Of a DNA stretch of 63,824 bases, positions 1 through 63,824 are shown piece by piece. Origin of the DNA: a virus. The notes beneath the pieces are model-generated. The model was not told the origin of the DNA and searched no databases. It saw nothing but the letters and a program-made list of their open reading frames with translations. Where the stretch lies: the IMG/VR virus record IMGVR_UViG_3300005933_000010, positions 1 through 63,824 of that record; one strand, written 5' to 3'. The position numbers and the translations under genes are program-made. Position 1 is the first letter of the stretch, and every line of letters starts with the position of its first letter.

Positions 1-2695
<2,695 letters not shown>

Positions 2696-2706
<11 letters not shown>

Positions 2707-3100
2707 AGAGCATCTCCAACCTATCTTTGACCTTTTCTAAGTCATCTTGTGTACCGAATATTTCTACCTTGGCAATGAGCGGTACTCCTGTTTTGCTAGA
2801 TATCATGTGCGCTGCTTTACAAAAGTCTTCTCCAAAGTTGGTATTGCCGAAGCCAACTACCCCCTGGAGATGTTCACGATTGTTTCTGTTATTTAAGAAT
2901 CTTCGAACTTGTCTTGGGATTGCGTGTGTATCACTACCGCTACCATAAGTCGGTACAAACAATACATAAGGGCTATCCATAAGAAGGACCCCGTCACTGC
3001 TAGACTTAATAGGAATAGGAATAGAGCTTCCATTTAGCTTCTCCGCAAATCTCTTGGTGTTTCCTGAATAGTTTGAAAAATATACAATTTTAATAGACAT
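2696..3100 (-). CDS. nrdI: NrdI flavodoxin-like protein (class Ib RNR activator)
   Basis: About 134 residues. NrdI is an FMN flavoprotein that supplies superoxide to assemble the Mn(III)2-tyrosyl radical in NrdF. The N-terminal [18 protein letters not shown] is the FMN phosphate-binding loop (SxxSGNT), and a second flavodoxin-like loop is [13 protein letters not shown] place the start at the ATG at 3100 (MSIKIV...) with AAAGG 7 nt upstream; an in-frame TTG at 3106 is weaker. It lies 14 bp after the terminase gene and overlaps nrdE, consistent with co-transcription. Confidence 0.93.
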
Positions 3101-3114
3101 ATACAAGCCTTTGG

Positions 3115-4893
3115 TTATAACATATTGAATTGACTTAGGTATTCATCAATTTGTTTTTCGCTAGGTTTATAGTGTATCACATTATTAGTTTTTTCCCCAG
3201 CCGTGAGCTCGAGTGGCCTATCCTTAAAGGAATGAATCTCAACTTCTTGGTTAAGGTTCTTTGGTGTGTGAGCTATGGCACCATAGATTGCTCCGCAAAC
3301 TGCGTCTGCAAGGTCTTTGGAGGATTTTCTAGGGTGGTCAACCTTGTTCCCCTTCATAATCTTAAGCTCTGTAAGCTCTTCGAACAAGAGATCAATAGCA
3401 GGCATAGCAAGTCTTTCCTCATAGATTAACATTGCCATGTCTTCGTAATGTTTCTTAGCGACTGAGACTGTCTCGGTTCTTATGCCTACCTGCTTTAGCT
3501 CGTTCTGAATATCAAATGACTGCCAACGGTCAAAGCTAACCATTCCTATGTCGAACCCTATCCTCCTAAGGTTTTGAATCCACTGCTTGACCTCGGATAG
3601 ATCCACTGGACCCTCCACCTTAGGCTCCCAGTAAGCTACAGCATCGACAACTACTACAGGGGCGACCTGTTCGTAGTCTTTAATTACCTGAATATTTACC
3701 CACTTCTCTACGTGAGCTATAGCTACGGCACACTTGTCATGCCTTTGGGCGAGGTCGGCGTGAACAAAATACTTCTTGGTAGGGTCAGGGATAAAGGTGT
3801 CATCAAATCTTCTGAACTGGTCTAAGGGATTTCTGATTGTCATGGCGTCCTGGACCTTGTCACGCTGCTTGAAGAATGCGTCGGAAGCAAACGTAGGGAC
3901 ACAAGCAAACCTCTGCATGGCGTCGCCAAGATCTGTGTAAAAGGAAACCTTAAAGTCATCAATGCTTCGAGTAGGGTTTATCACCCAGGTTGGTCTCTTA
4001 AGTGCAAACATCCCTGGGAATTTATAACTTATGATTGTGTCTTCGTCCCAAGAAATTTCTAGAGAGTTTCCTGCAGCGTCGGCTGGCAGCTCTTCGTTCA
4101 TGACAAACGTGTGGTGCTTGGTTATAACTTCTTTCTCAGCAATGACATCATCATACCTTTGAGAGATAAAGTCTCCTGGGTAACGGGGAAAGGACAGCAG
4201 GGCTACTTTTCCCAAGTCTGGAAATCTAGAATCAACTGAGGCACGGAAGGCTTTATATATGTTGTCTGCGGTCTTACCTTGGTCATTGCCAGTTCCTACC
4301 TCAGCAGCGAAGCCTGAGATCTCGTCCAGTACTGCAAGCAATAGGTTTAGTCCCTCGTGAGACTCACGCTCTGAGTGACCAGAGTAAACTGTTATGGAGT
4401 GATCAAACTCTATGCTATCCATCTTTGAATAGTACTTTCCTTGGAACCAAGGAGATCTTTCAATCTTAGATTTAAATCCCTTGAAGAAAACGTTCTTTGC
4501 CTGCTGAGCGTTGATAGCAATGTTAATAATGTCTATAGCGTCTCCAGCTGGCTTTCCGAAGTATCTTGCTGGGTCCTTTAGGCATAGAAGCTTGTACACA
4601 ATGTATGCACAGGCTACAGTAGAGGTAAAGTCTTTTCCGCTACCCTTTCCAAGCTGTAAGATAACCTCATTCTTAGTATATTTTTTGTAGTACTGACTTC
4701 CCTCTTCGAATCCCATCAGGGAAACAAGATCTGCTTTCCTGTATATTTGACTCATAGCTTCTACGATGTCATACTGGCTAGGAGATAGGGGAGGCAACCC
4801 CAGGAAGTCTACTCCCTCTGCAAAGGTCTTTGCATCTACGGGTATCTCTGCAAAGGGTGTGTCCTCAAGGGCTTCTAAGAAATCATCAAACAT
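3115..4893 (-). CDS. terL: Terminase large subunit (ATPase and nuclease)
   Basis: A 592-residue DNA-packaging motor. Walker A is LGKGSGKD (about residues 81-88) and Walker B is LLAVLDEISG (D190, E191). The C-terminal RNase H-like nuclease shows acidic residues in VHADLAQRHDK, MVSFDRWQSF and SSKDLADAVCG. The start overlaps the upstream small-subunit candidate by one base (TAATG). It is unusual in lying next to the nrd operon and replication genes, about 37 kb from the portal. Confidence 0.95.
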   Translation of the reverse strand: MFDDFLEALEDTPFAEIPVDAKTFAEGVDFLGLPPLSPSQYDIVEAMSQIYRKADLVSLMGFEEGSQYYKKYTKNEVILQLGKGSGKDFTSTVACAYIVYKLLCLKDPARYFGKPAGDAIDIINIAINAQQAKNVFFKGFKSKIERSPWFQGKYYSKMDSIEFDHSITVYSGHSERESHEGLNLLLAVLDEISGFAAEVGTGNDQGKTADNIYKAFRASVDSRFPDLGKVALLSFPRYPGDFISQRYDDVIAEKEVITKHHTFVMNEELPADAAGNSLEISWDEDTIISYKFPGMFALKRPTWVINPTRSIDDFKVSFYTDLGDAMQRFACVPTFASDAFFKQRDKVQDAMTIRNPLDQFRRFDDTFIPDPTKKYFVHADLAQRHDKCAVAIAHVEKWVNIQVIKDYEQVAPVVVVDAVAYWEPKVEGPVDLSEVKQWIQNLRRIGFDIGMVSFDRWQSFDIQNELKQVGIRTETVSVAKKHYEDMAMLIYEERLAMPAIDLLFEELTELKIMKGNKVDHPRKSSKDLADAVCGAIYGAIAHTPKNLNQEVEIHSFKDRPLELTAGEKTNNVIHYKPSEKQIDEYLSQFNML

Positions 4894-5423
4894 TATTCAT
4901 TCACAATCGTTATTGTCTCTCCTGGCTTTGTAGCATGAGATAGACGAGCCATGATCTTATCCCTGATCTCTGGATGCTGTGAAGCAACATCTTTTAATAT
5001 CTGAATAAGAATCTGCTGGCGTTCTTCAATTTCAACCATCTCTTCTGCTAATTCTTTATTTTCTAGCAGTCCAGCTTTCTGAAGCATATCTATACGACGA
5101 GACTCTAGATCCATGACTAACTTGATACCTCCAGTTTTGGCCTGTAGGTTTCCCATCATGGTAGACTCGTCAATAACTTCGTAGGCTTTTTCTATAAGCT
5201 TAGAGTAATGGGTGTCTGCACCGACAAGAGCTTCCTTAGCTCTAGCACGGATAGCAGCGTTGTCTGAAGCCATTGCTCGCCACTCATTGATATACCCAAC
5301 TACCTTTTGCCTAGGCATGGCCAAGTCTTTAGATATCTTGGTGGGATCGCTACCCTTTAAGTACTCCGTAACTACAGAGTTAACTTGATCCAGGTGTACT
5401 ACTAAATCAGATTCCGTTGACAC
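4893..5423 (-). CDS. Putative terminase small subunit
   Basis: 176 residues starting with GTG at 5423, overlapping the preceding gene by 17 bp. Residues 25-50 (DPTKISKDLAMPRQKVVGYI region) look like a helix-turn-helix. The rest is predicted to be helical, with a charged coiled-coil-like stretch (ENKELAEEMVEIEERQQ). Position directly before terL with a TAATG junction, the HTH and the helical oligomerisation region fit a DNA-recognising small terminase. Assignment rests on context and fold impression, not a diagnostic motif. Confidence 0.65.
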   Translation of the reverse strand: MSTESDLVVHLDQVNSVVTEYLKGSDPTKISKDLAMPRQKVVGYINEWRAMASDNAAIRARAKEALVGADTHYSKLIEKAYEVIDESTMMGNLQAKTGGIKLVMDLESRRIDMLQKAGLLENKELAEEMVEIEERQQILIQILKDVASQHPEIRDKIMARLSHATKPGETITIVNE

Positions 5424-5700
5424 GCTTGGCTCTCTTTCCTCTTTGAGGCACTCTCTTAATTCTGTCTATCTTAAACGCTCTAAAAGCTGAGGCTTGGCCA
5501 CGAATCATCTCAAAGGTGTCTATCCATTGAGCCCCAGTCTCTGTGTTGGTAGTTAGTCCACGAACCTTAAACTTTGTCCCATATTCGCCCTTAACCTTTA
5601 CGAGGTCACCAGCAGTTATTAGAAAGCCGTTGAGCTCAAAGCTGGGTTTCGTTTCAAAGATACTGTGGTGAACTACGGTTGATAGCTTGCGTCTACCCAT
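5407..5700 (-). CDS. Small basic protein of unknown function
   Basis: 97 residues. I do not recognise a family. The central part (LITAGDLVKVKGEYGTKF, then KVRGL) reads like a small beta-barrel of SH3/KOW type. The C-terminus is strongly basic (KIDRIKRVPQRGKRAKR), suggesting nucleic-acid binding. TAATG coupling at 5700 joins it to the upstream gene, and it overlaps the terminase small-subunit candidate by 17 bp. It may have a role in DNA processing or packaging, but that is context only. Confidence 0.7.
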   Translation of the reverse strand: MGRRKLSTVVHHSIFETKPSFELNGFLITAGDLVKVKGEYGTKFKVRGLTTNTETGAQWIDTFEMIRGQASAFRAFKIDRIKRVPQRGKRAKRVNGI

Positions 5701-5963
5701 TATGATCTCTCCTTTGCGATCTTTAATAGTACCAGATATCCGATTAGGTCGTCGATCTCGTTGTCGCCAGGCCAGTCGTGACCGTTCTGAATCCTTGATA
5801 GCTTGTCGTCAATTCGAACCAAAAGTTGCTCAACGTTGTCTGACTTGGAGAAGATCCTGCTGGGGTGCAATGCTGAGTCACCGTAGGATCGATTCTTAGC
5901 CACTAGGAGTTCTTTTACCTGGTTAGCTACCCGTTCAATATCTTGTTCTGTTTGTAAGCTCAT
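5700..5963 (-). CDS. DUF1599/Nmad1-like small all-alpha protein
   Basis: 87 residues resembling the DUF1599 / nucleotide-modification-associated domain 1 family. Matching features are KNRSYGDS near residues 23-29, LLVRIDDKLSRIQNG in the middle, and NEIDDLIGYLVLLK at the end. The conserved YGD, R-x-D-K and E-x-D-D-x-x-G-Y motifs recall all-alpha NTP-pyrophosphohydrolase-like proteins. In phages such proteins are linked to nucleotide pools or DNA modification. The start overlaps the small HTH gene as ATGA. Confidence 0.6.
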   Translation of the reverse strand: MSLQTEQDIERVANQVKELLVAKNRSYGDSALHPSRIFSKSDNVEQLLVRIDDKLSRIQNGHDWPGDNEIDDLIGYLVLLKIAKERS

Positions 5964-6112
5964 CTACGTGATTTCCTTAATCCGTGTTTTGCAAGATATA
6001 CATATATGGTTTCAAGACTGGCTCCACACTCTTTTGCAATCTCTTGTGGTGTCTTTTTATCCATTACGTATCGCTTCGTTAGCCACACCTTGCTTGTATA
6101 TAGTTTAGCCAT
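5960..6112 (-). CDS. 50-residue helix-turn-helix protein
   Basis: A short gene found by reading the gap between the RuvC-like and DUF1599-like genes. It translates to 50 residues with an HTH: TPQEIAKECGASLETIYVYL (residues 21-40) has the alternating pattern of a recognition helix. AAGGA lies 5-6 nt before the ATG at 6112, and the stop overlaps the next start as ATGA. Probably a small DNA-binding regulator or resolvase-type HTH. Its target is unknown. Confidence 0.75.
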   Translation of the reverse strand: MAKLYTSKVWLTKRYVMDKKTPQEIAKECGASLETIYVYLAKHGLRKSRR

Positions 6113-6126
6113 TTTTGTCCTTGTTG

Positions 6127-6723
6127 TCAAGTCCCTAACTTATCCCAGTTATTGATAGCATAGTGTCCCACACCTACGGCATCGGCTACATCATTATCAG
6201 TAATGGTTTTATTATAGTGGATGTTTACTAGTCTGATTGTTCTTTGCTTCCTGAAATCTCTGTCATATGCCTTGTACCAGGAAGTAGACTTCTCTGGGAA
6301 CTCTTTCATGATGGCAAGCTTTTCTTCTTGGCTAAGCTTCTTGTTTCCAAGATATGTTTGCCAAGCGATGGGATTGATTGACCCTGCCGTTGGAACTCCA
6401 CTCTGGCCTGCAGCTCCTAGCATAGCTCCCTGCACTAAGGCTAAGTCAGCAGCTGTTTTTGGACTATTAATAAAGATCGTATGTTCTATAACTATTGCAT
6501 CTATCTCAAATAGCTTAAAGAATGATCCTGACTTCTTTGCTGCGTCAACGAGTTTTTCGTATGCGTTGTTGCCTTCGAATTCAATCTTGCCTACGTGTGT
6601 CAGCTTTACATCATCGAAGATTGCAAAAGCAAGGCTATTTGTGCTAGCGTCAATTGAGCAGATTCTCCTTGGCTTAGGCCTAGTATTAATCTTCTTTTTT
6701 GACAGCTTGACTATCTTTTCCAT
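6127..6723 (-). CDS. RuvC-like Holliday-junction resolvase
   Basis: 198 residues with an RNase H-like fold. The first acid is in CSIDAST (D25), the second in AIVIEHT (E80), and the terminal pair in TDNDVADAVGVG (D178, D181). This D/E/D/D set is the RuvC catalytic tetrad that binds two Mg ions. It probably resolves branched replication or recombination DNA before packaging. The start overlaps the zinc-protein gene by 38 bp, and the 14 bp after it carry the small HTH gene's ribosome site. Confidence 0.85.
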   Translation of the reverse strand: MEKIVKLSKKKINTRPKPRRICSIDASTNSLAFAIFDDVKLTHVGKIEFEGNNAYEKLVDAAKKSGSFFKLFEIDAIVIEHTIFINSPKTAADLALVQGAMLGAAGQSGVPTAGSINPIAWQTYLGNKKLSQEEKLAIMKEFPEKSTSWYKAYDRDFRKQRTIRLVNIHYNKTITDNDVADAVGVGHYAINNWDKLGT

Positions 6724-7000
6724 TTGCCAACCCCTTCAGGTCTTTTATAGCGATGCCAAGATCTTTTGGATTTATGGTGCACCGTGCACAAACTGGGTCA
6801 TCGTTATAGATAGAAAGATTGGCATTACAATTTTTGCACAACCTTGTTTTGCCAATCCTTCTATTGGTTCTAGTCTGCACATATCGTGCTGCTATTTTTT
6901 CTTTTGTGGCTGCCTCACGGCATTCTACCGAGCAATAAACTTGATAGGATATTACGGAGGCAAAGGTGTTATCACACCACTGACAGTGCTTGCTCTTCAT
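6686..7000 (-). CDS. Double zinc-ribbon protein
   Basis: 104 residues with two cysteine clusters. The first is CQWC...CSVEC (residues 6-9 and about 22-26); the second is CKNC...CARC (about 55-58 and 71-74). The linker is basic (TRTNRRIGKTR). This suggests two zinc ribbons for nucleic-acid or protein contacts. It overlaps the Cas4-like gene by 29 bp and the RuvC-like gene by 38 bp, so it belongs to the recombination cluster. Exact function unknown. Confidence 0.75.
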   Translation of the reverse strand: MKSKHCQWCDNTFASVISYQVYCSVECREAATKEKIAARYVQTRTNRRIGKTRLCKNCNANLSIYNDDPVCARCTINPKDLGIAIKDLKGLANGKDSQAVKKED

Positions 7001-7787
7001 TTATAGGCTCCAGGGATAATAGTTTGATGTCTCCCTTGCCAGCAAGATCGCAAGTAGCCTTTACAGGGCATGTCTTGCAAATCCTTGAGTTTGACCTGTA
7101 GTTCTTTTCAGGCAATGTCCTGTCTGTCCATGCCTTACGAACTGACCTTAACCAGTCAAACGTGCCATTAACCCACTTAATGTAATAATCGTTGAGGACT
7201 ACTGGTAAAATCAGTAGCTCATGATTGTTTTTGTTTTCATAAATAAGGACTGCTTCTTCCTTACCTAAGATTTTCATGTAAATTAGAAGCTGTACTAGGT
7301 GACCAGTCTTAGGTCTTCCTGCTGCCTTACGATACTCGAATCCCTCATTAGGCATAGTCTTGATCTCACCCAATAGTTCTTTACCGTCTACGTTTAGAAT
7401 AACGTCTCCAAACCCAAAGATGGGTGGATCGTTAGCTGTAATCCTAAACTCAGAGTCAACCAAAAAGTCTGGGACGTTGCCCATAGCTTCCTGTATTCTC
7501 TCGTGAGATTTTGTACCAGCTGTCATGTTAGCTCCACCGTAGGCATCGGCACTGTCGCTAAAAGTTGTACCGTCAAAAGCTATGTACCAGTATCTAGGAC
7601 ATTCTCCGTGGCCGTAAGCTACGGTAGATGGAGCAAAGGTTTTCTTCTGGGTGTGCTTGGACACACGCTTAATTGTATATCCAGTCTTAATCTTTTCACT
7701 TAGGGCATCAACGTCAACGAACGACCTCTTGTAGGCAGTTGCTTCCGAAGCCTTTATCATAATTTGATCTAGTAAGTTTTTAGCCAT
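6972..7787 (-). CDS. Cas4/RecB-like PD-(D/E)XK exonuclease with Fe-S cysteines
   Basis: About 271 residues. Nuclease motifs are H95 (GTKSHERI), D128 (GFGDVIL), E141-x-K143 (LGEIKTM) and the Q166...Y170 motif (HLVQLLIY). Four cysteines, C63 (GECPRYW) and C237/C240/C246 (CKTCPVKATC), match the 4Fe-4S set of Cas4/AddB-type nucleases. It probably processes DNA ends for recombination. I prefer the ATG at 7787; an upstream in-frame TTG at 7826 would overlap the previous gene by 32 bp. The ATG lacks a good ribosome site and lies 7 bp after a stop, so translation may be coupled. No CRISPR or cas genes are nearby. Confidence 0.88.
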   Translation of the reverse strand: MAKNLLDQIMIKASEATAYKRSFVDVDALSEKIKTGYTIKRVSKHTQKKTFAPSTVAYGHGECPRYWYIAFDGTTFSDSADAYGGANMTAGTKSHERIQEAMGNVPDFLVDSEFRITANDPPIFGFGDVILNVDGKELLGEIKTMPNEGFEYRKAAGRPKTGHLVQLLIYMKILGKEEAVLIYENKNNHELLILPVVLNDYYIKWVNGTFDWLRSVRKAWTDRTLPEKNYRSNSRICKTCPVKATCDLAGKGDIKLLSLEPINEEQALSVV

Positions 7788-7794
7788 AACGTGT

Positions 7795-8100
7795 TTAGCG
7801 AATAATATACTTGAGTGCAGATACAAGATTGTTAATTGATTCTGCTGCTGTGAAGTAGATGTTCTTCTTCGCTCTATCTCCTTTATCTACGTTTACCATC
7901 CAGGTAGCCCTGAAGGACATTTTTGCTGCAATTGCTTGCAGCCTAACAATTTCTATTACCGCAACATTCATGGGAATGTCTGGTCTCAACACTAACTTTG
8001 ATATGGTCACTAAGGCTTTTGTCAGCTCTTCGTCTTCCATGAAATCTGCGATCTCACTTAGCCCATTGAGCATATCAATTGTTGTAGTTTCTTTATCCAT
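7795..8100 (-). CDS. Conserved-looking hypothetical protein
   Basis: 101 residues, mostly helical, acidic at the N-terminus and with no motif I can name. It contains SFRATWMVNVDKGDRAKKNIYF near residues 62-83, then a C-terminal helix. It starts with ATG 4 bp after the 2OG oxygenase gene and ends 7 bp before the Cas4-like gene, so it is probably co-transcribed with them. Confidence 0.7.
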   Translation of the reverse strand: MDKETTTIDMLNGLSEIADFMEDEELTKALVTISKLVLRPDIPMNVAVIEIVRLQAIAAKMSFRATWMVNVDKGDRAKKNIYFTAAESINNLVSALKYIIR

Positions 8101-8103
8101 TAG

Positions 8104-8676
8104 TTAACTTTCATTATTGTATATCTGTATTAGTTTATCACACCTTGCTATCAATGGCAAGTAGTGCTCATCTCCTAGAGAGTTTTGCTCATCATCGACA
8201 AACGAATAATGACAAAATACCATGTCCAGGTATTGCCCCTCTAGAAAAGTAGTCTTGGGCCTCCAGTGAATTTGGTGGGTTCCTGCAAAAGTTAAGGCTT
8301 GGTTATTTTCTAAAGTAAACTCCGAGCCTTCTACTGAGATTGGCCATAGAACGTTACCGCCAATCTGAAGATCAAAGGTTAGCCTTTGCTCCTTAAACCC
8401 TGAATCTAAATGTGGCTGAAGTCTAGGAGATAGCTCGTGACTATACCTGGCAAAAGAAAGCTCTCTAAGCTCAAGGCCTCTTTTTGTAGTGGATTGGGCT
8501 ACTGATGTAAGCTTGTCTACTACGCTCTGGGGCAACCAGCTATGGTATGCTCTGTGACCTATATGGTTTATTACCTGTGTCTTATCTACTGGTGTGTTAT
8601 TTATGTGCTCATATACCGAATAGATCTCAGCATCGGACAAGACGTTAGATATAATTAGATTTTGCTGAATAGTCAT
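8104..8676 (-). CDS. 2OG-Fe(II) oxygenase-like protein (copy 1)
   Basis: 190 residues with a prolyl-hydroxylase-like double-stranded beta-helix core. The HxD iron motif is H89-x-D91 (QPHLDSG), the distal histidine is probably H137 (IHWRPK) and R139 is the likely 2-oxoglutarate anchor. It closely resembles the next upstream protein in the (H)(W/F)RPK...EG(Q/E)(Y/F) segment, so the two look like a tandem duplication. Substrate unknown: DNA base, nucleotide or protein side chain are all possible. The start has a TATAAT 7 nt before it, so the mRNA may be leaderless. Confidence 0.75.
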   Translation of the reverse strand: MTIQQNLIISNVLSDAEIYSVYEHINNTPVDKTQVINHIGHRAYHSWLPQSVVDKLTSVAQSTTKRGLELRELSFARYSHELSPRLQPHLDSGFKEQRLTFDLQIGGNVLWPISVEGSEFTLENNQALTFAGTHQIHWRPKTTFLEGQYLDMVFCHYSFVDDEQNSLGDEHYLPLIARCDKLIQIYNNES

Positions 8677-8683
8677 AATAACT

Positions 8684-8692
8684 ATTATACAC
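8684..8692 (-). promoter_or_regulatory. -10 element giving a probable leaderless transcript
   Basis: GTGTATAAT, with TATAAT at 8689-8684 and 7 nt to the ATG at 8676. The TAA of this box is also the stop codon of the upstream oxygenase gene. No ribosome site fits between. Confidence 0.5.
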
Positions 8693-9473
8693 TATCCAAC
8701 GAACCGTGAGTGTTTGTGTCATAACCCAGGGCCGTGCCTAACTGATTATACAGTGACCATGCGCTTTGCATCTTGGGCTCATTGGAAAGAGCTTTGTGGT
8801 ATGCTGCAATCCTACCCTGAAACTTTAAGGGGTCAAGAGGGAAATCTTGATTTAAGAATCTCCAATCTGTTAGGGGAGAGTAATCAAAAGTAAGGATTTT
8901 TACGAACTCCCCTTCTTTCCAGTTACGCTTTGGCCTGAAGTGAGGCTGATTTACTGCACTAAACATTATGGCATCTCCGACCTTTAGATCGTAGGACTTG
9001 CCATCAATATAAATCTCCCAATCAATGTTTCCGTCTAGCATGTAGTTAAACGTAACCAGTGTCTCAGTGTTGTCTATATGTGGAGGTAGGGAGGGAGCAT
9101 ATTTCCCATCTCCATGAACTGGGTTGTAGTCTATGTAACTGTAGTGGCATAGCTTAATTTCATCTTGGTGTAGGTGCTTGGCATACTTGTCCATGGTTAA
9201 TTCGAGGTCCACTGGGGCTAAGAACTCTACCATCTCTCTGGACATGTGAGAAACTTTCTTTGGGTCATACCAGTTTTTACCACGGTATTCTTCTTGTCCA
9301 CCTGGAACAAGGTAATGTTCTGGTTTTGCGTTAAGAAGGTTTTCTATGATAGCTTTGACCCTGTCTACCTGATCTTCAGAGAATGGCTTTTCCACGTAGA
9401 TTGGCAAGGTTTCATTGAACTTACTCATATTTGTTAGGTAATCCCACATGCCAGGGGCAGTAAATTTATTCAT
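8685..9473 (-). CDS. 2OG-Fe(II) oxygenase-like protein (copy 2)
   Basis: About 262 residues from the ATG at 9473. The iron motif is H132-x-D134 (PPHIDNT) and the distal segment is H178-F-R180-PK (NQPHFRPK), parallel to copy 1. A further N-terminal helical region of about 90 residues is absent from copy 1. An in-frame GTG at 9488 is an alternative start, but a TATACT box sits 6 nt before the ATG and overlaps that GTG, favouring the ATG as a leaderless start. Substrate unknown. Confidence 0.72.
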   Translation of the reverse strand: MNKFTAPGMWDYLTNMSKFNETLPIYVEKPFSEDQVDRVKAIIENLLNAKPEHYLVPGGQEEYRGKNWYDPKKVSHMSREMVEFLAPVDLELTMDKYAKHLHQDEIKLCHYSYIDYNPVHGDGKYAPSLPPHIDNTETLVTFNYMLDGNIDWEIYIDGKSYDLKVGDAIMFSAVNQPHFRPKRNWKEGEFVKILTFDYSPLTDWRFLNQDFPLDPLKFQGRIAAYHKALSNEPKMQSAWSLYNQLGTALGYDTNTHGSLDSV

Positions 9474-9477
9474 ACTA

Positions 9478-9765
9478 TTAGTATACACCCTTAACTAGCT
9501 GGTCTAAGATCTCAAACTCAATAACTGCAAGCCTGACCTTCTGGTTTCCTTCTCCTAGCACAAGGATGAGAGCTGGGTCTTTGCCCTGTGTCATAGCGTC
9601 TGTTACAGCTTTGGCCCAGATGTCTTTGTTTACGGTTATGCCTTTAGGATACTCCTTAAAGTCAACAACGAAGTTTTCCCAGCTAGCATCACCCTTGACC
9701 ATGTTTCGTCCTGAGTTCTTGTGCTGCTTAGCACCAATGCGCTTTGACTCTCCTCGTTCACTCAT
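9478..9765 (-). CDS. Putative PD-(D/E)XK nuclease, Holliday-junction-resolvase-like
   Basis: About 95 residues from the ATG at 9765 (MSERGESKRIG), which has AGGAAA 7 nt upstream; longer in-frame extensions lack such a site. The GAKQHKNSGR...KGDA segment, with D26, and DFK (D35, K37) match the acid and D/E-x-K pattern of small phage resolvase-like nucleases. The length is short for the fold. It overlaps the small zinc gene by 8 bp and sits next to the recombinase gene. Function is inferred from motif spacing. Confidence 0.55.
   Translation of the reverse strand: MSERGESKRIGAKQHKNSGRNMVKGDASWENFVVDFKEYPKGITVNKDIWAKAVTDAMTQGKDPALILVLGEGNQKVRLAVIEFEILDQLVKGVY
9480..9488 (-). promoter_or_regulatory. 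-10 element giving a probable leaderless transcript
   Basis: GTGTATACT with 6 nt to the ATG at 9473. It matches the boxes at 8684, 47486 and 47731 (GTGTATAAT/GTGTATACT). It overlaps the end of the nuclease-like gene. Confidence 0.45.
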
Positions 9766-9934
9766 AATTTTTCCTGCTTTTCTTTTGAGCAAAAGACACA
9801 GAAGACAAGTGCCTCTCAGGGCACAGCCAGGTAGTTTCTTTTGTATCTACATAAAGCCTAAGGCTTTTGACTATTACCTTGCATGTATGGCATGGGAACT
9901 CACCAACGATGATCTCATACTTCCCGTTAGCCAA
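9758..9934 (-). CDS. 58-residue zinc-binding-type small protein
   Basis: A short gene starting at TTG 9934, with a GGGGGA purine tract about 6 nt upstream inside the end of the recombinase gene. The product has C15-x2-C18 (CHTC) and C38...H42 (CPERH), a possible zinc-ribbon set, and a basic C-terminus (KKSRKN). It overlaps the recombinase stop by 8 bp and the nuclease-like start by 8 bp, the tight packing seen for real genes here. The unusual start codon is the main doubt. Confidence 0.65.
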   Translation of the reverse strand: MANGKYEIIVGEFPCHTCKVIVKSLRLYVDTKETTWLCPERHLSSVSFAQKKSRKNYE

Positions 9935-10934
9935 GGATCTTCCCCCTTAACTCTTCTTGGTACTCTGGGTTTTCTTTTACGTACTTGATAAAGGCATCTC
10001 TACCCTGAGCTTTTTCACCGTTAGGAAGCTTGTACCAAGCTCCTCCACGCTCTGTTAGCCCCATCATCTCTGCTGTGTCTACTAGGTCTCCAACGGTATC
10101 TATTCCTATAAGGTCTCCCTTAAAGTAGAAGTCGTACTCTGCGGTCTCTCCTGGAGCAGATGTCTTTGAGTGGGTTACTTCCCAGCGCACCTTTCGGCCA
10201 ACCTTCTGCTCGATAAGCTTGTCTCCTACGGGAATCTTATGCTTGATAGCATTGTTATCAGAAGTTGAAGAGAATAGCTTTATGATTGTCGAGGACATGA
10301 ACTGAGTAGTCTGACCACCAGATGGCTGCTGAGTAGCATACAGCCCACCAATGTTAGTCCTAGACTGAGAAATTGCCATGATCAGTGCTGGCTTTTCTCT
10401 GTTGTTCGCATAGTTGATCATTAACCAAGCATGCTTCAAGTCTTTAGATTCTGCACCTATCTGCTTTGTATTCTCCAGCTGCTTTAGCTCATCAGAATCT
10501 TTTTCAAAGTATACCGCTGGCAGAAGAGAACTAATACTATCAATGACAATCATATCGACTCCTGCATTTAGAAGACCGACTACTACATCGACCATGTCGT
10601 TAGTGCTTCTGGCCTCAGAGTATATTAACTGTGAGGTGTCTACTCCTAGAGCCATTGCCCACTCTTCATCGTAAGACATCTCGGCATCTACCCATGCGCA
10701 AAGCTTTCCATCCTTCTGTGCCATCGCTACTGTCTGAAGACATAAAGATGACTTGGCACTGGACTTGCTACCCCAGAGAAGAACCTGCCTTCCATAAGGC
10801 AGTCCGCCACCTAAGGCCTTATTCAGGCCCATACTAGGGGTAGCCTGGAATTCAGTTTTAATGCCAATACCTGACGCAACCTTCTTCCTAAGCTTCGGGT
10901 TGAGCATTGCTAGAGCTTCTTCAAACGTTGTCAT
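9927..10934 (-). CDS. RecA/UvsX-like recombinase
   Basis: 335 residues with a RecA-type ATPase core. Walker A is GSKSSAKS (residues 55-62) and Walker B is MIVIDSISS. The SQSRTNIGGLYATQQPSGG region corresponds to the L1/switch area, followed by the DNA-binding L2 region. The ATG overlaps the polymerase gene by 14 bp. It would catalyse strand exchange in phage recombination and recombination-dependent replication, together with the nearby ssDNA-binding protein, Cas4-like exonuclease and resolvase. Confidence 0.9.
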   Translation of the reverse strand: MTTFEEALAMLNPKLRKKVASGIGIKTEFQATPSMGLNKALGGGLPYGRQVLLWGSKSSAKSSLCLQTVAMAQKDGKLCAWVDAEMSYDEEWAMALGVDTSQLIYSEARSTNDMVDVVVGLLNAGVDMIVIDSISSLLPAVYFEKDSDELKQLENTKQIGAESKDLKHAWLMINYANNREKPALIMAISQSRTNIGGLYATQQPSGGQTTQFMSSTIIKLFSSTSDNNAIKHKIPVGDKLIEQKVGRKVRWEVTHSKTSAPGETAEYDFYFKGDLIGIDTVGDLVDTAEMMGLTERGGAWYKLPNGEKAQGRDAFIKYVKENPEYQEELRGKILG

Positions 10935-13900
10935 CTAATACATCCTCCAAAATAATTGTTCCATCTTTGGTTTTTCCTAGAGAGAACCTATAAGCTGTTC
11001 CTTCTTTAATCTTCATGTATGCCTTTGGAAATGCCGTAGGAAATACAGTGACTGGGTGGAGGTCACGTGAAGCATCGGCAAGGGTGAGGGATCCCATTTT
11101 CTTGCCTGCTTTCGTAACCCTGGTGTTAAATGCTACAACGTACAACTCATCGTCCTTAAAGGGCAATGTCTTGTAGTTTAAGAACCTAATAATTGAGGCC
11201 TTAGAATCATTTATCTCAGCTGCTGGTATAGCTGTAACAATTCTGTTATCACTTGCTAACAACAGGTAAGTCTGTCCTGGCTCAATAGTGGTGTCCTCAT
11301 CGTCAAAGATACCTACGCTTCCAGTTTTATCCAAAAGCTCTACCCTAGACCAACCCTTTCCACGCTTTATGCTCTTGACCATTCCCATTAAGACAAAAGA
11401 TCCCTTTTCTTCGAAGTCACATACCTCGTCCATAAAGGCGTGGTAGTGCGAAGGCACAGGAATATTAAACTCTGGCAAGTTTAAGTACTCGTATAGATTC
11501 TCTTTAATCTCTTCGTCATTCCTAGGATTATCATCGAAGGTTGCTCCTCCAATAATCTTTAGAGATGATAGGGCTCTAGTGTTTACCCCGTTACCCTTTG
11601 AGGTTGTGAATTCCTGAAGTTCCTTGTACGATGAAAATGGCCTGGCTTCCATAAACTTTCCAGCAATGTTGTCGGATATATACTTTATAGCGGTTAGACC
11701 AAATCTTATTCCTTTGCCTTCAATTTTAAAGTCGGCATCAGAGTCGTTTATGTGAGGAAGCCTTACGGGAATATTCATACGCTTAGCCTCGATAAGATAC
11801 TCAGTCCTGGCATCCTTATCTTTTTCATTCTTGAGCACTGAATACATGAACTCTAGAGGATAGACATACTTTAGCCATGCAGTCCAGTATGAGAGCGTCG
11901 AGTAAGCCACGGCGTGAGACTTATTGAAAGAGTATCCTGCGTGGGCCTCAAAGTCGCTCCAGAGGTCTCCTGCGACGTTTGGGGATACAAACTGAGATGC
12001 TCCCTTTACAAACTTATCCCTAAACTGGTCAAACTCTTTGGCATCCTTCTTTTTTCCAATGATCTTACGAACAGTGTCTGCTTCTGCCATTGTCATTCCT
12101 CCAAGGTGGACACACGCTTGCATGACCTGCTCCTGGTACAAGATACAACCATAAGTCTCTTCCGTGAACTCCTTGAACACTTTGTGGTGGTAGCTAATAC
12201 TCTGCCTACCCTGCTTGCGAGCAATGTAATCTTTACCAATAGTATTTGCAGCGCCAGGGCGGACCAAGGCATTAGAAGCTGCTAGCTCTGAGAAGTTCTT
12301 CACCCCCATCTTAACTAGAAGATTTGTATATGGAGTTGCTTCACACTGGAAGACACCCTTTGTGTGACCATCGGACAGCATGGCGTATACATTTTTGTCA
12401 TCCATATCTATATCATGGAGGTCAATCTTCTTACCAGTCCTACTAGCGACAATCTTAAGTGTATCCTGAATCACGGACAGAGTCTTGAGGCCTAGAGCGT
12501 CAATCTTAATTAGACCAATTCTCTCTGCCTCAGCCATGTCTACAGCGACTACAGGAATTCTTTCTTTAGTTCCTGGAGAGGTTCTTGTTTCTAGAGGGGC
12601 ATATTTAAATATTGGCTCCTTAGAAGTTACAACACCAGCAGCGTGAATTCCTGTGCCTCGGATCCGACCACGGAGTTGGTTACCATATACCTCTACCTCT
12701 GGATACTTTTCACGAAACCACGCAGACTGCTTAGACATAGTAAAGTCTTCCCAGTCATCGACAAGTTTAAGAAGCTTGTTCACATCCATCAAGGGGATAT
12801 TGAGGACACGTGAAATGTCTCTAATCATTCCCTTACCACGAAACTCGAGGAAGGTCGCAATAGATGCCACGTGGCGATACTGCCTAGTCAGGTAATCCTT
12901 AACTTCTTCTCTTCTGGTGTCCTGAATGTCAGTATCAATATCTGGGAAGTCATTACGGTCTGGGTTAATAAACCTAAAGAATAGGAGCCCATGAACTATA
13001 GGATCTATATCTGTAATCTCTAGAGCATAGCAAAGCAAAGAGCCAGCAGCAGAGCCTCGACCAGGCCCAACCATGATATCTTCTTTCTTAGCCCAAGCAA
13101 TCATAGACCTTACGACTAGGAAGTAAGGACCAAACTTCTTGTCCTTAATAACTTTCAGCTCTACATCCAAACGGTCAAGGTACTCTTGGTTTGTATCTAG
13201 GCCTCTGATCTTTAGTCCTGCAATTGCTAGGTCATAAAGTTCTTTGTCTGGGTTCTGATACTGTACTGGCAAGAGGTCTTGGTGGTCTCTAATGTCGTAG
13301 TCTTCTACCTTTGCAACAATGTCTCTAGTTGCTTGGTACATGTCTTCTCGGTCAATACCCTGAGCCTTCATGGCTGTGTGCATCTCTTCGTCAGACAGTA
13401 GGTATATATCAAATCGCTTAAAGGTCATTGGGCGATCTGCGCCGTACAGGTAATCTAGACGGTCGTTTAGCTTCTCGTGCTTAGTTGACTTCTCATAAGT
13501 AACATCTTTAAGAGTCTTATTAGAGTAGGAATTTAGGATTAACTTTAGCTCCTGGACGTCTTTCTGCCCTGGATCTGAGTGGTGGCAATCAGGTGTGACT
13601 ACTGGAGTGACTCCAAACTCATCTGCGAGTGCCAAAAGAGTCTTGTTGATCTCTGGTGGGTTGTGAGGCATTACCTCTATGTAGTAGTCATCTCCAAAAG
13701 TCTTCTTGCACCACTGGACATGCTCTTTTGCGTAGGCTAGCTCGTCGGCCTCGATAGCTTTTGCTAGGACACCAGAGAGACATCCAGAGGTTACGATCAG
13801 TCCTTCTTTGTACTGTTCCAGTATTACCCAGTCAATACGAGGCTTACGATAAAATCCTTCAGTCCAAGCAAGTTCGTTTAGCTTATTTAGGTTCTCTAAA

Positions 13901-14205
13901 CCCTTGTCATTCTTTGCAATAATAATTAGGTGGTTGTAGTTCAGGTCTAGTGGATCATTCAAGTGCTTCTTGTCTTCGTGGAGAAGGCGATCCTTAGTAA
14001 TGTATCCCTCGATTCCGAGGATGGGCTTGATGCCTGCTGCCTTTGCAGCACGATACATCTCACGGTGTCCAGAGAGACTTCCGTGGTCGGTAATGGCAAT
14101 GGCTGGCATACCCAGCTCTACGGCTCTGTCGACATACTCTTGTGGAGTAGCAATACCGTCGAATAGTGAATAGTGCGTGTGTACGTGTAGTCCAGCGTAA
14201 CTCAT
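10921..14205 (-). CDS. dnaE: DNA polymerase III alpha subunit (DnaE-type)
   Basis: 1094 residues, close to cellular DnaE length. The N-terminal PHP domain keeps its metal residues: HVHTH, ITDHGS, GIEGY, TSGC and TPDCHH. The C-family polymerase core shows GPGRGSAAGS and the catalytic PDIDTD acids, with a third acid in LIKIDALGLK. A possible OB-fold follows near the C-terminus. It is probably the phage replicase. No separate epsilon-type exonuclease, clamp or clamp loader is visible in the window. AGAAGGA lies 6 nt before the ATG, and a consensus promoter lies about 30 bp upstream. Confidence 0.95.
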   Translation of the reverse strand: MSYAGLHVHTHYSLFDGIATPQEYVDRAVELGMPAIAITDHGSLSGHREMYRAAKAAGIKPILGIEGYITKDRLLHEDKKHLNDPLDLNYNHLIIIAKNDKGLENLNKLNELAWTEGFYRKPRIDWVILEQYKEGLIVTSGCLSGVLAKAIEADELAYAKEHVQWCKKTFGDDYYIEVMPHNPPEINKTLLALADEFGVTPVVTPDCHHSDPGQKDVQELKLILNSYSNKTLKDVTYEKSTKHEKLNDRLDYLYGADRPMTFKRFDIYLLSDEEMHTAMKAQGIDREDMYQATRDIVAKVEDYDIRDHQDLLPVQYQNPDKELYDLAIAGLKIRGLDTNQEYLDRLDVELKVIKDKKFGPYFLVVRSMIAWAKKEDIMVGPGRGSAAGSLLCYALEITDIDPIVHGLLFFRFINPDRNDFPDIDTDIQDTRREEVKDYLTRQYRHVASIATFLEFRGKGMIRDISRVLNIPLMDVNKLLKLVDDWEDFTMSKQSAWFREKYPEVEVYGNQLRGRIRGTGIHAAGVVTSKEPIFKYAPLETRTSPGTKERIPVVAVDMAEAERIGLIKIDALGLKTLSVIQDTLKIVASRTGKKIDLHDIDMDDKNVYAMLSDGHTKGVFQCEATPYTNLLVKMGVKNFSELAASNALVRPGAANTIGKDYIARKQGRQSISYHHKVFKEFTEETYGCILYQEQVMQACVHLGGMTMAEADTVRKIIGKKKDAKEFDQFRDKFVKGASQFVSPNVAGDLWSDFEAHAGYSFNKSHAVAYSTLSYWTAWLKYVYPLEFMYSVLKNEKDKDARTEYLIEAKRMNIPVRLPHINDSDADFKIEGKGIRFGLTAIKYISDNIAGKFMEARPFSSYKELQEFTTSKGNGVNTRALSSLKIIGGATFDDNPRNDEEIKENLYEYLNLPEFNIPVPSHYHAFMDEVCDFEEKGSFVLMGMVKSIKRGKGWSRVELLDKTGSVGIFDDEDTTIEPGQTYLLLASDNRIVTAIPAAEINDSKASIIRFLNYKTLPFKDDELYVVAFNTRVTKAGKKMGSLTLADASRDLHPVTVFPTAFPKAYMKIKEGTAYRFSLGKTKDGTIILEDVLDDNV

Positions 14206-14235
14206 TGATTTCCTTCTATGTTTTGTATTATTAAG

Positions 14236-14264
14236 ATTATGACACAGTTGTTTGTTATTGTCAA
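14236..14264 (-). promoter_or_regulatory. Sigma-70/SigA-type promoter for the polymerase gene
   Basis: TTGACA at 14264-14259, a 17-bp spacer, then CATAAT at 14241-14236 preceded by TGT (extended -10). Spacing to the dnaE ATG is 30 nt, leaving a short leader with AGAAGGA. It lies just past the terminator at 14281-14310. Confidence 0.8.
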
Positions 14265-14280
14265 GGGGCTGAAGAGAGAC

Positions 14281-14310
14281 AAAAATGGGGGCAGCGTGAT
14301 TGCTACCCCC
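14281..14310 (-). terminator. Rho-independent terminator after the ssDNA-binding protein gene
   Basis: On the minus strand GGGGGTAGC, loop AATCAC, GCTGCCCCC (9-bp stem with one G-T pair) is followed by ATTTTTG. It lies 16 bp after the stop of the ssDNA-binding protein gene and before the polymerase promoter. Confidence 0.85.
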
Positions 14311-14325
14311 AAGAATGTTAGTTAA

Positions 14326-14979
14326 TTACCAATCAATGTTGGCGGATGTGACTGATGGCTGATCAAAGCCTAGGTAGAAGGCTTCTTGTTCTGCATAAGG
14401 AACTTCCCGAACAACCTTCTCTAGGTCTGGAAGCTCAAGGTCAGGCCATGTGTACGGCTCTGAGTCTGGCTTTGTAGGAAGGAGCGTGTAGTTAGTCTCA
14501 GTTCCGACTCCGTTACGCTTTAGCTTCCACTCCAGGTTTGACACGCTACCAGTTTCTAGGGCGTACTCCCGAATCGTGTTAAAGGCTGATTGCTTCGAGA
14601 CACCCTGAGACCATACGGCTACGTAAGGCTCTTCCATTCCATCGTCCATAAGAACGTTGCAGTAAAAGCGGAGCTTGTTTCTCCAACCAGCTTTAGGCTC
14701 TTTACGAGACATCTCACAAGCAAAGCAGCGACCTTCTGTTTCCTGGGTACAAGCAGCTTTTCGCTTGTAGTCTTTTGGATTGGTGTGCTCTGAAATAACT
14801 ACTGACAGTCCCCTGTCATCGTTATAGTTTGCTGATTCTGTGTCAAGCTCTTCTACAAAACGGATCTTTGCTGCTTGACCGTCTGCTAGTTTTACCCAAC
14901 GGATCTTCTGACCTGTTGATTCATACTTTGGCTTATCAAGTATTGCATTGATATCTTTTAGCCCTTTGATTACGCTCAT
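14326..14979 (-). CDS. gp32-like single-stranded DNA-binding protein
   Basis: 217 residues. The N-terminal half includes a zinc-type set H65...C77...C85-x2-C88 (CFAC), as in gp32-like ssDNA-binding proteins, set in an OB-fold-like beta-rich region (RFYCNVLM, YVAVWSQG). The C-terminal tail is acidic (LELPDLEKVV onward), typical for recruiting replication partners. It is monocistronic: its own consensus promoter lies upstream and a strong terminator downstream, consistent with a product needed in large amounts. AGGAG lies about 7 nt before the ATG. Confidence 0.75.
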   Translation of the reverse strand: MSVIKGLKDINAILDKPKYESTGQKIRWVKLADGQAAKIRFVEELDTESANYNDDRGLSVVISEHTNPKDYKRKAACTQETEGRCFACEMSRKEPKAGWRNKLRFYCNVLMDDGMEEPYVAVWSQGVSKQSAFNTIREYALETGSVSNLEWKLKRNGVGTETNYTLLPTKPDSEPYTWPDLELPDLEKVVREVPYAEQEAFYLGFDQPSVTSANIDW

Positions 14980-15009
14980 GGTTTTCTCCTGTTAGTTTTT
15001 CAGTTGTTT

Positions 15010-15954
15010 TTATTGTAGCATGCCCTCTATAGATTTGTCAAACGCAATGTCTAACTTTTTAATCTCTTCGTCTGGCATGTCTCCAACGTCTTTATATTTT
15101 TTGTCTATCTTTATTACGGATACACGGCCCTTAAGCTTATCTTGAAGCTTAGTTACCATATTCCCCCCTGCCTCATCGTTATCTGCAATAACAAAAATAT
15201 TATTGAAGTACTTTTGAAGAAGTCCTATTTGTATTGAGGATACGTTAGATCCTAGAGTAGCAACTGCTGGTAGGCCACACTGATCAAGCCTAATGACATC
15301 AAAGGATGACTCGACAACATACACACTGTTGGATGTTTTTATCCTATGAAGGTTGAACAATACTTTACTTTTTGGCAGACCTGGAGTGTTCTTAAATGAC
15401 TTCCCCTCTACCGACCTACCCACAAACCCAATGCTAGTTCCGTCTGGTGCTGCGACTGGGACTGTCACCATGTCCTGCCTCTCAGAGAATCCAAGTCTAA
15501 ACTTTCGCATAGACTCTTCTGTAATTTTTCTACCAGAAAAGTATTCCTTAGCTCGTGTGGACTCTAAAGCTTCTGAGGAGAGCCTTATGATCTGAAGGTC
15601 GTCGTAGGGAACATATAGGGGCTTTACGTATAGCTGCCTGTCAATCTCCATAGCGAGATTAATCTCAGTCTCTTTACTCTTAATAAATCTAGCAGACTCA
15701 AAATATGTTCTGGAGGATGTGTGCATGACTAGCTCTATCAAGTCTGCAACTTTGTGACATGAAAAACAAAAGAAGGTTCCCTTTGATTTATCGACTTCTC
15801 CAGCTGGGGTGCGATGGTTTGGATGGAATGGGCAAAAAAGGAGAAAGTCTACGTCGACTTCACCCTCTATAGTTAGGCCTGCTCCTGTGAGAACTCGTTT
15901 GATTTGCTCTTCGGAGTATAGATGACCTGTGTTGCGTTTACTGACTCTATCCAT
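15010..15954 (-). CDS. DnaG-like primase
   Basis: 314 residues. The N-terminal zinc finger has C41-P-F-H44 and C63-F-S-C66 (CHCC type). The TOPRIM domain shows E in VVESSFD and DxD in IADNDEAGG. A linker region (FRLGFSERQ) matches the DnaG N-terminal catalytic core. It would make RNA primers with the DnaB-like helicase encoded just upstream. The ATG at 15954 lies 82 bp inside the previous gene in another frame; no later in-frame start precedes the zinc finger, so the overlap appears real. Confidence 0.9.
   Translation of the reverse strand: MDRVSKRNTGHLYSEEQIKRVLTGAGLTIEGEVDVDFLLFCPFHPNHRTPAGEVDKSKGTFFCFSCHKVADLIELVMHTSSRTYFESARFIKSKETEINLAMEIDRQLYVKPLYVPYDDLQIIRLSSEALESTRAKEYFSGRKITEESMRKFRLGFSERQDMVTVPVAAPDGTSIGFVGRSVEGKSFKNTPGLPKSKVLFNLHRIKTSNSVYVVESSFDVIRLDQCGLPAVATLGSNVSSIQIGLLQKYFNNIFVIADNDEAGGNMVTKLQDKLKGRVSVIKIDKKYKDVGDMPDEEIKKLDIAFDKSIEGMLQ
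15012..15041 (-). promoter_or_regulatory. Sigma-70/SigA-type promoter for the ssDNA-binding protein gene
   Basis: TTGACA at 15041-15036, an 18-bp spacer, then TACAAT at 15017-15012 preceded by TGC. It overlaps the last codons and stop of the primase gene. The resulting leader of about 25 nt carries AGGAG. Confidence 0.8.
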
Positions 15955-16199
15955 TCACTCTTTTTCTTTCCTGTGTATATTCCATATAGTGTTAGTTCGA
16001 AGTTGTAGTACTCTGTTTTTTCATTATACCCTATTGTGAAGTCTGGGTCAATATCTACTCTTTGTACATAGCCAGAAAGTCTCATCTCGCTTTTTAGTAA
16101 GTTTACGTATTCTATTTTTAATCTTATGAAAGAGGCATCGTCGTGAATTGTTCCCTCTAACGAGAACTTCTTTATCGGCTTGTGATGCAAGTAATCCAT
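15873..16199 (-). CDS. Hypothetical protein overlapping the primase start
   Basis: 108 residues, apparently alternating beta strands and short helices (RLKIEYVNLL, TEYYNFELTLYGIYTG). No recognised family. Its last 82 bp overlap the primase gene in another frame. The ATG at 16199 has TATAAT 6 nt before it and no ribosome site, so it may start a leaderless transcript for the primase pair. Confidence 0.65.
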   Translation of the reverse strand: MDYLHHKPIKKFSLEGTIHDDASFIRLKIEYVNLLKSEMRLSGYVQRVDIDPDFTIGYNEKTEYYNFELTLYGIYTGKKKSEWIESVNATQVIYTPKSKSNEFSQEQA

Positions 16200-16205
16200 G
16201 CATCT

Positions 16206-16214
16206 ATTATACTA
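16206..16214 (-). promoter_or_regulatory. -10 element giving a probable leaderless transcript
   Basis: TAGTATAAT with 6 nt to the ATG at 16199. The TAG is the helicase stop codon, so no leader fits. Confidence 0.45.
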
Positions 16215-17432
16215 GCTTTCTTGATAGTCTTTGTACTTATACCAACCTTTATCAAAATCAGCTTGAACTAAAAACTCGCCCATGAACCCATTACGGTTCT
16301 TTCTGAACACACATTCTATGACATCGGAGTTAGGTCCCCTACCCAGAGCAAGCACCCAGTCGGCATCGTAGGCGATTTGACGGCTCCAGGCAGTTTGACC
16401 TAGGGTTGGGACTGTGTCTAGCTTGGTGACGTCGTCAGGGGTCGCTGAGGATATAGCCAGGATTGGGATCTCCTCTGAAATAGCCATTAGCTTCAGCTCA
16501 CGAGAAAGATTCTTCATTCTTACAGTCTCATTCTCAGATTTCTGGTTAGGAGACATTAGCTGAAGGTAGTCAACAATAATAAAATCTGGCTTGTACTGGT
16601 CAATCTTTCCACGAAGAACTGATGGGGTTACTTCTCCACCAGAGTCATTAGATATGATATGAAACTCAGGCTTGCCCTCAAGCTTGCTCTTGTGCCAATT
16701 CTTAAGATCTTCAATCTCAATTTCACCAGCAGATAGCTTACGATGAGACCAGAGCCCTTCACCCATAATTGTAAATACACGATTACGAACTTCTGTCTCG
16801 CTCATCTCTAGGCTTACTACCATAGGAGTCTTACCGAGCTTCCATGCCTGTACCGCAAAGTATAGGGACAACCAAGACTTGCCGATACCTGGATACGCAA
16901 GGAACACTCCTAGTTGCCCAGGGGTAATCCCTGCTGGGAGGTAATCGTCAAATCCTGGCAAGCCAGTTCTGATTCCCTGGATACCCAAGGCAGCCATCTT
17001 CTTTGCGTTTTCGTAATAGGCAACAGCATCTCCGAGGTCAGTAGCATCAATGTCTCGGACGGTGGATGCGTTTTTCTTTAACTCTGCAGTCTTTGAAATT
17101 AAAAGCTCTAAGGCTTCTGGAGACTTATCTGACTGAATGTCTGCTGCTGCATTACGGATAAGCTCTTTAAGGCTTGAGTTCATAAACTCAGACTGTAGCT
17201 CTTCTAGGTGATACTTTGTTGCTCCGATGCCGTCCTCTGGAATAAAGTCTCTAAACTTATCAACGACTAGATCAACAGGTGGAGTGGACCCGTTGCGCTC
17301 GAAATATGTTCTTATAAATTCCCAGATATCTCCGTGAGTTACCATCAAGTTCTGAACGTTCGCCTGTAGCAAAACGTGAACCTGCTTGTCTTTTAGGACT
17401 GCGGATATGACTTTGGACTCTGCGTTACTCAC
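16212..17432 (-). CDS. DnaB-like replicative helicase
   Basis: 406 residues. The C-terminal RecA-like domain has Walker A AYPGIGKS (179-186), Walker B-type FIIVDYLQLM and the downstream motif-4-like QTAWSRQIAYDADWVL. The N-terminal 130 residues are helical, as expected for the DnaB primase-interaction domain, but are short. The GTG at 17432 overlaps the preceding gene by 8 bp. It drives fork unwinding with the primase and polymerase. Confidence 0.9.
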   Translation of the reverse strand: MSNAESKVISAVLKDKQVHVLLQANVQNLMVTHGDIWEFIRTYFERNGSTPPVDLVVDKFRDFIPEDGIGATKYHLEELQSEFMNSSLKELIRNAAADIQSDKSPEALELLISKTAELKKNASTVRDIDATDLGDAVAYYENAKKMAALGIQGIRTGLPGFDDYLPAGITPGQLGVFLAYPGIGKSWLSLYFAVQAWKLGKTPMVVSLEMSETEVRNRVFTIMGEGLWSHRKLSAGEIEIEDLKNWHKSKLEGKPEFHIISNDSGGEVTPSVLRGKIDQYKPDFIIVDYLQLMSPNQKSENETVRMKNLSRELKLMAISEEIPILAISSATPDDVTKLDTVPTLGQTAWSRQIAYDADWVLALGRGPNSDVIECVFRKNRNGFMGEFLVQADFDKGWYKYKDYQES

Positions 17433-17733
17433 TTAACCACTTCTTCGCTGCAACTCTGCGTTGCTGTCTGTCGTATAAATCTTGCTGGTATTGATTACGC
17501 TTATCGTTAATGTTCTGTGCGTAATTTGCAAAATATTTCCATGTCGGATTTTGGGCTACTTCGAAGTAATAGTCTAGCAGATCATAACAGAATTGTAAAC
17601 CGTAAGATTCTACTAGGGCATCTGAGGCCCATTGTTCTACGTTTAGGTTTAGTTGGGACCTTGCCTCATACTTCAAAGCGTGGAGCTTAGCGTATCGACT
17701 CAGCAAGGCAAACCTTTCCTTGCGGTCTGCCAT
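17425..17733 (-). CDS. Small helical protein before the helicase; possible helicase accessory
   Basis: 102 residues, strongly helical, rich in aromatic and charged residues (LLDYYFEVAQNPTWKYFANYAQN; basic C-terminus RQQRRVAAKKW). Family not recognised. TAATG coupling to the upstream gene and an 8-bp overlap with the helicase gene suggest co-production with the helicase. A loader or accessory role is possible but rests on position only. Confidence 0.65.
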   Translation of the reverse strand: MADRKERFALLSRYAKLHALKYEARSQLNLNVEQWASDALVESYGLQFCYDLLDYYFEVAQNPTWKYFANYAQNINDKRNQYQQDLYDRQQRRVAAKKWLSE

Positions 17734-17942
17734 TACTTGTTTTCTAGCTCAGCGGAGGCTTCCTTGACTTTTTCTGCCAGACGATCCTCTACGAATGCGT
17801 ATACACGATCAAAGGCTTCTGTTGTGTTTTCGCCCTCACGCTTGTTATCTGTAATCTCTAGGTCAATACGTAACGATTGAAAGTTACCGAGGTTAAGAGT
17901 GTATCCTAGCCCAACTTTGACTTTGGTGATTTCGTTTTCCAT
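17733..17942 (-). CDS. Small conserved-looking hypothetical protein
   Basis: 69 residues. The N-terminal KVKVGLGYTLNLGNFQSLRIDLEI is an apparent beta-hairpin; a helix follows (AFDRVYAFVEDRLAEKVKEASAE). No enzymatic motif. GAGAGAAG precedes the ATG. It is first of a tightly coupled group with the 102-residue protein and the helicase. Confidence 0.7.
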   Translation of the reverse strand: MENEITKVKVGLGYTLNLGNFQSLRIDLEITDNKREGENTTEAFDRVYAFVEDRLAEKVKEASAELENK

Positions 17943-17956
17943 AACAACTTCTCTCT

Positions 17957-18496
17957 CTAAATTGATTCAGACCAAACTGGAATGAATCTCCCATCTTCTG
18001 TTCTTGTATATGTCAGTATACCATCGCCCATTCGTCTTGTCAACTCTTGCTTATTGGGTGTCATGTTATTTGTGATCAACCCATCTTTGCGTGGCTGGCC
18101 GATGTGGTAGGATGCAAGTATATCACGAATCTCGTGGACTTGGGTTTCTGAGTAATAACTTCTTACTTGCCAAGCAGTGCCTCCCCCCTTTTGTGATCCA
18201 GTTGCTGGAGGGATGACGCCTCTCTTAACTAGAGATGGCATGTACTTTTTGTGTCGGTTAACTAGCTCTGCGGTCTGCCCTACAGTAAAAGCTTTCTTTC
18301 TATTCTTCTTAAAGTCTCCTATTAGGCAGCTTTCAATTCTATCTTCAACTATGTTATACACGGACATAATTCCGTTTGACTTGTTTATGTGGTGAGATCT
18401 TACTAGGTACCCGTTAAGAAACCAAACTCTCTTGCTACCAAGAATAGCTGGCTTAGAGTTATACTCCTCGTCCTCAATACTACCTTTACGATTCAT
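17957..18496 (-). CDS. Helix-turn-helix (MerR/excisionase-like) DNA-binding protein
   Basis: About 179 residues from the ATG at 18496; longer readings would overlap the tail gene by over 50 bp. Around residues 75-125 the sequence (KAFTVGQTAELVNRHKKYMPSLVKRG) has the winged-helix pattern of MerR/excisionase domains, followed by YYSETQVHEIRDIL. It lies at the junction between the tail module and the replication module, so it may regulate replication or late genes. This is inferred from position and fold impression. Confidence 0.65.
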   Translation of the reverse strand: MNRKGSIEDEEYNSKPAILGSKRVWFLNGYLVRSHHINKSNGIMSVYNIVEDRIESCLIGDFKKNRKKAFTVGQTAELVNRHKKYMPSLVKRGVIPPATGSQKGGGTAWQVRSYYSETQVHEIRDILASYHIGQPRKDGLITNNMTPNKQELTRRMGDGILTYTRTEDGRFIPVWSESI

Positions 18497-18500
18497 AGTT

Positions 18501-18944
18501 TTATAGGGGTACGCCCACGGCAATGATATCAACCTTAGCTGCGATTGTACCACCAGTGTTGAAGGTAACGCTACCGTCCACTCTTGAAGTTGTAATACTA
18601 GTTATGATAACAGACATGTCTTGACCAGCCGATGTGCCCTCGATCAGAACAGGCGTAGCTGTTACGATTGGAGGATACTTATACTCGCCCTTGAATGAAT
18701 AAGAAAACGCTTTGGAAGTCTTTGCTGTGATAGACGTCAAGGTTGGATATACCGCAATCTCACCTGCGGTAAGACGGGTTTCCGTCATAAGGATGTTCTG
18801 GGCTCCAGAGGTAGTATCTATGGAGGCATACTTATAAGTTGATGAAGACGCCAGGTTAGCAAGTTCGTTGATTGCTTCAACGATCTGATAGATGTACGAT
18901 ACGTCGAGAGGTTGTCCTCTTGTGGGTGTTGGTATTCTAGCCAT
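18501..18944 (-). CDS. Virion-associated beta-rich protein
   Basis: 147 residues. A short N-terminal helix (SYIYQIVEAINELANLA) is followed by a small beta-sandwich of Thr/Ser/Val strands (FSYSFKGEYKYPPIVTATPVLI). The last gene of the tail module, it probably forms a minor tail or appendage subunit, perhaps carbohydrate-binding. No diagnostic motif. Confidence 0.6.
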   Translation of the reverse strand: MARIPTPTRGQPLDVSYIYQIVEAINELANLASSSTYKYASIDTTSGAQNILMTETRLTAGEIAVYPTLTSITAKTSKAFSYSFKGEYKYPPIVTATPVLIEGTSAGQDMSVIITSITTSRVDGSVTFNTGGTIAAKVDIIAVGVPL

Positions 18945-18952
18945 AGTAGTTA

Positions 18953-18961
18953 ATTATAGCA
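18953..18961 (-). promoter_or_regulatory. Extended -10 element, near-leaderless
   Basis: TGCTATAAT with 8 nt to the ATG at 18944. It occupies the 28-bp gap after the Fn3-like gene. Confidence 0.5.
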
Positions 18962-18972
18962 CAAGGCGATGG

Positions 18973-19404
18973 CTATATGTCGTATAGCTTAAACTTTGGG
19001 ATTTCTGTAGGGGGGTTAGTCTTGTGGTAGATTCTCACAGCGTTTGCTGTTGCAGAAGCAGGCTTTAAGATATTCGCATACGTTACAGGAGTTGATCCGT
19101 AAAACTCGTAGTCAGATCCGTTCCAGCTAACCCATATATCATAGTTGTTCACTAGCCTAACGTTCTCTTCGTCAATAACAATATTTACTGCATCCCAAGA
19201 TACTGTGAGAATTGAACCTGACACGGTGAGAGCTGCTACACCCAAGTCATAAACGTAATCAGGGTCTAGGGAGTATACAGGTGACCACGCAGAGGTTCTG
19301 TTCTTATCTTCAGACACAACTCGAAACCTAAACAGATACCCCTCGGTTTCTGCGTTGATAGCTGGGAGCTGGGATGCTGGGAACTTGGCTTTTTTGATTG
19401 CCAT
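18973..19404 (-). CDS. Fibronectin type III-like minor tail protein
   Basis: 143 residues. The YLFRFRVVSEDKNRTSAWSPVYS segment is the last strand region of an Fn3 domain as found in actinophage minor tail proteins. A second beta domain follows (ILTVSWDAVN...YDIWVSWNGSDYEFYG). It overlaps the upstream minor tail gene by one base and probably decorates the tail tip. Confidence 0.65.
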   Translation of the reverse strand: MAIKKAKFPASQLPAINAETEGYLFRFRVVSEDKNRTSAWSPVYSLDPDYVYDLGVAALTVSGSILTVSWDAVNIVIDEENVRLVNNYDIWVSWNGSDYEFYGSTPVTYANILKPASATANAVRIYHKTNPPTEIPKFKLYDI

Positions 19405-20552
19405 TATTCTACCCCCAGGCCAAACCTAAACTCTACCAAGTTTGCCGTATTGGCAAATTTTGTAATTGGCGTAGCGTCCAAAGTCTGAATCACGGAGTAT
19501 CCAGAAAGTCCATATAGAGGATTAAAGCTTGTTACGTTCTCAAGCCTAAGGCCGTCAAGAGCGATGTAGAAATCATTTGTGGCTACCCCACCCACCTCTG
19601 CGGAAGCGTAGACCTTAACTGTCGACACATTCTGCCAGGAAAAGCCTTCACTGGTACTCAGGTCATTTAGCTGAATAGTATAGTTAACATATCTGTCATT
19701 TGTAAAGTCATGCTTTTGGGTTGAGGCATCCGAGGAAGAGATGTCATCCACGACAACTTCCATCCTAGCCCAGTCTCCCGATTCTAGTGAAGTGTCTGCA
19801 GAGGTGAACTCAACTATAATCTTTACTGAGTCGGGAATGAGAGCTGAGTTAGCCTCTCTGTTGACTACAGAAAATACTAGCCTTAGCTCATCCTCTGGAG
19901 AGTTCTTATTGTAGTCTGCAGAAATACCTGTAATGTGTACATGGCTACCGCTGGTTGGTGTCAGGTGTGTTCCATCATAGGTTAAAGTGGAGGAGTTTCC
20001 TGCTATAAAAAGAGTACTGTTTAAGTACCTGGGGGTCTCGTTTCTACCTATCCTGGCAGTGTTAGACATTGTCTTATTGTCTGCGTTAGTAAAGAATGCA
20101 TTAGCAGTTTGTACAATGTTATAAGTTGTTACTTCGTCTCCTAGAGATACCAAAATGTTTGGTATTTGAGAGACGGTTTCTCCTGTGTGCTGTTCCCAAC
20201 TTTCGTTGCTGCTAAAGGCATAGACCATCCTGGAGTCGTAAGCTCCTGCTGAAGGGTTTGAGCCTGCTGAATAAACTCCAAGCTCGGTGATTTCGTACCT
20301 GTCAGAGGTCGGTAGCTCTGCCGTCAAAACTATCTTCGATACTCCATCATCCTGTACGTAACCCCTAGAGATTATGGGAACTCTGAACATCTCAAAGTCT
20401 AAGCTTGTCTTTACTGCAAATTCTTCTGAGGGGATTACGTCTGTTTTCAAGAGTGCGTTTGGTCCGCAACCTACTGCAATATACGAGGCATAGGCAGGTG
20501 CTTGGCCAATAAGATATTTGGCAAGTATAGTTTTTCCAGTATTAGTAATCAT
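19404..20552 (-). CDS. Minor tail protein
   Basis: 382 residues, beta-rich. Residues 1-130 (NTGKTILAKYLIGQAPAYASYIAVGCG, later ITELGVYSAG) resemble the N-terminal domain of actinophage tail-tip and fibre proteins that begins with a short helix and an 'AVGCG' strand. The remainder looks like a carbohydrate-binding jelly roll (FTSADTSLESGDWARMEVVVDD). The start has TAGGAAC upstream. Confidence 0.65.
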   Translation of the reverse strand: MITNTGKTILAKYLIGQAPAYASYIAVGCGPNALLKTDVIPSEEFAVKTSLDFEMFRVPIISRGYVQDDGVSKIVLTAELPTSDRYEITELGVYSAGSNPSAGAYDSRMVYAFSSNESWEQHTGETVSQIPNILVSLGDEVTTYNIVQTANAFFTNADNKTMSNTARIGRNETPRYLNSTLFIAGNSSTLTYDGTHLTPTSGSHVHITGISADYNKNSPEDELRLVFSVVNREANSALIPDSVKIIVEFTSADTSLESGDWARMEVVVDDISSSDASTQKHDFTNDRYVNYTIQLNDLSTSEGFSWQNVSTVKVYASAEVGGVATNDFYIALDGLRLENVTSFNPLYGLSGYSVIQTLDATPITKFANTANLVEFRFGLGVE

Positions 20553-20560
20553 AGTTGTTC

Positions 20561-21037
20561 CTAGTATATTGTATCATTAAATAGCCTTGTAGATGAAATA
20601 ACCTGGATCTCTACTTGCTCATCTTGGGAAATATTGTTTAAGTTTATGACGATATCTCCAGTAACATCCTCGAAGTATCCCACTGGGTACTCTTCTGTAG
20701 GAAGCTTTTCATCTATGTTAATTGCAAAGTTTTTAAAGAGCTCGTCAGAAGAGCCCGATAGGGGAACTAATGATCGAGGGCTATACTGCAAGGCTATACT
20801 GTTCATGTTTCTTATGGGCTGGTAGGACACATCTTGCCCGTTGAGCATGTCATGCCTACTAAGACTAATTAGCTCTTGCCCACCTATCTCTTCAAAGATT
20901 AGGTTTGTCATTAGCTCTATAGTTACTTCTGAACTATCAAGCATTAGGTCTATCGTAGCTGGCTTTAAAAAGTCTTCGCTGGATGTAGCATATGTCTTTG
21001 CAATAATCTGGGGAAGTTCTGGTGTTGCTGAAGCCAT
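20561..21037 (-). CDS. Small minor tail protein
   Basis: 158 residues with no recognised family. Acidic overall, with helical and strand segments (TIDLMLDSSEVTIELMTNLIF). It lies between two minor tail genes, 1 bp after the large tail protein, with GGATAAG before the ATG. Probably a baseplate or tail-tip component. Confidence 0.6.
   Translation of the reverse strand: MASATPELPQIIAKTYATSSEDFLKPATIDLMLDSSEVTIELMTNLIFEEIGGQELISLSRHDMLNGQDVSYQPIRNMNSIALQYSPRSLVPLSGSSDELFKNFAINIDEKLPTEEYPVGYFEDVTGDIVINLNNISQDEQVEIQVISSTRLFNDTIY
20563..20576 (-). promoter_or_regulatory. Extended -10 element before the 382-residue minor tail gene
   Basis: TGATACAAT at 20576-20568, 15 nt before the ATG at 20552. 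A second box TATACT (20568-20563) overlaps it. A short leader with TAGGAAC would result. Confidence 0.35.
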
Positions 21038-21038
21038 C

Positions 21039-24000
21039 TTATCCTACCTCACTTAGGTATAACATCATAGAGGAACTGTCTCCACTATTCTTTGTGTATG
21101 ATATTGAGTATACTACAAGCTGAATAGTTTCTGGCAAGATTCTGTCCGTACCGTCAGAGTCTTTGTAGTATATGTTTACGATATCTCCCAGCTGTATCAT
21201 AGGGTTAGGGAATATATCTACTCCTACAGCCAATCTCTCCTTAGATACTTTTGACATGACCCATGACATCATTGACCTTGCGTCTTCATTTGTCTGCAAG
21301 TAGTTTGCGTCAAGAGTGAACTCTCTTCTTCCATACTTCATTCTGCTATCTTTTATGTTCTTGTATTCTTCTTTTACTAATAGCGGAGACCTGATTTCTG
21401 GATCATTGACAAACGAGGTGTCTCTTAGGTCGCTGTGCTTTTGGTAGAACTCGTCTACGGATAATGCAGTCTGGCCTGACTGGGTAAAAGTAACACCCTG
21501 GATCCTTAGGTAGTTTCCACTTGTCTCATCTAGGACTAACTGTGTATCTGTAGCGTTAAAGATTAAGAACTCTGCCCCATAGGGGTTTCCTTGGAATCCA
21601 GATACCACGTAGCCTCTTAGCTTGTTAAACGTAGGAGATAGTCTGGCGTAGAGAGCTGGGTAAGCTTTATCATACTTTATGTCAAAGTAGGCTGCCTCTC
21701 TCATTATGGTCCCGAACTCATCGTAAAAAATATTGTACTTTGTTCCTGAGCTACTTATCCCAGACAGGTATGTCGACTGAACTAGACCAGAGATAGAATA
21801 CTTTCTAAAGGCTTCGTTTGAGGTTATTGACTGAGTTCCAAAGGCAGTGGAGATTGGAGCATCAATCTTTGAAGAGGGGTTCTCTCCGTAGTTATTTGAC
21901 AAAGCAAACACATGCTCAAACATGCACCGTGAGGAACCCCTGACAAACATAGACATGTTCTGATATACAGGAAGGGGGTCTTTATCATCTACGGTTGCAA
22001 TTTGGGTTCCGTTGATGTATAAGTAAAACCTTCTGTAGGAAGCAAAGTCTTCATACTCTACTGCCAGGTCGTATACTGTGGTGTTTTCTTCTGCTAAAAT
22101 TCTTCCTTGTCCAGTAAACTTGCCGTCATCGACTAGGACACTAGAGAGTCCGTTCCAAAGGTAGTGAGTCTGGAACTGTACCTTATTCCCTGATCCTGAC
22201 TTTGTGCTTTTGTAAAAAGCTATGTTATAAATGTTTCCAGTGTCATAGTTCTCAATGTTTCTATCTGACAAGGCTGCTAGCTCAAAGTAGTATCCAGTTC
22301 CGTATGTTGGCTCTATCAGAACTCCTAGCCCACCTGATCCACCAGATATGGAGGCATCCTGATTTGCTGAGCCACCTGATACTGTATAGTATGGCATGCC
22401 TCCTGCTGGGGACTGAGAGGTTGTCTCGCTGTTTTCTATCTTGCCAATAATCCTCATTCGAGTCCCAAAGCTTGTCATTGAAGTTTCTCTTCCTGCAAGA
22501 GACTTGTAGACATAAGATACGTGGTTCTTTGACAGTTGGTCAGATGCAAGGCTAGGTCCGTTAAAGACCAAAGCTGAAGCTTGCAGGGTGTCTGGGCTAT
22601 AGAGAGCTTGGGAGTCAGTGGACTCCATCTCGTAGGTGTTAGACAAAAAGTTTTTGATGGTGCTTGACCTATAGGACTTAGAAGCTCTTGACTTAACCTC
22701 TAGGATATCTGTAGTTCCAGATGAACCAGTGTCAGACACGTTAATCGCAAAGGATGCTAGACCTGTAGCTTGTGCTGCGTCTAGGGCCCTCTTGCTGAAT
22801 GGGTCAGAGACTGTTCCAGAAATTGAAGAAAGTCCTGTCCAGTAATTGTCTATTCCTGCAGAGTGGGAGGTCACCTCTGTTCCGAATTGGCCTCTACCAT
22901 GCTTAGCCACTTCTCCATTTTTTAAGCTGACCAGCCCCTGGTTAGACTCAAAGTTAGGCTCTGCGTAAATCCGAATTCTTCCTGTTGGATAGATCTTTCC
23001 ATTAAAAGGTAACTGGGAGAAATACTCTTTGTAGTCTTGTGTACTTGTTAGCCAAACGTTACTTGCTGAGGTGGCATTGTTACTTGTCACTCTTTGAGGA
23101 ACGCTGTACTCAACTGCATCAAATCTTATAATTTCTCCGTTAGCGTAGAAGTAACCACTATACCTAGATAGCCAGTAGACAGCTTCTCCAATGTCAATAA
23201 TGTTATTCCTGACTTCTCCATTAGACACGTAGGGGATTACGTCCGTAACACTTGTATTAAGTGGCATAGCCCCTAGTACGTACCCAGACTGAGTGGAAGA
23301 GCTTTCATTAATAGCCTTAGTTGTGTCCTCCGATGGAACTTCCCAGAGCAGCACTGGCTTATAGATCCAGGTCTTATCTTTGTCCATTACGTAGGCTTGC
23401 CTTATTGTTCCGTAACTCTTCTGAATATAGTTTACGGAGAAGTTTATGTTCCCGTCGTTAAAGACTTCCATTCCCTGCTGGGCTACGTCAATGATTGACT
23501 CTAGGTTTTTTGAGTCATCCTTGCTTCCGTAGATAACTGTATCCGAAAGTCTTTCCCCAGATCCTGGAAGCATGTAACCTCTGGAGCAAACTATGAAGTT
23601 GTTGTCCTCGTCAAAGTACATTGCTGACTGGGTAGACACCGCCAACTCATTAAGAATTTCGGCTACTGTCTTGTCTGGTGGAACGTAGAAGAAGGGGATT
23701 ACAGGATCAGACTCTGAATCTAGTCTCTTGAATACGTAATTAGAAAATCCAATCGAGTCTAGCAATACTGATATTGCATAAGAGAGCGATATATCTGGGA
23801 GGAATACTTGTGGTGCCTGGAGGGACTCGAAATAGAAAAACTTGTCCCTTAGATTAATAGTTACTTTTCTGTTTGCGTGTTCTATCTGGGGGAATCCATC
23901 TGCGTATAGAGTCTTTATCGGAACGTAGTAATCGACCCCATCTACGCCAAAGAAGGCATCAAAGATTGATATGCTGAGGTTGTTTGCAGCATACTTAGAG

Positions 24001-25385
24001 ATAAGACTTTTTTCATTGTTTTTGTCAAAGGCTCTGTCGGGGTCAAAGATTGTTATAGATCCCGTGGAGGCTAGTAGCTGTCCAACTGGCAAACCACTAA
24101 TGCCTAAGTCTGAGGCGTTCTTTTGTATAGACAAAGCTTCTGTATAATCTGAGATATCCGCAACCAGCCTAGGCGATAGCTCGATAAGGTCAAAAGTGGA
24201 GTTTAGGTTATTCATGGTCTTGGCCACTACCCGAAGACCGTTGATGTACTTGAACTCTCTGTACTCTGGAAGTCCAGACACGGAGACAAAGCTATCTGCG
24301 TTTACGATCTTGGATGTTATGATCTTGTAAGAGTCATTCTCATAGTCGGTGAGCCTCCAAGAATAACTTGAAGCAAATGACATGTAATACGTTCCTGTCC
24401 ATACGTGGTATGTCCCACCGTCAGAAGCGTTATCCCTGACCAGGTATGCGTCTCCAACCCTGTCGGATGGCACTAAAGAAAGAAAGTCGGAAACTTCTCC
24501 CACCACGCTAAAACTTTCTACAAAAGCTTCTGGTATGTCTAGGCCGTATCCAATCTCCACATATCCGTCGGAACCGATGATAGGAGACCCATCTCTTCTC
24601 CTGTCAGAGGATAAGAATGATAGTGCGTTTACCCAGGAGTTATCGGCATCTAAGTACTGGATTTCCCAGTCAACAGGTGTCGTCTGATAGAGCTCTCCGT
24701 ATAAAGGATCATCTATTGCTCCGTCCTCTGTAGAGAAGGGTCCCATATCTATGGAACCAATATTCGTCTGCATCTTTACGACAACTCTGTTAGCTGGCAC
24801 AGGCTCTTTGTATACTACGAAGGGGGCTGCATCACTTATGTAGAACTTACTGCCCTGCTGATCATTAGCAATCCCATACTCTATGCCACCCTCTGTCCTG
24901 TATGACGTCCAGTACTTAAACTTGTCTTTCTTATCTGAAGCATAGTACCTTGGTCTCTGAGACATATGCATGTTTGCAGAGTGAGTATAGTTGTTATTTA
25001 CTCCAATGCGAAGCTTGTTTATTCCAGACCTTGGCCTGAACCTTGCAAAGCAGTCATCTAAAGAATATAAAAGTTTTTCTTTTTGCTTTATAGAAAGAAA
25101 GGCTGTGGGAATTAACTCTTGACTGCTTAGTGTTTGGTCTAGGTATCCTCCTTGGATTACGACATCCGCATCGGTGGCGCTTGTATAGTATCCACCAGTG
25201 TCATAGGGATCAAAGGAATTAGGGATGTTTGAGAACTTTGTTTCATCCCTTGGACGAAATCTGTAGTTTCCTACCAAGTCTATATTATCTGCAAAGTTCA
25301 TATTCCACTCAGCCAAGATTAGGGTCTGAGACTTTATTGATGCAGATGTGTTTATGTGAGAACTAAGCTCTGGACTGTTATACAT
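21039..25385 (-). CDS. Large minor tail protein with LamG-like region (tail tip)
   Basis: 1448 residues, the second largest protein here. The N-terminal 450 residues resemble actinophage tail-tip/hub proteins (FRPRDETKFSN, LASTGSITIFDPDRAFDKNNE). Around residues 1000-1170 a LamG/jelly-roll-like section (GYYFELAALSD, YRRFYLYINGTQIATV) suggests glycan binding. The C-terminal DARSMMSWVMSKVSKERLAV...IQLGDIVNIYYKD region looks like a tail-hub fold. It probably bridges the tail tube and receptor-binding appendages. Confidence 0.75.
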   Translation of the reverse strand: MYNSPELSSHINTSASIKSQTLILAEWNMNFADNIDLVGNYRFRPRDETKFSNIPNSFDPYDTGGYYTSATDADVVIQGGYLDQTLSSQELIPTAFLSIKQKEKLLYSLDDCFARFRPRSGINKLRIGVNNNYTHSANMHMSQRPRYYASDKKDKFKYWTSYRTEGGIEYGIANDQQGSKFYISDAAPFVVYKEPVPANRVVVKMQTNIGSIDMGPFSTEDGAIDDPLYGELYQTTPVDWEIQYLDADNSWVNALSFLSSDRRRDGSPIIGSDGYVEIGYGLDIPEAFVESFSVVGEVSDFLSLVPSDRVGDAYLVRDNASDGGTYHVWTGTYYMSFASSYSWRLTDYENDSYKIITSKIVNADSFVSVSGLPEYREFKYINGLRVVAKTMNNLNSTFDLIELSPRLVADISDYTEALSIQKNASDLGISGLPVGQLLASTGSITIFDPDRAFDKNNEKSLISKYAANNLSISIFDAFFGVDGVDYYVPIKTLYADGFPQIEHANRKVTINLRDKFFYFESLQAPQVFLPDISLSYAISVLLDSIGFSNYVFKRLDSESDPVIPFFYVPPDKTVAEILNELAVSTQSAMYFDEDNNFIVCSRGYMLPGSGERLSDTVIYGSKDDSKNLESIIDVAQQGMEVFNDGNINFSVNYIQKSYGTIRQAYVMDKDKTWIYKPVLLWEVPSEDTTKAINESSSTQSGYVLGAMPLNTSVTDVIPYVSNGEVRNNIIDIGEAVYWLSRYSGYFYANGEIIRFDAVEYSVPQRVTSNNATSASNVWLTSTQDYKEYFSQLPFNGKIYPTGRIRIYAEPNFESNQGLVSLKNGEVAKHGRGQFGTEVTSHSAGIDNYWTGLSSISGTVSDPFSKRALDAAQATGLASFAINVSDTGSSGTTDILEVKSRASKSYRSSTIKNFLSNTYEMESTDSQALYSPDTLQASALVFNGPSLASDQLSKNHVSYVYKSLAGRETSMTSFGTRMRIIGKIENSETTSQSPAGGMPYYTVSGGSANQDASISGGSGGLGVLIEPTYGTGYYFELAALSDRNIENYDTGNIYNIAFYKSTKSGSGNKVQFQTHYLWNGLSSVLVDDGKFTGQGRILAEENTTVYDLAVEYEDFASYRRFYLYINGTQIATVDDKDPLPVYQNMSMFVRGSSRCMFEHVFALSNNYGENPSSKIDAPISTAFGTQSITSNEAFRKYSISGLVQSTYLSGISSSGTKYNIFYDEFGTIMREAAYFDIKYDKAYPALYARLSPTFNKLRGYVVSGFQGNPYGAEFLIFNATDTQLVLDETSGNYLRIQGVTFTQSGQTALSVDEFYQKHSDLRDTSFVNDPEIRSPLLVKEEYKNIKDSRMKYGRREFTLDANYLQTNEDARSMMSWVMSKVSKERLAVGVDIFPNPMIQLGDIVNIYYKDSDGTDRILPETIQLVVYSISYTKNSGDSSSMMLYLSEVG

Positions 25386-26039
25386 TTAGGCCTCTTCCAG
25401 AGATACGGACAGATTCCAAAGATCTAAGTTTCCAGCACCCCTCTTTTGGATGCTATAGGTAAAGTCTGAAACGAACATTTCTTTTACCTGAGTGTACCTC
25501 TGTATAGCCAGGTCTGAGTATATGTCTGTTCCGTTAAAAACAGTGTCCTTGTAATTGTCGTAAGAGAGCATTACCCAAAAAGATCCTTGGTGATTGTTGT
25601 ACCAATGAAGAAGCTCTGCCCCTCCTGCGCCACCGTCAGCCGTATACTCCGTGTCTGTTTTTCCTGGTACTCCAGAACCTCCAAGGTATTCGGTCTTTCC
25701 CTCGGAATCGAACTTAGGGTCTAAAGCGTAAGATTTTGAAGGAAGCATATCCCAAGACAAGGCTAGAGTTATCTTGTCTGCAATATGGTGAGATCGCATT
25801 CTTCCGTTAATAGTCCTTTGCCTGTTTTCTATTCTCTCTATAGCAACATCAATAGGTTGCCTGTTGTGGTCAGAGAGGATTATGAACTCGTCATTGCCTT
25901 TGATCCAAGTATTAGAACCTGGCTCGGAACCCGATGGCAGGTATAACCCGTTTGTCAGAACAGGCTCTGTCTCTGACCAAAGCACAGCTTGAGGTCTTGC
26001 ATACTTCTGCCTACCAGTAACATAAGCGTTGCTTGCCAT
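25386..26039 (-). CDS. Minor tail protein after the tape measure (distal-tail-like)
   Basis: 217 residues, immediately after the tape measure gene with a one-base overlap. It contains strand-rich segments such as SHHIADKITLALSWDMLPS and ELLHWYNNHQGSFWVMLSY, which match the small protein encoded after the tape measure in many actinophages. Position suggests a distal tail or tail-tip adaptor. Confidence 0.7.
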   Translation of the reverse strand: MASNAYVTGRQKYARPQAVLWSETEPVLTNGLYLPSGSEPGSNTWIKGNDEFIILSDHNRQPIDVAIERIENRQRTINGRMRSHHIADKITLALSWDMLPSKSYALDPKFDSEGKTEYLGGSGVPGKTDTEYTADGGAGGAELLHWYNNHQGSFWVMLSYDNYKDTVFNGTDIYSDLAIQRYTQVKEMFVSDFTYSIQKRGAGNLDLWNLSVSLEEA

Positions 26040-29000
26040 TACGACCTACCTCCACGTATTCTTTGAGAGTCTATACTCTTTATTTTTTGCATCACTGCAC
26101 TAGCAATCTGGTCAGGGTTGGCATCTGACTTAACATTTACGTTCAAGCTATAATTATACACTGAATCAGCTGAGGATGTTCCATTATTCATGGACTTCAT
26201 CTTATCTACCCCGAAACTCTTTACTGCTGACTTGCGCATTACGAACTCTCCTGGAGTCAGCATTGCTGGAACAGTGTCAGAACCCATAGCAAAGCCTCCG
26301 CTAGCAAAGTACTTGGGAACCATGCCTCCCATAGAATATCCTCTGACCACTCCACCCATGGCGTATCCTCTGCCACCCATAGTATTTTGATCTCCAGTCA
26401 AGCCTCTAACTTTTTTAATTCTTTCAATGTTTATGCTCTCGAGCCTTTTCCCCATGGCTGCATCTTCAAAGTTGCCACTACGGACTCTGTCTCTAGTAAT
26501 CTGAATTAGCCTGTTAAGCTCTGCTGTCTCAGAGTCGTTGGAGTTGCCCTTGTCTACGGGACCCATACCTAAGTCTACTTTACCTCCAGTTAGTCCTGGA
26601 AGAAGAGCCAAAGCTTTCTTTATTGCCTCCATGTAAGACTCTGCTTCAACTCGAGCTAGGTTAGTTGCGTTCTCAATGTCTCCCCACTGCGTTTCTGTTC
26701 TACCCAGATAGGTCAGAGTTTCAAGCTGTGCGTCTCTTGCTTTTTCCGCTATGTTTAGAGACCTCTGGGCTGGGACCAAGGTATCGTGCTCAATTCTTTC
26801 AATCTCTTGCTTCCAGCCAGCAATCTGCTTCTCCAGCTCAACCCTCGTTTGGCCACTGGTCGAAGTTATGGAAGCTAACTCTCTTTCCTTAGCTGTGTCA
26901 ATGTTTGCCTTCATCGTGTCAGCTTGGTCTGCAGCTGCCTGGGACCTGGCTTCCTGTACCGCCTGTGCTGCTGCAGCTATGTCACCACGAGACAGTGCGT
27001 CAGCTACGTTTAGAGACGCCTTCTCTTGTGACTGAATGAGCTTGTTTACGTTCTGAATTGCCTCCAGAGACTTAATTCTTGCTTCGTATTTTTCGTTGAT
27101 AGCATCTTCAGACCTTTCTATTCCAGACAACTGGTATTCGTTTTCGCTTACTTTGTCTGTATAGGATTCGATAGCCTCTTCTGCTTCTTTTATTATTTTA
27201 CCTGCAGCATCGAACCTAGGTCGGAACTGAATATCTATAGCTGCTTTCTTTGTTGCGAACCATTCTGAGATATTAGAAAAGGCTTCGCTTACAGCTGCTG
27301 CCTGACCTTCAGGAGTCGTAAGAGTTACCTGAATCTCAAGAGACTTCATCATTTCAATTTGCTTTAGGTAGTTTTTCAGTGCTGCAGCATCCAGCTTTCC
27401 ATCTTTAAGGTCTGCAATGAAAGCCTTTGCTAAGTCTGCATTTCCAAGAATGTCGACTATGTCCTGTGCCTCAACCCCCATCTTACTAAGAATCGGAACT
27501 ATTTTTAAGAACTGAGATTGCATCTGAATCTGTTCTGACCTCTCACCAAGGAGTTCTCTCAAAGCATTCTTCTTGCTTACTGCGTCAAGCTCTTTTACAA
27601 GAGACAGGATCTCCTTATACTTCTTACTTCCTACTTTTGTAGTAGATAGAGCAAGAGCTAAGGTTGAGTCGGACGCTGCATCAGAAGCTGCAGAAATATC
27701 CATACCAGCTTTACGTAGTAGTCCGTAAGCTTTTAGGCTATTCTTTATCTGGGATCTTTCTTCTTTTAACCCCTCTATTGCTTTTTGGGAAGCAGTTTTT
27801 TCTCCAGATCCTCCCGAGCCTTGGTCGGGGATATAGTTTTCTGCTGCGGTGTACTCTGCAATTTTCAAGATTAGGGCGTCGACGGCGTCGGTGTTCTGAT
27901 TTGCTGCGTCGGCTGCGAGGGCGTGGCCGTATGCCTCATACAGAAGAGCATTCCCCAAAACCATTGCAGCTCCTGCAGCTCCAAGAGAAGTCTCTTTTAA
28001 AACATCGTAGGCTAAATTCTTGTCTTTAAGATTTTCTATCTCTTGCTCTAAGTCAGTAAAATTAGCTTGGGCTGCTTCGAGTACCTTTTGCTCATCAAGT
28101 GCGCTGGCGATGAGATCCCTGTTCTTTTTATCTAACTCCATCTTTTCTTTAAAGCCTTTTATAAAGTCGTTCTGTGCCCTATTTATTTTACTTTGCTCTT
28201 CAGGGTCAGCACCAGTAGCACCCATTAGGGCTATCATGTCGGGACTTACGCTAATCCCCATGGATAACATCTTAAGTGCAGTTAGTGCACCAGTTACATT
28301 AGTAATGTTTTCAAATAATTCACTATTCTCTATGCCCAGAGCTTTAGCTAGGTCTGGCAGGATTAGGGCTGCTGCTGCAGGTGGAATTTCTTCTAGGGAG
28401 CCCAGGAGCTTGTCTGTTTCGTAAGAAGCTGCGCTGGCAGAGATACCACCATTAACAAATTCTGTTCTTAAAGCTCCCAGGTTGCTTGCCAGGGTGGGGA
28501 TTGTTTTTGTGATTCCTTCTACAGTTGCGTTGTATGCAAGTAAAGCTCTGTCCTTATCCGATGTCGCTTTTGAGTAGCTGCCTCCGTTTTTGATTATTGC
28601 ATTCTCTGACTCTGCAAAAGCCTTGTTTATAGCCTCTGTATCAAATGATGAGTCATCGATTATGGTTGGTAGGGTTATGTCAATATCGGAAAAGTCTAGG
28701 CCTATATTTCCTTTGCCTGCAGCCATAGCAATTGATCTCAGCACCAGCTCTGCATCCTCTGACTCTAGTCCAGAAGCAGCTAAAGAGTTTGCCAAGGCCC
28801 TCATTATTTTTTTGCCCTCTTCTTTGCTAGCCGAAGATAGACCTGCTAGCTCATCCTTAAACTGTTCCTTTAGGGAGTCACTCTGAGACATTTCCTCAAC
28901 TTGAGATTGCATCTCTGCGCTACCACCGTTAAGGCCTCCGACTTGCCCTGATGAACTAGTCTTGATATCTTTTCCAAAAAGCGTACCCAGAGCTTGTAGC

Positions 29001-32000
29001 TTTTCTGCGCTAAAGTTTGAAGCTTTCCCTAGATTCTCTACCCTCTTTGCTGCTTCATCAGATTTTTTCTTAAAGTGCAGGAACACAGCGATAAGTCCTG
29101 CCACAGCTAGACCAGCTGCGACAAAAGCCATTTTCATAGGACCTCCAACGAAAGCGCTGATTCCTGCAAGCCCCTTCTTCAATACTCCTCCACCTGCGAC
29201 AGCGACCGTGGCTGCAGCTTCTGAGGCTGCTCTTTTTCTGTTGGCTACGGAAAGCAAGAAACTTTCTTTTGTAAGCATCTGAGTTATCTGGATTAAGGCA
29301 AAGAAGACTCCTGACAACTGGAAGACCTTCTGAGATACCTCTCCAAGCTTTCCACCTGCCATCATTCCTGCACCTGCAAGAGAGGTAAGAGCAAACATTC
29401 CTCCGCTTAGGGCACCTGACATCTTCTGAAGTCTTGCAGTGCTGTTTTTTGTAGCTGCGCTTTGGGCTTGGGTCGCTACAACGGATTGCCTTTGTGCAAC
29501 CGCAGCTCTCGCTGCATCTCCAGACGTGTTTTGCTGAGGAGCTGAGGACCTTCTTTTGCCTGCTGGCTTCTGACTTGCAGCATCTACGATTCCAGACTGC
29601 CTCTGCTGGCTAGCACTTGAGGATCTCCTAGACCCAGACTTTACTCCCTGGTTGTAAGCTTTAGCGTCATCGGATCCATCTTTGGCAGCGAGCCTGTGTG
29701 GGCTCTTCCGATCTCTGTTCTGCATATACTGGTCTTGAGACTTGTTGCTTTGGACTCCCTTGTTATAGGCTTTTGTGTCTTCAGCTCCCTTTTTGATAAG
29801 GGCAGACTGGCTATTTGCTGGTGAAGACATCTGCTTATATCCTGTGTAGGACCTTTGTCCAGCTAGAGCTGTCGTTGAGCTACTTACCCTAGAAGCAGCT
29901 GTGATCTCTCTTTTCTCCTGAGCAGATCTAGCAGCGTGAGCCCTATCAGCATCAGCCTTGTGCAGTTTGCCTTGAACGGCTCCATTTGAATCAACGAGAG
30001 TGACACCATTACCTCGAAGAGAAGTTTTTCCAGACCTAATGTTTTCCGCATTCATCTTTGATGATATTGCTGACCTAGTAGCTACTTGGGCTTTTTGTCT
30101 TTCTCTCAGAGCACTGCCTGCAGTTCCCGTATTCCCTGACTTAGACTCTGCTTTTCTGATTACGATGTCTGCAGCTTTTGCTAGCTCGGCGTCAGATACT
30201 AAACCGTCTACAGAGAGCTCGTGGGCTAATTTTCCTATTTCGTCATCAAGCTGTTGCATGGTAGCTACCATATCCGAAGACATAGATTCCCTGGGTCCTA
30301 GGGCTCCCGTCTGTCGCATGCCAGCTTCTCCTGCAGCGGTGAGGCCACCTTTTCTTGAAGAATACTCTTTTAAGAACTGATCCTTATTCTGCCCAGTCCT
30401 AAGTGCTATGTTTTGCTCTCTGGACATTTCTCTGGTTAGACCAGAAAGACCCATAGATCCGTCTGCATTTTTTGTAGGCAGGGTAAGGTGAGCTCTCTGT
30501 ACCTCGTTTGGGCCACCTTTTGGAGACAGGCCTCTGGCTCTGACCTCTGCTTTAAGGGCTGCTGCGGTTAATTTTGATTGGGCCTCTAGCTTATCCATAA
30601 CAGAGGTCAGGGAGTCGAGGGATGTCCCTGCATCGGCGAGACCTTGTATTCTGGACTGCATGGCTCCTGAACTTCTTCCATCTGGGACACCATACTCTTT
30701 GCCTCCGACGTTGACCTTACCTCCGAGAATTCCGCCTTTAGCAAATCCTGGGATTCCTCCTGAAATAAGCTTAGCAAAAAATCCTGGATTCTTGCTTACT
30801 ACCTTGGCTGGTATGATAGCTTCTCCATTAGAGACCTGCGCCAAGATAGAGTCTGAAGTCCCTGTTCCCTCACCTGAGATTATTCCACCAGAAGCGTATC
30901 CTTTGACCGCACCTTTTCCGATGGATGTTGGCATGGGACGAACTGCTGTTAGTCTTGATGCAGCGAGAGCTGCTTTTTCGTATGCTGCTGTCAATAGGGA
31001 TACAGCTGTAGTCTCGGATGTGAACTGCTGAGTTAGCCTCATGTGTGACTGCTCAAGAGATGCTGATGCTGCGTTGGCTATCAGTTGCTCCTGTGTAAGG
31101 TACTGAGTTTGGCTTCCCAGTACGCTGGTGTCCTGAGCTGTTCTTAGGAACATAGTTCTTAGAGCTGCAAAACCTTTAAGAATGTTTGCTGCGCCGTTAG
31201 CAAGAAGACCAAACGTCATCAGAGCTACGGGGGCTATTAGTCCCAGGACAGCTGTTAAGACTACGACAAAGTTCTTTGCTCCGTCACCCATCTTATCGAA
31301 TTGGCTAAGAAGTTTAGTAGCAAACTGAATAATAGGTGTGGCTGCTTTGATGAATTGCTCTCCAATAGGAGCAATGGCAATCCTCAAGTCCTCAAAAGCC
31401 TTCTTGAATGCGAAGGTGGTTGACTCTGAAACAGCTCCAAGCTCTTTGGAAGATAGGTTTGCAAGCTCTTGAGTTGAAGCTCTAGTTAAATCTAGAACCC
31501 TTGCTGCCTGGCTACCCTCTTTTGTTATGTTCTGGAATAGGGTTGAGATTCTTGCGAACTGAAACTTTCCAAAAAGTTCTTCAATAGCTCTCGATCTTTG
31601 CAAAGGCTGCAATTCATCTAGCGCAAAAGCAAGCTCTGTTACGGTTGTCTTTATGTCTCCTGCGTTGCCCTCAACAATACCATTAATGTTAATTCCCAGA
31701 CCCTTCATCATTTCTGATGCTTTCATGGTTGGGTTAATTATTCTGGCAAGACCCGACTTTAGAGCGTTAGCTCCTTCTGAGGCATTGATGCCACCTTCTT
31801 TCATGGCGGTCAAGAAGTAGGCTAGGTCTTCTACGCTTCCACCAAGTTGTTGGATAACTGGACCAGCTTTTGGAATAGCTATGGTTAAGTCTTCAATGGC
31901 CGTCACTGTCTGGTTCTCTACAGCGTTAAGAAAGTCTATCTTTCCTGCTAAGTCTTCTGCCGAGATTCCGAAAGCGTTTGTTACAGAGATCGTAGCCTCT

Positions 32001-32896
32001 AGGGCTTTTGCTTGATCCACAGATCCCAGCACGGACAGCCTTGTAGCTTCTGATACTTGGGCCATTAGGTCTGCCCCTGTCTTACCCATGGCAGCTACGT
32101 CTGAGGCTAGTGCCAGGGTTGATTCTAGGGATACTCCATACTGGGTAAACTCTGAGGCCAACTCTTTAAGCTGGTCAATCATGGCGTTGGCTTCTTCTGG
32201 TGGGGTGAAGAGCTCTCCGTATACACGCCTAAATCTAATAGCTTCTTCTTCGACCTTCATGAATGTTTTACCAGCCATGGATCCGAAGATTGCTAGAGGA
32301 ATAGTAAAACCAACCATAAGCTGTCTACCAGCCCACTGAGTATTCTTTCCGAAGTTCAGTAGGTTGGTAGACCCCTGCCTAAGCAGTTGGTTAAAGATTT
32401 GTTGCTTCTGGGCTGCTATAGCTGTTTTAGTGGCGAGATTGTTCATGTCCAGACTCAAAGGTCTGACTGCTATAGATTGTAGTGCCCCATTAGCGTCTCG
32501 ACCCATGGCAACGTATTGGGTCTGCAGGGTTTTTACACGTTCTCGTGCTACCTTGTTTATGGTGTTAAACTCACTAATGAATTTACGACCAAAGGTTTTA
32601 GATGCCCCACCAGCGTATCTAAAGTACTGCCCCATAGACAGCTTGTTTTTCTCAAGAGCATTCGTGAAGTTCTCTGTGGTGGAATGCACTCTTTGCATAC
32701 TGGCATTAAACTTACCAGATGAGTTTATGTCGGATATTAAGTTACGTTGTAGGTTCTGTTGGCTAGCAGTGTTGACTGCCGACCCCTTTGCAAGCTGCCG
32801 ATGAAAGGTTGATATTTGAGACTGAAGTTGCTTAATCGATGCAAGAGCTGCCGTTGTATCTATGTTTACGCCGAATTTAGCTTCGAAATCAGCCAT
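26039..32896 (-). CDS. Tape measure protein
   Basis: 2285 residues, the longest gene. Residues about 220-500 form the TP901-type core (ASEGANALKSGLARIINP, EELFGKFQFARISTLF). Hydrophobic segments include FVVVLTAVLGLIAPVALMTFG and AFVAAGLAVAGLIAVFL. Coiled-coil regions are frequent, and a Ser/Gln/Arg-rich linker lies near residues 1000-1120. Two related 'VSNGEAIIPAKVV' and 'LTPGEFVMRKSAV' motifs occur. By the usual rule of about 0.15 nm per residue, the tail would be about 340 nm. GAGGTG precedes the ATG. Confidence 0.95.
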   Translation of the reverse strand: MADFEAKFGVNIDTTAALASIKQLQSQISTFHRQLAKGSAVNTASQQNLQRNLISDINSSGKFNASMQRVHSTTENFTNALEKNKLSMGQYFRYAGGASKTFGRKFISEFNTINKVARERVKTLQTQYVAMGRDANGALQSIAVRPLSLDMNNLATKTAIAAQKQQIFNQLLRQGSTNLLNFGKNTQWAGRQLMVGFTIPLAIFGSMAGKTFMKVEEEAIRFRRVYGELFTPPEEANAMIDQLKELASEFTQYGVSLESTLALASDVAAMGKTGADLMAQVSEATRLSVLGSVDQAKALEATISVTNAFGISAEDLAGKIDFLNAVENQTVTAIEDLTIAIPKAGPVIQQLGGSVEDLAYFLTAMKEGGINASEGANALKSGLARIINPTMKASEMMKGLGININGIVEGNAGDIKTTVTELAFALDELQPLQRSRAIEELFGKFQFARISTLFQNITKEGSQAARVLDLTRASTQELANLSSKELGAVSESTTFAFKKAFEDLRIAIAPIGEQFIKAATPIIQFATKLLSQFDKMGDGAKNFVVVLTAVLGLIAPVALMTFGLLANGAANILKGFAALRTMFLRTAQDTSVLGSQTQYLTQEQLIANAASASLEQSHMRLTQQFTSETTAVSLLTAAYEKAALAASRLTAVRPMPTSIGKGAVKGYASGGIISGEGTGTSDSILAQVSNGEAIIPAKVVSKNPGFFAKLISGGIPGFAKGGILGGKVNVGGKEYGVPDGRSSGAMQSRIQGLADAGTSLDSLTSVMDKLEAQSKLTAAALKAEVRARGLSPKGGPNEVQRAHLTLPTKNADGSMGLSGLTREMSREQNIALRTGQNKDQFLKEYSSRKGGLTAAGEAGMRQTGALGPRESMSSDMVATMQQLDDEIGKLAHELSVDGLVSDAELAKAADIVIRKAESKSGNTGTAGSALRERQKAQVATRSAISSKMNAENIRSGKTSLRGNGVTLVDSNGAVQGKLHKADADRAHAARSAQEKREITAASRVSSSTTALAGQRSYTGYKQMSSPANSQSALIKKGAEDTKAYNKGVQSNKSQDQYMQNRDRKSPHRLAAKDGSDDAKAYNQGVKSGSRRSSSASQQRQSGIVDAASQKPAGKRRSSAPQQNTSGDAARAAVAQRQSVVATQAQSAATKNSTARLQKMSGALSGGMFALTSLAGAGMMAGGKLGEVSQKVFQLSGVFFALIQITQMLTKESFLLSVANRKRAASEAAATVAVAGGGVLKKGLAGISAFVGGPMKMAFVAAGLAVAGLIAVFLHFKKKSDEAAKRVENLGKASNFSAEKLQALGTLFGKDIKTSSSGQVGGLNGGSAEMQSQVEEMSQSDSLKEQFKDELAGLSSASKEEGKKIMRALANSLAASGLESEDAELVLRSIAMAAGKGNIGLDFSDIDITLPTIIDDSSFDTEAINKAFAESENAIIKNGGSYSKATSDKDRALLAYNATVEGITKTIPTLASNLGALRTEFVNGGISASAASYETDKLLGSLEEIPPAAAALILPDLAKALGIENSELFENITNVTGALTALKMLSMGISVSPDMIALMGATGADPEEQSKINRAQNDFIKGFKEKMELDKKNRDLIASALDEQKVLEAAQANFTDLEQEIENLKDKNLAYDVLKETSLGAAGAAMVLGNALLYEAYGHALAADAANQNTDAVDALILKIAEYTAAENYIPDQGSGGSGEKTASQKAIEGLKEERSQIKNSLKAYGLLRKAGMDISAASDAASDSTLALALSTTKVGSKKYKEILSLVKELDAVSKKNALRELLGERSEQIQMQSQFLKIVPILSKMGVEAQDIVDILGNADLAKAFIADLKDGKLDAAALKNYLKQIEMMKSLEIQVTLTTPEGQAAAVSEAFSNISEWFATKKAAIDIQFRPRFDAAGKIIKEAEEAIESYTDKVSENEYQLSGIERSEDAINEKYEARIKSLEAIQNVNKLIQSQEKASLNVADALSRGDIAAAAQAVQEARSQAAADQADTMKANIDTAKERELASITSTSGQTRVELEKQIAGWKQEIERIEHDTLVPAQRSLNIAEKARDAQLETLTYLGRTETQWGDIENATNLARVEAESYMEAIKKALALLPGLTGGKVDLGMGPVDKGNSNDSETAELNRLIQITRDRVRSGNFEDAAMGKRLESINIERIKKVRGLTGDQNTMGGRGYAMGGVVRGYSMGGMVPKYFASGGFAMGSDTVPAMLTPGEFVMRKSAVKSFGVDKMKSMNNGTSSADSVYNYSLNVNVKSDANPDQIASAVMQKIKSIDSQRIRGGRS

Positions 32897-32919
32897 TCAC
32901 TAGCACCTCGTGTTAAGTA

Positions 32920-33234
32920 TTATGTTGCAAGAACATTGGCATCATCTAGGACTATGCCTGATGCTGCTTCTACCACCTTGTAAACAGTTGGAAGATCTAG
33001 GTTCTCTTCAAGAGCCTTTAGATCATCCGCTATTTCTGGCTTGTACTGACGCATTGCAATCTGCACACACTCCATAAGAATGTCCATTGACTTGTCATTG
33101 TCTGTAGCAACCTCAGAAATTTCTCCAAACTTCTTCAAAAATGAGCGTAGCAGTGAAACCTTTAGGGGACGAACAGTTAGCTTAGTTCCATCCATTAGTT
33201 CGATCTCGGTTTGCCCGATAGTTGTTGTAGCCAT
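32920..33234 (-). CDS. Tail assembly chaperone, short paralogue
   Basis: 104 residues. It shares with the upstream protein the pattern PLK-x3-LR-x-F...L-x-EC-x2-I-x-MRQY-x-P-x-I...D(L/V)-x-T-(V/L)YE/K, so the two are paralogues. It occupies the usual tail-chaperone slot between tail tube and tape measure, where it would coat the tape measure during assembly. GAGAGGT lies about 8 nt before the ATG. It is a separate gene, not a frameshift product. Confidence 0.75.
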   Translation of the reverse strand: MATTTIGQTEIELMDGTKLTVRPLKVSLLRSFLKKFGEISEVATDNDKSMDILMECVQIAMRQYKPEIADDLKALEENLDLPTVYKVVEAASGIVLDDANVLAT

Positions 33235-33251
33235 TTGTGTTTACCTCTCCA

Positions 33252-33282
33252 TAGACCTTTATTGGTCTACACAATTATAGCA
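33252..33282 (-). promoter_or_regulatory. Extended -10 promoter and leader hairpin for the short tail chaperone
   Basis: TGCTATAAT at 33282-33274, then a 6-bp inverted repeat TAGACC/GGTCTA (33269-33264 and 33257-33252, loop AATAAA) in the leader before GAGAGGT. No T-tract follows, so the hairpin is more likely an mRNA stabiliser or translational element than a terminator. Confidence 0.45.
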
Positions 33283-33297
33283 TAGTTAGGGGACGGA

Positions 33298-33990
33298 TTA
33301 TCCGATCTTCTCATACGACAGGCCCATACCTATACCAAAACCAGCCTTTGCAGCGTTGTTTCCCTGTAAGGCTACAATATCGTCAGGGTCTGAGGTCTTT
33401 CCACGTGAGAATACTCTGGCCTTCATCTCTTCCCATGCGTTAGCTTCTTTCTTACCCGTCTGCTCATCCAGGTCAACACCCTGCATAGCTGCCAAGAACT
33501 TCTTCTCTGCGTAGTCAAGCTCTCTCTTCATCTCTATGGTCTTACTTAGTTCTGGCAAGGAGATAGAACTCTCCAACTCCGCATAGTCTTTCCAAATTCC
33601 CAGAAGAAAAGCTTCTGCCTCTAGACTGGCAAGGTCAAAAGTTTCCCAGCTTGCTTCTGACTCTTTAGCCTGATCAGATATTGGCTCAGGCTTTTCTGTA
33701 CTCAGACTGATGTCTGCTGCGTAATTGAGTATTTCGTAAAGAGTTTGAACATCAAAGTTGTCCTCGACTTCTTCGGATGTCTTTATTGAGGGGTAGTACT
33801 GTCTCATAGATATTCTTATGCACTCTATGAGATGCTTAAGAGCTACATCATCGTTAGAACCCTTAGAAGTCCTTACCTCTGCGAACTCAACCATGAAGTC
33901 ACGGAGAAACTTTATTTTAAGTGGGGTTACGTAAATCTCTAGCCCGTCTACTGTGTAGACGTATCCTGAATTATATACTCTAGTTGCCAT
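33298..33990 (-). CDS. Tail assembly chaperone, long paralogue
   Basis: 230 residues. Residues 1-100 are paralogous to the short chaperone; residues 100-230 form a charged helical extension (LSKTIEMKRELDYAEKKFLAAMQ). This long/short pair resembles the gpG/gpGT products that most siphoviruses make by frameshifting, here provided as two genes. The ATG at 33990 has TATAAT 6 nt before it and no ribosome site, so the transcript is probably leaderless. Confidence 0.75.
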   Translation of the reverse strand: MATRVYNSGYVYTVDGLEIYVTPLKIKFLRDFMVEFAEVRTSKGSNDDVALKHLIECIRISMRQYYPSIKTSEEVEDNFDVQTLYEILNYAADISLSTEKPEPISDQAKESEASWETFDLASLEAEAFLLGIWKDYAELESSISLPELSKTIEMKRELDYAEKKFLAAMQGVDLDEQTGKKEANAWEEMKARVFSRGKTSDPDDIVALQGNNAAKAGFGIGMGLSYEKIG

Positions 33991-33996
33991 GCTTCT

Positions 33997-34005
33997 ATTA
34001 TAGCA
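33997..34005 (-). promoter_or_regulatory. Extended -10 element giving a probable leaderless transcript
   Basis: TGCTATAAT with 6 nt to the ATG at 33990. It begins inside the T-rich tail of the terminator at 34001-34036, so the two signals are fused. Confidence 0.6.
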
Positions 34006-34036
34006 AAAGAAAACCCCCTAGCATTACACTAGGGGG
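34001..34036 (-). terminator. Rho-independent terminator after the major tail protein gene
   Basis: Minus strand: a perfect 8-bp stem CCCCCTAG/CTAGGGGG (34036-34029 and 34021-34014) with loop TGTAATG, followed by TTTTCTTTTGC. It lies 26 bp after the major tail protein stop. Confidence 0.88.
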
Positions 34037-34061
34037 AAATCTAACTAATCTTTTGGTCTGC

Positions 34062-34709
34062 TTACGCAGGCATTGCTAGTGTGCGGTCAACGATCTTTCC
34101 GTATGATGCAGCGTTGTTTGGTAGCAAGCGGAAGCTTACCTCAAACATTGTTGCTTCGTCACGCTTAGCTGATACTGTAACGCTCTCGATTGAGAGTGCA
34201 CGGTATGCAACATAGACTCGCTCAATTGCTGAACCAGCAGCACAGTCTCCTGTACCTGGACCAACAGCAACCAAACCACGCTCTACTGGACACTCACCGA
34301 TGTCACCTGCGGACAGGTTTAGGGTGCTTAGTGTGGAAGATGTTCCACCTGTGCCGACTACGTCGACTAGGTCGTCATCCTGTCCAGCTACTGCAAACAG
34401 TAGGTTCTCTAGTGTTGCCTCTGCAAACGATGTATTCAGGTTAACCTGCATACCCTGCTTGTAAAGTTTTGCAACGTCTAGTACCTGGTCAACGCTTACT
34501 TCTCCGAAGTCTGGCTGGAACTGTAGCTCCAGTCCGTTGCTGGTGTAACCAACATTTCGGAAGTCAGCATCTGCCTCAAGCGTATCCTTTAGGGATTCGT
34601 TATCAACGTAGGCTGGCATGGCTGCGTCATTCAACTCGCCAAGTTCGTATGTAAATAGAGCTGCTGCACCAACAATGATGTTTGCACTCGTACCACGTGT
34701 ATATGCCAT
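34062..34709 (-). CDS. Major tail (tube) protein
   Basis: 215 residues, beta-rich, in the correct slot between neck proteins and tail chaperones. It is flanked by its own promoter and a strong terminator, as expected for the most abundant tail subunit. Segments such as LELQFQPDFGEVSVDQVLD and KRDEATMFEVSFRLLP fit the tail-tube fold. GAGGTGAAAG precedes the ATG. Assignment rests on size, composition, position and regulation. Confidence 0.8.
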   Translation of the reverse strand: MAYTRGTSANIIVGAAALFTYELGELNDAAMPAYVDNESLKDTLEADADFRNVGYTSNGLELQFQPDFGEVSVDQVLDVAKLYKQGMQVNLNTSFAEATLENLLFAVAGQDDDLVDVVGTGGTSSTLSTLNLSAGDIGECPVERGLVAVGPGTGDCAAGSAIERVYVAYRALSIESVTVSAKRDEATMFEVSFRLLPNNAASYGKIVDRTLAMPA

Positions 34710-34766
34710 ATTTCTTTCACCTCTTTTTCTTAATAGATAGAAAGGGCGTTTGTTTCCTCAATTACA

Positions 34767-34775
34767 ATTATACCA
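34767..34775 (-). promoter_or_regulatory. Extended -10 promoter for the major tail protein
   Basis: TGGTATAAT, 57 nt before the ATG at 34709, producing a leader of about 50 nt with GAGGTG. There is no TTGACA upstream. Confidence 0.6.
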
Positions 34776-34780
34776 GAGGT

Positions 34781-35338
34781 TTATGAAGAACTACTCTTAT
34801 GCCAGTCATAGTCAATAATTATTTTATTACCTGCAAAGGTTCTGGCTGTGCCAAAATCAACAATATCTCTGCTCTCTTCAAGCTGGTAAATTTTTATCTT
34901 GTGAAAGAATGGAAGGGGGAGTGGGGTTCCTGAATCATCGACTAGAGGTGATGCTGAAGACTGCTTTGCTTTTATCCAAGCATTAAGATCTTGAGCAGAC
35001 TCATCCTCATTGTCTAGAAGGTCTTGAACCTTTTGAGCTAGCTCGATCATGAACGGAATGGGATTTTCTCCAGTTGCATAGAAGTAATAAAGCAGCTGCT
35101 CTGACTTGATGTGTGGGAATGGGGACCTTCTCATTTTCATCATTCTATCGTAGACTGCGAACTGCCCACCACCATCTGGAAAGCTTGCTGTCAAGTCTTC
35201 TATAGCTGTAGGACTGGTGGGGAAAAAGGGCAGGTTAGTGTCACCCGTAAACCCGTTGAGGGGATTCTCAGAAAAGTAATCCGTAATCTTTTCTTTCATG
35301 TATCCATTAATAAAAGCTGGTGGATAAAAAATTGTCAT
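34781..35338 (-). CDS. Putative tail terminator / tail-completion protein
   Basis: 185 residues just before the tail-tube gene. Contains FPHIKSEQLLYYFYATGENPIPFMIELAQKV-type helix and a strand-rich C-terminus. Position (last neck protein before the tube) is where tail terminators usually lie. TAATG coupling with the upstream gene. Confidence 0.55.
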   Translation of the reverse strand: MTIFYPPAFINGYMKEKITDYFSENPLNGFTGDTNLPFFPTSPTAIEDLTASFPDGGGQFAVYDRMMKMRRSPFPHIKSEQLLYYFYATGENPIPFMIELAQKVQDLLDNEDESAQDLNAWIKAKQSSASPLVDDSGTPLPLPFFHKIKIYQLEESRDIVDFGTARTFAGNKIIIDYDWHKSSSS

Positions 35339-36015
35339 TATAGAGCTCCCTTTGATACGTTAACGATCCAGCGATAGCCTGTCTCAATACCTTTTGGCTT
35401 ACCTAGACTCTTGCCCGATCTCATGTTATTCTTAAACATGGTGCCATTGCTAAAGTGTTTTGCTATACCACTATTATACAGGAATGCTTGAGTAAAGTAT
35501 TGTCTCATAAACATGTCTAGCGTTCTTTCCAAAGATCCTTGGACTTCTACTCCACCTGGATTTTCTACTCTGATTTCTTTTTTTGTAAACACAGTCTCTC
35601 CATCCACGTCAAAAACTAGAACTTGAGATGAGACGGGCCTTATGGTAACAGGAATGCCCTCTTCCATGATTCTCGCCTTGTCATAAAATGGTACTTTCGA
35701 TCCAGCTTTTACTGATGAAGACTGGCTAAGTGATGACTTAAAAGAGAGTCCCAAGTTACTAACTGTATAGTTTATATCAAAGAGTCTGGCTTCTGGGCTG
35801 CCGTTCTTGTACCACTCATATACGTGGTGAAGAGACTCTGGATTTATCCTAGCACTTGAGTCCACGAACTCTTTCATTATCTCTGTGGCGTTCTCTCCTA
35901 GGTTCCTCAGGAACATGGTCTTTCCCTTTTGGGCACCCTCGAGAAAGCCTATGGAGTAGTCTATGATGTTATTCATCTCTCTGGCAAACTTTGCCGTGTT
36001 ATACGAGACCTTCAT
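35338..36015 (-). CDS. Neck / head-tail joining protein
   Basis: 225 residues. The N-terminal helical half (MNNIIDYSIGFLEGAQKGKTMFLRNLG) and the central strands (GIPVTIRPVSSQVLVFDVDGE) resemble the gp10-like neck or tail-completion family seen in actinophages. It is coupled by TAATG to the downstream gene and abuts the upstream one. Confidence 0.6.
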   Translation of the reverse strand: MKVSYNTAKFAREMNNIIDYSIGFLEGAQKGKTMFLRNLGENATEIMKEFVDSSARINPESLHHVYEWYKNGSPEARLFDINYTVSNLGLSFKSSLSQSSSVKAGSKVPFYDKARIMEEGIPVTIRPVSSQVLVFDVDGETVFTKKEIRVENPGGVEVQGSLERTLDMFMRQYFTQAFLYNSGIAKHFSNGTMFKNNMRSGKSLGKPKGIETGYRWIVNVSKGAL

Positions 36016-36465
36016 TTAAATATCTACTGACTGGTTCTCAGATCTTTTAAGCATAACCTTGTAATACTCTACGTTGCCGAAAGGTCCTAGGAATGGCTCT
36101 TGACCAGCTACCTCAAATATGGTTGACTTCCCTATCCTAATGCCTGCTGTCTCGATATAGATCTGATTCCCATTCTTGTCACAAAAATTACTAACTACGA
36201 TGTTTGTTATTGAAGTCTTTGCAAGCTTACTGGAGACTCTCAGGTCTGTCTTCGTTCTTCCCACGAGGGTAACTTCTTGGGTGATGTTTACGTTTGGCTT
36301 GACATCCTCGCTCATGGCAGATCCCTGGCTGTTCATGCTCACAGCAACTATCCTGTCGGCTATCCACTGTTTCTTAATGTTTCCGTAGGCCCCCTGCTCA
36401 ACTAAGGGGTAGAAAACTGTTGCCAATGTGGGGTACAAGAAATCTGGAGTCTCATTTACGGACAT
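36016..36465 (-). CDS. Putative head-tail stopper protein
   Basis: 149 residues, beta-rich (MLKRSENQSVDI C-terminus; AGIRIGKSTIFEVAGQEPFLGPFG). Order after the adaptor candidate and before the neck protein matches head-closure or stopper proteins. No diagnostic motif. Confidence 0.5.
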   Translation of the reverse strand: MSVNETPDFLYPTLATVFYPLVEQGAYGNIKKQWIADRIVAVSMNSQGSAMSEDVKPNVNITQEVTLVGRTKTDLRVSSKLAKTSITNIVVSNFCDKNGNQIYIETAGIRIGKSTIFEVAGQEPFLGPFGNVEYYKVMLKRSENQSVDI

Positions 36466-36466
36466 G

Positions 36467-37354
36467 CTACAGGACCCCTAGTCTAGTGATAGACTTGTAA
36501 TACTTTGAAAGTATTTTATCTACCATTATGTTTCCTGTTCCTTCGAATACTCGGTTATCAAACTTTATCTTAAACTGGTCAGTGCTGTAATCTGATATGT
36601 ACCTTTTGTAATAGTCCAACTTGCCACACGAAATATCCTCTACTAAAAGCTCGGTGGCTTTTACGATGTCTGATGGTACGTTTTTGTATCCTGCTGCCAA
36701 GATAACCTTATAGTCTGAATTCTTAACAAAGCCACTGTTGTAATATGTCATGTGGTTGGAGTCTGTAGCTGCTAGTGGGATCGTGATTACCGCACTTTCT
36801 AAACGATTTACGCTTCCAGCGTCATAAGTAGTTTCTATGACCGAGGTCTTATCTGCAGAGATTGCAAATGCTCTGGAGTATGAGGAGGGGGCAGAGGCAT
36901 CAAAGATAAGAACGTTGTTCTCGTACACCTGCAAAACTTTTCTTGACTCTACCCATATAGGCAAGTAGTCTGAACCCATTCCTATCATCTCTAGAACATG
37001 CTTTTTGTAATAGAATCCTTCTTTTATGATCGAGTCAATTATTGCTCTTGCGATCTCTTCGTTACCTGCATACTCTGCGATTGCTGATGCGGTGTCGGCT
37101 TTAGTCTTTGGGTTTACGTATGGTCTTGTAACTTCTACTTGGTGCTCTTCTTCATCTATCTGTAACAAAAACTCTGAGTCATAGTCTGAAGGTAGCGGAA
37201 TAGCAACTTTTGAATTTGCTGATGCTACTACTGTGACTGTTGATAAAGAGGAGTCCACCATATTAATAATAGACACCTCGTAGGAATCTCCTGCGACAGA
37301 GACATCTATCGATGCACTAATGGTGTTATATGGTGGAACCCTCAATATCTCCAT
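36467..37354 (-). CDS. Putative head-tail adaptor protein
   Basis: 295 residues. The N-terminal region is beta-rich; the middle is helical (TASAIAEYAGNEEIARAIIDSIIKEGFY), and further strands follow (VLQVYENNVLIFDAS). Larger than a minimal connector. Its position after the capsid genes suggests a head-tail adaptor contacting the portal. Confidence 0.5.
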   Translation of the reverse strand: MEILRVPPYNTISASIDVSVAGDSYEVSIINMVDSSLSTVTVVASANSKVAIPLPSDYDSEFLLQIDEEEHQVEVTRPYVNPKTKADTASAIAEYAGNEEIARAIIDSIIKEGFYYKKHVLEMIGMGSDYLPIWVESRKVLQVYENNVLIFDASAPSSYSRAFAISADKTSVIETTYDAGSVNRLESAVITIPLAATDSNHMTYYNSGFVKNSDYKVILAAGYKNVPSDIVKATELLVEDISCGKLDYYKRYISDYSTDQFKIKFDNRVFEGTGNIMVDKILSKYYKSITRLGVL

Positions 37355-37358
37355 GAGG

Positions 37359-37847
37359 TTAGCCTAGTTCCCTAGAAACCTCTTCTGGAGTAGCAAGTCT
37401 AACGTGAGACAGCTTACCGATCCATAGATCTGCAGTCTCAGGGTCTAAGATGTTGTAACCCTTGTTGATCTTTCCGACACCTTCCCAGCGGACATTACGA
37501 CCAGAGTAGATAGCTACTGTCTTGTCTGTAATGTTCTTTACCTGGTTGGTAACCTTGGCTTTTGGCTTTGACGGAACATCGGTTCCAATTACTCCGTCAG
37601 CTACTGAAGTCATAGCTTTCTTTTTTGAGCCCTTATCTGACTTATAAGTAGGAGTACTGATTACTGACTCTTCCTCTACAGCTTCTGAAACAGAAGCCTC
37701 AAGTCCTAGCTCTTCTGCGAACAGTTCAGCTTCTGACTCTTTTTGAGCCTCTTCGGCCTCTTCTGCCACTGGACGTTCCCATTCTGTACCGTCCTGAACT
37801 AGACCGTCTCCGTCGCCATCACGGGCGTGTTCTTTGAAATCTGACAT
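37359..37847 (-). CDS. Head-associated protein with DGDGDG motif
   Basis: 162 residues. Residues 8-26 (ARDGDGDGLVQDGTEWERP) form an acidic, calcium-binding-like motif common in actinophage head-region proteins. An acidic Glu/Ala/Ser-rich linker follows; the C-terminal 60 residues (VAIYSGRNVRWEGVGKINKGYN) form a small beta domain. Placed directly after the capsid gene's terminator, with its own promoter; AAGGAG precedes the ATG. A capsid decoration or head-fibre protein is plausible. Confidence 0.6.
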   Translation of the reverse strand: MSDFKEHARDGDGDGLVQDGTEWERPVAEEAEEAQKESEAELFAEELGLEASVSEAVEEESVISTPTYKSDKGSKKKAMTSVADGVIGTDVPSKPKAKVTNQVKNITDKTVAIYSGRNVRWEGVGKINKGYNILDPETADLWIGKLSHVRLATPEEVSRELG

Positions 37848-37875
37848 TTGATTCTCCTTTGCTTTCTATATGATA

Positions 37876-37884
37876 ATTATATCA
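37876..37884 (-). promoter_or_regulatory. Extended -10 promoter after the capsid terminator
   Basis: TGATATAAT, about 30 nt before the ATG at 37847, beginning 12 bp past the T-tract of the capsid-gene terminator. Confidence 0.55.
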
Positions 37885-37895
37885 CTGAATTAAGT

Positions 37896-37930
37896 AAAAA
37901 AAAGAGGGCCAGGGCGAGATGCCCCAGCCC
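37896..37930 (-). terminator. Rho-independent terminator after the major capsid gene
   Basis: Minus strand: a stem of about 10 bp, GGGCTGGGGC/GCCCTGGCCC with two G-T pairs and loop ATCTC, followed by TCTTTTTTTTA. It lies 25 bp after the major capsid stop. Confidence 0.9.
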
Positions 37931-37954
37931 CCCTTAAGGTTATTTAGTTATAGA

Positions 37955-39076
37955 TTATGCATCTGCTGCAGCGTCAGCCCAAGCAATTGCGTCCTCTTCT
38001 TCCCACTGAATACCGAAACGTACGAATACGGTGTACTCAATGGTGTCCTTCTTAGCCTTGTACTCACGGTTTACAGTGATGTCTCTCTGGAAACCCCAAA
38101 CACGGTTCTGTGGGAAGGTTAGATCAACGAAGCCAGCTGGGTAGTAAGGTACCTCTTGTACCTGCACACCAAGAACACGGGTAGAGCGAGCTCCACCGAA
38201 TGTCTGGTCTGCGCCGTCTAGGTAACGGTCACGTCCCGATGGAGTACCAGCAGCGCCTGGATGAGATCCGAAGGCCTCAGCAATAGCGTCTGCAAGTGTT
38301 CCGTTGTTCTTAACGATACCCTGGAATGCGTCTGTACCTGCATAGAACTTTAGGTTGTTCTTGATAGCACGGTACTTACGTGGCATAGCCAGGATAAGGT
38401 TCTGCATGACCTCTGGGGTCCATGAGTTGTTCTCTACAGTAACTATTGACTCGTGTGCTCCACCAGTCTTAGACCTGTTTACGAACCCGTCCATGATTGA
38501 CAAGAAGTCACCAGTAGTACCGTCACCGTTGATGGCTAGGTCCTCGATGTCATTTGCAAAAGCACCTGTCATTAGACGTACTAGGTGATCCTCTAGGGCT
38601 GCGCCCTCGACTCCATCCTCTAGTGATTCAGCAGAGACTTCCCAGTCCAAACGAATCTTCTTTGTGGTTAGCTCTACCTTTGTAAAGGTAGCGCCTGTGT
38701 TGTTGTAGTCGCCAGTTGCCTGTGCTGCTGCACGGATAACACGCTCTCCAACATTAACCTTTTCTAGCTCCATGGTGTTCGCTCGCATTGTAACACGACG
38801 ACCATCCTTGGCGAGAACTGTTGCATCCCATACGTAGTCAATAAAACGACGTGCCTGTTCAGGGCGTAGGATACCACTACCAGCATCACCAGAAGGGTTG
38901 ACGGCATTACCACCGCTTGTTACTCCCATGTTTGCAGTTGGAATATTTCCTAGAGTTGAAGCTCCAGGAGTAGTTACTCCTCCAATACCTCCAGAAGCAA
39001 AAGCACCTTCTCCGTTATATAGTCCTGAGTCGTCGCCAGCTGTGTCTGGGTTGTTCTTGATAATTTCTTCCGACAT
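37955..39076 (-). CDS. Major capsid protein (HK97-fold type)
   Basis: About 373 residues from the ATG at 39076, chosen for the near-perfect AGGAGGTGA 4 nt upstream; an in-frame ATG at 39112 overlaps the protease stop as ATGA but lacks such a site. The sequence has an N-terminal Gly/Thr-rich arm, then helices and strands typical of phage coats (VGERVIRAAAQATGDYNNTG, KIRLDWEVSAESLEDG, PEVMQNLILAMPRKYRAIKN). It follows a protease-scaffold gene and is followed by a strong terminator. Confidence 0.9.
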   Translation of the reverse strand: MSEEIIKNNPDTAGDDSGLYNGEGAFASGGIGGVTTPGASTLGNIPTANMGVTSGGNAVNPSGDAGSGILRPEQARRFIDYVWDATVLAKDGRRVTMRANTMELEKVNVGERVIRAAAQATGDYNNTGATFTKVELTTKKIRLDWEVSAESLEDGVEGAALEDHLVRLMTGAFANDIEDLAINGDGTTGDFLSIMDGFVNRSKTGGAHESIVTVENNSWTPEVMQNLILAMPRKYRAIKNNLKFYAGTDAFQGIVKNNGTLADAIAEAFGSHPGAAGTPSGRDRYLDGADQTFGGARSTRVLGVQVQEVPYYPAGFVDLTFPQNRVWGFQRDITVNREYKAKKDTIEYTVFVRFGIQWEEEDAIAWADAAADA

Positions 39077-39080
39077 ATTG

Positions 39081-39089
39081 TCACCTCCT
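39081..39089 (-). promoter_or_regulatory. Very strong ribosome-binding site deciding the capsid start
   Basis: AGGAGGTGA on the minus strand is fully complementary to the anti-Shine-Dalgarno core and lies 4 nt before ATG 39076. It selects this start over the ATG at 39112. Confidence 0.85.
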
Positions 39090-39108
39090 AAGTGATTGTT
39101 TAGTTTAT

Positions 39109-40476
39109 TCATTTAAATAAATCGGCAGTTTTGAGGAAACGACCGCCCCATAGGGATTGCTCAGATTTTTCCATCTGAGTTTCCTGTACAATCTCGCCGA
39201 GATCGCCAGATTTGCGGAAAGCGGTGTCAGACTCAACTGCGTCTACCCTCTTCCCAAGCTCATTAAAACCAACTTCTGCATCCTCAAGTTTTGCAGTTGC
39301 TAGGCCTAGTGATTTCTTCAGATCAGCAATCTCCTCATTTAGAGATTTTACGACTGCTGTCAGATCGCTAAAGGCTGATGTAACTGTGGAGGTTAGCTCT
39401 GCTATCCCACTTGATACATCATCTGATTTTGATACCTCTTCAGTTACTTCAACAGTGGCTTCTGGAGAATCTGACTTTGCAGTCTTCATTTCTTCTTCTT
39501 CCTCATCCATAGTTTCAGACTTCTTGTTTTCTTCCTCATCATCTGAGTAAGACTTTTCTTCGTCTTCTTCCATGTTCTCTGTCTTTGCAACCTCTGGTGT
39601 GTCTGCTTTTGCTACATCTTCTGTAGCTACTGCTTCTACTAGGGCATCTGCCTCTGGAGCGACCTCATCTGACTTTGTTACGGCAGCTTCTGCTACCTCA
39701 TTCATTTTGTCAGTCATAGGACTTACCTCCTTTGTCATCTTAGAAAGATTAATGCCTTTAGCACTATCAACTAAGAACTTCATCATTTCTGTTTTTTCGT
39801 TATCATTCTTTTCAACGAAACCTATGTTCTTCATTTCAGAACCATCAATAGGGGTTTGAGCTGTCTCTTCTGTTGAGAGAACAACGAGTCCAGACTCTTC
39901 ATCGTAGAAGACATTTTCTATCTCGATGTCTACAAACTCGCCTTTAAGAACGTCAGCTCCGTCTACTTTTTCAACGGACAGAATGTTTGCAAACTGGTTT
40001 GCTGGGGTATCTACCAAGGAGAGCTCTACTAAGTCGTACTCTTTAATAATACGAATAGGCTTGTCCATCTTTGCATCATAAGCGTCGTCCCACTTGTTCA
40101 TTCTCCCACCAATGGAAAAACCAGAAAGGGTTCCGTCTAGAACCTTTTCCCAAGTGTCTTGTGCACCCTTAGATACGTAAGCAGAAACGTAAACTCCAGA
40201 AAAGAACTTGTTGCTTTCTGGGTCAAAGTATTTGTCTTCTTTAAAAGCTACCATCTTGCCAACTGCCAGTGGCTGGTGCATCTCTCTAATATTCCCACGA
40301 AATCTTTTAAATGCGTCGAGGCTGGCATTGGCAGTGACTATGTCATCTTGCTTGTCTACGTTGTCTAAAGTGGCAAAACCAGACACAATTCTACGCTCTT
40401 TATCAACCTTGGAAAAGGGCATTGAAAGTCGCAGCTTATCGCCGTCAGAATCCCACTGTGCTTTTGAAATAGTCAT
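39109..40476 (-). CDS. Prohead protease fused to a scaffold-like region
   Basis: 455 residues. Residues 1-170 match the prohead protease/XkdF-like fold: GNIREMHQPL with catalytic-type H67, and LSGFSIGG with serine S118 or S121, then LVELSLVDTPAN. Residues 235-455 are acidic (EEDEEKSYSDDEEENKKSE) and coiled-coil rich (LTAVVKSLNEEIADLKKSLGLATAKLEDAE), as in a scaffolding domain. No separate scaffold gene lies nearby. It probably scaffolds capsid assembly and then cleaves itself. Confidence 0.82.
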   Translation of the reverse strand: MTISKAQWDSDGDKLRLSMPFSKVDKERRIVSGFATLDNVDKQDDIVTANASLDAFKRFRGNIREMHQPLAVGKMVAFKEDKYFDPESNKFFSGVYVSAYVSKGAQDTWEKVLDGTLSGFSIGGRMNKWDDAYDAKMDKPIRIIKEYDLVELSLVDTPANQFANILSVEKVDGADVLKGEFVDIEIENVFYDEESGLVVLSTEETAQTPIDGSEMKNIGFVEKNDNEKTEMMKFLVDSAKGINLSKMTKEVSPMTDKMNEVAEAAVTKSDEVAPEADALVEAVATEDVAKADTPEVAKTENMEEDEEKSYSDDEEENKKSETMDEEEEEMKTAKSDSPEATVEVTEEVSKSDDVSSGIAELTSTVTSAFSDLTAVVKSLNEEIADLKKSLGLATAKLEDAEVGFNELGKRVDAVESDTAFRKSGDLGEIVQETQMEKSEQSLWGGRFLKTADLFK

Positions 40477-40484
40477 ACTACTAT

Positions 40485-40493
40485 ATTATAGAC
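40485..40493 (-). promoter_or_regulatory. -10 element, near-leaderless, before the protease-scaffold gene
   Basis: GTCTATAAT with 8 nt to the ATG at 40476, in a 59-bp gap. No purine-rich ribosome site between. Confidence 0.5.
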
Positions 40494-40535
40494 CCTTTTT
40501 GCTAAATTGTTACGCTTTTGTAATATTAGCAAAAA

Positions 40536-42137
40536 CTAGTTACTGGCCCTACCCTCTCCTTGTGCATTCCTACCATCTATTGTACCAGATGAATCTGCCT
40601 GGTTATTAGATCTTTCACTATCTCTTTCACGGTTTTGTGCAAGGTTGGCTCTTGCGTCGGTTGCTTGGCGAGGAGATAAGTCAAACATTTCATCTCCATC
40701 TGGTCGTTGTGGCAATCCTAAGGCCTCTCTTGCTTCGTTAGGAGTCATGACCTGAGTCTTTACATATGTCTCTAGAATCTGTGACTGAGCAATTTCATCC
40801 GTCAGAGTTAGTTCGTTAAAAGCTAATTCTAAGATGTCTGTCTTTTCACGAACAATCCTGTTGAGCATTTTTTCTAGATTTGTCTGTGCTGGTCTGGCTA
40901 CCTGCTCTTTAAACGTACGGTCTTGAGCGAGAGCTGCTGCAATGCTTGCTCCGTCTCCTCCTCCAATCTTAGAAAGAGGTACCTGGTGGGCTACAAGGAT
41001 ATCGTCACGATTTCGCATTCGGTACTCATTGAATGAGGCTTCCTGGACACCGTTCTCTATGGGTTCCATCTTAAACTCTACCTTGCTATTCTCTGTATCT
41101 CCTGGTAGAGGAATGTACAGTGTTCTGTGGGACTGACCTTTTAGGCTAGTCTGTAAGAATCTGAATAGCTTATCTTCGGCATCTCCCGATAGCTTTGCAC
41201 CCTTAAGAGTAACAATGTATCTTGGAGTTGCTTTGTTAGCAAAGTAATCAATGTTGTACTGACTTGCAAGTTGATCTCCGTGTAAGGAAGATATGGCAGA
41301 CATTATGTCTGGAATACCGTAAAACGTATTAAGAGGCGAGTACTCTTTGTAATGAAGAATTTCATTGGGCCTTGGGTCAGTGGTTATAGGGTTCTTGTTC
41401 TTTGCCCCAAAGTTTCTGAAGTACACAATCTTTTGACCAATAATCTGTACGTAACCATCACGGAGTCTACGTACTCTCATGGTCGTAGCTGGGATGTGTC
41501 CCACATAACCAATGTCTCCGTTTGTTTTACGACCTACTTCTAGGTAGCCATTTCCAGTTGCTTGCACATCTGTATAGAACTTCATGAGTGTGTGAGTCAT
41601 TGAGTCTTGATCGTTTAGGTTCTCTAGCCAATCTCTAAGCTCAACCTTTACTCTCTGAATTCTCTTCCTAGCTCTTGCTGTGGCCTCTTTGTCGTTGTTC
41701 ATCTCAAGCTTCAGCATTGTTCTCTGGTTTGTCTCAAAATCATAACCCAGGCCCACAATGTTTTCGACCTTTGCGTCAATAGCTGCGTGGTTCGCAAACG
41801 AGGTATCATAGTAGTTCGCTAGCTCGTAAAGATTCCATGGTGGTGTGATTACGTCAAAGAGTCCGTAGCCATTATTGTATACACTTCCAGGATTAATCTC
41901 TTTTGAGGCTGCGCCTTCACCTGTAGGAATTGCTCTTGCTGTTGCGAGATAGTTGTCTGTAGGTGGTGCAATCTTGGAGATTCTGCTAGTTCTACGCTTA
42001 AAATTTGGCTCTATGTTGATCAAGCCCTTAAGCATGTCCCAGCTTTTGTTAAACGGGTCTTGCTTTTTAAATAAGTCTTCGGACTTTTGTTCTTGATCTA
42101 AGTTTGCCTGAATAAATGGAACTTCGTAGTCAGTCAT
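40536..42137 (-). CDS. Portal protein
   Basis: 533 residues. Typical portal features include IKYSPLNTFYGIPDIMSAISS-like (EYSPLNTFYGIPDIMS), helical stem and wing segments (DILVAHQVPLSKIGGGDGASI) and LTPNEAR-like (MTPNEAREALGLPQRPDGD). The C-terminal tail is Asn/Gln/Arg-rich. It forms the dodecameric ring through which DNA is packaged. The ATG shares a base with the upstream stop. Confidence 0.9.
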   Translation of the reverse strand: MTDYEVPFIQANLDQEQKSEDLFKKQDPFNKSWDMLKGLINIEPNFKRRTSRISKIAPPTDNYLATARAIPTGEGAASKEINPGSVYNNGYGLFDVITPPWNLYELANYYDTSFANHAAIDAKVENIVGLGYDFETNQRTMLKLEMNNDKEATARARKRIQRVKVELRDWLENLNDQDSMTHTLMKFYTDVQATGNGYLEVGRKTNGDIGYVGHIPATTMRVRRLRDGYVQIIGQKIVYFRNFGAKNKNPITTDPRPNEILHYKEYSPLNTFYGIPDIMSAISSLHGDQLASQYNIDYFANKATPRYIVTLKGAKLSGDAEDKLFRFLQTSLKGQSHRTLYIPLPGDTENSKVEFKMEPIENGVQEASFNEYRMRNRDDILVAHQVPLSKIGGGDGASIAAALAQDRTFKEQVARPAQTNLEKMLNRIVREKTDILELAFNELTLTDEIAQSQILETYVKTQVMTPNEAREALGLPQRPDGDEMFDLSPRQATDARANLAQNRERDSERSNNQADSSGTIDGRNAQGEGRASN

Positions 42138-42505
42138 TATTCCTCATCTCCATAAAGAGATATGGTGTCTTTGGCTGCTTGGACAGCTCCTAAGTCATTA
42201 AGGTTTGGAAGGAGTCCTTGCTTCATTCGATCTACCTGCTCAGAATACTCTTCTTCTGAAACTCGGCCAGCACCTGCTATAAACTCGTAAGATCCATCAC
42301 CATGGCCGAGGGCTGTCGCTTCGTTTGTTAGCTTCTGAAGCTGAAGAACGTCACCTTTGTGTGAAGGAATGTTTAAAACACTTCCGTGGCCGTCTGTATA
42401 AGGCTTCCCGTTTGCTTTCTTCCAAAAATAAATACCCCAGGGGTAGTCCTTGTTTAAGACTGTAATCTTTGATTTACCAATTTGCCCGTTATTATTCTCT
42501 TCCAT
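42137..42505 (-). CDS. Hypothetical protein before the portal
   Basis: About 122 residues from the ATG at 42505. A beta-rich N-terminal half (KITVLNKDYPWGIYFWKKANGKPY) is followed by an acidic helix (SEEEYSEQVDRMKQGL). Family not recognised. TGGTATACT lies 7 nt before the ATG, so it may head a leaderless head-gene transcript; a TTG two codons upstream is a less likely start. Confidence 0.65.
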   Translation of the reverse strand: MEENNNGQIGKSKITVLNKDYPWGIYFWKKANGKPYTDGHGSVLNIPSHKGDVLQLQKLTNEATALGHGDGSYEFIAGAGRVSEEEYSEQVDRMKQGLLPNLNDLGAVQAAKDTISLYGDEE

Positions 42506-42512
42506 GTACAAT

Positions 42513-42521
42513 AGTATACCA
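42513..42521 (-). promoter_or_regulatory. Extended -10 element giving a probable leaderless transcript
   Basis: TGGTATACT with 7 nt to the ATG at 42505. It would start the head-gene transcript (portal and downstream). Confidence 0.55.
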
Positions 42522-42523
42522 CA

Positions 42524-45500
42524 TTATACGGGAGTGGCAACAGATGTGGCCCACTTGATGTCAGCATAAGCTGAATACTCGTAATTTCCTATAGATATTG
42601 ATTGATTGTCGTCAACGATTATCTTATTTGTCCCTATGTAAGTCCTATATATATCGTCAGGCGTTATTCCATAGATGTTTGTGGAGGACTTTACCAGAAC
42701 CCCATTCCAAATATATGTATTGCTCCAGAACTTCCAGCCAAGTCCTGATATGTCTGCTGGGCTAGTGGCGACCTCAGACCATTGCCTAAAATCTTGTTCC
42801 TGAATTTCCTGTAGGTTTGTAGACTGATACTGCGAAACATTATTAACCATTAGAGGACCAGTAATTCTGATACCCCCAGAGTATGAGTCAAAATTGAGAA
42901 CTGTCGAGAATGTTACTCCTAGCATGTTCCATTGGTCTAGATTGATCACAGGTTGACGGACAAGCTTTCCATTAAGATAAAAGGCGACACCGTCGTTCAC
43001 TGCGCCTGTTGCTGCATTAACGGCATACAGCTTTGCCCTCTTTCCTGAAGTCCCAACCTTGGCTAAGTAAAACTTAATGTATGAGTTCTTTGCTTCAACC
43101 TCAAACACTCTGACCTTGTCGGGAAAAGACTCTTCGTCAAACCTCATTGCCATTTGCATAGATACTACCCTATACTTTTCTGATAGGTTTAAGTTAACTG
43201 GTATTGAAAGCCCTCTGTCTGTGACCCTCTCTTGCTCCCCCACCTTTTTGATTCCGCTGTCTGACGTCAAGTAAAGATAAGGAGAGCTCCTCTTGTATAT
43301 CTTGTATGGGTTCCTAGTCTTGTAGTCGTAGTAAAGGTTGTATTTTCTGTAGGGAAACACAGGGAGACCAAACCGAGTCCCAATAGGGTTTGAGGTGTCT
43401 CCATTGAAAGCCTGAGAGGCATACTCTAGGCTCTTTATCTTTATCTTATCTAAACTGATGCCCTGGGAAACTATCTCTAAGCTTGTCACCAAAGCTATGT
43501 CTAAAAAGTCTATGTTCTTTGGAAGGTAGATGATCGAACCATTGACAACCTCGTACCTTGTTGTCATCCAGTTATCTCCAGGCTCTACAATACCGCTCTG
43601 TGGTGCGCTCATGGTCTCTGTAAAGTATCCTGGTTGCGCTGTCGCTCCTGTAGCTAAGTACTGAAAAGTTATATAACTCTTTACGGAGCTATTAGACGTA
43701 TCAAAACTTCCAGCTAAGAACTTTCTAATTGCTGGGTATCCCACGTTAAACTGCAAAAAATCCAAGTCATAATAAGATCCTGAGTCACTGTTGGTGACAT
43801 ACTGTGCAAAATGCTTTAGGGGAATGTAATCTTCCCAATAAGAATCTGCTAGGATGTCTATAGAGTAATTATCAAAAATGCTTTTAGCTCTTAGGCTATA
43901 ACTCGCTATGTGGCTGGCTGCTCCATCTAGGCTAAAAGAATCTGCAAAGCCTCCGTCAAAGGTTCTGAACCATGTCGATGCGTCAGTGCCAAAGTGGTTA
44001 TCTCCTGCATCAGCAACAAAGTCTGTGCTAATGATCTCTGGATCTTGGAAAAAGGCTGAGACCTTCTGAAAGTTTTTGTTGGTACAGAAATTTATAGAGT
44101 AAATCTTTCCTGAGAATGGGCTCTCAAAGTCTTTGTCTGATCCAACATAAACACTGAGGCGTGACTTGTTCCCAAAGAATGCAGTAAAGGTTCTTCCGAA
44201 ATACTTTGCCAAACCGTCTATGTCTATCCCTGCAAAGGCTTTTGTGTTTGCTATCAGGTCTGACTCCGTATACAGAGAAGTCTCTACTCCTTCGTAGTTT
44301 AGGGTGTAAGACACATCCGATCCAGTAACAGATACCTCGAAGTTGTTGGTTGTCAAATTGTCTTCAACTCTAAGCAATACCTGCTTGTTCTCTGAGTATC
44401 CTGAGGTTTCAAAAACCATATAAATAGCCCTGGTATCTTGAGTAAGCATTCTAAGTTTTTCAAAGTATAGGTAGCCAGGTGAGCTAAAGCTGAAGAACAA
44501 GTCTTCGTCTACCACCTGATTACTAGAGTTTTCAGAAACCCAATCCGTATAAGTTGTCTCATCCTGCATAACTAACTGTGGGAGTCCATAGCTTGGTGTT
44601 GAGAGCACGTCATTGTCAAAAACAAGGTTGTCTGAAATTCCCTGATACCATCTTCCGACATTTGGGTATGAATAATTGTTTGTGTAATCTGCAAAGTTAT
44701 AATCGAAGTACGCTGTTGTCCCACTGTATGCCGTGTTTACGTTTTCTGGAAACTCTACAGCTTGGCCGTAGGCCATTCGCCTTTTAGCTACTAAGGAAGG
44801 GACTGAGTATGAGTAGATAGCCACGCAGTCTACATCAATCTGAGGAACAGCGTCTGAAGTATAGAATGCTAGAAAGTCTTGGTTCTTTCCATTAAGTTTA
44901 GGAGCTGGTAGAGGGATAGTGGCTGAGTCAAACGTTAGAGTGGCTACCGACTCTCCGTTAATAAGCAAGGAGGCTGAGTCTTTTAGCGTTTTTATGTTTA
45001 CGAGCATAGGCCTGAAAGAATCGCCTACATAGTGTGATGCTACAGAGCCTCCTAGCTTTAACCTTAAGAATGCTCCATCGATGTAGATACCGTCATTTGA
45101 GGCTACTGGTCCAAAAATCCTAGTGGAAGATGTTGCAAAAGAGTTTGGCCTAAACCACATTTCAAAAGTGTACTCCTTGTTTCTTCCTGAATCATTCATA
45201 AACCCATACCCTGGTATCAATAGGTTGGGGGTTCCCTGAGAATTTGTCATGACTGTAGCATTCTGAGCCCCATAAACAAGAGGCATTCCTGAGTTTTGAG
45301 CGACTAGGTTGTCTCCGCCTTTTACGACATAGTAAGCTTTTCTCCCTACTATCCCATACTGATCGGACGGAACTAGGATGTCGCTGGGTTCTACACCAAA
45401 GATATTTTCTTCTTGACCAGATGGGGAAATTCCTAATGACCCGTAGTTGAACTCTTCTGCGTTTTGCCCTACGGTAAGACCATTGACATAGACTAGGTGA

Positions 45501-46060
45501 GTTATTGGACCTGTAATTGATTCTGGGTGGGCCGAGACTACAGAGATTGAGGGGTAGAACGACTCTGAGTTTATTTCTGAAACGGAAAAGGTTTCTGATA
45601 TGAAAGACCAGTTAGTGTTTGACGATACTGGAAAGGACGTTGCCTTGGTAACGGGCAGGCCTGTCTCTGAGTCTACATAAGTGTACCCTACTGAAATAGA
45701 GAGCACTGTTTCACTGACCGCTAGAAGATGAATGCCTATGCAGAAGGTGTCCTTCGTAGAAGAAAACGAATCAACCATAACTGGATATACCAGGGGGGAC
45801 GCTGCGCCAAAAGACGTGAACCCAGAGGTGCTTGTCGTTAACGACATTAGACCCAAGGGTGAAAGTGGGTAAGGAGCTGGATAATCTAGGGCTGAACTAT
45901 CTGGTGACAAGACTTCAGAATTTACTGGCTGCCATTGGGAGAAGTCTCTTTGGGGGTCAGAGACTAATGATAGATAGTCTACCTGCTCTTCTAGGGCCCA
46001 GAGAGCTAGGGGGTGTTCTGCAAATATCTTTTCTGCATAAAGATTCGAGGGTTGAGACAT
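42524..46060 (-). CDS. Large minor tail / appendage protein with LamG-like domains
   Basis: 1178 residues, beta-rich. Several concanavalin/LamG-like jelly rolls are suggested by KEYTFEMWFRPNSFATSSTRIFGP, RPMLVNIKTLKDSASLLINGESVATLTF and VAFYLNGKLVRQPVINLDQWNMLGV. Such domains usually bind host surface glycans. The ATG at 46060 has TAAAAT 6 nt before it. It is the last gene of the appendage cluster before the head genes. Confidence 0.75.
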   Translation of the reverse strand: MSQPSNLYAEKIFAEHPLALWALEEQVDYLSLVSDPQRDFSQWQPVNSEVLSPDSSALDYPAPYPLSPLGLMSLTTSTSGFTSFGAASPLVYPVMVDSFSSTKDTFCIGIHLLAVSETVLSISVGYTYVDSETGLPVTKATSFPVSSNTNWSFISETFSVSEINSESFYPSISVVSAHPESITGPITHLVYVNGLTVGQNAEEFNYGSLGISPSGQEENIFGVEPSDILVPSDQYGIVGRKAYYVVKGGDNLVAQNSGMPLVYGAQNATVMTNSQGTPNLLIPGYGFMNDSGRNKEYTFEMWFRPNSFATSSTRIFGPVASNDGIYIDGAFLRLKLGGSVASHYVGDSFRPMLVNIKTLKDSASLLINGESVATLTFDSATIPLPAPKLNGKNQDFLAFYTSDAVPQIDVDCVAIYSYSVPSLVAKRRMAYGQAVEFPENVNTAYSGTTAYFDYNFADYTNNYSYPNVGRWYQGISDNLVFDNDVLSTPSYGLPQLVMQDETTYTDWVSENSSNQVVDEDLFFSFSSPGYLYFEKLRMLTQDTRAIYMVFETSGYSENKQVLLRVEDNLTTNNFEVSVTGSDVSYTLNYEGVETSLYTESDLIANTKAFAGIDIDGLAKYFGRTFTAFFGNKSRLSVYVGSDKDFESPFSGKIYSINFCTNKNFQKVSAFFQDPEIISTDFVADAGDNHFGTDASTWFRTFDGGFADSFSLDGAASHIASYSLRAKSIFDNYSIDILADSYWEDYIPLKHFAQYVTNSDSGSYYDLDFLQFNVGYPAIRKFLAGSFDTSNSSVKSYITFQYLATGATAQPGYFTETMSAPQSGIVEPGDNWMTTRYEVVNGSIIYLPKNIDFLDIALVTSLEIVSQGISLDKIKIKSLEYASQAFNGDTSNPIGTRFGLPVFPYRKYNLYYDYKTRNPYKIYKRSSPYLYLTSDSGIKKVGEQERVTDRGLSIPVNLNLSEKYRVVSMQMAMRFDEESFPDKVRVFEVEAKNSYIKFYLAKVGTSGKRAKLYAVNAATGAVNDGVAFYLNGKLVRQPVINLDQWNMLGVTFSTVLNFDSYSGGIRITGPLMVNNVSQYQSTNLQEIQEQDFRQWSEVATSPADISGLGWKFWSNTYIWNGVLVKSSTNIYGITPDDIYRTYIGTNKIIVDDNQSISIGNYEYSAYADIKWATSVATPV

Positions 46061-46066
46061 AACTCT

Positions 46067-46075
46067 ATTTTAGCA
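46067..46075 (-). promoter_or_regulatory. Extended -10 element giving a probable leaderless transcript
   Basis: TGCTAAAAT with 6 nt to the ATG at 46060, in a 23-bp gap. Confidence 0.45.
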
Positions 46076-46083
46076 TACTAAAA

Positions 46084-46344
46084 CTATTTTTCATTGCCTT
46101 CTGGCTCTGCTGCTCCCCATTTGCCGATTGGGCAGGTAGCATGTGGCAGCTTTGTTTTTGCGTCCATTAGGCATCCACATTTTCTGCACTGTCTGCTGAG
46201 CTTAAACAAGAACTCACAGCCGAGGCATGCGTCCATTCTTGACTTTGAAACTTCTTTTGACACTCTACCAATAGAAGGGTTCAGGAGATCCCAGGGGCGA
46301 GCGGTCTTCCCCAGCTTTGGGATATTCGGAAGATCTTCGCTCAT
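46084..46344 (-). CDS. RPWDLLNP zinc-binding protein (copy 1)
   Basis: 86 residues. TARPWDLLNP near residue 14-23 is followed by C-x2-C (CLGC), CRKCGC and CP (HATCPIGKWG). Paralogous to the protein at 58051-58302, sharing RPWDLLNP, the cysteine spacing and the CP...KWG end. Similar cysteine-rich proteins occur near tail genes of other environmental phages. It overlaps the upstream gene by one base. Function unknown. Confidence 0.75.
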   Translation of the reverse strand: MSEDLPNIPKLGKTARPWDLLNPSIGRVSKEVSKSRMDACLGCEFLFKLSRQCRKCGCLMDAKTKLPHATCPIGKWGAAEPEGNEK

Positions 46345-46778
46345 TATTTTTCAGACTCTTTAGGTTTTGCAAAGTTTTCCTTTTCGTAAAGATATCCTAG
46401 TTTTACGTCAGTCTCTGATGGACTAAAGACTACGAACTTTGGACTTGCCAAAAGGTAGTCGGCTATTCTTTCGTCTGCTCTTATAACGTCCACAACTTTG
46501 GAGTCTAACACCATGGCTAGGTGATAAACAGATATGTCTTTTGGTGCAGGATTATAGTTTGGGTCCTTTAAGTTTTTCTTTTCTTGAATCTCATTCTTTA
46601 GCTTTTCCAGTTCTACGGGGGCATTTTTCCCTAGAAGCAACTTGTCTATCAGGAATAGCTTTAGGACCTGGACTGTTGTCAGCTGGACATAGTCTGCATC
46701 CCACTTAGGATTGATCTTTGCCTTTTCTGGCTTACGGACGTCGTCTTTAATACTGTTAATAAAATCTTTAATACTCAT
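46344..46778 (-). CDS. Hypothetical helical protein in the appendage cluster
   Basis: 144 residues, helical and lysine-rich (LEKLKNEIQEKKNLKD). The end reads VKLGYLYEKENF, similar in pattern to the G-W/L-x-Y-x2-G-x-F motif of the small proteins at 47494 and 58295. TAATG-type coupling to neighbours. A fibre-assembly helper is possible but unproven. Confidence 0.6.
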   Translation of the reverse strand: MSIKDFINSIKDDVRKPEKAKINPKWDADYVQLTTVQVLKLFLIDKLLLGKNAPVELEKLKNEIQEKKNLKDPNYNPAPKDISVYHLAMVLDSKVVDVIRADERIADYLLASPKFVVFSPSETDVKLGYLYEKENFAKPKESEK

Positions 46779-47467
46779 TAGTCAAACTTCTTTCTATGCC
46801 ATGCTATTTTACTGTAGGGAGTGTCTGGGTTTCTGACAATTGTAGATTTTATCTCCACAGTATCTTTCATCCCCTTGTCAAACACCATCTTCCAAGAAGA
46901 TCTCTTGACTGGCAAGATCTGTGCGATGGGGGTTCCAGCTTTGATAGTCCCCGAAAACCCCTCCTCAATAAAAAAAGGAATGTTTCCTCCACTGGAGTAT
47001 GCGTCTGAGTCCATTATGGCCGACACTGTTCTAAAAGGCAAGTCGTCCCTGTTCAGGGGATGAGTTACGAGGGTCGACCAGCCTCTTGGAGTCTTCCAAG
47101 CCCATTTCCCTGAGAATACCAAATGGTTGGGAGCAAAGCCTTTAGGTCTTGGCATTGTAGCTCCTAGCCCACCTGGTCTTTCGTTGATAAAATTGCCAAA
47201 GGGAGTCTTTCTGTCCCAGGATAAGCTCAGGTCTCCGTCTTCATCCGTAGAGACTTCGACGTCAGTTGGAAAAGTTATAACGTAGCCAGAAATCATAGCA
47301 TCCATGTACGGCATGCACTTTTTTAGCCCTGCGGACTTGGTTCCGTCTTTGTCTGTAAAAAAACTTTCTGCCTTTTTAAACCAGTCTGGAAGGACTCTCT
47401 TAGCTGGTAAAGGTAGGCCAAAGTTGCGAGTACGCTCATTTACGTAAAACTTAATTATTTTCATCAT
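46778..47467 (-). CDS. Conserved-looking hypothetical protein
   Basis: 229 residues. Segments such as PAKRVLPDWFKKAESFF, LKKCMPYMDAMISGYVITFPTDVEV and GTPIAQILPVKRSSW look like a globular enzyme-like or beta-rich fold, and the GTPIAQILP strand resembles a dUTPase-type strand in pattern only. I recall similar proteins in environmental tailed phages but cannot name the family with confidence. Two ATGs in tandem at 47467 and 47464. Function unknown. Confidence 0.6.
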   Translation of the reverse strand: MMKIIKFYVNERTRNFGLPLPAKRVLPDWFKKAESFFTDKDGTKSAGLKKCMPYMDAMISGYVITFPTDVEVSTDEDGDLSLSWDRKTPFGNFINERPGGLGATMPRPKGFAPNHLVFSGKWAWKTPRGWSTLVTHPLNRDDLPFRTVSAIMDSDAYSSGGNIPFFIEEGFSGTIKAGTPIAQILPVKRSSWKMVFDKGMKDTVEIKSTIVRNPDTPYSKIAWHRKKFD

Positions 47468-47485
47468 AGAGTCCGATCTCTATCT

Positions 47486-47494
47486 AGTATACAC
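47486..47494 (-). promoter_or_regulatory. -10 element with short leader
   Basis: GTGTATACT, 18 nt before the ATG at 47467. Same GTG-type box as at 8684, 9480 and 47731. Confidence 0.35.
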
Positions 47495-47724
47495 TATTCT
47501 GCGTTAGAGAATGTACCCGTGGAAGCATCATAGAGTTGACCTACGGTTGTGGCACCATTGGCAACTTGAACAAAAGTCGGGTTTGACATGTACAACGCAG
47601 CGGACTGGCCTTCACAATTAAGAACCTGATAAACAACACCCTCGTGTACGACTGCTAGGTAGAATTCGTGAAGGGGACGCTTCAGCTCGAGTACGGGGTC
47701 TAGGTCTGGTAATGGCAATGTCAT
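47494..47724 (-). CDS. Small fibre-associated protein
   Basis: 76 residues ending in VGQLYDASTGTFSNAE, the strand-turn pattern typical of small proteins encoded next to tail fibres. The first half is beta-rich (FYLAVVHEGVVYQVLN). TATAAT lies 6 nt before the ATG with no ribosome site. A fibre chaperone or minor appendage protein is plausible. Confidence 0.55.
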   Translation of the reverse strand: MTLPLPDLDPVLELKRPLHEFYLAVVHEGVVYQVLNCEGQSAALYMSNPTFVQVANGATTVGQLYDASTGTFSNAE

Positions 47725-47730
47725 ACTTTA

Positions 47731-47739
47731 ATTATACAC
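47731..47739 (-). promoter_or_regulatory. -10 element giving a probable leaderless transcript
   Basis: GTGTATAAT with 6 nt to the ATG at 47724. The TAA is also the stop codon of the Cys-rich gene upstream. Confidence 0.45.
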
Positions 47740-48703
47740 CCCTTTCTATATTAATTTCGGAAACAGTTTTAGACTCATTGTAGCTGGAGGGGGACACCAC
47801 GATTCCAAATTTAGTGGACTCTACAGCCGTAGATGCGTTATGAGAATCTGTGCGAATTGGAGAATACAGCGAGGCATCAGAAAAGGACTCTACAGTTATC
47901 ATTTTATTCGAAGTCTTAACCCTTAATGAGCGTAAGACAGTCGTGATTTTCCAGCTCACTATCTCAGACACGGAACTTGCTATAGACTGCAAGACTCTAA
48001 TGTACTGTGGGTAGCAGGTCTCGCAAGAAGTTCCGCTACAGGTGCCACAATTACAGGAAAAGTAGTAGGTAACCGAGCAACATCCGTAGCTAGTACCACA
48101 GTGGGGTTGGAAGCACGCAGTGGATCCAGGAGAGTAGGCTGTGCAATCTTGCCAGGATATCTGGGTATACCCCGAGCAGTTACCATTTGCGTATCGAGAG
48201 GAGCAGTAGTTTCCGTACTGTGTACTCCAGCTTGAGCAATAGGGTGGGTTCTGATAACAGATCGGTGTGGGGCAATAGTATCCAGTGACACAATCGTAGC
48301 CATTACAATAGCTGCCAGAACATGTGGAGCAACCGCAGGAATAAGTGTACCCCGTACAGTTGCAACTTTCCGTGATTTGCTCTGATGAGACTGACCACCA
48401 GTTACCTGCATCGGTAACCCATAGAGCTGCGCCAATGCCTTGTCCCATATCTTTTATTTCTATCTTGACGTCAGGGACTAGGGCGTCAACAACAACTAGG
48501 GGGTACGTAGAAGAAGAGGCAGAAGTTGTTAGTTTTGAAGAAGATATTCCCCACACTCCACGAAGGAAGGACCACTTTCTTTTGTTACTCTGTCCCAGGA
48601 TGGCAGAGCTTAAGGAAGACCCAGAAAACTCAGAGGCAAAAATAGTTCTTATAGCTTTTGGGAGTGATTGCTGGTTGGCTCGCAAGATTGCTTTTATGCC
48701 CAT
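47732..48703 (-). CDS. Cys-rich appendage protein
   Basis: 323 residues. A stretch of about 120 residues from about residue 115 contains 22 cysteines (for example CNCTGY, CGCSTC, CNCGTC), with repeats at its two ends (SCGCSTCSG and SCNCGTCSG). The flanks are ordinary strands. So many cysteines in a probably extracellular virion protein suggest a disulfide-stabilised domain, or a metal-binding one. It abuts the upstream fibre gene. No family recognised. Confidence 0.65.
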   Translation of the reverse strand: MGIKAILRANQQSLPKAIRTIFASEFSGSSLSSAILGQSNKRKWSFLRGVWGISSSKLTTSASSSTYPLVVVDALVPDVKIEIKDMGQGIGAALWVTDAGNWWSVSSEQITESCNCTGYTYSCGCSTCSGSYCNGYDCVTGYYCPTPICYQNPPYCSSWSTQYGNYCSSRYANGNCSGYTQISWQDCTAYSPGSTACFQPHCGTSYGCCSVTYYFSCNCGTCSGTSCETCYPQYIRVLQSIASSVSEIVSWKITTVLRSLRVKTSNKMITVESFSDASLYSPIRTDSHNASTAVESTKFGIVVSPSSYNESKTVSEINIERGV

Positions 48704-48704
48704 A

Positions 48705-50390
48705 TTACTCTAGGTCCCCCATCAAGTACCAGACATTCGTATCTCTCTTTATTAGAGTTGCTGAAGAGTACTGGGTCCTTGTTTTGTTGCTAGGGGTGAA
48801 GTTCAGAGATACCCCAGAAGCTCCCACAATAGTAATTTGACCAGAACCTTTCTGCATAACAGTTATCGTTGATCCAATTGGAAAGGCTACTGAAGAGTTG
48901 TTGGGTACCGTGAAGGTAACCTCCGATGTACATTCTACCATCTTGTCTTTGTCTGTGATCTCAAAAGTGTAGGGTCCGTACCTGGGGTTAAAATCTACAA
49001 GACTTGGAGCTATGTCTATAGACGTAGCTTCCCACTTATCCGATGAAGAAGAGTACTGTAACAGGGATTTATCAATCATGCCTGTTAGGTCTACGTCGGA
49101 AAGTTGGGCTACAGATGATGCTGCAGAACCTGGTAGCCAAGTTCCAGAGGCTAGATCATAAGCTAAGACATCCGTGTCTGACAATCCAGTTAAATCTACG
49201 TCAGTTAATTCTGATAGTGCTGCTGCTGCAGGAAGCACTGGGGTGTAAGTAAGAAGTCCGTCGTCGTAAGCTAAGCCACCAGTGGTGCTTCCAGTACCCT
49301 CAACGGCTACGGATATGTCTGGGCTTGTGGGCTGTCCTCCCAAGGCCCCAGCTACTTCTTGAACATGAAATTGAACATCAGCGTTTTGACCAATGTACGA
49401 GGTACCTGATGACGCCTGGCCTTTAATTCTATAGGTAACTATTGTTCCTACGTCTAGATTATGCTGATCGTAGTACGTCCAGCCAAAGTCCCTAGTCCCT
49501 AGGATTGGCCAAGTGAAGAGATCTGTCTCTACAGAGTCAACCACCCGAACAAGCTTTACCGAGGACGAGCCGAAGTGGTCGCTGGTCAGGCTTATTAGGT
49601 TTACGTAACTAGAAGTCGTAGTTATGGACACTTCTAGTTTCTTTGCTCCATCCCAATAAGTATATACAGATCCTGTGGATGCAGCAAAAGTGGTTGTACT
49701 ATTCAATACCCCAAAAGATCCTGCTGTAACTCCAGTTATGGCTGGAGCAAAACTGAAAGCCCCTGTGTTGGAGTTATAGGATAGCTCTCCTGCTCCTGTG
49801 GGGACTCCAGTAGTTACAGTTATGGCATCGATGCCTACAAGTTCTTTTGGCTTCCAGGTTTGATCGGAGTTGTCGAAAAACAGAACATCGTTTAAATTAG
49901 CTCCTGAGGGGTCTACATTTGTTAGGTCGGAGAGGGTATGCGTGTGGTCGGTAGCAGCTTTTGTATCTAAAGCTGCAAGAATTGTGCCGATGTCTCCGTC
50001 GTTCTCAGCAATGGCTTCTGCTATTTCTTTAAGAGTGTTTAGAGTTTCTGGTGCTGAATCAATTAGAGAGGCTATCTCGGTATCCGTGTAAGTGTTTGAT
50101 GCCGTCTCTGAGTCGCTGATGGCTTGTGAGAGGGTACTCTCAGTTGATAAGATAGCTGCATCAAGCTCTGTGTCAGAGTATACGTTTGCGCTTGCTAAGA
50201 CGGCTAGTCTGATTGCTTCTATGTCTTCTGCATTCTGGAAATATGGTAACAAGGACCAAGCCGTTACTCCATCACCCATCCTGAATGTTTGGTCATCGGT
50301 AGATAGGGCAATCTCTCCAGCAGCAAGAACGGGGTCTGAGGAAGACCACTGAGTGTCTGTACCTCTTCTTTGTTGAAGCCTAATTAGCAA
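48705..50390 (-). CDS. Tail fibre protein with QRRGT N-terminus
   Basis: 561 residues. Residues 1-50 (RLQQRRGTDTQWSSSDPVLAAGEI...FRMGDG) match the Mtd-type N-terminal phage fibre domain. A helical TLNTLKEIAEAIAEND stretch follows, then beta repeats (LSELTDVDLTGLSDTDVLAYD, repeated). The last 95 residues share a module with the proteins at 52115 and 59368 (VPNNSSVAFPIGS...GDLE). The start is TTG 50390, aligned with the Met of the 52115-54109 protein, with AGGAG 6 nt upstream. Confidence 0.8.
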   Translation of the reverse strand: MLIRLQQRRGTDTQWSSSDPVLAAGEIALSTDDQTFRMGDGVTAWSLLPYFQNAEDIEAIRLAVLASANVYSDTELDAAILSTESTLSQAISDSETASNTYTDTEIASLIDSAPETLNTLKEIAEAIAENDGDIGTILAALDTKAATDHTHTLSDLTNVDPSGANLNDVLFFDNSDQTWKPKELVGIDAITVTTGVPTGAGELSYNSNTGAFSFAPAITGVTAGSFGVLNSTTTFAASTGSVYTYWDGAKKLEVSITTTSSYVNLISLTSDHFGSSSVKLVRVVDSVETDLFTWPILGTRDFGWTYYDQHNLDVGTIVTYRIKGQASSGTSYIGQNADVQFHVQEVAGALGGQPTSPDISVAVEGTGSTTGGLAYDDGLLTYTPVLPAAAALSELTDVDLTGLSDTDVLAYDLASGTWLPGSAASSVAQLSDVDLTGMIDKSLLQYSSSSDKWEATSIDIAPSLVDFNPRYGPYTFEITDKDKMVECTSEVTFTVPNNSSVAFPIGSTITVMQKGSGQITIVGASGVSLNFTPSNKTRTQYSSATLIKRDTNVWYLMGDLE

Positions 50391-50399
50391 TATGATCTC

Positions 50400-50426
50400 C
50401 TATCTGGCATAAAAATACCAGGATAG
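50400..50426 (-). promoter_or_regulatory. Leader hairpin abutting the ribosome-binding site of the TTG-start fibre gene
   Basis: Minus strand: CTAT-C-CTGGTA, loop TTTTTA, TGCCAG-ATAG, a 10-bp stem with one bulge and one wobble. Its 3' arm runs into the AGGAG at 50401-50397. It could limit translation from the weak TTG start. Confidence 0.4.
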
Positions 50427-50429
50427 TTA

Positions 50430-50438
50430 AGTATAACA
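50430..50438 (-). promoter_or_regulatory. Extended -10 promoter before the 561-residue fibre gene
   Basis: TGTTATACT, 39 nt before the TTG at 50390. The leader would hold the hairpin and AGGAG. Confidence 0.5.
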
Positions 50439-50446
50439 TTGTTTTG

Positions 50447-50566
50447 TTAGCTAAAGGACATGCCACTGTCTTTTTTGTGAGAGTCTCCAAAGTCACACCT
50501 GGTACAGGACTTGGCCTCTGCTTTAGTAAATGGGCATGTAGCTATGACTATATCGTGCTTTCCCAT
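50447..50566 (-). CDS. 39-residue cysteine mini-protein
   Basis: A short gene in the 193-bp gap between the 561-residue fibre gene and the 2OG oxygenase gene. ATG 50566 opens 39 residues with CPFTKAEAKSCTRCDFGDSH, giving C-x9-C-x2-C...H, a possible zinc site. The CP-T-K and C-x2-C parts recall the RPWDLLNP zinc proteins. No strong ribosome site is visible, so it is less certain than the other small genes. Confidence 0.45.
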   Translation of the reverse strand: MGKHDIVIATCPFTKAEAKSCTRCDFGDSHKKDSGMSFS

Positions 50567-50583
50567 AAAGCATAAAATCTTTT

Positions 50584-51255
50584 TTAGATTAGAGGTATCC
50601 AATGTTGCTCCTGGCCTGGTCCTCCTGGTATCAAGTGCTCCATAGGAAGAACATCATATGCGATTGTTATCCTTGGGCCTTCCCAAGCCCAATCTGCCAT
50701 AGCGTGTGGGTGGGCCATCTCTGATAAGATTGCACGATTGTTGACATTATGATTAATTCTTTTTTCCTGGTTCGTTACGATATAGTGTGTCTCAGAAGGC
50801 TCTGCTGCTACGGAATAGTATCCGTGAAATAGAGGGGCCCCTCCAGGGCCATGGTCGTGCCAATCTAGCTTCCCAGTCTTTGTGTGGTTAATATTGAACC
50901 AGCCTTGGACTACAAATTTCTGTGACTCAAAATCTATTCCATAGTAATTACAGGCTTCGTGAACCATCTCAGACAAAGCCTTGTAAAGGTTATGAACACC
51001 AGGAATGTTAAACTGGAAGACGTTGTATTGTTGCCACTTCATAGTTGAAACACTGCCAGAGTCTATCCAACCATCTGCTTCGGTGACAGGGGTGACACCT
51101 CTAATCTCAACGTTTTCAATTAGCTGGTACCTGGCCTGTAACTCATTTGCTAAAGACTCCAAGTCATTGTCTAGAAATGACTCAAAGAACTTATGTGGCT
51201 GAGTTGACTTGGAATGGCTTTGCATTGGTTGTGGCATGGCTTTTTCAGGTTGCAT
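50584..51255 (-). CDS. 2OG-Fe(II) oxygenase (2OG-FeII_Oxy_5-like), in the fibre cluster
   Basis: 223 residues. The core has WFNINH, then W132-H133-D134-H135-G (H-x-H or H-x-D iron motif), GYYSVAAEPSETH, and H182/H184 followed by PRITIAYD, with R195 as the likely 2-oxoglutarate anchor. This pattern fits the 2OG-FeII_Oxy_5 type and differs from the two oxygenases at 8-9.5 kb. Encoded among collagen-like and fibre genes, it might hydroxylate a virion protein. GAAGGG precedes the ATG. Confidence 0.72.
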   Translation of the reverse strand: MQPEKAMPQPMQSHSKSTQPHKFFESFLDNDLESLANELQARYQLIENVEIRGVTPVTEADGWIDSGSVSTMKWQQYNVFQFNIPGVHNLYKALSEMVHEACNYYGIDFESQKFVVQGWFNINHTKTGKLDWHDHGPGGAPLFHGYYSVAAEPSETHYIVTNQEKRINHNVNNRAILSEMAHPHAMADWAWEGPRITIAYDVLPMEHLIPGGPGQEQHWIPLI

Positions 51256-51280
51256 CGGTAAGACCCTTCTCTATTTAATA

Positions 51281-51289
51281 ATTATATCA
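51281..51289 (-). promoter_or_regulatory. Extended -10 promoter before the fibre-cluster oxygenase
   Basis: TGATATAAT, 25 nt before the ATG at 51255. A leader with GAAGGG follows. Confidence 0.5.
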
Positions 51290-51300
51290 CACAGGTGGAA

Positions 51301-52092
51301 TTACCTGGGTGAAAAGTTAAACGGAGCAAACCCAAAAGGAGCAAAGTTAAACGGGGTAAACCCAAAAGCTCCAAAGGGGGTAAACCCAAAAGCTCCAAAG
51401 GGGGTAAAGCTAAATGGAGTAAAGCTGAATGGTGTAAACCCAAAAGGAGCAAAACTGAATGGAGTAAATCCAAAAGTGGTTATGCTTGAAGAGTTGTTTG
51501 AGTAAGATCCAGATCCGTTGGAGTTCTCTGCACGAACAGAATATGTTTGAGCAGAGCCACCCTCTTGGCTTACTGACACAGATGTTCCAGTTGTTGTTCC
51601 CGTCTTTCCATCAGAGGATGTCCAGCGATAAGTGGTTATTGAGGATCCACCATTGTTTGGTGCACTCCAGGATACTGAGTCTGTAGATGTTCCTGTTTGG
51701 TTTGTGCTTGATGAAGGAGTTGGAGTGCTAACGGATGGTGCTGCCATGGTTGCTGGAACTGTGGTTATTGTAATAGCCGTTGTAGCGGATGAGGAACCTG
51801 AGTCGCCAGATGCGTTAGAAGCTACAACTGTAAAAGTTGGAGTGCTGGAAGAACCCAGCCCTTCTACCGTTACTGGAGATGAAGATCCAGTCCCCGTTTG
51901 TCCAGTAGAGGCTGTAACTAAATAAGAAGTTGCAGCTGGTGAGTTAGCTGGAAGTGAAAATGAAACTGTGGCAGCTCCATCGTTGTATACTCGGCTTGTG
52001 CCGACATTGGAAGCTGTTACGCTTACTGGTGTTAGTGGCTCCAGGAAGTCATTCTGTGATGCTGACCTACCGCCTGCTTCTTTTTTTGCCAT
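51301..52092 (-). CDS. Fn3-like protein with C-terminal FxF(T/A/S)P repeats
   Basis: 263 residues. Residues 15-205 form two Ser/Thr-rich Ig/Fn3-like domains (SVTASNVGTSRVYNDGAATVSFSLP; ITTYRWTSSDGKTG...YSVRAENSNGSGSYS). The last 57 residues are ten pentapeptides FxF(T/A/S)P with two FGA inserts. Part of the repeat is an exact 24-bp tandem copy in DNA. Probably a virion surface protein; the role of the repeat is unknown. AGGAG lies upstream of the ATG. Confidence 0.75.
   Translation of the reverse strand: MAKKEAGGRSASQNDFLEPLTPVSVTASNVGTSRVYNDGAATVSFSLPANSPAATSYLVTASTGQTGTGSSSPVTVEGLGSSSTPTFTVVASNASGDSGSSSATTAITITTVPATMAAPSVSTPTPSSSTNQTGTSTDSVSWSAPNNGGSSITTYRWTSSDGKTGTTTGTSVSVSQEGGSAQTYSVRAENSNGSGSYSNNSSSITTFGFTPFSFAPFGFTPFSFTPFSFTPFGAFGFTPFGAFGFTPFNFAPFGFAPFNFSPR
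51353..51400 (-). repeat. Perfect 24-bp tandem repeat inside the FxF(T/A/S)P gene
   Basis: Two identical adjacent 24-bp units (51353-51376 and 51377-51400) encode two of the FGFTPFGA steps. Neighbouring degenerate units cover about 51310-51480. The exact copy suggests recent slippage or unequal exchange. Confidence 0.85.
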
Positions 52093-52114
52093 GTCTTTTC
52101 TCTTCTCCTAGTTA

Positions 52115-54109
52115 TTAAGCTGTTAGGTCGCCGTAGACAACCCATGAGTCTGCAGACCTTTTAAGTATTGTAGCAGATGACCACTGAGTGCGTAACTTAT
52201 TTCCAGGAGTAAAGTTTAGAGTTACTCCGCTTGCTGGGGAAATAGTTACCTGACCAGAGCCAGTCTGAAGAATATCCATTGAAGCTCCTACTGGCCAGGC
52301 CAAGGAGGCGTTCGTTGGGATAGTAAATGTAGTTGCACTACCAGAGTTTACCTCAACCAAGTTGTCCTTGTAGTCGATGGTGTCTAGAGTGTAACTAGCA
52401 GTCTTTTCTGAGAATACTGTCAGGGAAGGCACTGCTGCTACAGTTTGAGTTGTTCCGTCTGCAAATACCACAGAAGCAGCACTTACGACAGCAGCAGACA
52501 AATCTTTAACTGATAGGTCATCCAAGGATCCCTGGGCGAAGTTAATAGTTGTAGTTGGAACGTCAGTAACTCCCTTAAACAACTTCCAAGTATCAGAGGA
52601 TGCATCTCTGGCAAAACCAGTTATTTGCTGAACTCCGTCATTGAATGTTGAGACAAAACCAAGGTCAACTGCATTTGTGACGTTTCCTTCTCCAAGTGCA
52701 ATCAAAGGGTCAGTTGTTTCAAAATTTGCAGTATCGATTGTGGTTGTCGTTCCCGAAACAGTCAGATCTCCAGTAACAGTAAAGTCTCCAGTTATTGTCT
52801 GGCTTGCAGCCTCTGTAAGAACTAGCTTTGAGGTATCTGTAATTCCGTGCACCGAGGTAGTCTCGTCATTATGCGCTGTCAGAGCTAAAGCTGCAGTAGA
52901 CTCTGCTGCATTCTGAGCTGTAGAAGCTGAGCCTGCTGCATCGTAGTTACCTGAAAGACCATCTGCATAACTCTCAGCATTTGTCTGTGCCGTACTCACG
53001 TCTGTGTTTGTGGCAAGCACCGAGGTGTCTGCAATACCGTGCACAGACGTAGTAGCGTCATTGTGAGACGTCAAAGCTGTTGAAGCTGTTAGCTCTGCAG
53101 CTGATTGTGCGTCATCTGCTTTGCTGCTTGCGTCTGTCGAAGAGGTCGCAATTGCATCAGATTCGGCTGTATCGGCGTAGGCCTGATATGCTGTAGTTAT
53201 CGTTGTGCCTAGGTCGGTGATTGCTGCTTCTCTAGCCGTTGCCTCGGCAGCTACTGCCAAAGTGTACGCATCTAGGGTGTCTGAGCTATCTGCTGCGATG
53301 GCTAAGCCTCTGGCAGTTGTCTCCAGGTCTACAGCTTCTGAGATTGCATTGTCTCTGTTTATTACTTCATCTGCGATTTCAGAGTCAATATCTGCTCCCA
53401 GATCTGTTCTGGCAAGGGCTATACCTTCGTTAAGAGACGTTGTTGCGTCAATTACGCTTTGCTGGATGTCAGAGACAATCTGTGTTATGGTTGCTGCATA
53501 GTCTGAGTCATCGCCAAGTGCTGCTGCGAGCTCGTTTAGAGTGTCTAGTGCTCCAGGTGCACCACCAATAAGGTCACTGATCGCAGATTGAATTCTGGAT
53601 GTTACTGTGTTTCCAGAAGTTCCGTCGATAGTTACGTCTCCAAGAAGCAAGTCTGCGGTCGCTGTGTAGCTTTGGTATGCCGAAGTAATAGCTGATTCAC
53701 GGGCATCTGTGTAGGATGCTGCTGAAGTCTCTGCATCTGATTGGGCTAGATCTGCATAAGACTGCAAGGCAGTTTGCAAAGTAGAGACTTCTCCATCTGT
53801 ATAAGAACCTGCAGCGGATATAGCTTCGGTCTTTGCGGTTGAGACTGCTAGACCGACGTTTGTGTAGAAGCTGGGGTCGTCATTTATAGCTGCTGCCAGC
53901 TCATTTAGAGTATTAAGAGTTTCTGGGGCTGCGTCAAGAATTGAGTCTATAGAACCGTAAGTGTACAGGTTCTCCCAATTGTTTGTTCCATCGCCCATTT
54001 TGAAACGGCCAGTGTCTGTCTCATAGCCGATCTCTCCGCCAGCTAAAACTGGGTTAATGCTGGTCCACTCTGCTGCGGTACCACGCCTCTGTTGCATCCT
54101 TGTTGCCAT
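52115..54109 (-). CDS. Tail fibre protein with QRRGT N-terminus and coiled-coil stalk
   Basis: 664 residues. The N-terminal 50 residues (MQQRRGTAAEWTSINPVLAGGEI...FKMGDG) match the 561-residue fibre protein. Residues 60-440 are alanine-rich helical repeats (TLNELAAAINDD, SYTDARESAITSAYQSYT) forming a probable trimeric stalk, then a TGDFTVTGDLTVSG beta region. The C-terminal 95 residues share the VPNN/IPTNASLAWPVG...GDLTA module. A 143-bp part of the stalk is nearly identical to part of the 54671-56227 gene. Confidence 0.82.
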   Translation of the reverse strand: MATRMQQRRGTAAEWTSINPVLAGGEIGYETDTGRFKMGDGTNNWENLYTYGSIDSILDAAPETLNTLNELAAAINDDPSFYTNVGLAVSTAKTEAISAAGSYTDGEVSTLQTALQSYADLAQSDAETSAASYTDARESAITSAYQSYTATADLLLGDVTIDGTSGNTVTSRIQSAISDLIGGAPGALDTLNELAAALGDDSDYAATITQIVSDIQQSVIDATTSLNEGIALARTDLGADIDSEIADEVINRDNAISEAVDLETTARGLAIAADSSDTLDAYTLAVAAEATAREAAITDLGTTITTAYQAYADTAESDAIATSSTDASSKADDAQSAAELTASTALTSHNDATTSVHGIADTSVLATNTDVSTAQTNAESYADGLSGNYDAAGSASTAQNAAESTAALALTAHNDETTSVHGITDTSKLVLTEAASQTITGDFTVTGDLTVSGTTTTIDTANFETTDPLIALGEGNVTNAVDLGFVSTFNDGVQQITGFARDASSDTWKLFKGVTDVPTTTINFAQGSLDDLSVKDLSAAVVSAASVVFADGTTQTVAAVPSLTVFSEKTASYTLDTIDYKDNLVEVNSGSATTFTIPTNASLAWPVGASMDILQTGSGQVTISPASGVTLNFTPGNKLRTQWSSATILKRSADSWVVYGDLTA
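53663..53805 (-). repeat. Duplicated stalk segment, copy 1
   Basis: Matches 55652-55794 in direct orientation without gaps, with about 18 mismatches in 143 bases counted by hand. Encodes the ADSADLAQSDAETSAASYTDARESA-type stalk segment. Confidence 0.85.
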
Positions 54110-54154
54110 AGTCTATTCTCCTACTTTTAGGGTGTCACGTTTAAGCCTTTTACT

Positions 54155-54163
54155 ATTATACCA
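54155..54163 (-). promoter_or_regulatory. Extended -10 promoter before the 664-residue fibre gene
   Basis: TGGTATAAT, 45 nt before the ATG at 54109. GTAGGAG precedes the ATG. Confidence 0.55.
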
Positions 54164-54176
54164 ACTTTTTTTTAGG

Positions 54177-54635
54177 CTAATTGAAGTTATCTGAAACTGA
54201 GCCACCGTCAAGTACTGAATCCCATGATGTGGTTGAAACTCCTCCGCCATCCACTGGTGCTCCCTGTGGACTGGTGGGGGATGCTGCATCTGTAAATCTT
54301 GAAACTATCAGCCCAGAACCGTCAATCGAAGTGTCGTGAATGTGTTGTGGGATATTCTGGGTATCTTCTACTGAGGCCATAGTTATCCAGGAGCCATCGT
54401 AAAAAACGTTTAGTCTCTGGGTAGCAGTGTCGAAGTAGTGGTCTCCATTAGTAGGGGAAACAGGAGCAATAGATTGTGCCTTAAAGCTAGAGTTTGCATT
54501 CTCTGTAAAATATTCCAAAGTTACAACATGGCTGCCCAATGTTGGAGATGCTGCGGTTATAGTTCCACCAATTACAGCGTCTCCAGATACCTGGATTCCA
54601 TTTTTGACCTTAAAGTCTTTTTCGCTTAGCGCCAT
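54177..54635 (-). CDS. Short fibre/appendage protein
   Basis: 152 residues. The N-terminus (LSEKDFKVKNGIQVSGDAVIGGTI) matches the start of the 54671-56227 protein (KDFKVKAGLVVEG), a fibre attachment or oligomerisation motif. A small beta domain follows (GDHYFDTATQRLNVFYDGSWI). It has a Gly/Ser/Asp-rich C-terminus. AGGAGG precedes the ATG. Confidence 0.65.
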   Translation of the reverse strand: MALSEKDFKVKNGIQVSGDAVIGGTITAASPTLGSHVVTLEYFTENANSSFKAQSIAPVSPTNGDHYFDTATQRLNVFYDGSWITMASVEDTQNIPQHIHDTSIDGSGLIVSRFTDAASPTSPQGAPVDGGGVSTTSWDSVLDGGSVSDNFN

Positions 54636-54669
54636 CTATTGCTTCCTCCTGCCTCTATTGTTGTGTGAA

Positions 54670-54678
54670 ACTATACTA
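54670..54678 (-). promoter_or_regulatory. Possible -10 element
   Basis: TAGTATAGT, 34 nt before the ATG at 54635, overlapping the stop region of the 518-residue fibre gene. A weak match; included because it occupies the gap where others have clear boxes. Confidence 0.25.
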
Positions 54679-56227
54679 CTAGTGTACCAACAACTGTAAC
54701 ATCTGTGCCGTTGTTAAGGGTTGTAACTAGTAGCTGAACTGTGTTCCCATCCATACCTGCAGAAAGAGTTGATAGAGAACCATTAGTTCCTACTACTCCG
54801 TACTCGGTAATGGAAATGTTGTTTGCTGTGTCCAAAGTTAAAAGAACCTTTGAAACTTCTGTGTGCACACCTGAAGCAGATTTTACTACAAATTCTGCTG
54901 TCCTGTAGGAAGTACCGCTAAAGGAATATCCTACGACTTGACTTGCGGTAGAGACTGTTTGAGTAGCAGCTACTTGAGTTGCAACTGAGTTAAGGTCTAC
55001 CTCTGTAAAGTTAGGGACTACTGCTTCCAGAGCGGTAACCGCACGTGCACTTGAGAAGTACAAGTTTGTGGAACCTTCTACCAAATCGTCCGTGTCAGAA
55101 TCTGCTACTCCGTTTTCTGCAACAAGAGTCAGAGAACCAAGAGCATCATCGTAAGTCACGGTAATGTTTTGGTGTGAACCAGCAGCAATGGAGGCTGCAA
55201 CAGCATCCTGAGCTCTTTCATCAGTGAAATAGAAGTTTGAAGAACCTTCTTCTATAGCGTCTGTATCTAGGGCGTCAACAGCTGTAGTAATAGCTGTGTT
55301 ACGACTGCTAACCTCTGTGGCAATTTCGGTGTCAGTGTAGCTATTTGCTTCTGACTCTGCTGTGTCGGCTTTAGCAGTTGCATCTGAAGCTGCGGTAGAG
55401 ATCGCATCGGCTTCAGCGGTGTCTGCATAAGCTTGGTAGGCTGTAGTGATAAGACCTTCACGGGTGTCTGTGTAGTCCTTAGCTGTTACAAGACCTGCTG
55501 CAATGTCGTTAACTACTGTTGCTGAGAAGTTTTGGTCATCGGCAATAGCCTCTGCTAGTTCATTAAGAGTGTCTAGAAGCTCTGGGGCTCCTCCGACTAG
55601 AGCTGCGATTGCAGAGTCTGCATATGTGTTTGCATCAGCTTCTGCTGTATCTGTGTAGCTTTGGTATGCAGAAGTAATAGCTGATTCACGAGCGTCTGTG
55701 TAAGAGGCAGCAGAAGTCTCTGCATCTGACTGAGCTAGATCGGCATAAGACTGCAAGGAAGTTTCTAGAGTAGAAATTTCTCCGTCTGTGTAAGAAGCAG
55801 CTTCGGTTACAGCTTCACTCTTAGAGGTACCAACCTCTACATCGGTAGCAAATGCTGAGTCTAAGGTGATTGCAATTGATACGTCAGATGTTCCATCAAA
55901 AGATACAGAACCGACAGCATCTCCACTTACGGAGATAGTCCTCGGAGTCTCTAAAGCTGTTGAGGTATCAGAGTTTCCAGTTACGTCACCAGTAAGGCTT
56001 CCGACTATGTCTGCAGTTATTACTCCTGCTGAAAAGTCTGAGTTCTCGTCACGCTTCACTACAGTATTTGGAGTCGATGCTGATGTAGCTGTTCCCCCAA
56101 TAGTGTTTACGATGAAGTCTATGCTGGCCTGAGCCTCTGTTAGTACGCTATAGCCATTAATGGTACCTGAGGCACCCTCAACGACTAAGCCAGCTTTTAC
56201 CTTAAAATCTTTATTAACTGTTGCCAT
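54671..56227 (-). CDS. Tail fibre protein with coiled-coil stalk
   Basis: 518 residues. The N-terminal KDFKVKAGLVVEG motif is shared with the 152-residue protein. Residues 140-330 form an alanine-rich helical stalk (TLNELAEAIADD, SYTDARESAITSAYQSYTDTAEADA) shared with the 664-residue fibre. The C-terminal 90 residues (VVGYSFSGTSYRTAEFVVKS...ISITEYGVV) match the C-terminal module of the 56246-56692 protein. AGGAG precedes the ATG. Confidence 0.78.
   Translation of the reverse strand: MATVNKDFKVKAGLVVEGASGTINGYSVLTEAQASIDFIVNTIGGTATSASTPNTVVKRDENSDFSAGVITADIVGSLTGDVTGNSDTSTALETPRTISVSGDAVGSVSFDGTSDVSIAITLDSAFATDVEVGTSKSEAVTEAASYTDGEISTLETSLQSYADLAQSDAETSAASYTDARESAITSAYQSYTDTAEADANTYADSAIAALVGGAPELLDTLNELAEAIADDQNFSATVVNDIAAGLVTAKDYTDTREGLITTAYQAYADTAEADAISTAASDATAKADTAESEANSYTDTEIATEVSSRNTAITTAVDALDTDAIEEGSSNFYFTDERAQDAVAASIAAGSHQNITVTYDDALGSLTLVAENGVADSDTDDLVEGSTNLYFSSARAVTALEAVVPNFTEVDLNSVATQVAATQTVSTASQVVGYSFSGTSYRTAEFVVKSASGVHTEVSKVLLTLDTANNISITEYGVVGTNGSLSTLSAGMDGNTVQLLVTTLNNGTDVTVVGTLVV
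55652..55794 (-). repeat. Duplicated stalk segment, copy 2
   Basis: Partner of 53663-53805, same orientation, about 2 kb away. It could support recombination between the two fibre genes. Confidence 0.85.
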
Positions 56228-56245
56228 TTTTTTTTAATCTCCTAG

Positions 56246-56692
56246 TTAGGCCTTGAGACCCATGCGAGCAAATCGCACGGTCACTGGCTTGATTACTGAA
56301 TCAGGGGTCACCGTCAATGCAACGGTATCTCCAGTTCTAGAAACATCGATGGTGCCCATATTCCCATCATTGTCTATTACTCCGTACTCTGTGACAGATA
56401 TATCTGTGCCGTCTACCAGTATGGAAAGTTCTGTTGCGTAAAACTTATTGTCTCCGAATGAAGTCTTTGAGATTGAAACCAAGTACTTAACAAGTCTCCA
56501 CTGACTAGCGTCAAAGCTGTCAATTACCGTGATGTTTTCAATACCAGCAATAGTGTTCTCGTTGTTTCCAGCGGTTCCCAGATCAGTTGCCTGGCCTGCT
56601 GCTGTGTCTATCAGGTCTTGATAGTCCGCCTGTTCTGGGCGGTCGCCAGTCTCGAACCTGGTCTTTACATAAGGGATTGATACTCTAGCCAT
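56246..56692 (-). CDS. Small fibre/appendage protein
   Basis: 148 residues. The N-terminal TRFETGDRPEQADYQDLIDTAAGQ is a helical attachment segment. The rest is a beta domain with WRLVKYLVSIS and VTEYGVIDNDGNMG, shared with the end of the 518-residue fibre. TATAAT lies 6 nt before the ATG at 56692, so the mRNA is probably leaderless. Confidence 0.65.
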   Translation of the reverse strand: MARVSIPYVKTRFETGDRPEQADYQDLIDTAAGQATDLGTAGNNENTIAGIENITVIDSFDASQWRLVKYLVSISKTSFGDNKFYATELSILVDGTDISVTEYGVIDNDGNMGTIDVSRTGDTVALTVTPDSVIKPVTVRFARMGLKA

Positions 56693-56698
56693 GTATAT

Positions 56699-56707
56699 AT
56701 TATAGTG
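56699..56707 (-). promoter_or_regulatory. -10 element giving a probable leaderless transcript
   Basis: CACTATAAT with 6 nt to the ATG at 56692. It lacks the TG of the extended form but has the same spacing. Confidence 0.45.
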
Positions 56708-56724
56708 GGTATTTTTTAAAGTTT

Positions 56725-57030
56725 TTAAAGTATATAGTTGTTCAGACCCAGTATGGCAATTCCAATGGGAGCAGGGTGGCTGGGGCCGTAAGCCACTCCC
56801 AAATTGGTTATTCTCACCCGAAATGGGAGTCTTTCAGATACTAAAGCTGCTCTTTCGTTAGCGAAGGATTTTGAGTTTGAAAAATGTGCGGACTGGACCT
56901 TTTCGGTGTTATGGACAAGGTCTGTTATCTTCAGAGATGTTGACTCACCAGAAAGTAATGTGGCTTTAGGGAAGAACTTTGTCTGCATCTCAACTTTTTG
57001 AGTTTGCTTAAGAATAGCTGATGAAGCCAT
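56725..57030 (-). CDS. Small appendage protein
   Basis: 101 residues, beta-rich in the second half (ERLPFRVRITNLGVAYGPSHPAPIGIAILGLN). No recognised family. The ATG overlaps the upstream gene end (ATG...TAA...ATG packing), so it is probably a subunit produced with its neighbours. Confidence 0.6.
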   Translation of the reverse strand: MASSAILKQTQKVEMQTKFFPKATLLSGESTSLKITDLVHNTEKVQSAHFSNSKSFANERAALVSERLPFRVRITNLGVAYGPSHPAPIGIAILGLNNYIL

Positions 57031-57404
57031 TATTTTGTTACATCCTCAAAGATTACTAAGCTGCCACTTGCAACTGTCCATACGTAGAGTGCTGGGTTGG
57101 ACGTTAGCTGTATATCGAAGACATCTCCTGTTTCTAAAATTTCTGACTGAGAGGACAGAAGAGAAACCGTAAACTCTCCTGGGGCCTCTCCTAAGATTGC
57201 TGAGGGGTTCAAAGACATAACCAAGGTCCCAGCTCTTTTTATGTCCATCTTTATGTCCCAGTCGGGAATGTTTAAGGAAACCCTATTGTCGTCAGTTACG
57301 TATACCCGAAATGACGCCGTGTCACCACGGACAACCGTCCAAGATACTTTTGGTGGAGTGTTTCCTACTTCGTATGAGTTCGTTGATCCTCTTTGGGTTG
57401 CCAT
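57030..57404 (-). CDS. 'RGDT' beta-sandwich baseplate/fibre protein (copy 1)
   Basis: About 124 residues from the ATG at 57404 (MATQRG); longer readings are unlikely, because TATAAT lies 6 nt before this ATG. The domain WTVVRGDTASFRVYVTDDNRV...WDIKMDIKRAGT matches the proteins at 61573 and 63395 and resembles BppU-type upper-baseplate or phage Ig-like modules. Probably an adaptor that holds fibres to the tail tip. Confidence 0.65.
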   Translation of the reverse strand: MATQRGSTNSYEVGNTPPKVSWTVVRGDTASFRVYVTDDNRVSLNIPDWDIKMDIKRAGTLVMSLNPSAILGEAPGEFTVSLLSSQSEILETGDVFDIQLTSNPALYVWTVASGSLVIFEDVTK

Positions 57405-57410
57405 AGTAAA

Positions 57411-57419
57411 ATTATACCA
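57411..57419 (-). promoter_or_regulatory. Extended -10 element giving a probable leaderless transcript (divergent pair)
   Basis: TGGTATAAT with 6 nt to the ATG at 57404. It faces away from the plus-strand TGGTATAAT at 57466-57474, forming a divergent promoter region. Confidence 0.6.
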
Positions 57420-57445
57420 TAATACTTTAAGATTACATCGCAAGG

Positions 57446-57474
57446 TTGATTTAGGACCATAATCCTGGTATAAT
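57446..57474 (+). promoter_or_regulatory. Promoter for the plus-strand lysin gene
   Basis: TTGATT at 57446-57451, a 17-bp spacer, then TATAAT at 57469-57474 preceded by TGG. Only 8 nt separate it from the ATG at 57483, so the message would be nearly leaderless. Confidence 0.65.
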
Positions 57475-57482
57475 GTTATCTT

Positions 57483-58070
57483 ATGGACAAAAAAGCCATT
57501 GTTTCCCTTGGTCTCGTCGCAGGAATTTTGACTGGTGTTAGCCAGTGTAACGAAATTGAAACCCCACGAGCCTTTGCTAAAGAATTAGAAATCACACAAA
57601 CACTTTCTGTCGGCAACAGAATGAACCTTATAGAAGTATTACCAGAATCTAGAAGTTTTTCCAGGCTAGAGGTTTCTATCAAAACAACCCAGCCCTGGCT
57701 TAGAGAAGATTTTCAGAAGATGGTCTTGTCTGACACAGATCTTATATCAGTTTTAGAGAACGCTGGATTTTCTGGTAAAGGGTTGCAGATGGCTTGGGCT
57801 GTAGTAAAGCTTGAATCAACAAACAGGCTCTATGCTCATAACCAAAACTCAAGTACTGGAGACAACTCTTACGGTCTTTTTCAGATCAACATGATTGGGA
57901 GCATGGGTCCAGCAAGACTTAAGCAACATGGTCTTAAAACTAATGAAGAACTCTTTAGCCCTGAAGTAAACTCTAGAGTTGCATATGTAATCTCTGACGG
58001 AGGCTCTTCCTGGAGTGCTTGGACTACTAGCGAAAAAGCTAAGGCTATGCTTAATCAGTTTCCTGGTTAG
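57483..58070 (+). CDS. Secreted lytic transglycosylase / lysozyme-like lysin
   Basis: 195 residues, the only plus-strand gene. The N-terminus is a signal peptide: MDKK, a hydrophobic stretch (residues 5-20), then an AFA|K cleavage-type site after A32. The C-terminal 100 residues have the SLT/lysozyme-like fold with candidate catalytic Glu111 (VVKLESTNR) and GLFQIN (131-136). It probably cleaves peptidoglycan during lysis; no holin lies beside it. Its last 20 bp overlap the convergent zinc gene. Confidence 0.8.
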   Translation: MDKKAIVSLGLVAGILTGVSQCNEIETPRAFAKELEITQTLSVGNRMNLIEVLPESRSFSRLEVSIKTTQPWLREDFQKMVLSDTDLISVLENAGFSGKGLQMAWAVVKLESTNRLYAHNQNSSTGDNSYGLFQINMIGSMGPARLKQHGLKTNEELFSPEVNSRVAYVISDGGSSWSAWTTSEKAKAMLNQFPG

Positions 58071-58302
58071 ACTTACCCCATTTATGTAATGGGCATTCTG
58101 CTTCTGCAAGAGTAACCTTAACTTTCATAAAGCACTTACATTCGTCGCATTGTTTTGTTGGTAAAAGTTTTGGGCAGGCCTTGCAGATGCTGTATCTCTC
58201 TTGGGCAACAGACTTGTCTGCGTAAACTGTGTTGGGGTTTAAAAGATCCCAAGGTCTGGTGTCTCCTAGTTTTTCTTTGTACCTGTCCCACGCATTAGTC
58301 AT
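58051..58302 (-). CDS. RPWDLLNP zinc-binding protein (copy 2)
   Basis: 83 residues. TRPWDLLNP near residues 15-23 is followed by C-x2-C (CKAC), C-x2-C-x-C (CDECKC) and AECPLHKWG. It is paralogous to the protein at 46084-46344 with the same cysteine spacing. It overlaps the next upstream gene by 8 bp, and its 3' end overlaps the convergent lysin gene by 20 bp. Function unknown; the recurrence suggests a specific role in the appendage region. Confidence 0.75.
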   Translation of the reverse strand: MTNAWDRYKEKLGDTRPWDLLNPNTVYADKSVAQERYSICKACPKLLPTKQCDECKCFMKVKVTLAEAECPLHKWGKSNQETD

Positions 58303-58525
58303 CTATCTCGTACCCTGGCCCCTCATCATCACCTAAAAACGGAGGAAGAAACTCTCCATCTCGATACTTCCAACCTAAAGAAACTTGAGACTCATCTGTC
58401 TCTATGATTACGGGTCCTGAGCGCAAGCCAGCGATAACCGCTTTATTGTATGATTGCTCGTCGTCTACAGCAAAGACTGTTGAAACATCTTCTCCCACTA
58501 CAAATGCAAAATATCTAATACCCAT
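58295..58525 (-). CDS. Small fibre-associated protein
   Basis: 76 residues with a strand-rich start (GIRYFAFVVGEDVSTVFAV) and GWKYRDGEFLPP near residues 51-62, the G-W-x-Y-x2-G-x-F pattern of small phage proteins next to tail fibres. TATACT lies 6 nt before the ATG, so it may be leaderless. A fibre chaperone is plausible. Confidence 0.55.
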   Translation of the reverse strand: MGIRYFAFVVGEDVSTVFAVDDEQSYNKAVIAGLRSGPVIIETDESQVSLGWKYRDGEFLPPFLGDDEGPGYEIDD

Positions 58526-58531
58526 ATACAG

Positions 58532-58540
58532 AGTATAACA
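58532..58540 (-). promoter_or_regulatory. Extended -10 element giving a probable leaderless transcript
   Basis: TGTTATACT with 6 nt to the ATG at 58525. Confidence 0.5.
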
Positions 58541-58543
58541 TAT

Positions 58544-59359
58544 CTAGCAGGGGTTGGTCCAGCTTCGTACAGATGAGCTACAGTCACAGGCTGTGCACCT
58601 TATGGCTTGGACTTGGGTGCCGCCAGTGCAGGCACCACTCCAGGTAGCCCCACAGCCAGCCGTGCATTTGCATCTTACGGGCTCTGGTGGACGTGGAACT
58701 GGGACACAGTTTCTAGATGTTGATGAGGCTGGTTGGCAGCCAGAGTTAAAGATACAGACGCTGTACCAGGCGTTACCAGAGGCGCAACCTGAATCAGAGC
58801 CCGAGTAAGTATAGCTTCCATTGGTGCATGATGTACAGTTAGAGGGGACAGGCGGTGGGGGCGGTGGGGCATTTTGATCAGCACAGGCTTGAGAGGGTAC
58901 TGATGATTCTTGCTGTCCTGAAAAGCAAACTGAGTATCCAGAGGAGGAGGTTCCATCGGAGTAATTATAGCGGTACGTTGTTACGTTCTGAGTTCCTACA
59001 ATAGTTACATAATTGTTTCCCACACAGGTTTGTGAAATGATTCCTGTTGCAAGAACTGTACCACAGTTAGGACCAGTGTTTGTAGATACTAGGTAAGGTC
59101 CTGAGGGGGCGCTTGGGGCAGTATAGAGGTATACAGCAAACCCTATGGTGCTTTCGTAATCTACAAGAGTTCCAGAAGGCGTTGTTTGAGAGGCTAGTTT
59201 TCCGTTTTGACTTGAGGACCCACTAGTGCTTCCCTGAGTCCCAATTTCAAGTCCAGAATTCTGGATTGCTATGTGAGCTTGGGATACTGTCAATCCTATA
59301 ATTGAAGGTACTGCGACCATACCTTTAGAGGATGCAAACTTTCCACCTATGCCTATCAT
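58544..59359 (-). CDS. PASTA-domain, proline- and Cys-rich appendage protein
   Basis: 271 residues. Residues 15-75 form a PASTA-like domain (VAVPSIIGLTVSQAHIAI), known for binding peptidoglycan stems. A linker with PPPPPPVP near residue 165 leads to a cysteine-rich C-terminus; I count 18 cysteines in all, most after residue 140. It could anchor the tail to the cell wall. AGGAGG precedes the ATG. Confidence 0.7.
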   Translation of the reverse strand: MIGIGGKFASSKGMVAVPSIIGLTVSQAHIAIQNSGLEIGTQGSTSGSSSQNGKLASQTTPSGTLVDYESTIGFAVYLYTAPSAPSGPYLVSTNTGPNCGTVLATGIISQTCVGNNYVTIVGTQNVTTYRYNYSDGTSSSGYSVCFSGQQESSVPSQACADQNAPPPPPPVPSNCTSCTNGSYTYSGSDSGCASGNAWYSVCIFNSGCQPASSTSRNCVPVPRPPEPVRCKCTAGCGATWSGACTGGTQVQAIRCTACDCSSSVRSWTNPC

Positions 59360-59367
59360 CTTGCCTC

Positions 59368-60003
59368 CTAGGCAGTAAGGTCGCCCATCAGCATCCAGAC
59401 GTCTGCTTCTTTTTTGACCAGAATAGCCTGAGAGATCTGTGATGCTGTTTTCCTATTATTGTTCTTGCTTAAGATTGTAGTTGTATTAGTCTCTATAGGG
59501 GAGAAGACAATGCTTCCAGTTCCAGTTTGGATAAAAGCAAATTGAGTTCCTATAGGGTATGAAACGGAAGCGTTGGTAGGAATAGAAACTCCAACTTGGG
59601 AAGAAGATGTCATCATAAATGTCTTACCTCCGTCCCCCAACGTCAAGGAGTAGTTTGAGGTTTTTTCTACAAGGTTTGCGTTGTCTCCATAAACTCTCCA
59701 AGTACCGTTGTGGTAATACTGAATGTTGTTTACCTGTTTTCCTGAAGTATCGGTTCTTAAGAAAGCTACTACACCATTGACGGGTGTGGGGATAGCTATG
59801 TCTCTTTCTGCTGGTCCCGAGAAATTGTTAACTCCAGCTTTGGACCCAACAACTTGGTCAAAGGATACGGAATTAGAAAACCTGTGGCTTCCTGACCAGC
59901 TATAGTCTTCTGAAGTGTTTGCAGAGCCAGCTACGGGGAACCACGTATCAGTTCCTTCGTCATATACATATGCAACTTTTCCTGCTGAGCTAACTGTTGA
60001 CAT
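59368..60003 (-). CDS. Fibre protein with shared C-terminal module
   Basis: 211 residues. The C-terminal 100 residues (VSIPTNASVSYPIGTQFAFIQTGTGSIVFSP...MLMGDLTA) match the ends of the 561- and 664-residue fibres. The N-terminal half includes VAYVYDEGTDTWFPV and a GTWRVYGD strand. TAATG-type coupling to the upstream gene. Probably a short fibre or receptor-binding tip. Confidence 0.65.
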   Translation of the reverse strand: MSTVSSAGKVAYVYDEGTDTWFPVAGSANTSEDYSWSGSHRFSNSVSFDQVVGSKAGVNNFSGPAERDIAIPTPVNGVVAFLRTDTSGKQVNNIQYYHNGTWRVYGDNANLVEKTSNYSLTLGDGGKTFMMTSSSQVGVSIPTNASVSYPIGTQFAFIQTGTGSIVFSPIETNTTTILSKNNNRKTASQISQAILVKKEADVWMLMGDLTA

Positions 60004-60923
60004 TATGCAACCTCCTTGGCAATAGCCTGAATTATATAGTTTCCGTCAAAAGTTATAGTCTCTGTAGTTGAGTTAAACATTACATAGGAAATAACTGAGC
60101 CTTCTACTTGTCCATGCGTGTCTACCAACACTACATGAGGAGGGGTAGCTCCTCCAGAAAAGTAAACTTTTCCAACAGGTGTGGGAGCAGCAAAGTTTCC
60201 GTTTAGGACACGAGCTATCTGGATGTCTCCTGCGGTTGTTGAAGTGGACTGAAAGCCAAAAGAAAACTGGACTTCTATTTTTGTCATTCCGTTTGTAACG
60301 GGTAGCGTTGCAGCAAAAGGCACTCCATCTGCACCTTCTATATACCCAAAAATTGTCGAGACTCCGAATCCTGTGGCAGTCGTTGCGTCTAGACCTATGA
60401 CGTCAGTACCCAAGCCCGAAAGGCTTTTTTCTGTATAGGATCCTGGAGCAGTGGCTGAGCCACCTTGTGAAGATACGGGCACGAACTCTACTCCTGTGTA
60501 GATGCTTAGCTCTGCTGGGCTAAGAGATGAATCTGCCCATAGCATTCCTGCTATTAAGTTTTCTGTTGGCTCTACAGGGTCATAGATGGCTGATAGCTGG
60601 GTATTTGAGAAAACTGCTGCAGTGGAATTTGACTTTACGAATACGAACCCGTCTTCAGGGGTTGGGGGCAGTGTAGGCCCAAAGTCTGAACCTATCCCTC
60701 TGCTAGCTTGTACCTGGACTTGCGTCTTAAGATTTTTTAAGTGACCAGCCAGAGAGTTTTCCAAAATTTCTGAGTTTTGAGTTGGGGTTGTTAAAGTCCC
60801 ATAGTGAAAATACTTTAGGGCCTCTTGAATGTTTGCATCTTCTGACAACTCTGGAATCTGAGTGTTGTAAAGCTCTCCAGTTTCTTCAACTGGGTCATAG
60901 TTAGAATTTATGTTTTCAGACAT
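60003..60923 (-). CDS. Fibre/appendage protein
   Basis: 306 residues. An acidic N-terminal arm with helical LKYFHYG...ENSLAGHLKNLKTQVQV is followed by a beta-rich body. The body has PPTPEDGFVFVKSN and a long FSFGFQSTSTTAGDIQIARV sandwich ending in ITFDGNYIIQAIAKEVA. No recognised family. Coupled at both ends by single-base overlaps. Confidence 0.6.
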   Translation of the reverse strand: MSENINSNYDPVEETGELYNTQIPELSEDANIQEALKYFHYGTLTTPTQNSEILENSLAGHLKNLKTQVQVQASRGIGSDFGPTLPPTPEDGFVFVKSNSTAAVFSNTQLSAIYDPVEPTENLIAGMLWADSSLSPAELSIYTGVEFVPVSSQGGSATAPGSYTEKSLSGLGTDVIGLDATTATGFGVSTIFGYIEGADGVPFAATLPVTNGMTKIEVQFSFGFQSTSTTAGDIQIARVLNGNFAAPTPVGKVYFSGGATPPHVVLVDTHGQVEGSVISYVMFNSTTETITFDGNYIIQAIAKEVA

Positions 60924-61573
60924 TAGGTTGCTCGGCCTCCAATAGTTATGAATGTGTGTACGTAGTATTCACCGTTAAGAGGCTGCCAGCCATTTGTTGG
61001 ATGTAACTCTTGAGCTACCAGGGAAAGAGGCAAGTGACTACTACCTAATGGAACTGTAACTCCACTGAATTCATATGTGGCAGTAATGTCAGAAACCGTA
61101 AGGCCTGAGGCCACGGGGTTTGAACAAAGAATATTGTGCTGAATACTAAAGTCTAAGGCTTCAATGTCTCCAAGTATATCAATAGAAAAGAATGTCGCTA
61201 AGGGGAACAGAATTGTCGGAATCTGTATCCCATTAAGTTCGTAGACCGCTTGACCGCTTACAAAAGTTATTAGTGGGTTGTACAAGGCTGTATTAGGAAC
61301 AATCCTAATCGTCCTTTGCCAGGAGGCTACTCCATTTACAGATGTATACTGATACAGGAAAAGGTATTCTGTGTCTGCTGGCTTTAGGTTTATGTAGAGA
61401 TCATTAATGGCAGCAACAAACCCTAGCTCTGTGTTTGGGTCGTCTGGTTTCCCGTCTCCAGTAAAGATAAAGCTTCCCCGTTTTCCCTGTGTGCCAATGT
61501 CCACATTAACTGTCAAAGAGGATGGTCCTCCAAGTACTGTTAGGTCGTTGGTGGCAAGGACTACGTCGACCAC
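60923..61573 (-). CDS. Appendage protein, beta-rich
   Basis: 216 residues with strand-rich sequence (LTVLGGPSSLTVNVDIGTQGKRGSFIFTGDG, ALDFSIQHNILCSNP). GTQGKRGSF near residues 26-34 resembles the glycine-rich neck that often precedes collagen-like repeats in phage fibres. No named family. Coupled by overlap to both neighbours. Confidence 0.6.
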   Translation of the reverse strand: MVDVVLATNDLTVLGGPSSLTVNVDIGTQGKRGSFIFTGDGKPDDPNTELGFVAAINDLYINLKPADTEYLFLYQYTSVNGVASWQRTIRIVPNTALYNPLITFVSGQAVYELNGIQIPTILFPLATFFSIDILGDIEALDFSIQHNILCSNPVASGLTVSDITATYEFSGVTVPLGSSHLPLSLVAQELHPTNGWQPLNGEYYVHTFITIGGRAT

Positions 61574-61950
61574 TAGACTGCTCCTGTTACCTGGTCAGTT
61601 ACTGAAAGTGTTCCTGTAAGAAGTGTGTAGGTAAAGTCGTAGTCCGATACTCCTACTTTTGAAATCTCTATGTCATACACGTACTGAGATAGGGCATTAA
61701 GGAGGTTACCAGAGCTGGGTAGGATTGCACATGAAATATAGGTTCTGTCTATTGAAATTTCTGCAAAAGCTTCAATTTGGCTAGCAGCTCCTGAAGAACC
61801 TCGGGAGGGAGCAATCGTAAACTTTGCCCCTGCAGCTAAGTCATAACCATCTAGTGGAAATACTGCTCCTGAAGAGTCTTTGGGGTATATTCTAAATTCA
61901 AAGGTGTCACCTTTGTAGTAAGCTATGTTATAGGTTCCTGGAAATGCCAT
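61573..61950 (-). CDS. 'RGDT'-type beta-sandwich protein (copy 2)
   Basis: 125 residues. NIAYYKGDTFEFRIYPKDSSG...GYDLAAGAKFTIAPS has the same order of strands as the proteins at 57030 and 63395, with KGDT in place of RGDT. Probably a baseplate or fibre adaptor. TATAAT lies 7 nt before the ATG with no ribosome site. Confidence 0.65.
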   Translation of the reverse strand: MAFPGTYNIAYYKGDTFEFRIYPKDSSGAVFPLDGYDLAAGAKFTIAPSRGSSGAASQIEAFAEISIDRTYISCAILPSSGNLLNALSQYVYDIEISKVGVSDYDFTYTLLTGTLSVTDQVTGAV

Positions 61951-61957
61951 AGCTATT

Positions 61958-61966
61958 ATTATAGCA
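61958..61966 (-). promoter_or_regulatory. Extended -10 element giving a probable leaderless transcript
   Basis: TGCTATAAT with 7 nt to the ATG at 61950, in an 18-bp gap. Confidence 0.6.
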
Positions 61967-61968
61967 TG

Positions 61969-62691
61969 TTAAGATACAAAAATAGTGACACTTTCAAGTG
62001 AGGCCATAGCGCTCATATCAGTTAGCATTTCTGGGATTGCTCCTGACACTCGATCAGACTCGTTTTCAATTACGAAGTCCTGAGTTACGTCAAAACTGTA
62101 AGTGTGAACATATTTTGTAGTGCCCACCAAGGTAAGGACTTGCTTCTTTGTTTGTGGGAAATAAGATCTCAATAGGATTTCGGTATTGGGGCTTAAGGTT
62201 GTGACTGAAAGCTTGTAGGTCACAGAAACTCTTGCCCCTATTTTTAAACCTTTGAAGTTAAGTCTTCTTGAGCCTGGAGAATAAAGTCCTGCAGAGCCTA
62301 GTGGCAAAAAGTTATTAAACTCTACGGTATTCGATGTTTTAAAGGATAAGTCTACCCAGCCGTCAGTCCCTCTTGTTGCTCCAGTAATAACCTCTTCTAT
62401 TTTTTTAGGAGAATACCTAGCCCACCCTATACCCTGGCCCGAAGAGGGGAGATGACCAGGTGCATCTTTTCCTGGATTTCCTTCTTTGCCTTTAGGTCCA
62501 GTTTTTCCATCTTTTCCTGGAAGGCCTATGGGCCCTTGGCTTCCTATATTTCCTGTGTCACCTTTTGGACCTACTGGACCTGGAACGGGAAGGTAGGTGA
62601 CAACAGAAGGCTCTAAGGTGTTAGCCTGAGCTACTTGATCGACATACCTTGTCTTTTTTGAGGAAGGAAAATCCATCTCTTTAGATATCAT
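61969..62691 (-). CDS. Collagen-like fibre protein
   Basis: 240 residues. Residues about 37-75 are Gly-X-Y repeats (GPKGDTGNIGSQGPIGLPG and onward to GKDAPG), which form a collagen-type triple helix. A C-terminal beta domain (GWVDLSFKTSNTVEFNNFLPLGSAGLYSPGS...) probably trimerises or binds receptor. YLPVPGPVG before the repeat echoes the PxPG of its neighbours. GATAAT lies 6 nt before the ATG. Confidence 0.8.
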   Translation of the reverse strand: MISKEMDFPSSKKTRYVDQVAQANTLEPSVVTYLPVPGPVGPKGDTGNIGSQGPIGLPGKDGKTGPKGKEGNPGKDAPGHLPSSGQGIGWARYSPKKIEEVITGATRGTDGWVDLSFKTSNTVEFNNFLPLGSAGLYSPGSRRLNFKGLKIGARVSVTYKLSVTTLSPNTEILLRSYFPQTKKQVLTLVGTTKYVHTYSFDVTQDFVIENESDRVSGAIPEMLTDMSAMASLESVTIFVS

Positions 62692-62697
62692 AGATAT

Positions 62698-62706
62698 ATT
62701 ATCTCA
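62698..62706 (-). promoter_or_regulatory. Extended -10 element giving a probable leaderless transcript
   Basis: TGAGATAAT with 6 nt to the ATG at 62691. One mismatch from TATAAT. Confidence 0.4.
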
Positions 62707-62733
62707 GACTATTCAAGATATCCTTAGGGTGTT

Positions 62734-62952
62734 CTACTCTATAGCTGAAAGTCTTGAAGCTATTTGGTCTAAAGCTGTAGCAATTGTTGTAGGCTGAGGT
62801 TCCATCCAGTCTGAAGGCTCTGAAGGAACGTAGGGAGAGGCAACGGATCCGATTGGCCCCGTAAGGCCAACCTCTCCCTGAATACCTTGAGCTCCTGTTG
62901 CACCACGAGGTCCTAAGACTCCTGGAAACGGCACTATTTTAATTTTTGGCAT
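62734..62952 (-). CDS. Small collagen-like protein
   Basis: 72 residues: an N-terminal PKIKIVPFPG strand, about seven Gly-X-Y triplets (GVLGPRGATGAQGIQGEVG), then a C-terminal segment DWMEPQPTTIATALDQIASRLSAIE that is a short coiled coil common in phage fibre proteins. AAAGG precedes the ATG. Probably a short trimeric fibre. Confidence 0.7.
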   Translation of the reverse strand: MPKIKIVPFPGVLGPRGATGAQGIQGEVGLTGPIGSVASPYVPSEPSDWMEPQPTTIATALDQIASRLSAIE

Positions 62953-62969
62953 TTATGCTTTCCTTTATA

Positions 62970-63395
62970 TTAGGTCATATCTATATACTGTATACCTGGA
63001 GCAGCCGTAATGGCAATTACTCCTGGAGTCACACAGTCATACTCTAGGTCAGAGTAGGCAGCAACGTGTGATAGACCGCCGTAGACGGGGCTTGAGGCAG
63101 CTACACCAGCAACGTTTACGACGTTTAACTTGGCAGCACCCGATGGCCCTGCTACCGTAGATGTTGCTCCTACGGAACCTTGTAATCCCTGTTCACCCTG
63201 TACACCTTGTGGGCCCTTAACGGTACTGTCAGCGCCTCTAGGACCCTCGACGGTGCTATCTAATCCTGCTTCTCCCTGTGGTCCTTGTGGGCCTTGTTGT
63301 CCTGGCATAGGGACAATCTTGAATTTTGACATTACGAGAGGGGAATCTGGGGCAGAAGAGCCTGGAAGTGGAATAATCTTTATTTTTGCAACCAT
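62970..63395 (-). CDS. Collagen-like fibre protein with doubled N-terminal strand
   Basis: About 141 residues from the ATG at 63395, which overlaps the upstream stop (TAATG). Two copies of a K-I/F-K-I-x-P-x-PG strand occur ([10 protein letters not shown] and [10 protein letters not shown]), then interrupted Gly-X-Y repeats ([17 protein letters not shown], repeated) with STV inserts. A C-terminal beta segment follows. The doubled strand may reflect fusion of two genes. Confidence 0.75.
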
Positions 63396-63781
63396 TAGAG
63401 AGCGCTTCCCGTCACATCTCCGATTACAGAGATTGTTCCTATGACAGGAGTCCAAACTGTAGTTTCGTCAATGGTTATCTGTAGGTCAAAAGGTAGCTCT
63501 GCAACAATCTTATTATAACCAGTTCCCCAGAGGGCTGTAACAGCTGCCGAGGCACTAATCTCTATAAATCCTTCTCCAGCAACGACGTCTAGCTCATCAA
63601 TGGCGTCACCTTTGTAGTCATAAGCAGACGCTTGGTAGGTCCAGCCAGTCATGTCGTAAAAAGTTACTTCATCATTTTGATAAAACTCAATCCTCAGGGG
63701 AGAGGTATCTCCTCTAACAATGTTCCATTTAAGAATAGCAGGGTTAGCGCCAAGCATTTCAGGAGAGCAAAGTGAAGTCAT
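63395..63781 (-). CDS. 'RGDT' beta-sandwich protein (copy 3)
   Basis: 128 residues. [41 protein letters not shown] and [24 protein letters not shown] give the same strand order as copies 1 and 2. TATAAT lies 9 nt before the ATG. It is the first gene in the window in the direction of transcription. Confidence 0.65.
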
Positions 63782-63790
63782 AGTAGTTAT

Positions 63791-63799
63791 ATTATAACA
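63791..63799 (-). promoter_or_regulatory. Extended -10 element, near-leaderless
   Basis: TGTTATAAT with 9 nt to the ATG at 63781. A TTGATT occurs 15 bp upstream of the TATAAT, a short spacing for a -35. Confidence 0.45.
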
Positions 63800-63824
63800 T
63801 GCTTAAATAAAAATCAAGAGGTAA

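Follow-up and report, generated by a model that had tools for sequence, protein, structure and literature searches.

Why does this phage carry a -10-like box immediately before so many of its start codons, and could such boxes be promoters that give leaderless mRNAs? In the window, by which we mean the whole 63,824-nt stretch of DNA that was analysed, a -10 box lies 6-9 nt before the start codon at 15 of 68 gene starts (14 on the minus strand, one on the plus strand), a box being T-A-N-N-N-T with at least five of six matches to TATAAT and T required at position 1. This confirms the observation of the preliminary description, which had named 16 such starts; the one that falls away, 62691, has a weak GATAAT. 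The features are given below, each with the number of orthologues that share the near box among the matches listed.

8684..8689, minus strand, box GTG-TATAAT, 7 nt before ATG 8676, with the upstream gene's TAA stop inside it; 4/12 diverged orthologues
9480..9485, minus strand, box GTG-TATACT, 6 nt before ATG 9473, the upstream TAA stop beginning at the final T of the box; 2/5
16206..16211, minus strand, box TATAAT, 6 nt before ATG 16199, a gene with no assigned function that adjoins the helicase gene; 51/51
18953..18958, minus strand, box TGC-TATAAT, 8 nt before ATG 18944; 52/66, the remaining 14 carrying a Shine-Dalgarno sequence (SD)
33997..34002, minus strand, box TGC-TATAAT, 6 nt before ATG 33990, right after the T-run of a terminator-like hairpin; 22/25
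34014..34036, minus strand, that hairpin (10 bp) and T-run, behind the Ig-domain gene 34062-34709 and abutting the putative 33990 promoter
40485..40490, minus strand, box TATAAT, 8 nt before ATG 40476 of the head maturation protease gene; 55/56
42513..42518, minus strand, box TGG-TATACT, 7 nt before ATG 42505 of the small gene that precedes the portal gene; 29/29
46067..46072, minus strand, box TGC-TAAAAT, 6 nt before ATG 46060 (1178-aa protein); near box in 10 of 34, SD instead in 20, neither in 4
47731..47736, minus strand, box GTG-TATAAT, 6 nt before ATG 47724, holding the upstream TAA stop; near-identical relatives only
56699..56704, minus strand, box TATAAT, 6 nt before ATG 56692; 5/5
57411..57416, minus strand, box TGG-TATAAT, 6 nt before ATG 57404, divergent from the putative 57483 promoter; also in 2 diverged relatives (L047, L049)
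57469..57474, plus strand, box TGG-TATAAT, 8 nt before ATG 57483; near-identical relatives only
58532..58537, minus strand, box TGT-TATACT, 6 nt before ATG 58525; near-identical relatives only
61958..61963, minus strand, box TGC-TATAAT, 7 nt before ATG 61950; near-identical relatives only
62698..62703, minus strand, weak box TGA-GATAAT, 6 nt before ATG 62691; lacks T at position 1 and stands outside the statistics
63791..63796, minus strand, box TGT-TATAAT, 9 nt before ATG 63781; near-identical relatives only

With a window of 56% A+T, chance matches in AT-rich DNA have to be considered as an explanation of the boxes, but shuffles, strand bias, an internal ATG control and the orthologue conservation described below make their probability negligible. 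Dinucleotide-shuffled 70-nt upstreams gave a mean of 1.72 and a maximum of 8 boxed starts in 500 shuffles, and 4-nt windows at other offsets a mean of 1.98 and a maximum of 5, against the 15 observed at 6-9 nt; exact TATAAT occurs at 11/68 starts against a shuffled mean of 0.22. Internal in-frame ATGs have a box in 3 of 359 cases. The starts used differ from the longest ORF at three genes (9473, 42505 and 57404), where annotation by longest-ORF calling would misplace the start, and if the longest ORF is taken everywhere 12 of 68 starts are boxed. TGn-TATAAT, TGn-TATACT and TGn-TACAAT occur 10, 7 and 6 times on the minus strand of the window and 1, 0 and 0 times on its plus strand, the sole plus-strand TGn-TATAAT preceding 57483, the only plus-strand gene called, and for GTG-TATA(A/C)T the counts are 5 on the minus and 0 on the plus strand. 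Both classes had been recognised earlier, with counts (about 17 and four) that were somewhat low.

The boxed genes also lack ribosome sites, as had been stated earlier, with an SD core at 0/15 against 30/53 for the other genes (Fisher p = 5e-5). Twelve of the 15 lie behind another gene on the same strand, and in 10 of these 12 cases stop codon, putative promoter and start codon of successive genes are packed into 4-32 nt; at 16199, box and spacer alone fill the 12 nt that follow the helicase stop. The statement that nearly every true gap holds a box was too strong, a box being present in 16 of the 27 gaps that measure 12-250 nt. A largely leaderless late programme is likewise not supported: boxed starts make up about 22% (15/68), and they are not limited to virion genes, being found also before 16199 and before ORFs in other regions of a near-identical 111-kb sister genome.

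Relatives came from two scans with at least 600 matches each, of which 80 loci were kept per scan, and for the conservation counts orthologues were assigned by best bit score and exclusive placement. Exclusion of 135 near-identical hits, 187 duplicate upstreams, 499 hits whose N-terminus did not align, 84 lacking a start codon and 4 located at an edge left 1202, and genes with at least three rows were tabulated (1197 of the 1202 rows). Among the matches listed, the genes read as leaderless in the window keep a box at a distance of 5-10 nt in 230 of 283 diverged orthologues, against 31 of 914 orthologues for all other genes, and of the TGn boxes in the 1202 upstreams 319 lie in the coding orientation and 4 in the opposite one; orthologues share ancestry, and these counts are not independent. 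As judged from the aligned upstreams, the near-box layout is conserved at orthologous starts. Among the matches listed, usable diverged orthologues number fewer than three for six of the 15 boxes (47724, 57404, 57483, 58525, 61950 and 63781), and at 8676, 9473 and 46060 the near box is missing from most. In the same set, no near box occurs at the SD-type gene 17432 (0/67) or at the SD-poor genes 15954, 17733 and 36015 (0/54, 0/65 and 0/27), whose upstream genes overlap or abut. Enrichment (15 against a shuffled mean of 1.7) and conservation both support the proposal of the preliminary description that these elements resemble extended -10 promoters and are positioned to yield leaderless mRNAs.

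A strict box at 5-8 nt is found at 15 starts against 4.3 expected in the window, at 19 against 5.7 in the sister genome parts and at 0 against 0.0, 4 against 1.0 and 3 against 0.9 in three parts of Daubenski; the same count gave 0 against 0.3 in lambda (20 kb), 0 against 4.9 in T4 (40 kb) and 0 against 0.0 in Microbacterium phage Min1. Nineteen relative loci scored singly with crude ORF starts gave weak ratios (15 above 1, one equal, three below 1). A pooled raw box-to-ATG profile over relatives was discarded, a few repeated sites having dominated it. A tandem second box upstream of 42505 (TATAAT or TATAGT in 24/29 orthologues) was taken for a stop codon, since it holds the preceding gene's stop in the window and shows TAA/TAG variation in aligned orthologues.

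We propose, with a probability of about 0.85, that the boxes are extended -10 promoters for the host RNA polymerase that give leaderless mRNAs, a model built on the observed boxes, their spacing, strand and conservation, the coupling of SD to distance and the repeated switching described below. Host polymerase with its main sigma factor would read TGn-TATAAT with no -35, and with initiation 6-7 nt past the box the mRNA would begin at the start codon or no more than about 3 nt away from it, leaving a 5'-terminal AUG to be bound directly by the ribosome. Because stop, promoter and start codon are packed so closely, single genes, virion genes included, would each have their own promoter inside the long one-strand gene array, possibly with a role in dosage. 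Genes behind a leaderless gene would be reached via overlap with the upstream gene or by their own SD. Putative promoters placed farther upstream come with an SD, which in one class lies close to where transcription is predicted to begin. Four genes for which distant boxes and good ribosome sites had been described do have both, at 32, 57, 28 and 45 nt, with orthologue counts again among the matches listed.

15012..15017, minus strand, box TGC-TACAAT, 32 nt before ATG 14979, SD AGGAG between; SD and no near box in 58/58 orthologues
34767..34772, minus strand, box TGG-TATAAT, 57 nt before ATG 34709, SD GAGGTGA between; SD and no near box in 29/29 orthologues
37876..37881, minus strand, box TGA-TATAAT, 28 nt before ATG 37847, SD AAAGGAG between; downstream of a terminator-like hairpin, 37935-37901
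54155..54160, minus strand, box TGG-TATAAT, 45 nt before ATG 54109, SD AGGAG between

A sequence logo, taken as the mean of six genes, gives 0.75 for the T and 0.84 for the G of the extended -10 and shows no -35 signal, staying below 0.15 bits at 17-23 nt on the upstream side of the box; a scan for two-hexamer promoters gives a count slightly above that of shuffles (34 against 25.9, sd 4.8). Genes 33234 and 33990 are paralogues; they were mixed up by the earlier assignment by lowest query start that underlies the logo, mode-switch lists, SD position count and trees. The same logo bears on a reading without any promoter, in which the AT-rich block is an unstructured ribosome stand-by site for SD-less translation on read-through mRNAs, as might suit boxed genes that lack an SD and mostly (12/15) follow a same-strand gene. 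We consider this very improbable, as TG and hexamer stay a constant distance apart although the ATG follows at anything from 5 to 10 nt, SD-led starts have the same element at 14-39 nt, and the SD-poor genes 15954, 17733 and 36015 have no near box in any orthologue among the matches listed. At 33990, moreover, the element comes after the hairpin, which is terminator-like in 15 of 25 orthologues among the matches listed against 3% in shuffles.

A WhiB gene, described as a key indicator for actinophages (PMC10202952, in the passage cited), is present in 9/9 large relatives, the sister genome included, and the phage group probably infects actinobacteria, as had been supposed. Ribonucleotide reductase best matches Rhodoluna, Aquiluna and other Microbacteriaceae (73-77%); since Salinicola, a gammaproteobacterium, also matches at 73%, the Microbacteriaceae-like host lineage suggested by WhiB (for the phylum) and this enzyme is tentative. 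The presumed host lineage has degenerate TAnnnT in excess at 6-7 nt, and the strict box at 0 starts against 0.7 expected in Rhodoluna and 4 against 2.0 in Aquiluna.

Phages can make their own polymerase specificity, as T4 does with its late sigma gp55, and the boxes might serve such a phage-made or phage-modified specificity and not the unmodified host holoenzyme. A strict -10 without -35 resembles phage-specific late promoters, and the consensus is stricter than the presumed host's TAnnnT excess, but we regard this as unlikely, as sigma region 2 (PF04542) is found in 0/9 large relatives and region 4 (PF08281) over cut-off in 0/9, with two sub-threshold hits, in records that may be incomplete. 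The sigma search consisted of these two profiles, and a search for single-subunit RNA polymerase gave no match in relatives, nor did its positive control. Furthermore, one and the same box type serves leaderless genes, SD-led genes and ORFs elsewhere in the genome.

Box distances in orthologues among the matches listed, to which all counts in this paragraph refer, are bimodal, at 5-10 nt mostly without and at 14-39 nt with an SD. An SD lies between box and start in 4/104 cases at 5-8 nt (shuffled 4.5), in 9/48 at 9-10 nt (shuffled 4.1), where the motifs may serve read-through transcripts, and in 128/131 at 14-39 nt (shuffled about 46), with just 2 boxes at 11-13 nt; for the 45 boxes at 9 nt the predicted leaders are 0-3 nt rather than none. 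The same gene can occur in both modes: for 18944 an SD is found in 0/35 orthologues at 5-8 nt and 12/12 at 14-19 nt, for 46060 in 0/12 at 6-9 nt and 20/21 farther away, and parsimony on quick trees gives about six mode changes for each. A modular start unit, in which the extended -10 is followed by about 6 nt and then by either the AUG at +1 or an SD at about +1, is a possible reading that we put forward tentatively; equally conjectural are an avoidance of predicted leaders of 5-7 nt and a change of form through insertion or deletion of some ten nucleotides. If true, the phages would hold a natural record of the leader lengths that ribosomes accept, in which SDs at the 5' end form a class of their own.

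Work on leaderless genes mostly treats them as a host property. Here, across many related phage contigs, the same genes appear to be kept leaderless or made SD-led; because both modes occur at the same genes, with a gap in the distances, comparison of related phages makes testable which leader lengths work and how genes change mode. In Actinobacteria, a TANNNT box about 12 bp before the start of leaderless genes is taken as promoter, and such genes average 19.2% in the 86 of 89 genomes that have them, according to the passages cited from Zheng et al. 2011 (PMC3160421); here, in contrast, a phage has near-consensus TATAAT with TG, and the box is retained at named phage genes. Predictions of leaderless starts already exist for phages of actinobacteria (PMC4351075, PMC11373665, in the parts cited). 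For Cluster O mycobacteriophages these are SigA promoters with +1 at the first base of the start codon, PL1, PR2 and the similarly placed PL2 being among 8-9 predicted promoters (PMC4351075); the present analysis has 15 starts within 64 kb and adds a test across orthologues. The cited section on Lactococcus cremoris reports leaders below 5 nt or about 40 nt and none at 4-14 nt (PMC10986495); those bacterial leaders were mapped by sequencing, whereas ours are predicted, and the shortest SD-led class here would have leaders of about 8-13 nt. A passing remark in the AR9 paper has phage transcripts often leaderless, AR9's own mapped leaders being 26-491 nt (PMC5312081), and that passage gives no conserved gene-by-gene layout of the kind seen in this phage group. 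In openly licensed PMC papers, represented mostly by titles and the beginnings of abstracts, no description of this group's promoters was found.

Cultured Streptomyces phages with similar boxes offer a bench system. In the Stanwilliamsviridae (Moab, Forrest, Wofford, Bartholomune and Daubenski) the major capsid protein (43-44%), protease (39-43%) and pre-portal protein (31%, E 1e-15) are related to window homologues, and boxes precede several of the corresponding genes at 6-10 nt. These are often weaker (TAAGAT, TATGAT, TATTAT), with none at the Wofford protease, and the adaptor gene has a near box whereas its homologue 37354 has none in 33 orthologues among the matches listed. In all, 17 of 75 Stanwilliamsviridae starts are boxed, as a raw count at a looser 4/6 threshold.

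We propose that the -10 boxes (elements near TATAAT) found just before many start codons of this virus are extended -10 promoters, the messages of which should be leaderless, beginning at or near the AUG. Sixty-seven minus-strand genes and one plus-strand gene were called by hand from the ORF list. Of these 68 starts, 15 have a box (T1, A2 and T6, with at least 5/6 matches to TATAAT) that ends 6-9 nt upstream, against a mean of 1.98 (maximum 5) in other 4-nt windows and a mean of 1.72 (maximum 8) in 500 shuffles of the upstreams. Exact TATAAT occurs at 11 starts where 0.22 are expected. When longest-ORF starts replace those called by hand 12 boxes are found, a cruder call, which takes ORFs of 100 aa or more from their longest start, gives 8/57 against a background of 1.64, and internal in-frame ATGs, taken as a control, have a box in 3/359 cases. 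A core Shine-Dalgarno sequence (SD) is seen at 0/15 box genes vs 30/53 others (Fisher p = 5e-5). The preliminary description was right in the near-start boxes, which exceed those of shuffled DNA, and in the lack of ribosome sites at these starts; its "largely leaderless late programme" overstates the case, as about a fifth of starts are involved and virion genes are not the sole users. Each of the ten minus-strand TGn-TATAAT sites of the window precedes a gene start: five are 6-9 nt away, and the other five, at 25-57 nt, are separated from it by an SD (a weak one, AAGG, at 51255). The sole plus-strand site precedes the sole plus-strand gene called.

The arrangement is conserved in related phages. 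Window proteins were placed by tblastn in 164 relative loci among the matches listed (2,111 hits placed), and 1202 upstreams were kept (identity below 92%, N-terminus aligned, distinct upstream). A box lies at 5-10 nt in 230/283 pooled orthologues of window-leaderless genes vs 31/914 of other genes, the 31 belonging to 20552 (13), 8100 (8), 35338 (6), 50390 (2) and 54109 (2); these counts carry no p-value because the orthologue sequences are related. SD genes serve as an internal control.

Table. Orthologues with a box at 5-10 nt, or with an SD, by start position of the window gene
16199, adjoining the helicase: box 51/51
40476, head maturation protease: box 55/56
42505, small pre-portal gene: box 29/29
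33990: box 22/25
18944: box 52/66
56692: box 5/5
46060, 1178-aa protein: box 10/34
8676: box 4/12
9473: box 2/5
14979: SD 58/58, near box 0
34709: SD 29/29, near box 0
25385: SD 33/33, near box 0

In the box-aligned logo, the mean of six leaderless genes, T reaches 0.75 and G 0.84 at the TG position, and the expected -35 region (17-23 nt upstream of the box) holds less than 0.15 bits. TGn boxes in the kept upstreams number 319 on the coding strand vs 4 on the other. A two-hexamer (-35 plus -10) scan of 30000-49000 gives a mild excess, 34 vs a shuffled 25.9 (sd 4.8), and is therefore consistent with a -10-only element. Sigma domain profiles found no phage sigma factor over cut-off in nine large relatives, which favours the host polymerase as the reader of the boxes.

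The presence of an SD varies with the distance from the box to the homologous start.

Table. TGn boxes at each distance from the homologous start, with SD between (shuffled figure in brackets)
5-8 nt: 104 boxes, SD in 4 (4.5)
9-10 nt: 48 boxes, SD in 9 (4.1)
11-13 nt: 2 boxes
14-19 nt: 56 boxes, SD in 54 (21.8)
20-29 nt: 36 boxes, SD in 36 (10.3)
30-39 nt: 39 boxes, SD in 38 (14.2)
40-59 nt: 31 boxes, SD in 23 (14.1)

In the 14-19 nt class the SD starts 5-8 nt past the box, at about +1, in 57 of the 65 cases with a core SD, a figure from the first orthologue assignment (by lowest query start, since replaced by best bit score with exclusive placement) in which gene 20552 supplies 41/72 boxes. 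Upstream of 20552, TGnTACAATATAT is kept about 15 nt before the start in many orthologues, the SD starting near the predicted first transcribed base. Box position also shifts among orthologues of single genes. For 18944, 35 boxes lie at 5-8 nt (SD 0), 17 at 9-10 nt (SD 6) and 12 at 14-19 nt (SD 12), with 2 orthologues lacking a box; for 46060, 12 lie at 6-9 nt (SD 0) and 21 farther (SD 20), with 4 lacking one. Quick helicase and portal protein trees, built like the switch counts on the first assignment, give at least 6 mode changes for each gene, and well-supported branches alone require 2 and 4.

The window (63,824 bases, 44% G+C, almost every gene minus-strand) encodes ribonucleotide reductase, terminase, DNA polymerase, helicase, portal, protease and major capsid, and is a fragment, since a near-identical 111 kb relative exists (L162, L245); IMG/VR scans with portal and with helicase each returned at least 600 rows. 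The host is probably an actinobacterium, judging from WhiB in 9/9 large relatives examined and from the reductase, which best matches Rhodoluna, Aquiluna and other Microbacteriaceae, perhaps the host lineage, with Salinicola (a gammaproteobacterium) a few points lower. At 5-8 nt Rhodoluna (39 vs 18.8, 200 kb) and Aquiluna (38 vs 19.8) show an excess of TAnnnT and none of the strict box (0 vs 0.7 and 4 vs 2.0), so the phages seem to use the consensus form of what such hosts use in degenerate form. No strict box excess was found in stretches of T4, lambda and Min1; 19 relative loci scored singly give a ratio above 1 in 15, equal in 1 and below 1 in 3, none strong. By capsid and protease (about 39-44% protein identity) the annotated phages nearest to the window are the Stanwilliamsviridae of Streptomyces; for three of them, Daubenski, Wofford and Bartholomune, the recorded hosts are laboratory strains of Streptomyces lividans or S. 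griseus. Four phages of this family have a TA---T box at 5-10 nt in 17/75 starts, a raw count at a looser threshold than the window's (at least 4/6 rather than 5/6). The near box is found there at the pre-portal gene (4/4; homology sound), the larger gene preceding it (4/4; homology weak), the protease (3/4, with weak boxes; Wofford has none) and also the adaptor (4/4), whereas the window's adaptor homologue, 37354, is not leaderless (0/33 orthologues). Earlier reports describe leaderless actinobacterial genes (PMC3160421) and some predicted leaderless phage promoters (PMC4351075, PMC11373665), and another contains the passing remark that transcripts of phages often lack a leader (PMC5312081). 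What is unusually good here is the comparative documentation of compaction, the distance gap and repeated switching.

Compaction is seen in the gaps before the twelve leaderless genes with a called same-strand upstream gene, of 4, 7, 8, 12, 18, 18, 18, 23, 28, 32, 59 and 71 nt. At 8676 and 47724 TATAAT encloses the upstream gene's TAA stop, at 9473 the first base of that stop is the last of the box, and at 16199 the box comes straight after the stop, with the ATG six bases further on. At 33990 a terminator-like hairpin and T-run end immediately upstream of TGC-TATAAT, followed by the ATG (33997-34036); such a hairpin occurs in 15/25 orthologues, the shuffled rate being 3%, and seven other genes have one in 0-3 orthologues each. 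Over the whole of 30000-49000 terminator-like sites show no excess (19 vs 15.7, sd 3.5). Individual sites of the window include the following:

37901-37935: strong terminator-like hairpin (15 bp) directly behind the major capsid gene, then an SD-led promoter for 37847
42505-42523: intergenic region, 18 nt in the window; upstream of 42505, TATACT and TGGTT (or a near variant) before the ATG are almost invariant in 29 orthologues
8104-8676 and 8685-9473: adjacent leaderless genes, each a weak match to phrog_2954 (described as ferrochelatase)
57030-57404 and 61573-61950: both phrog_1084 and both leaderless, perhaps a duplication carrying its promoter
57483-58070, plus strand: gene with no PHROG match and solely near-identical relatives among the matches listed
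57404-57483: two divergent predicted leaderless promoters, 78 nt apart
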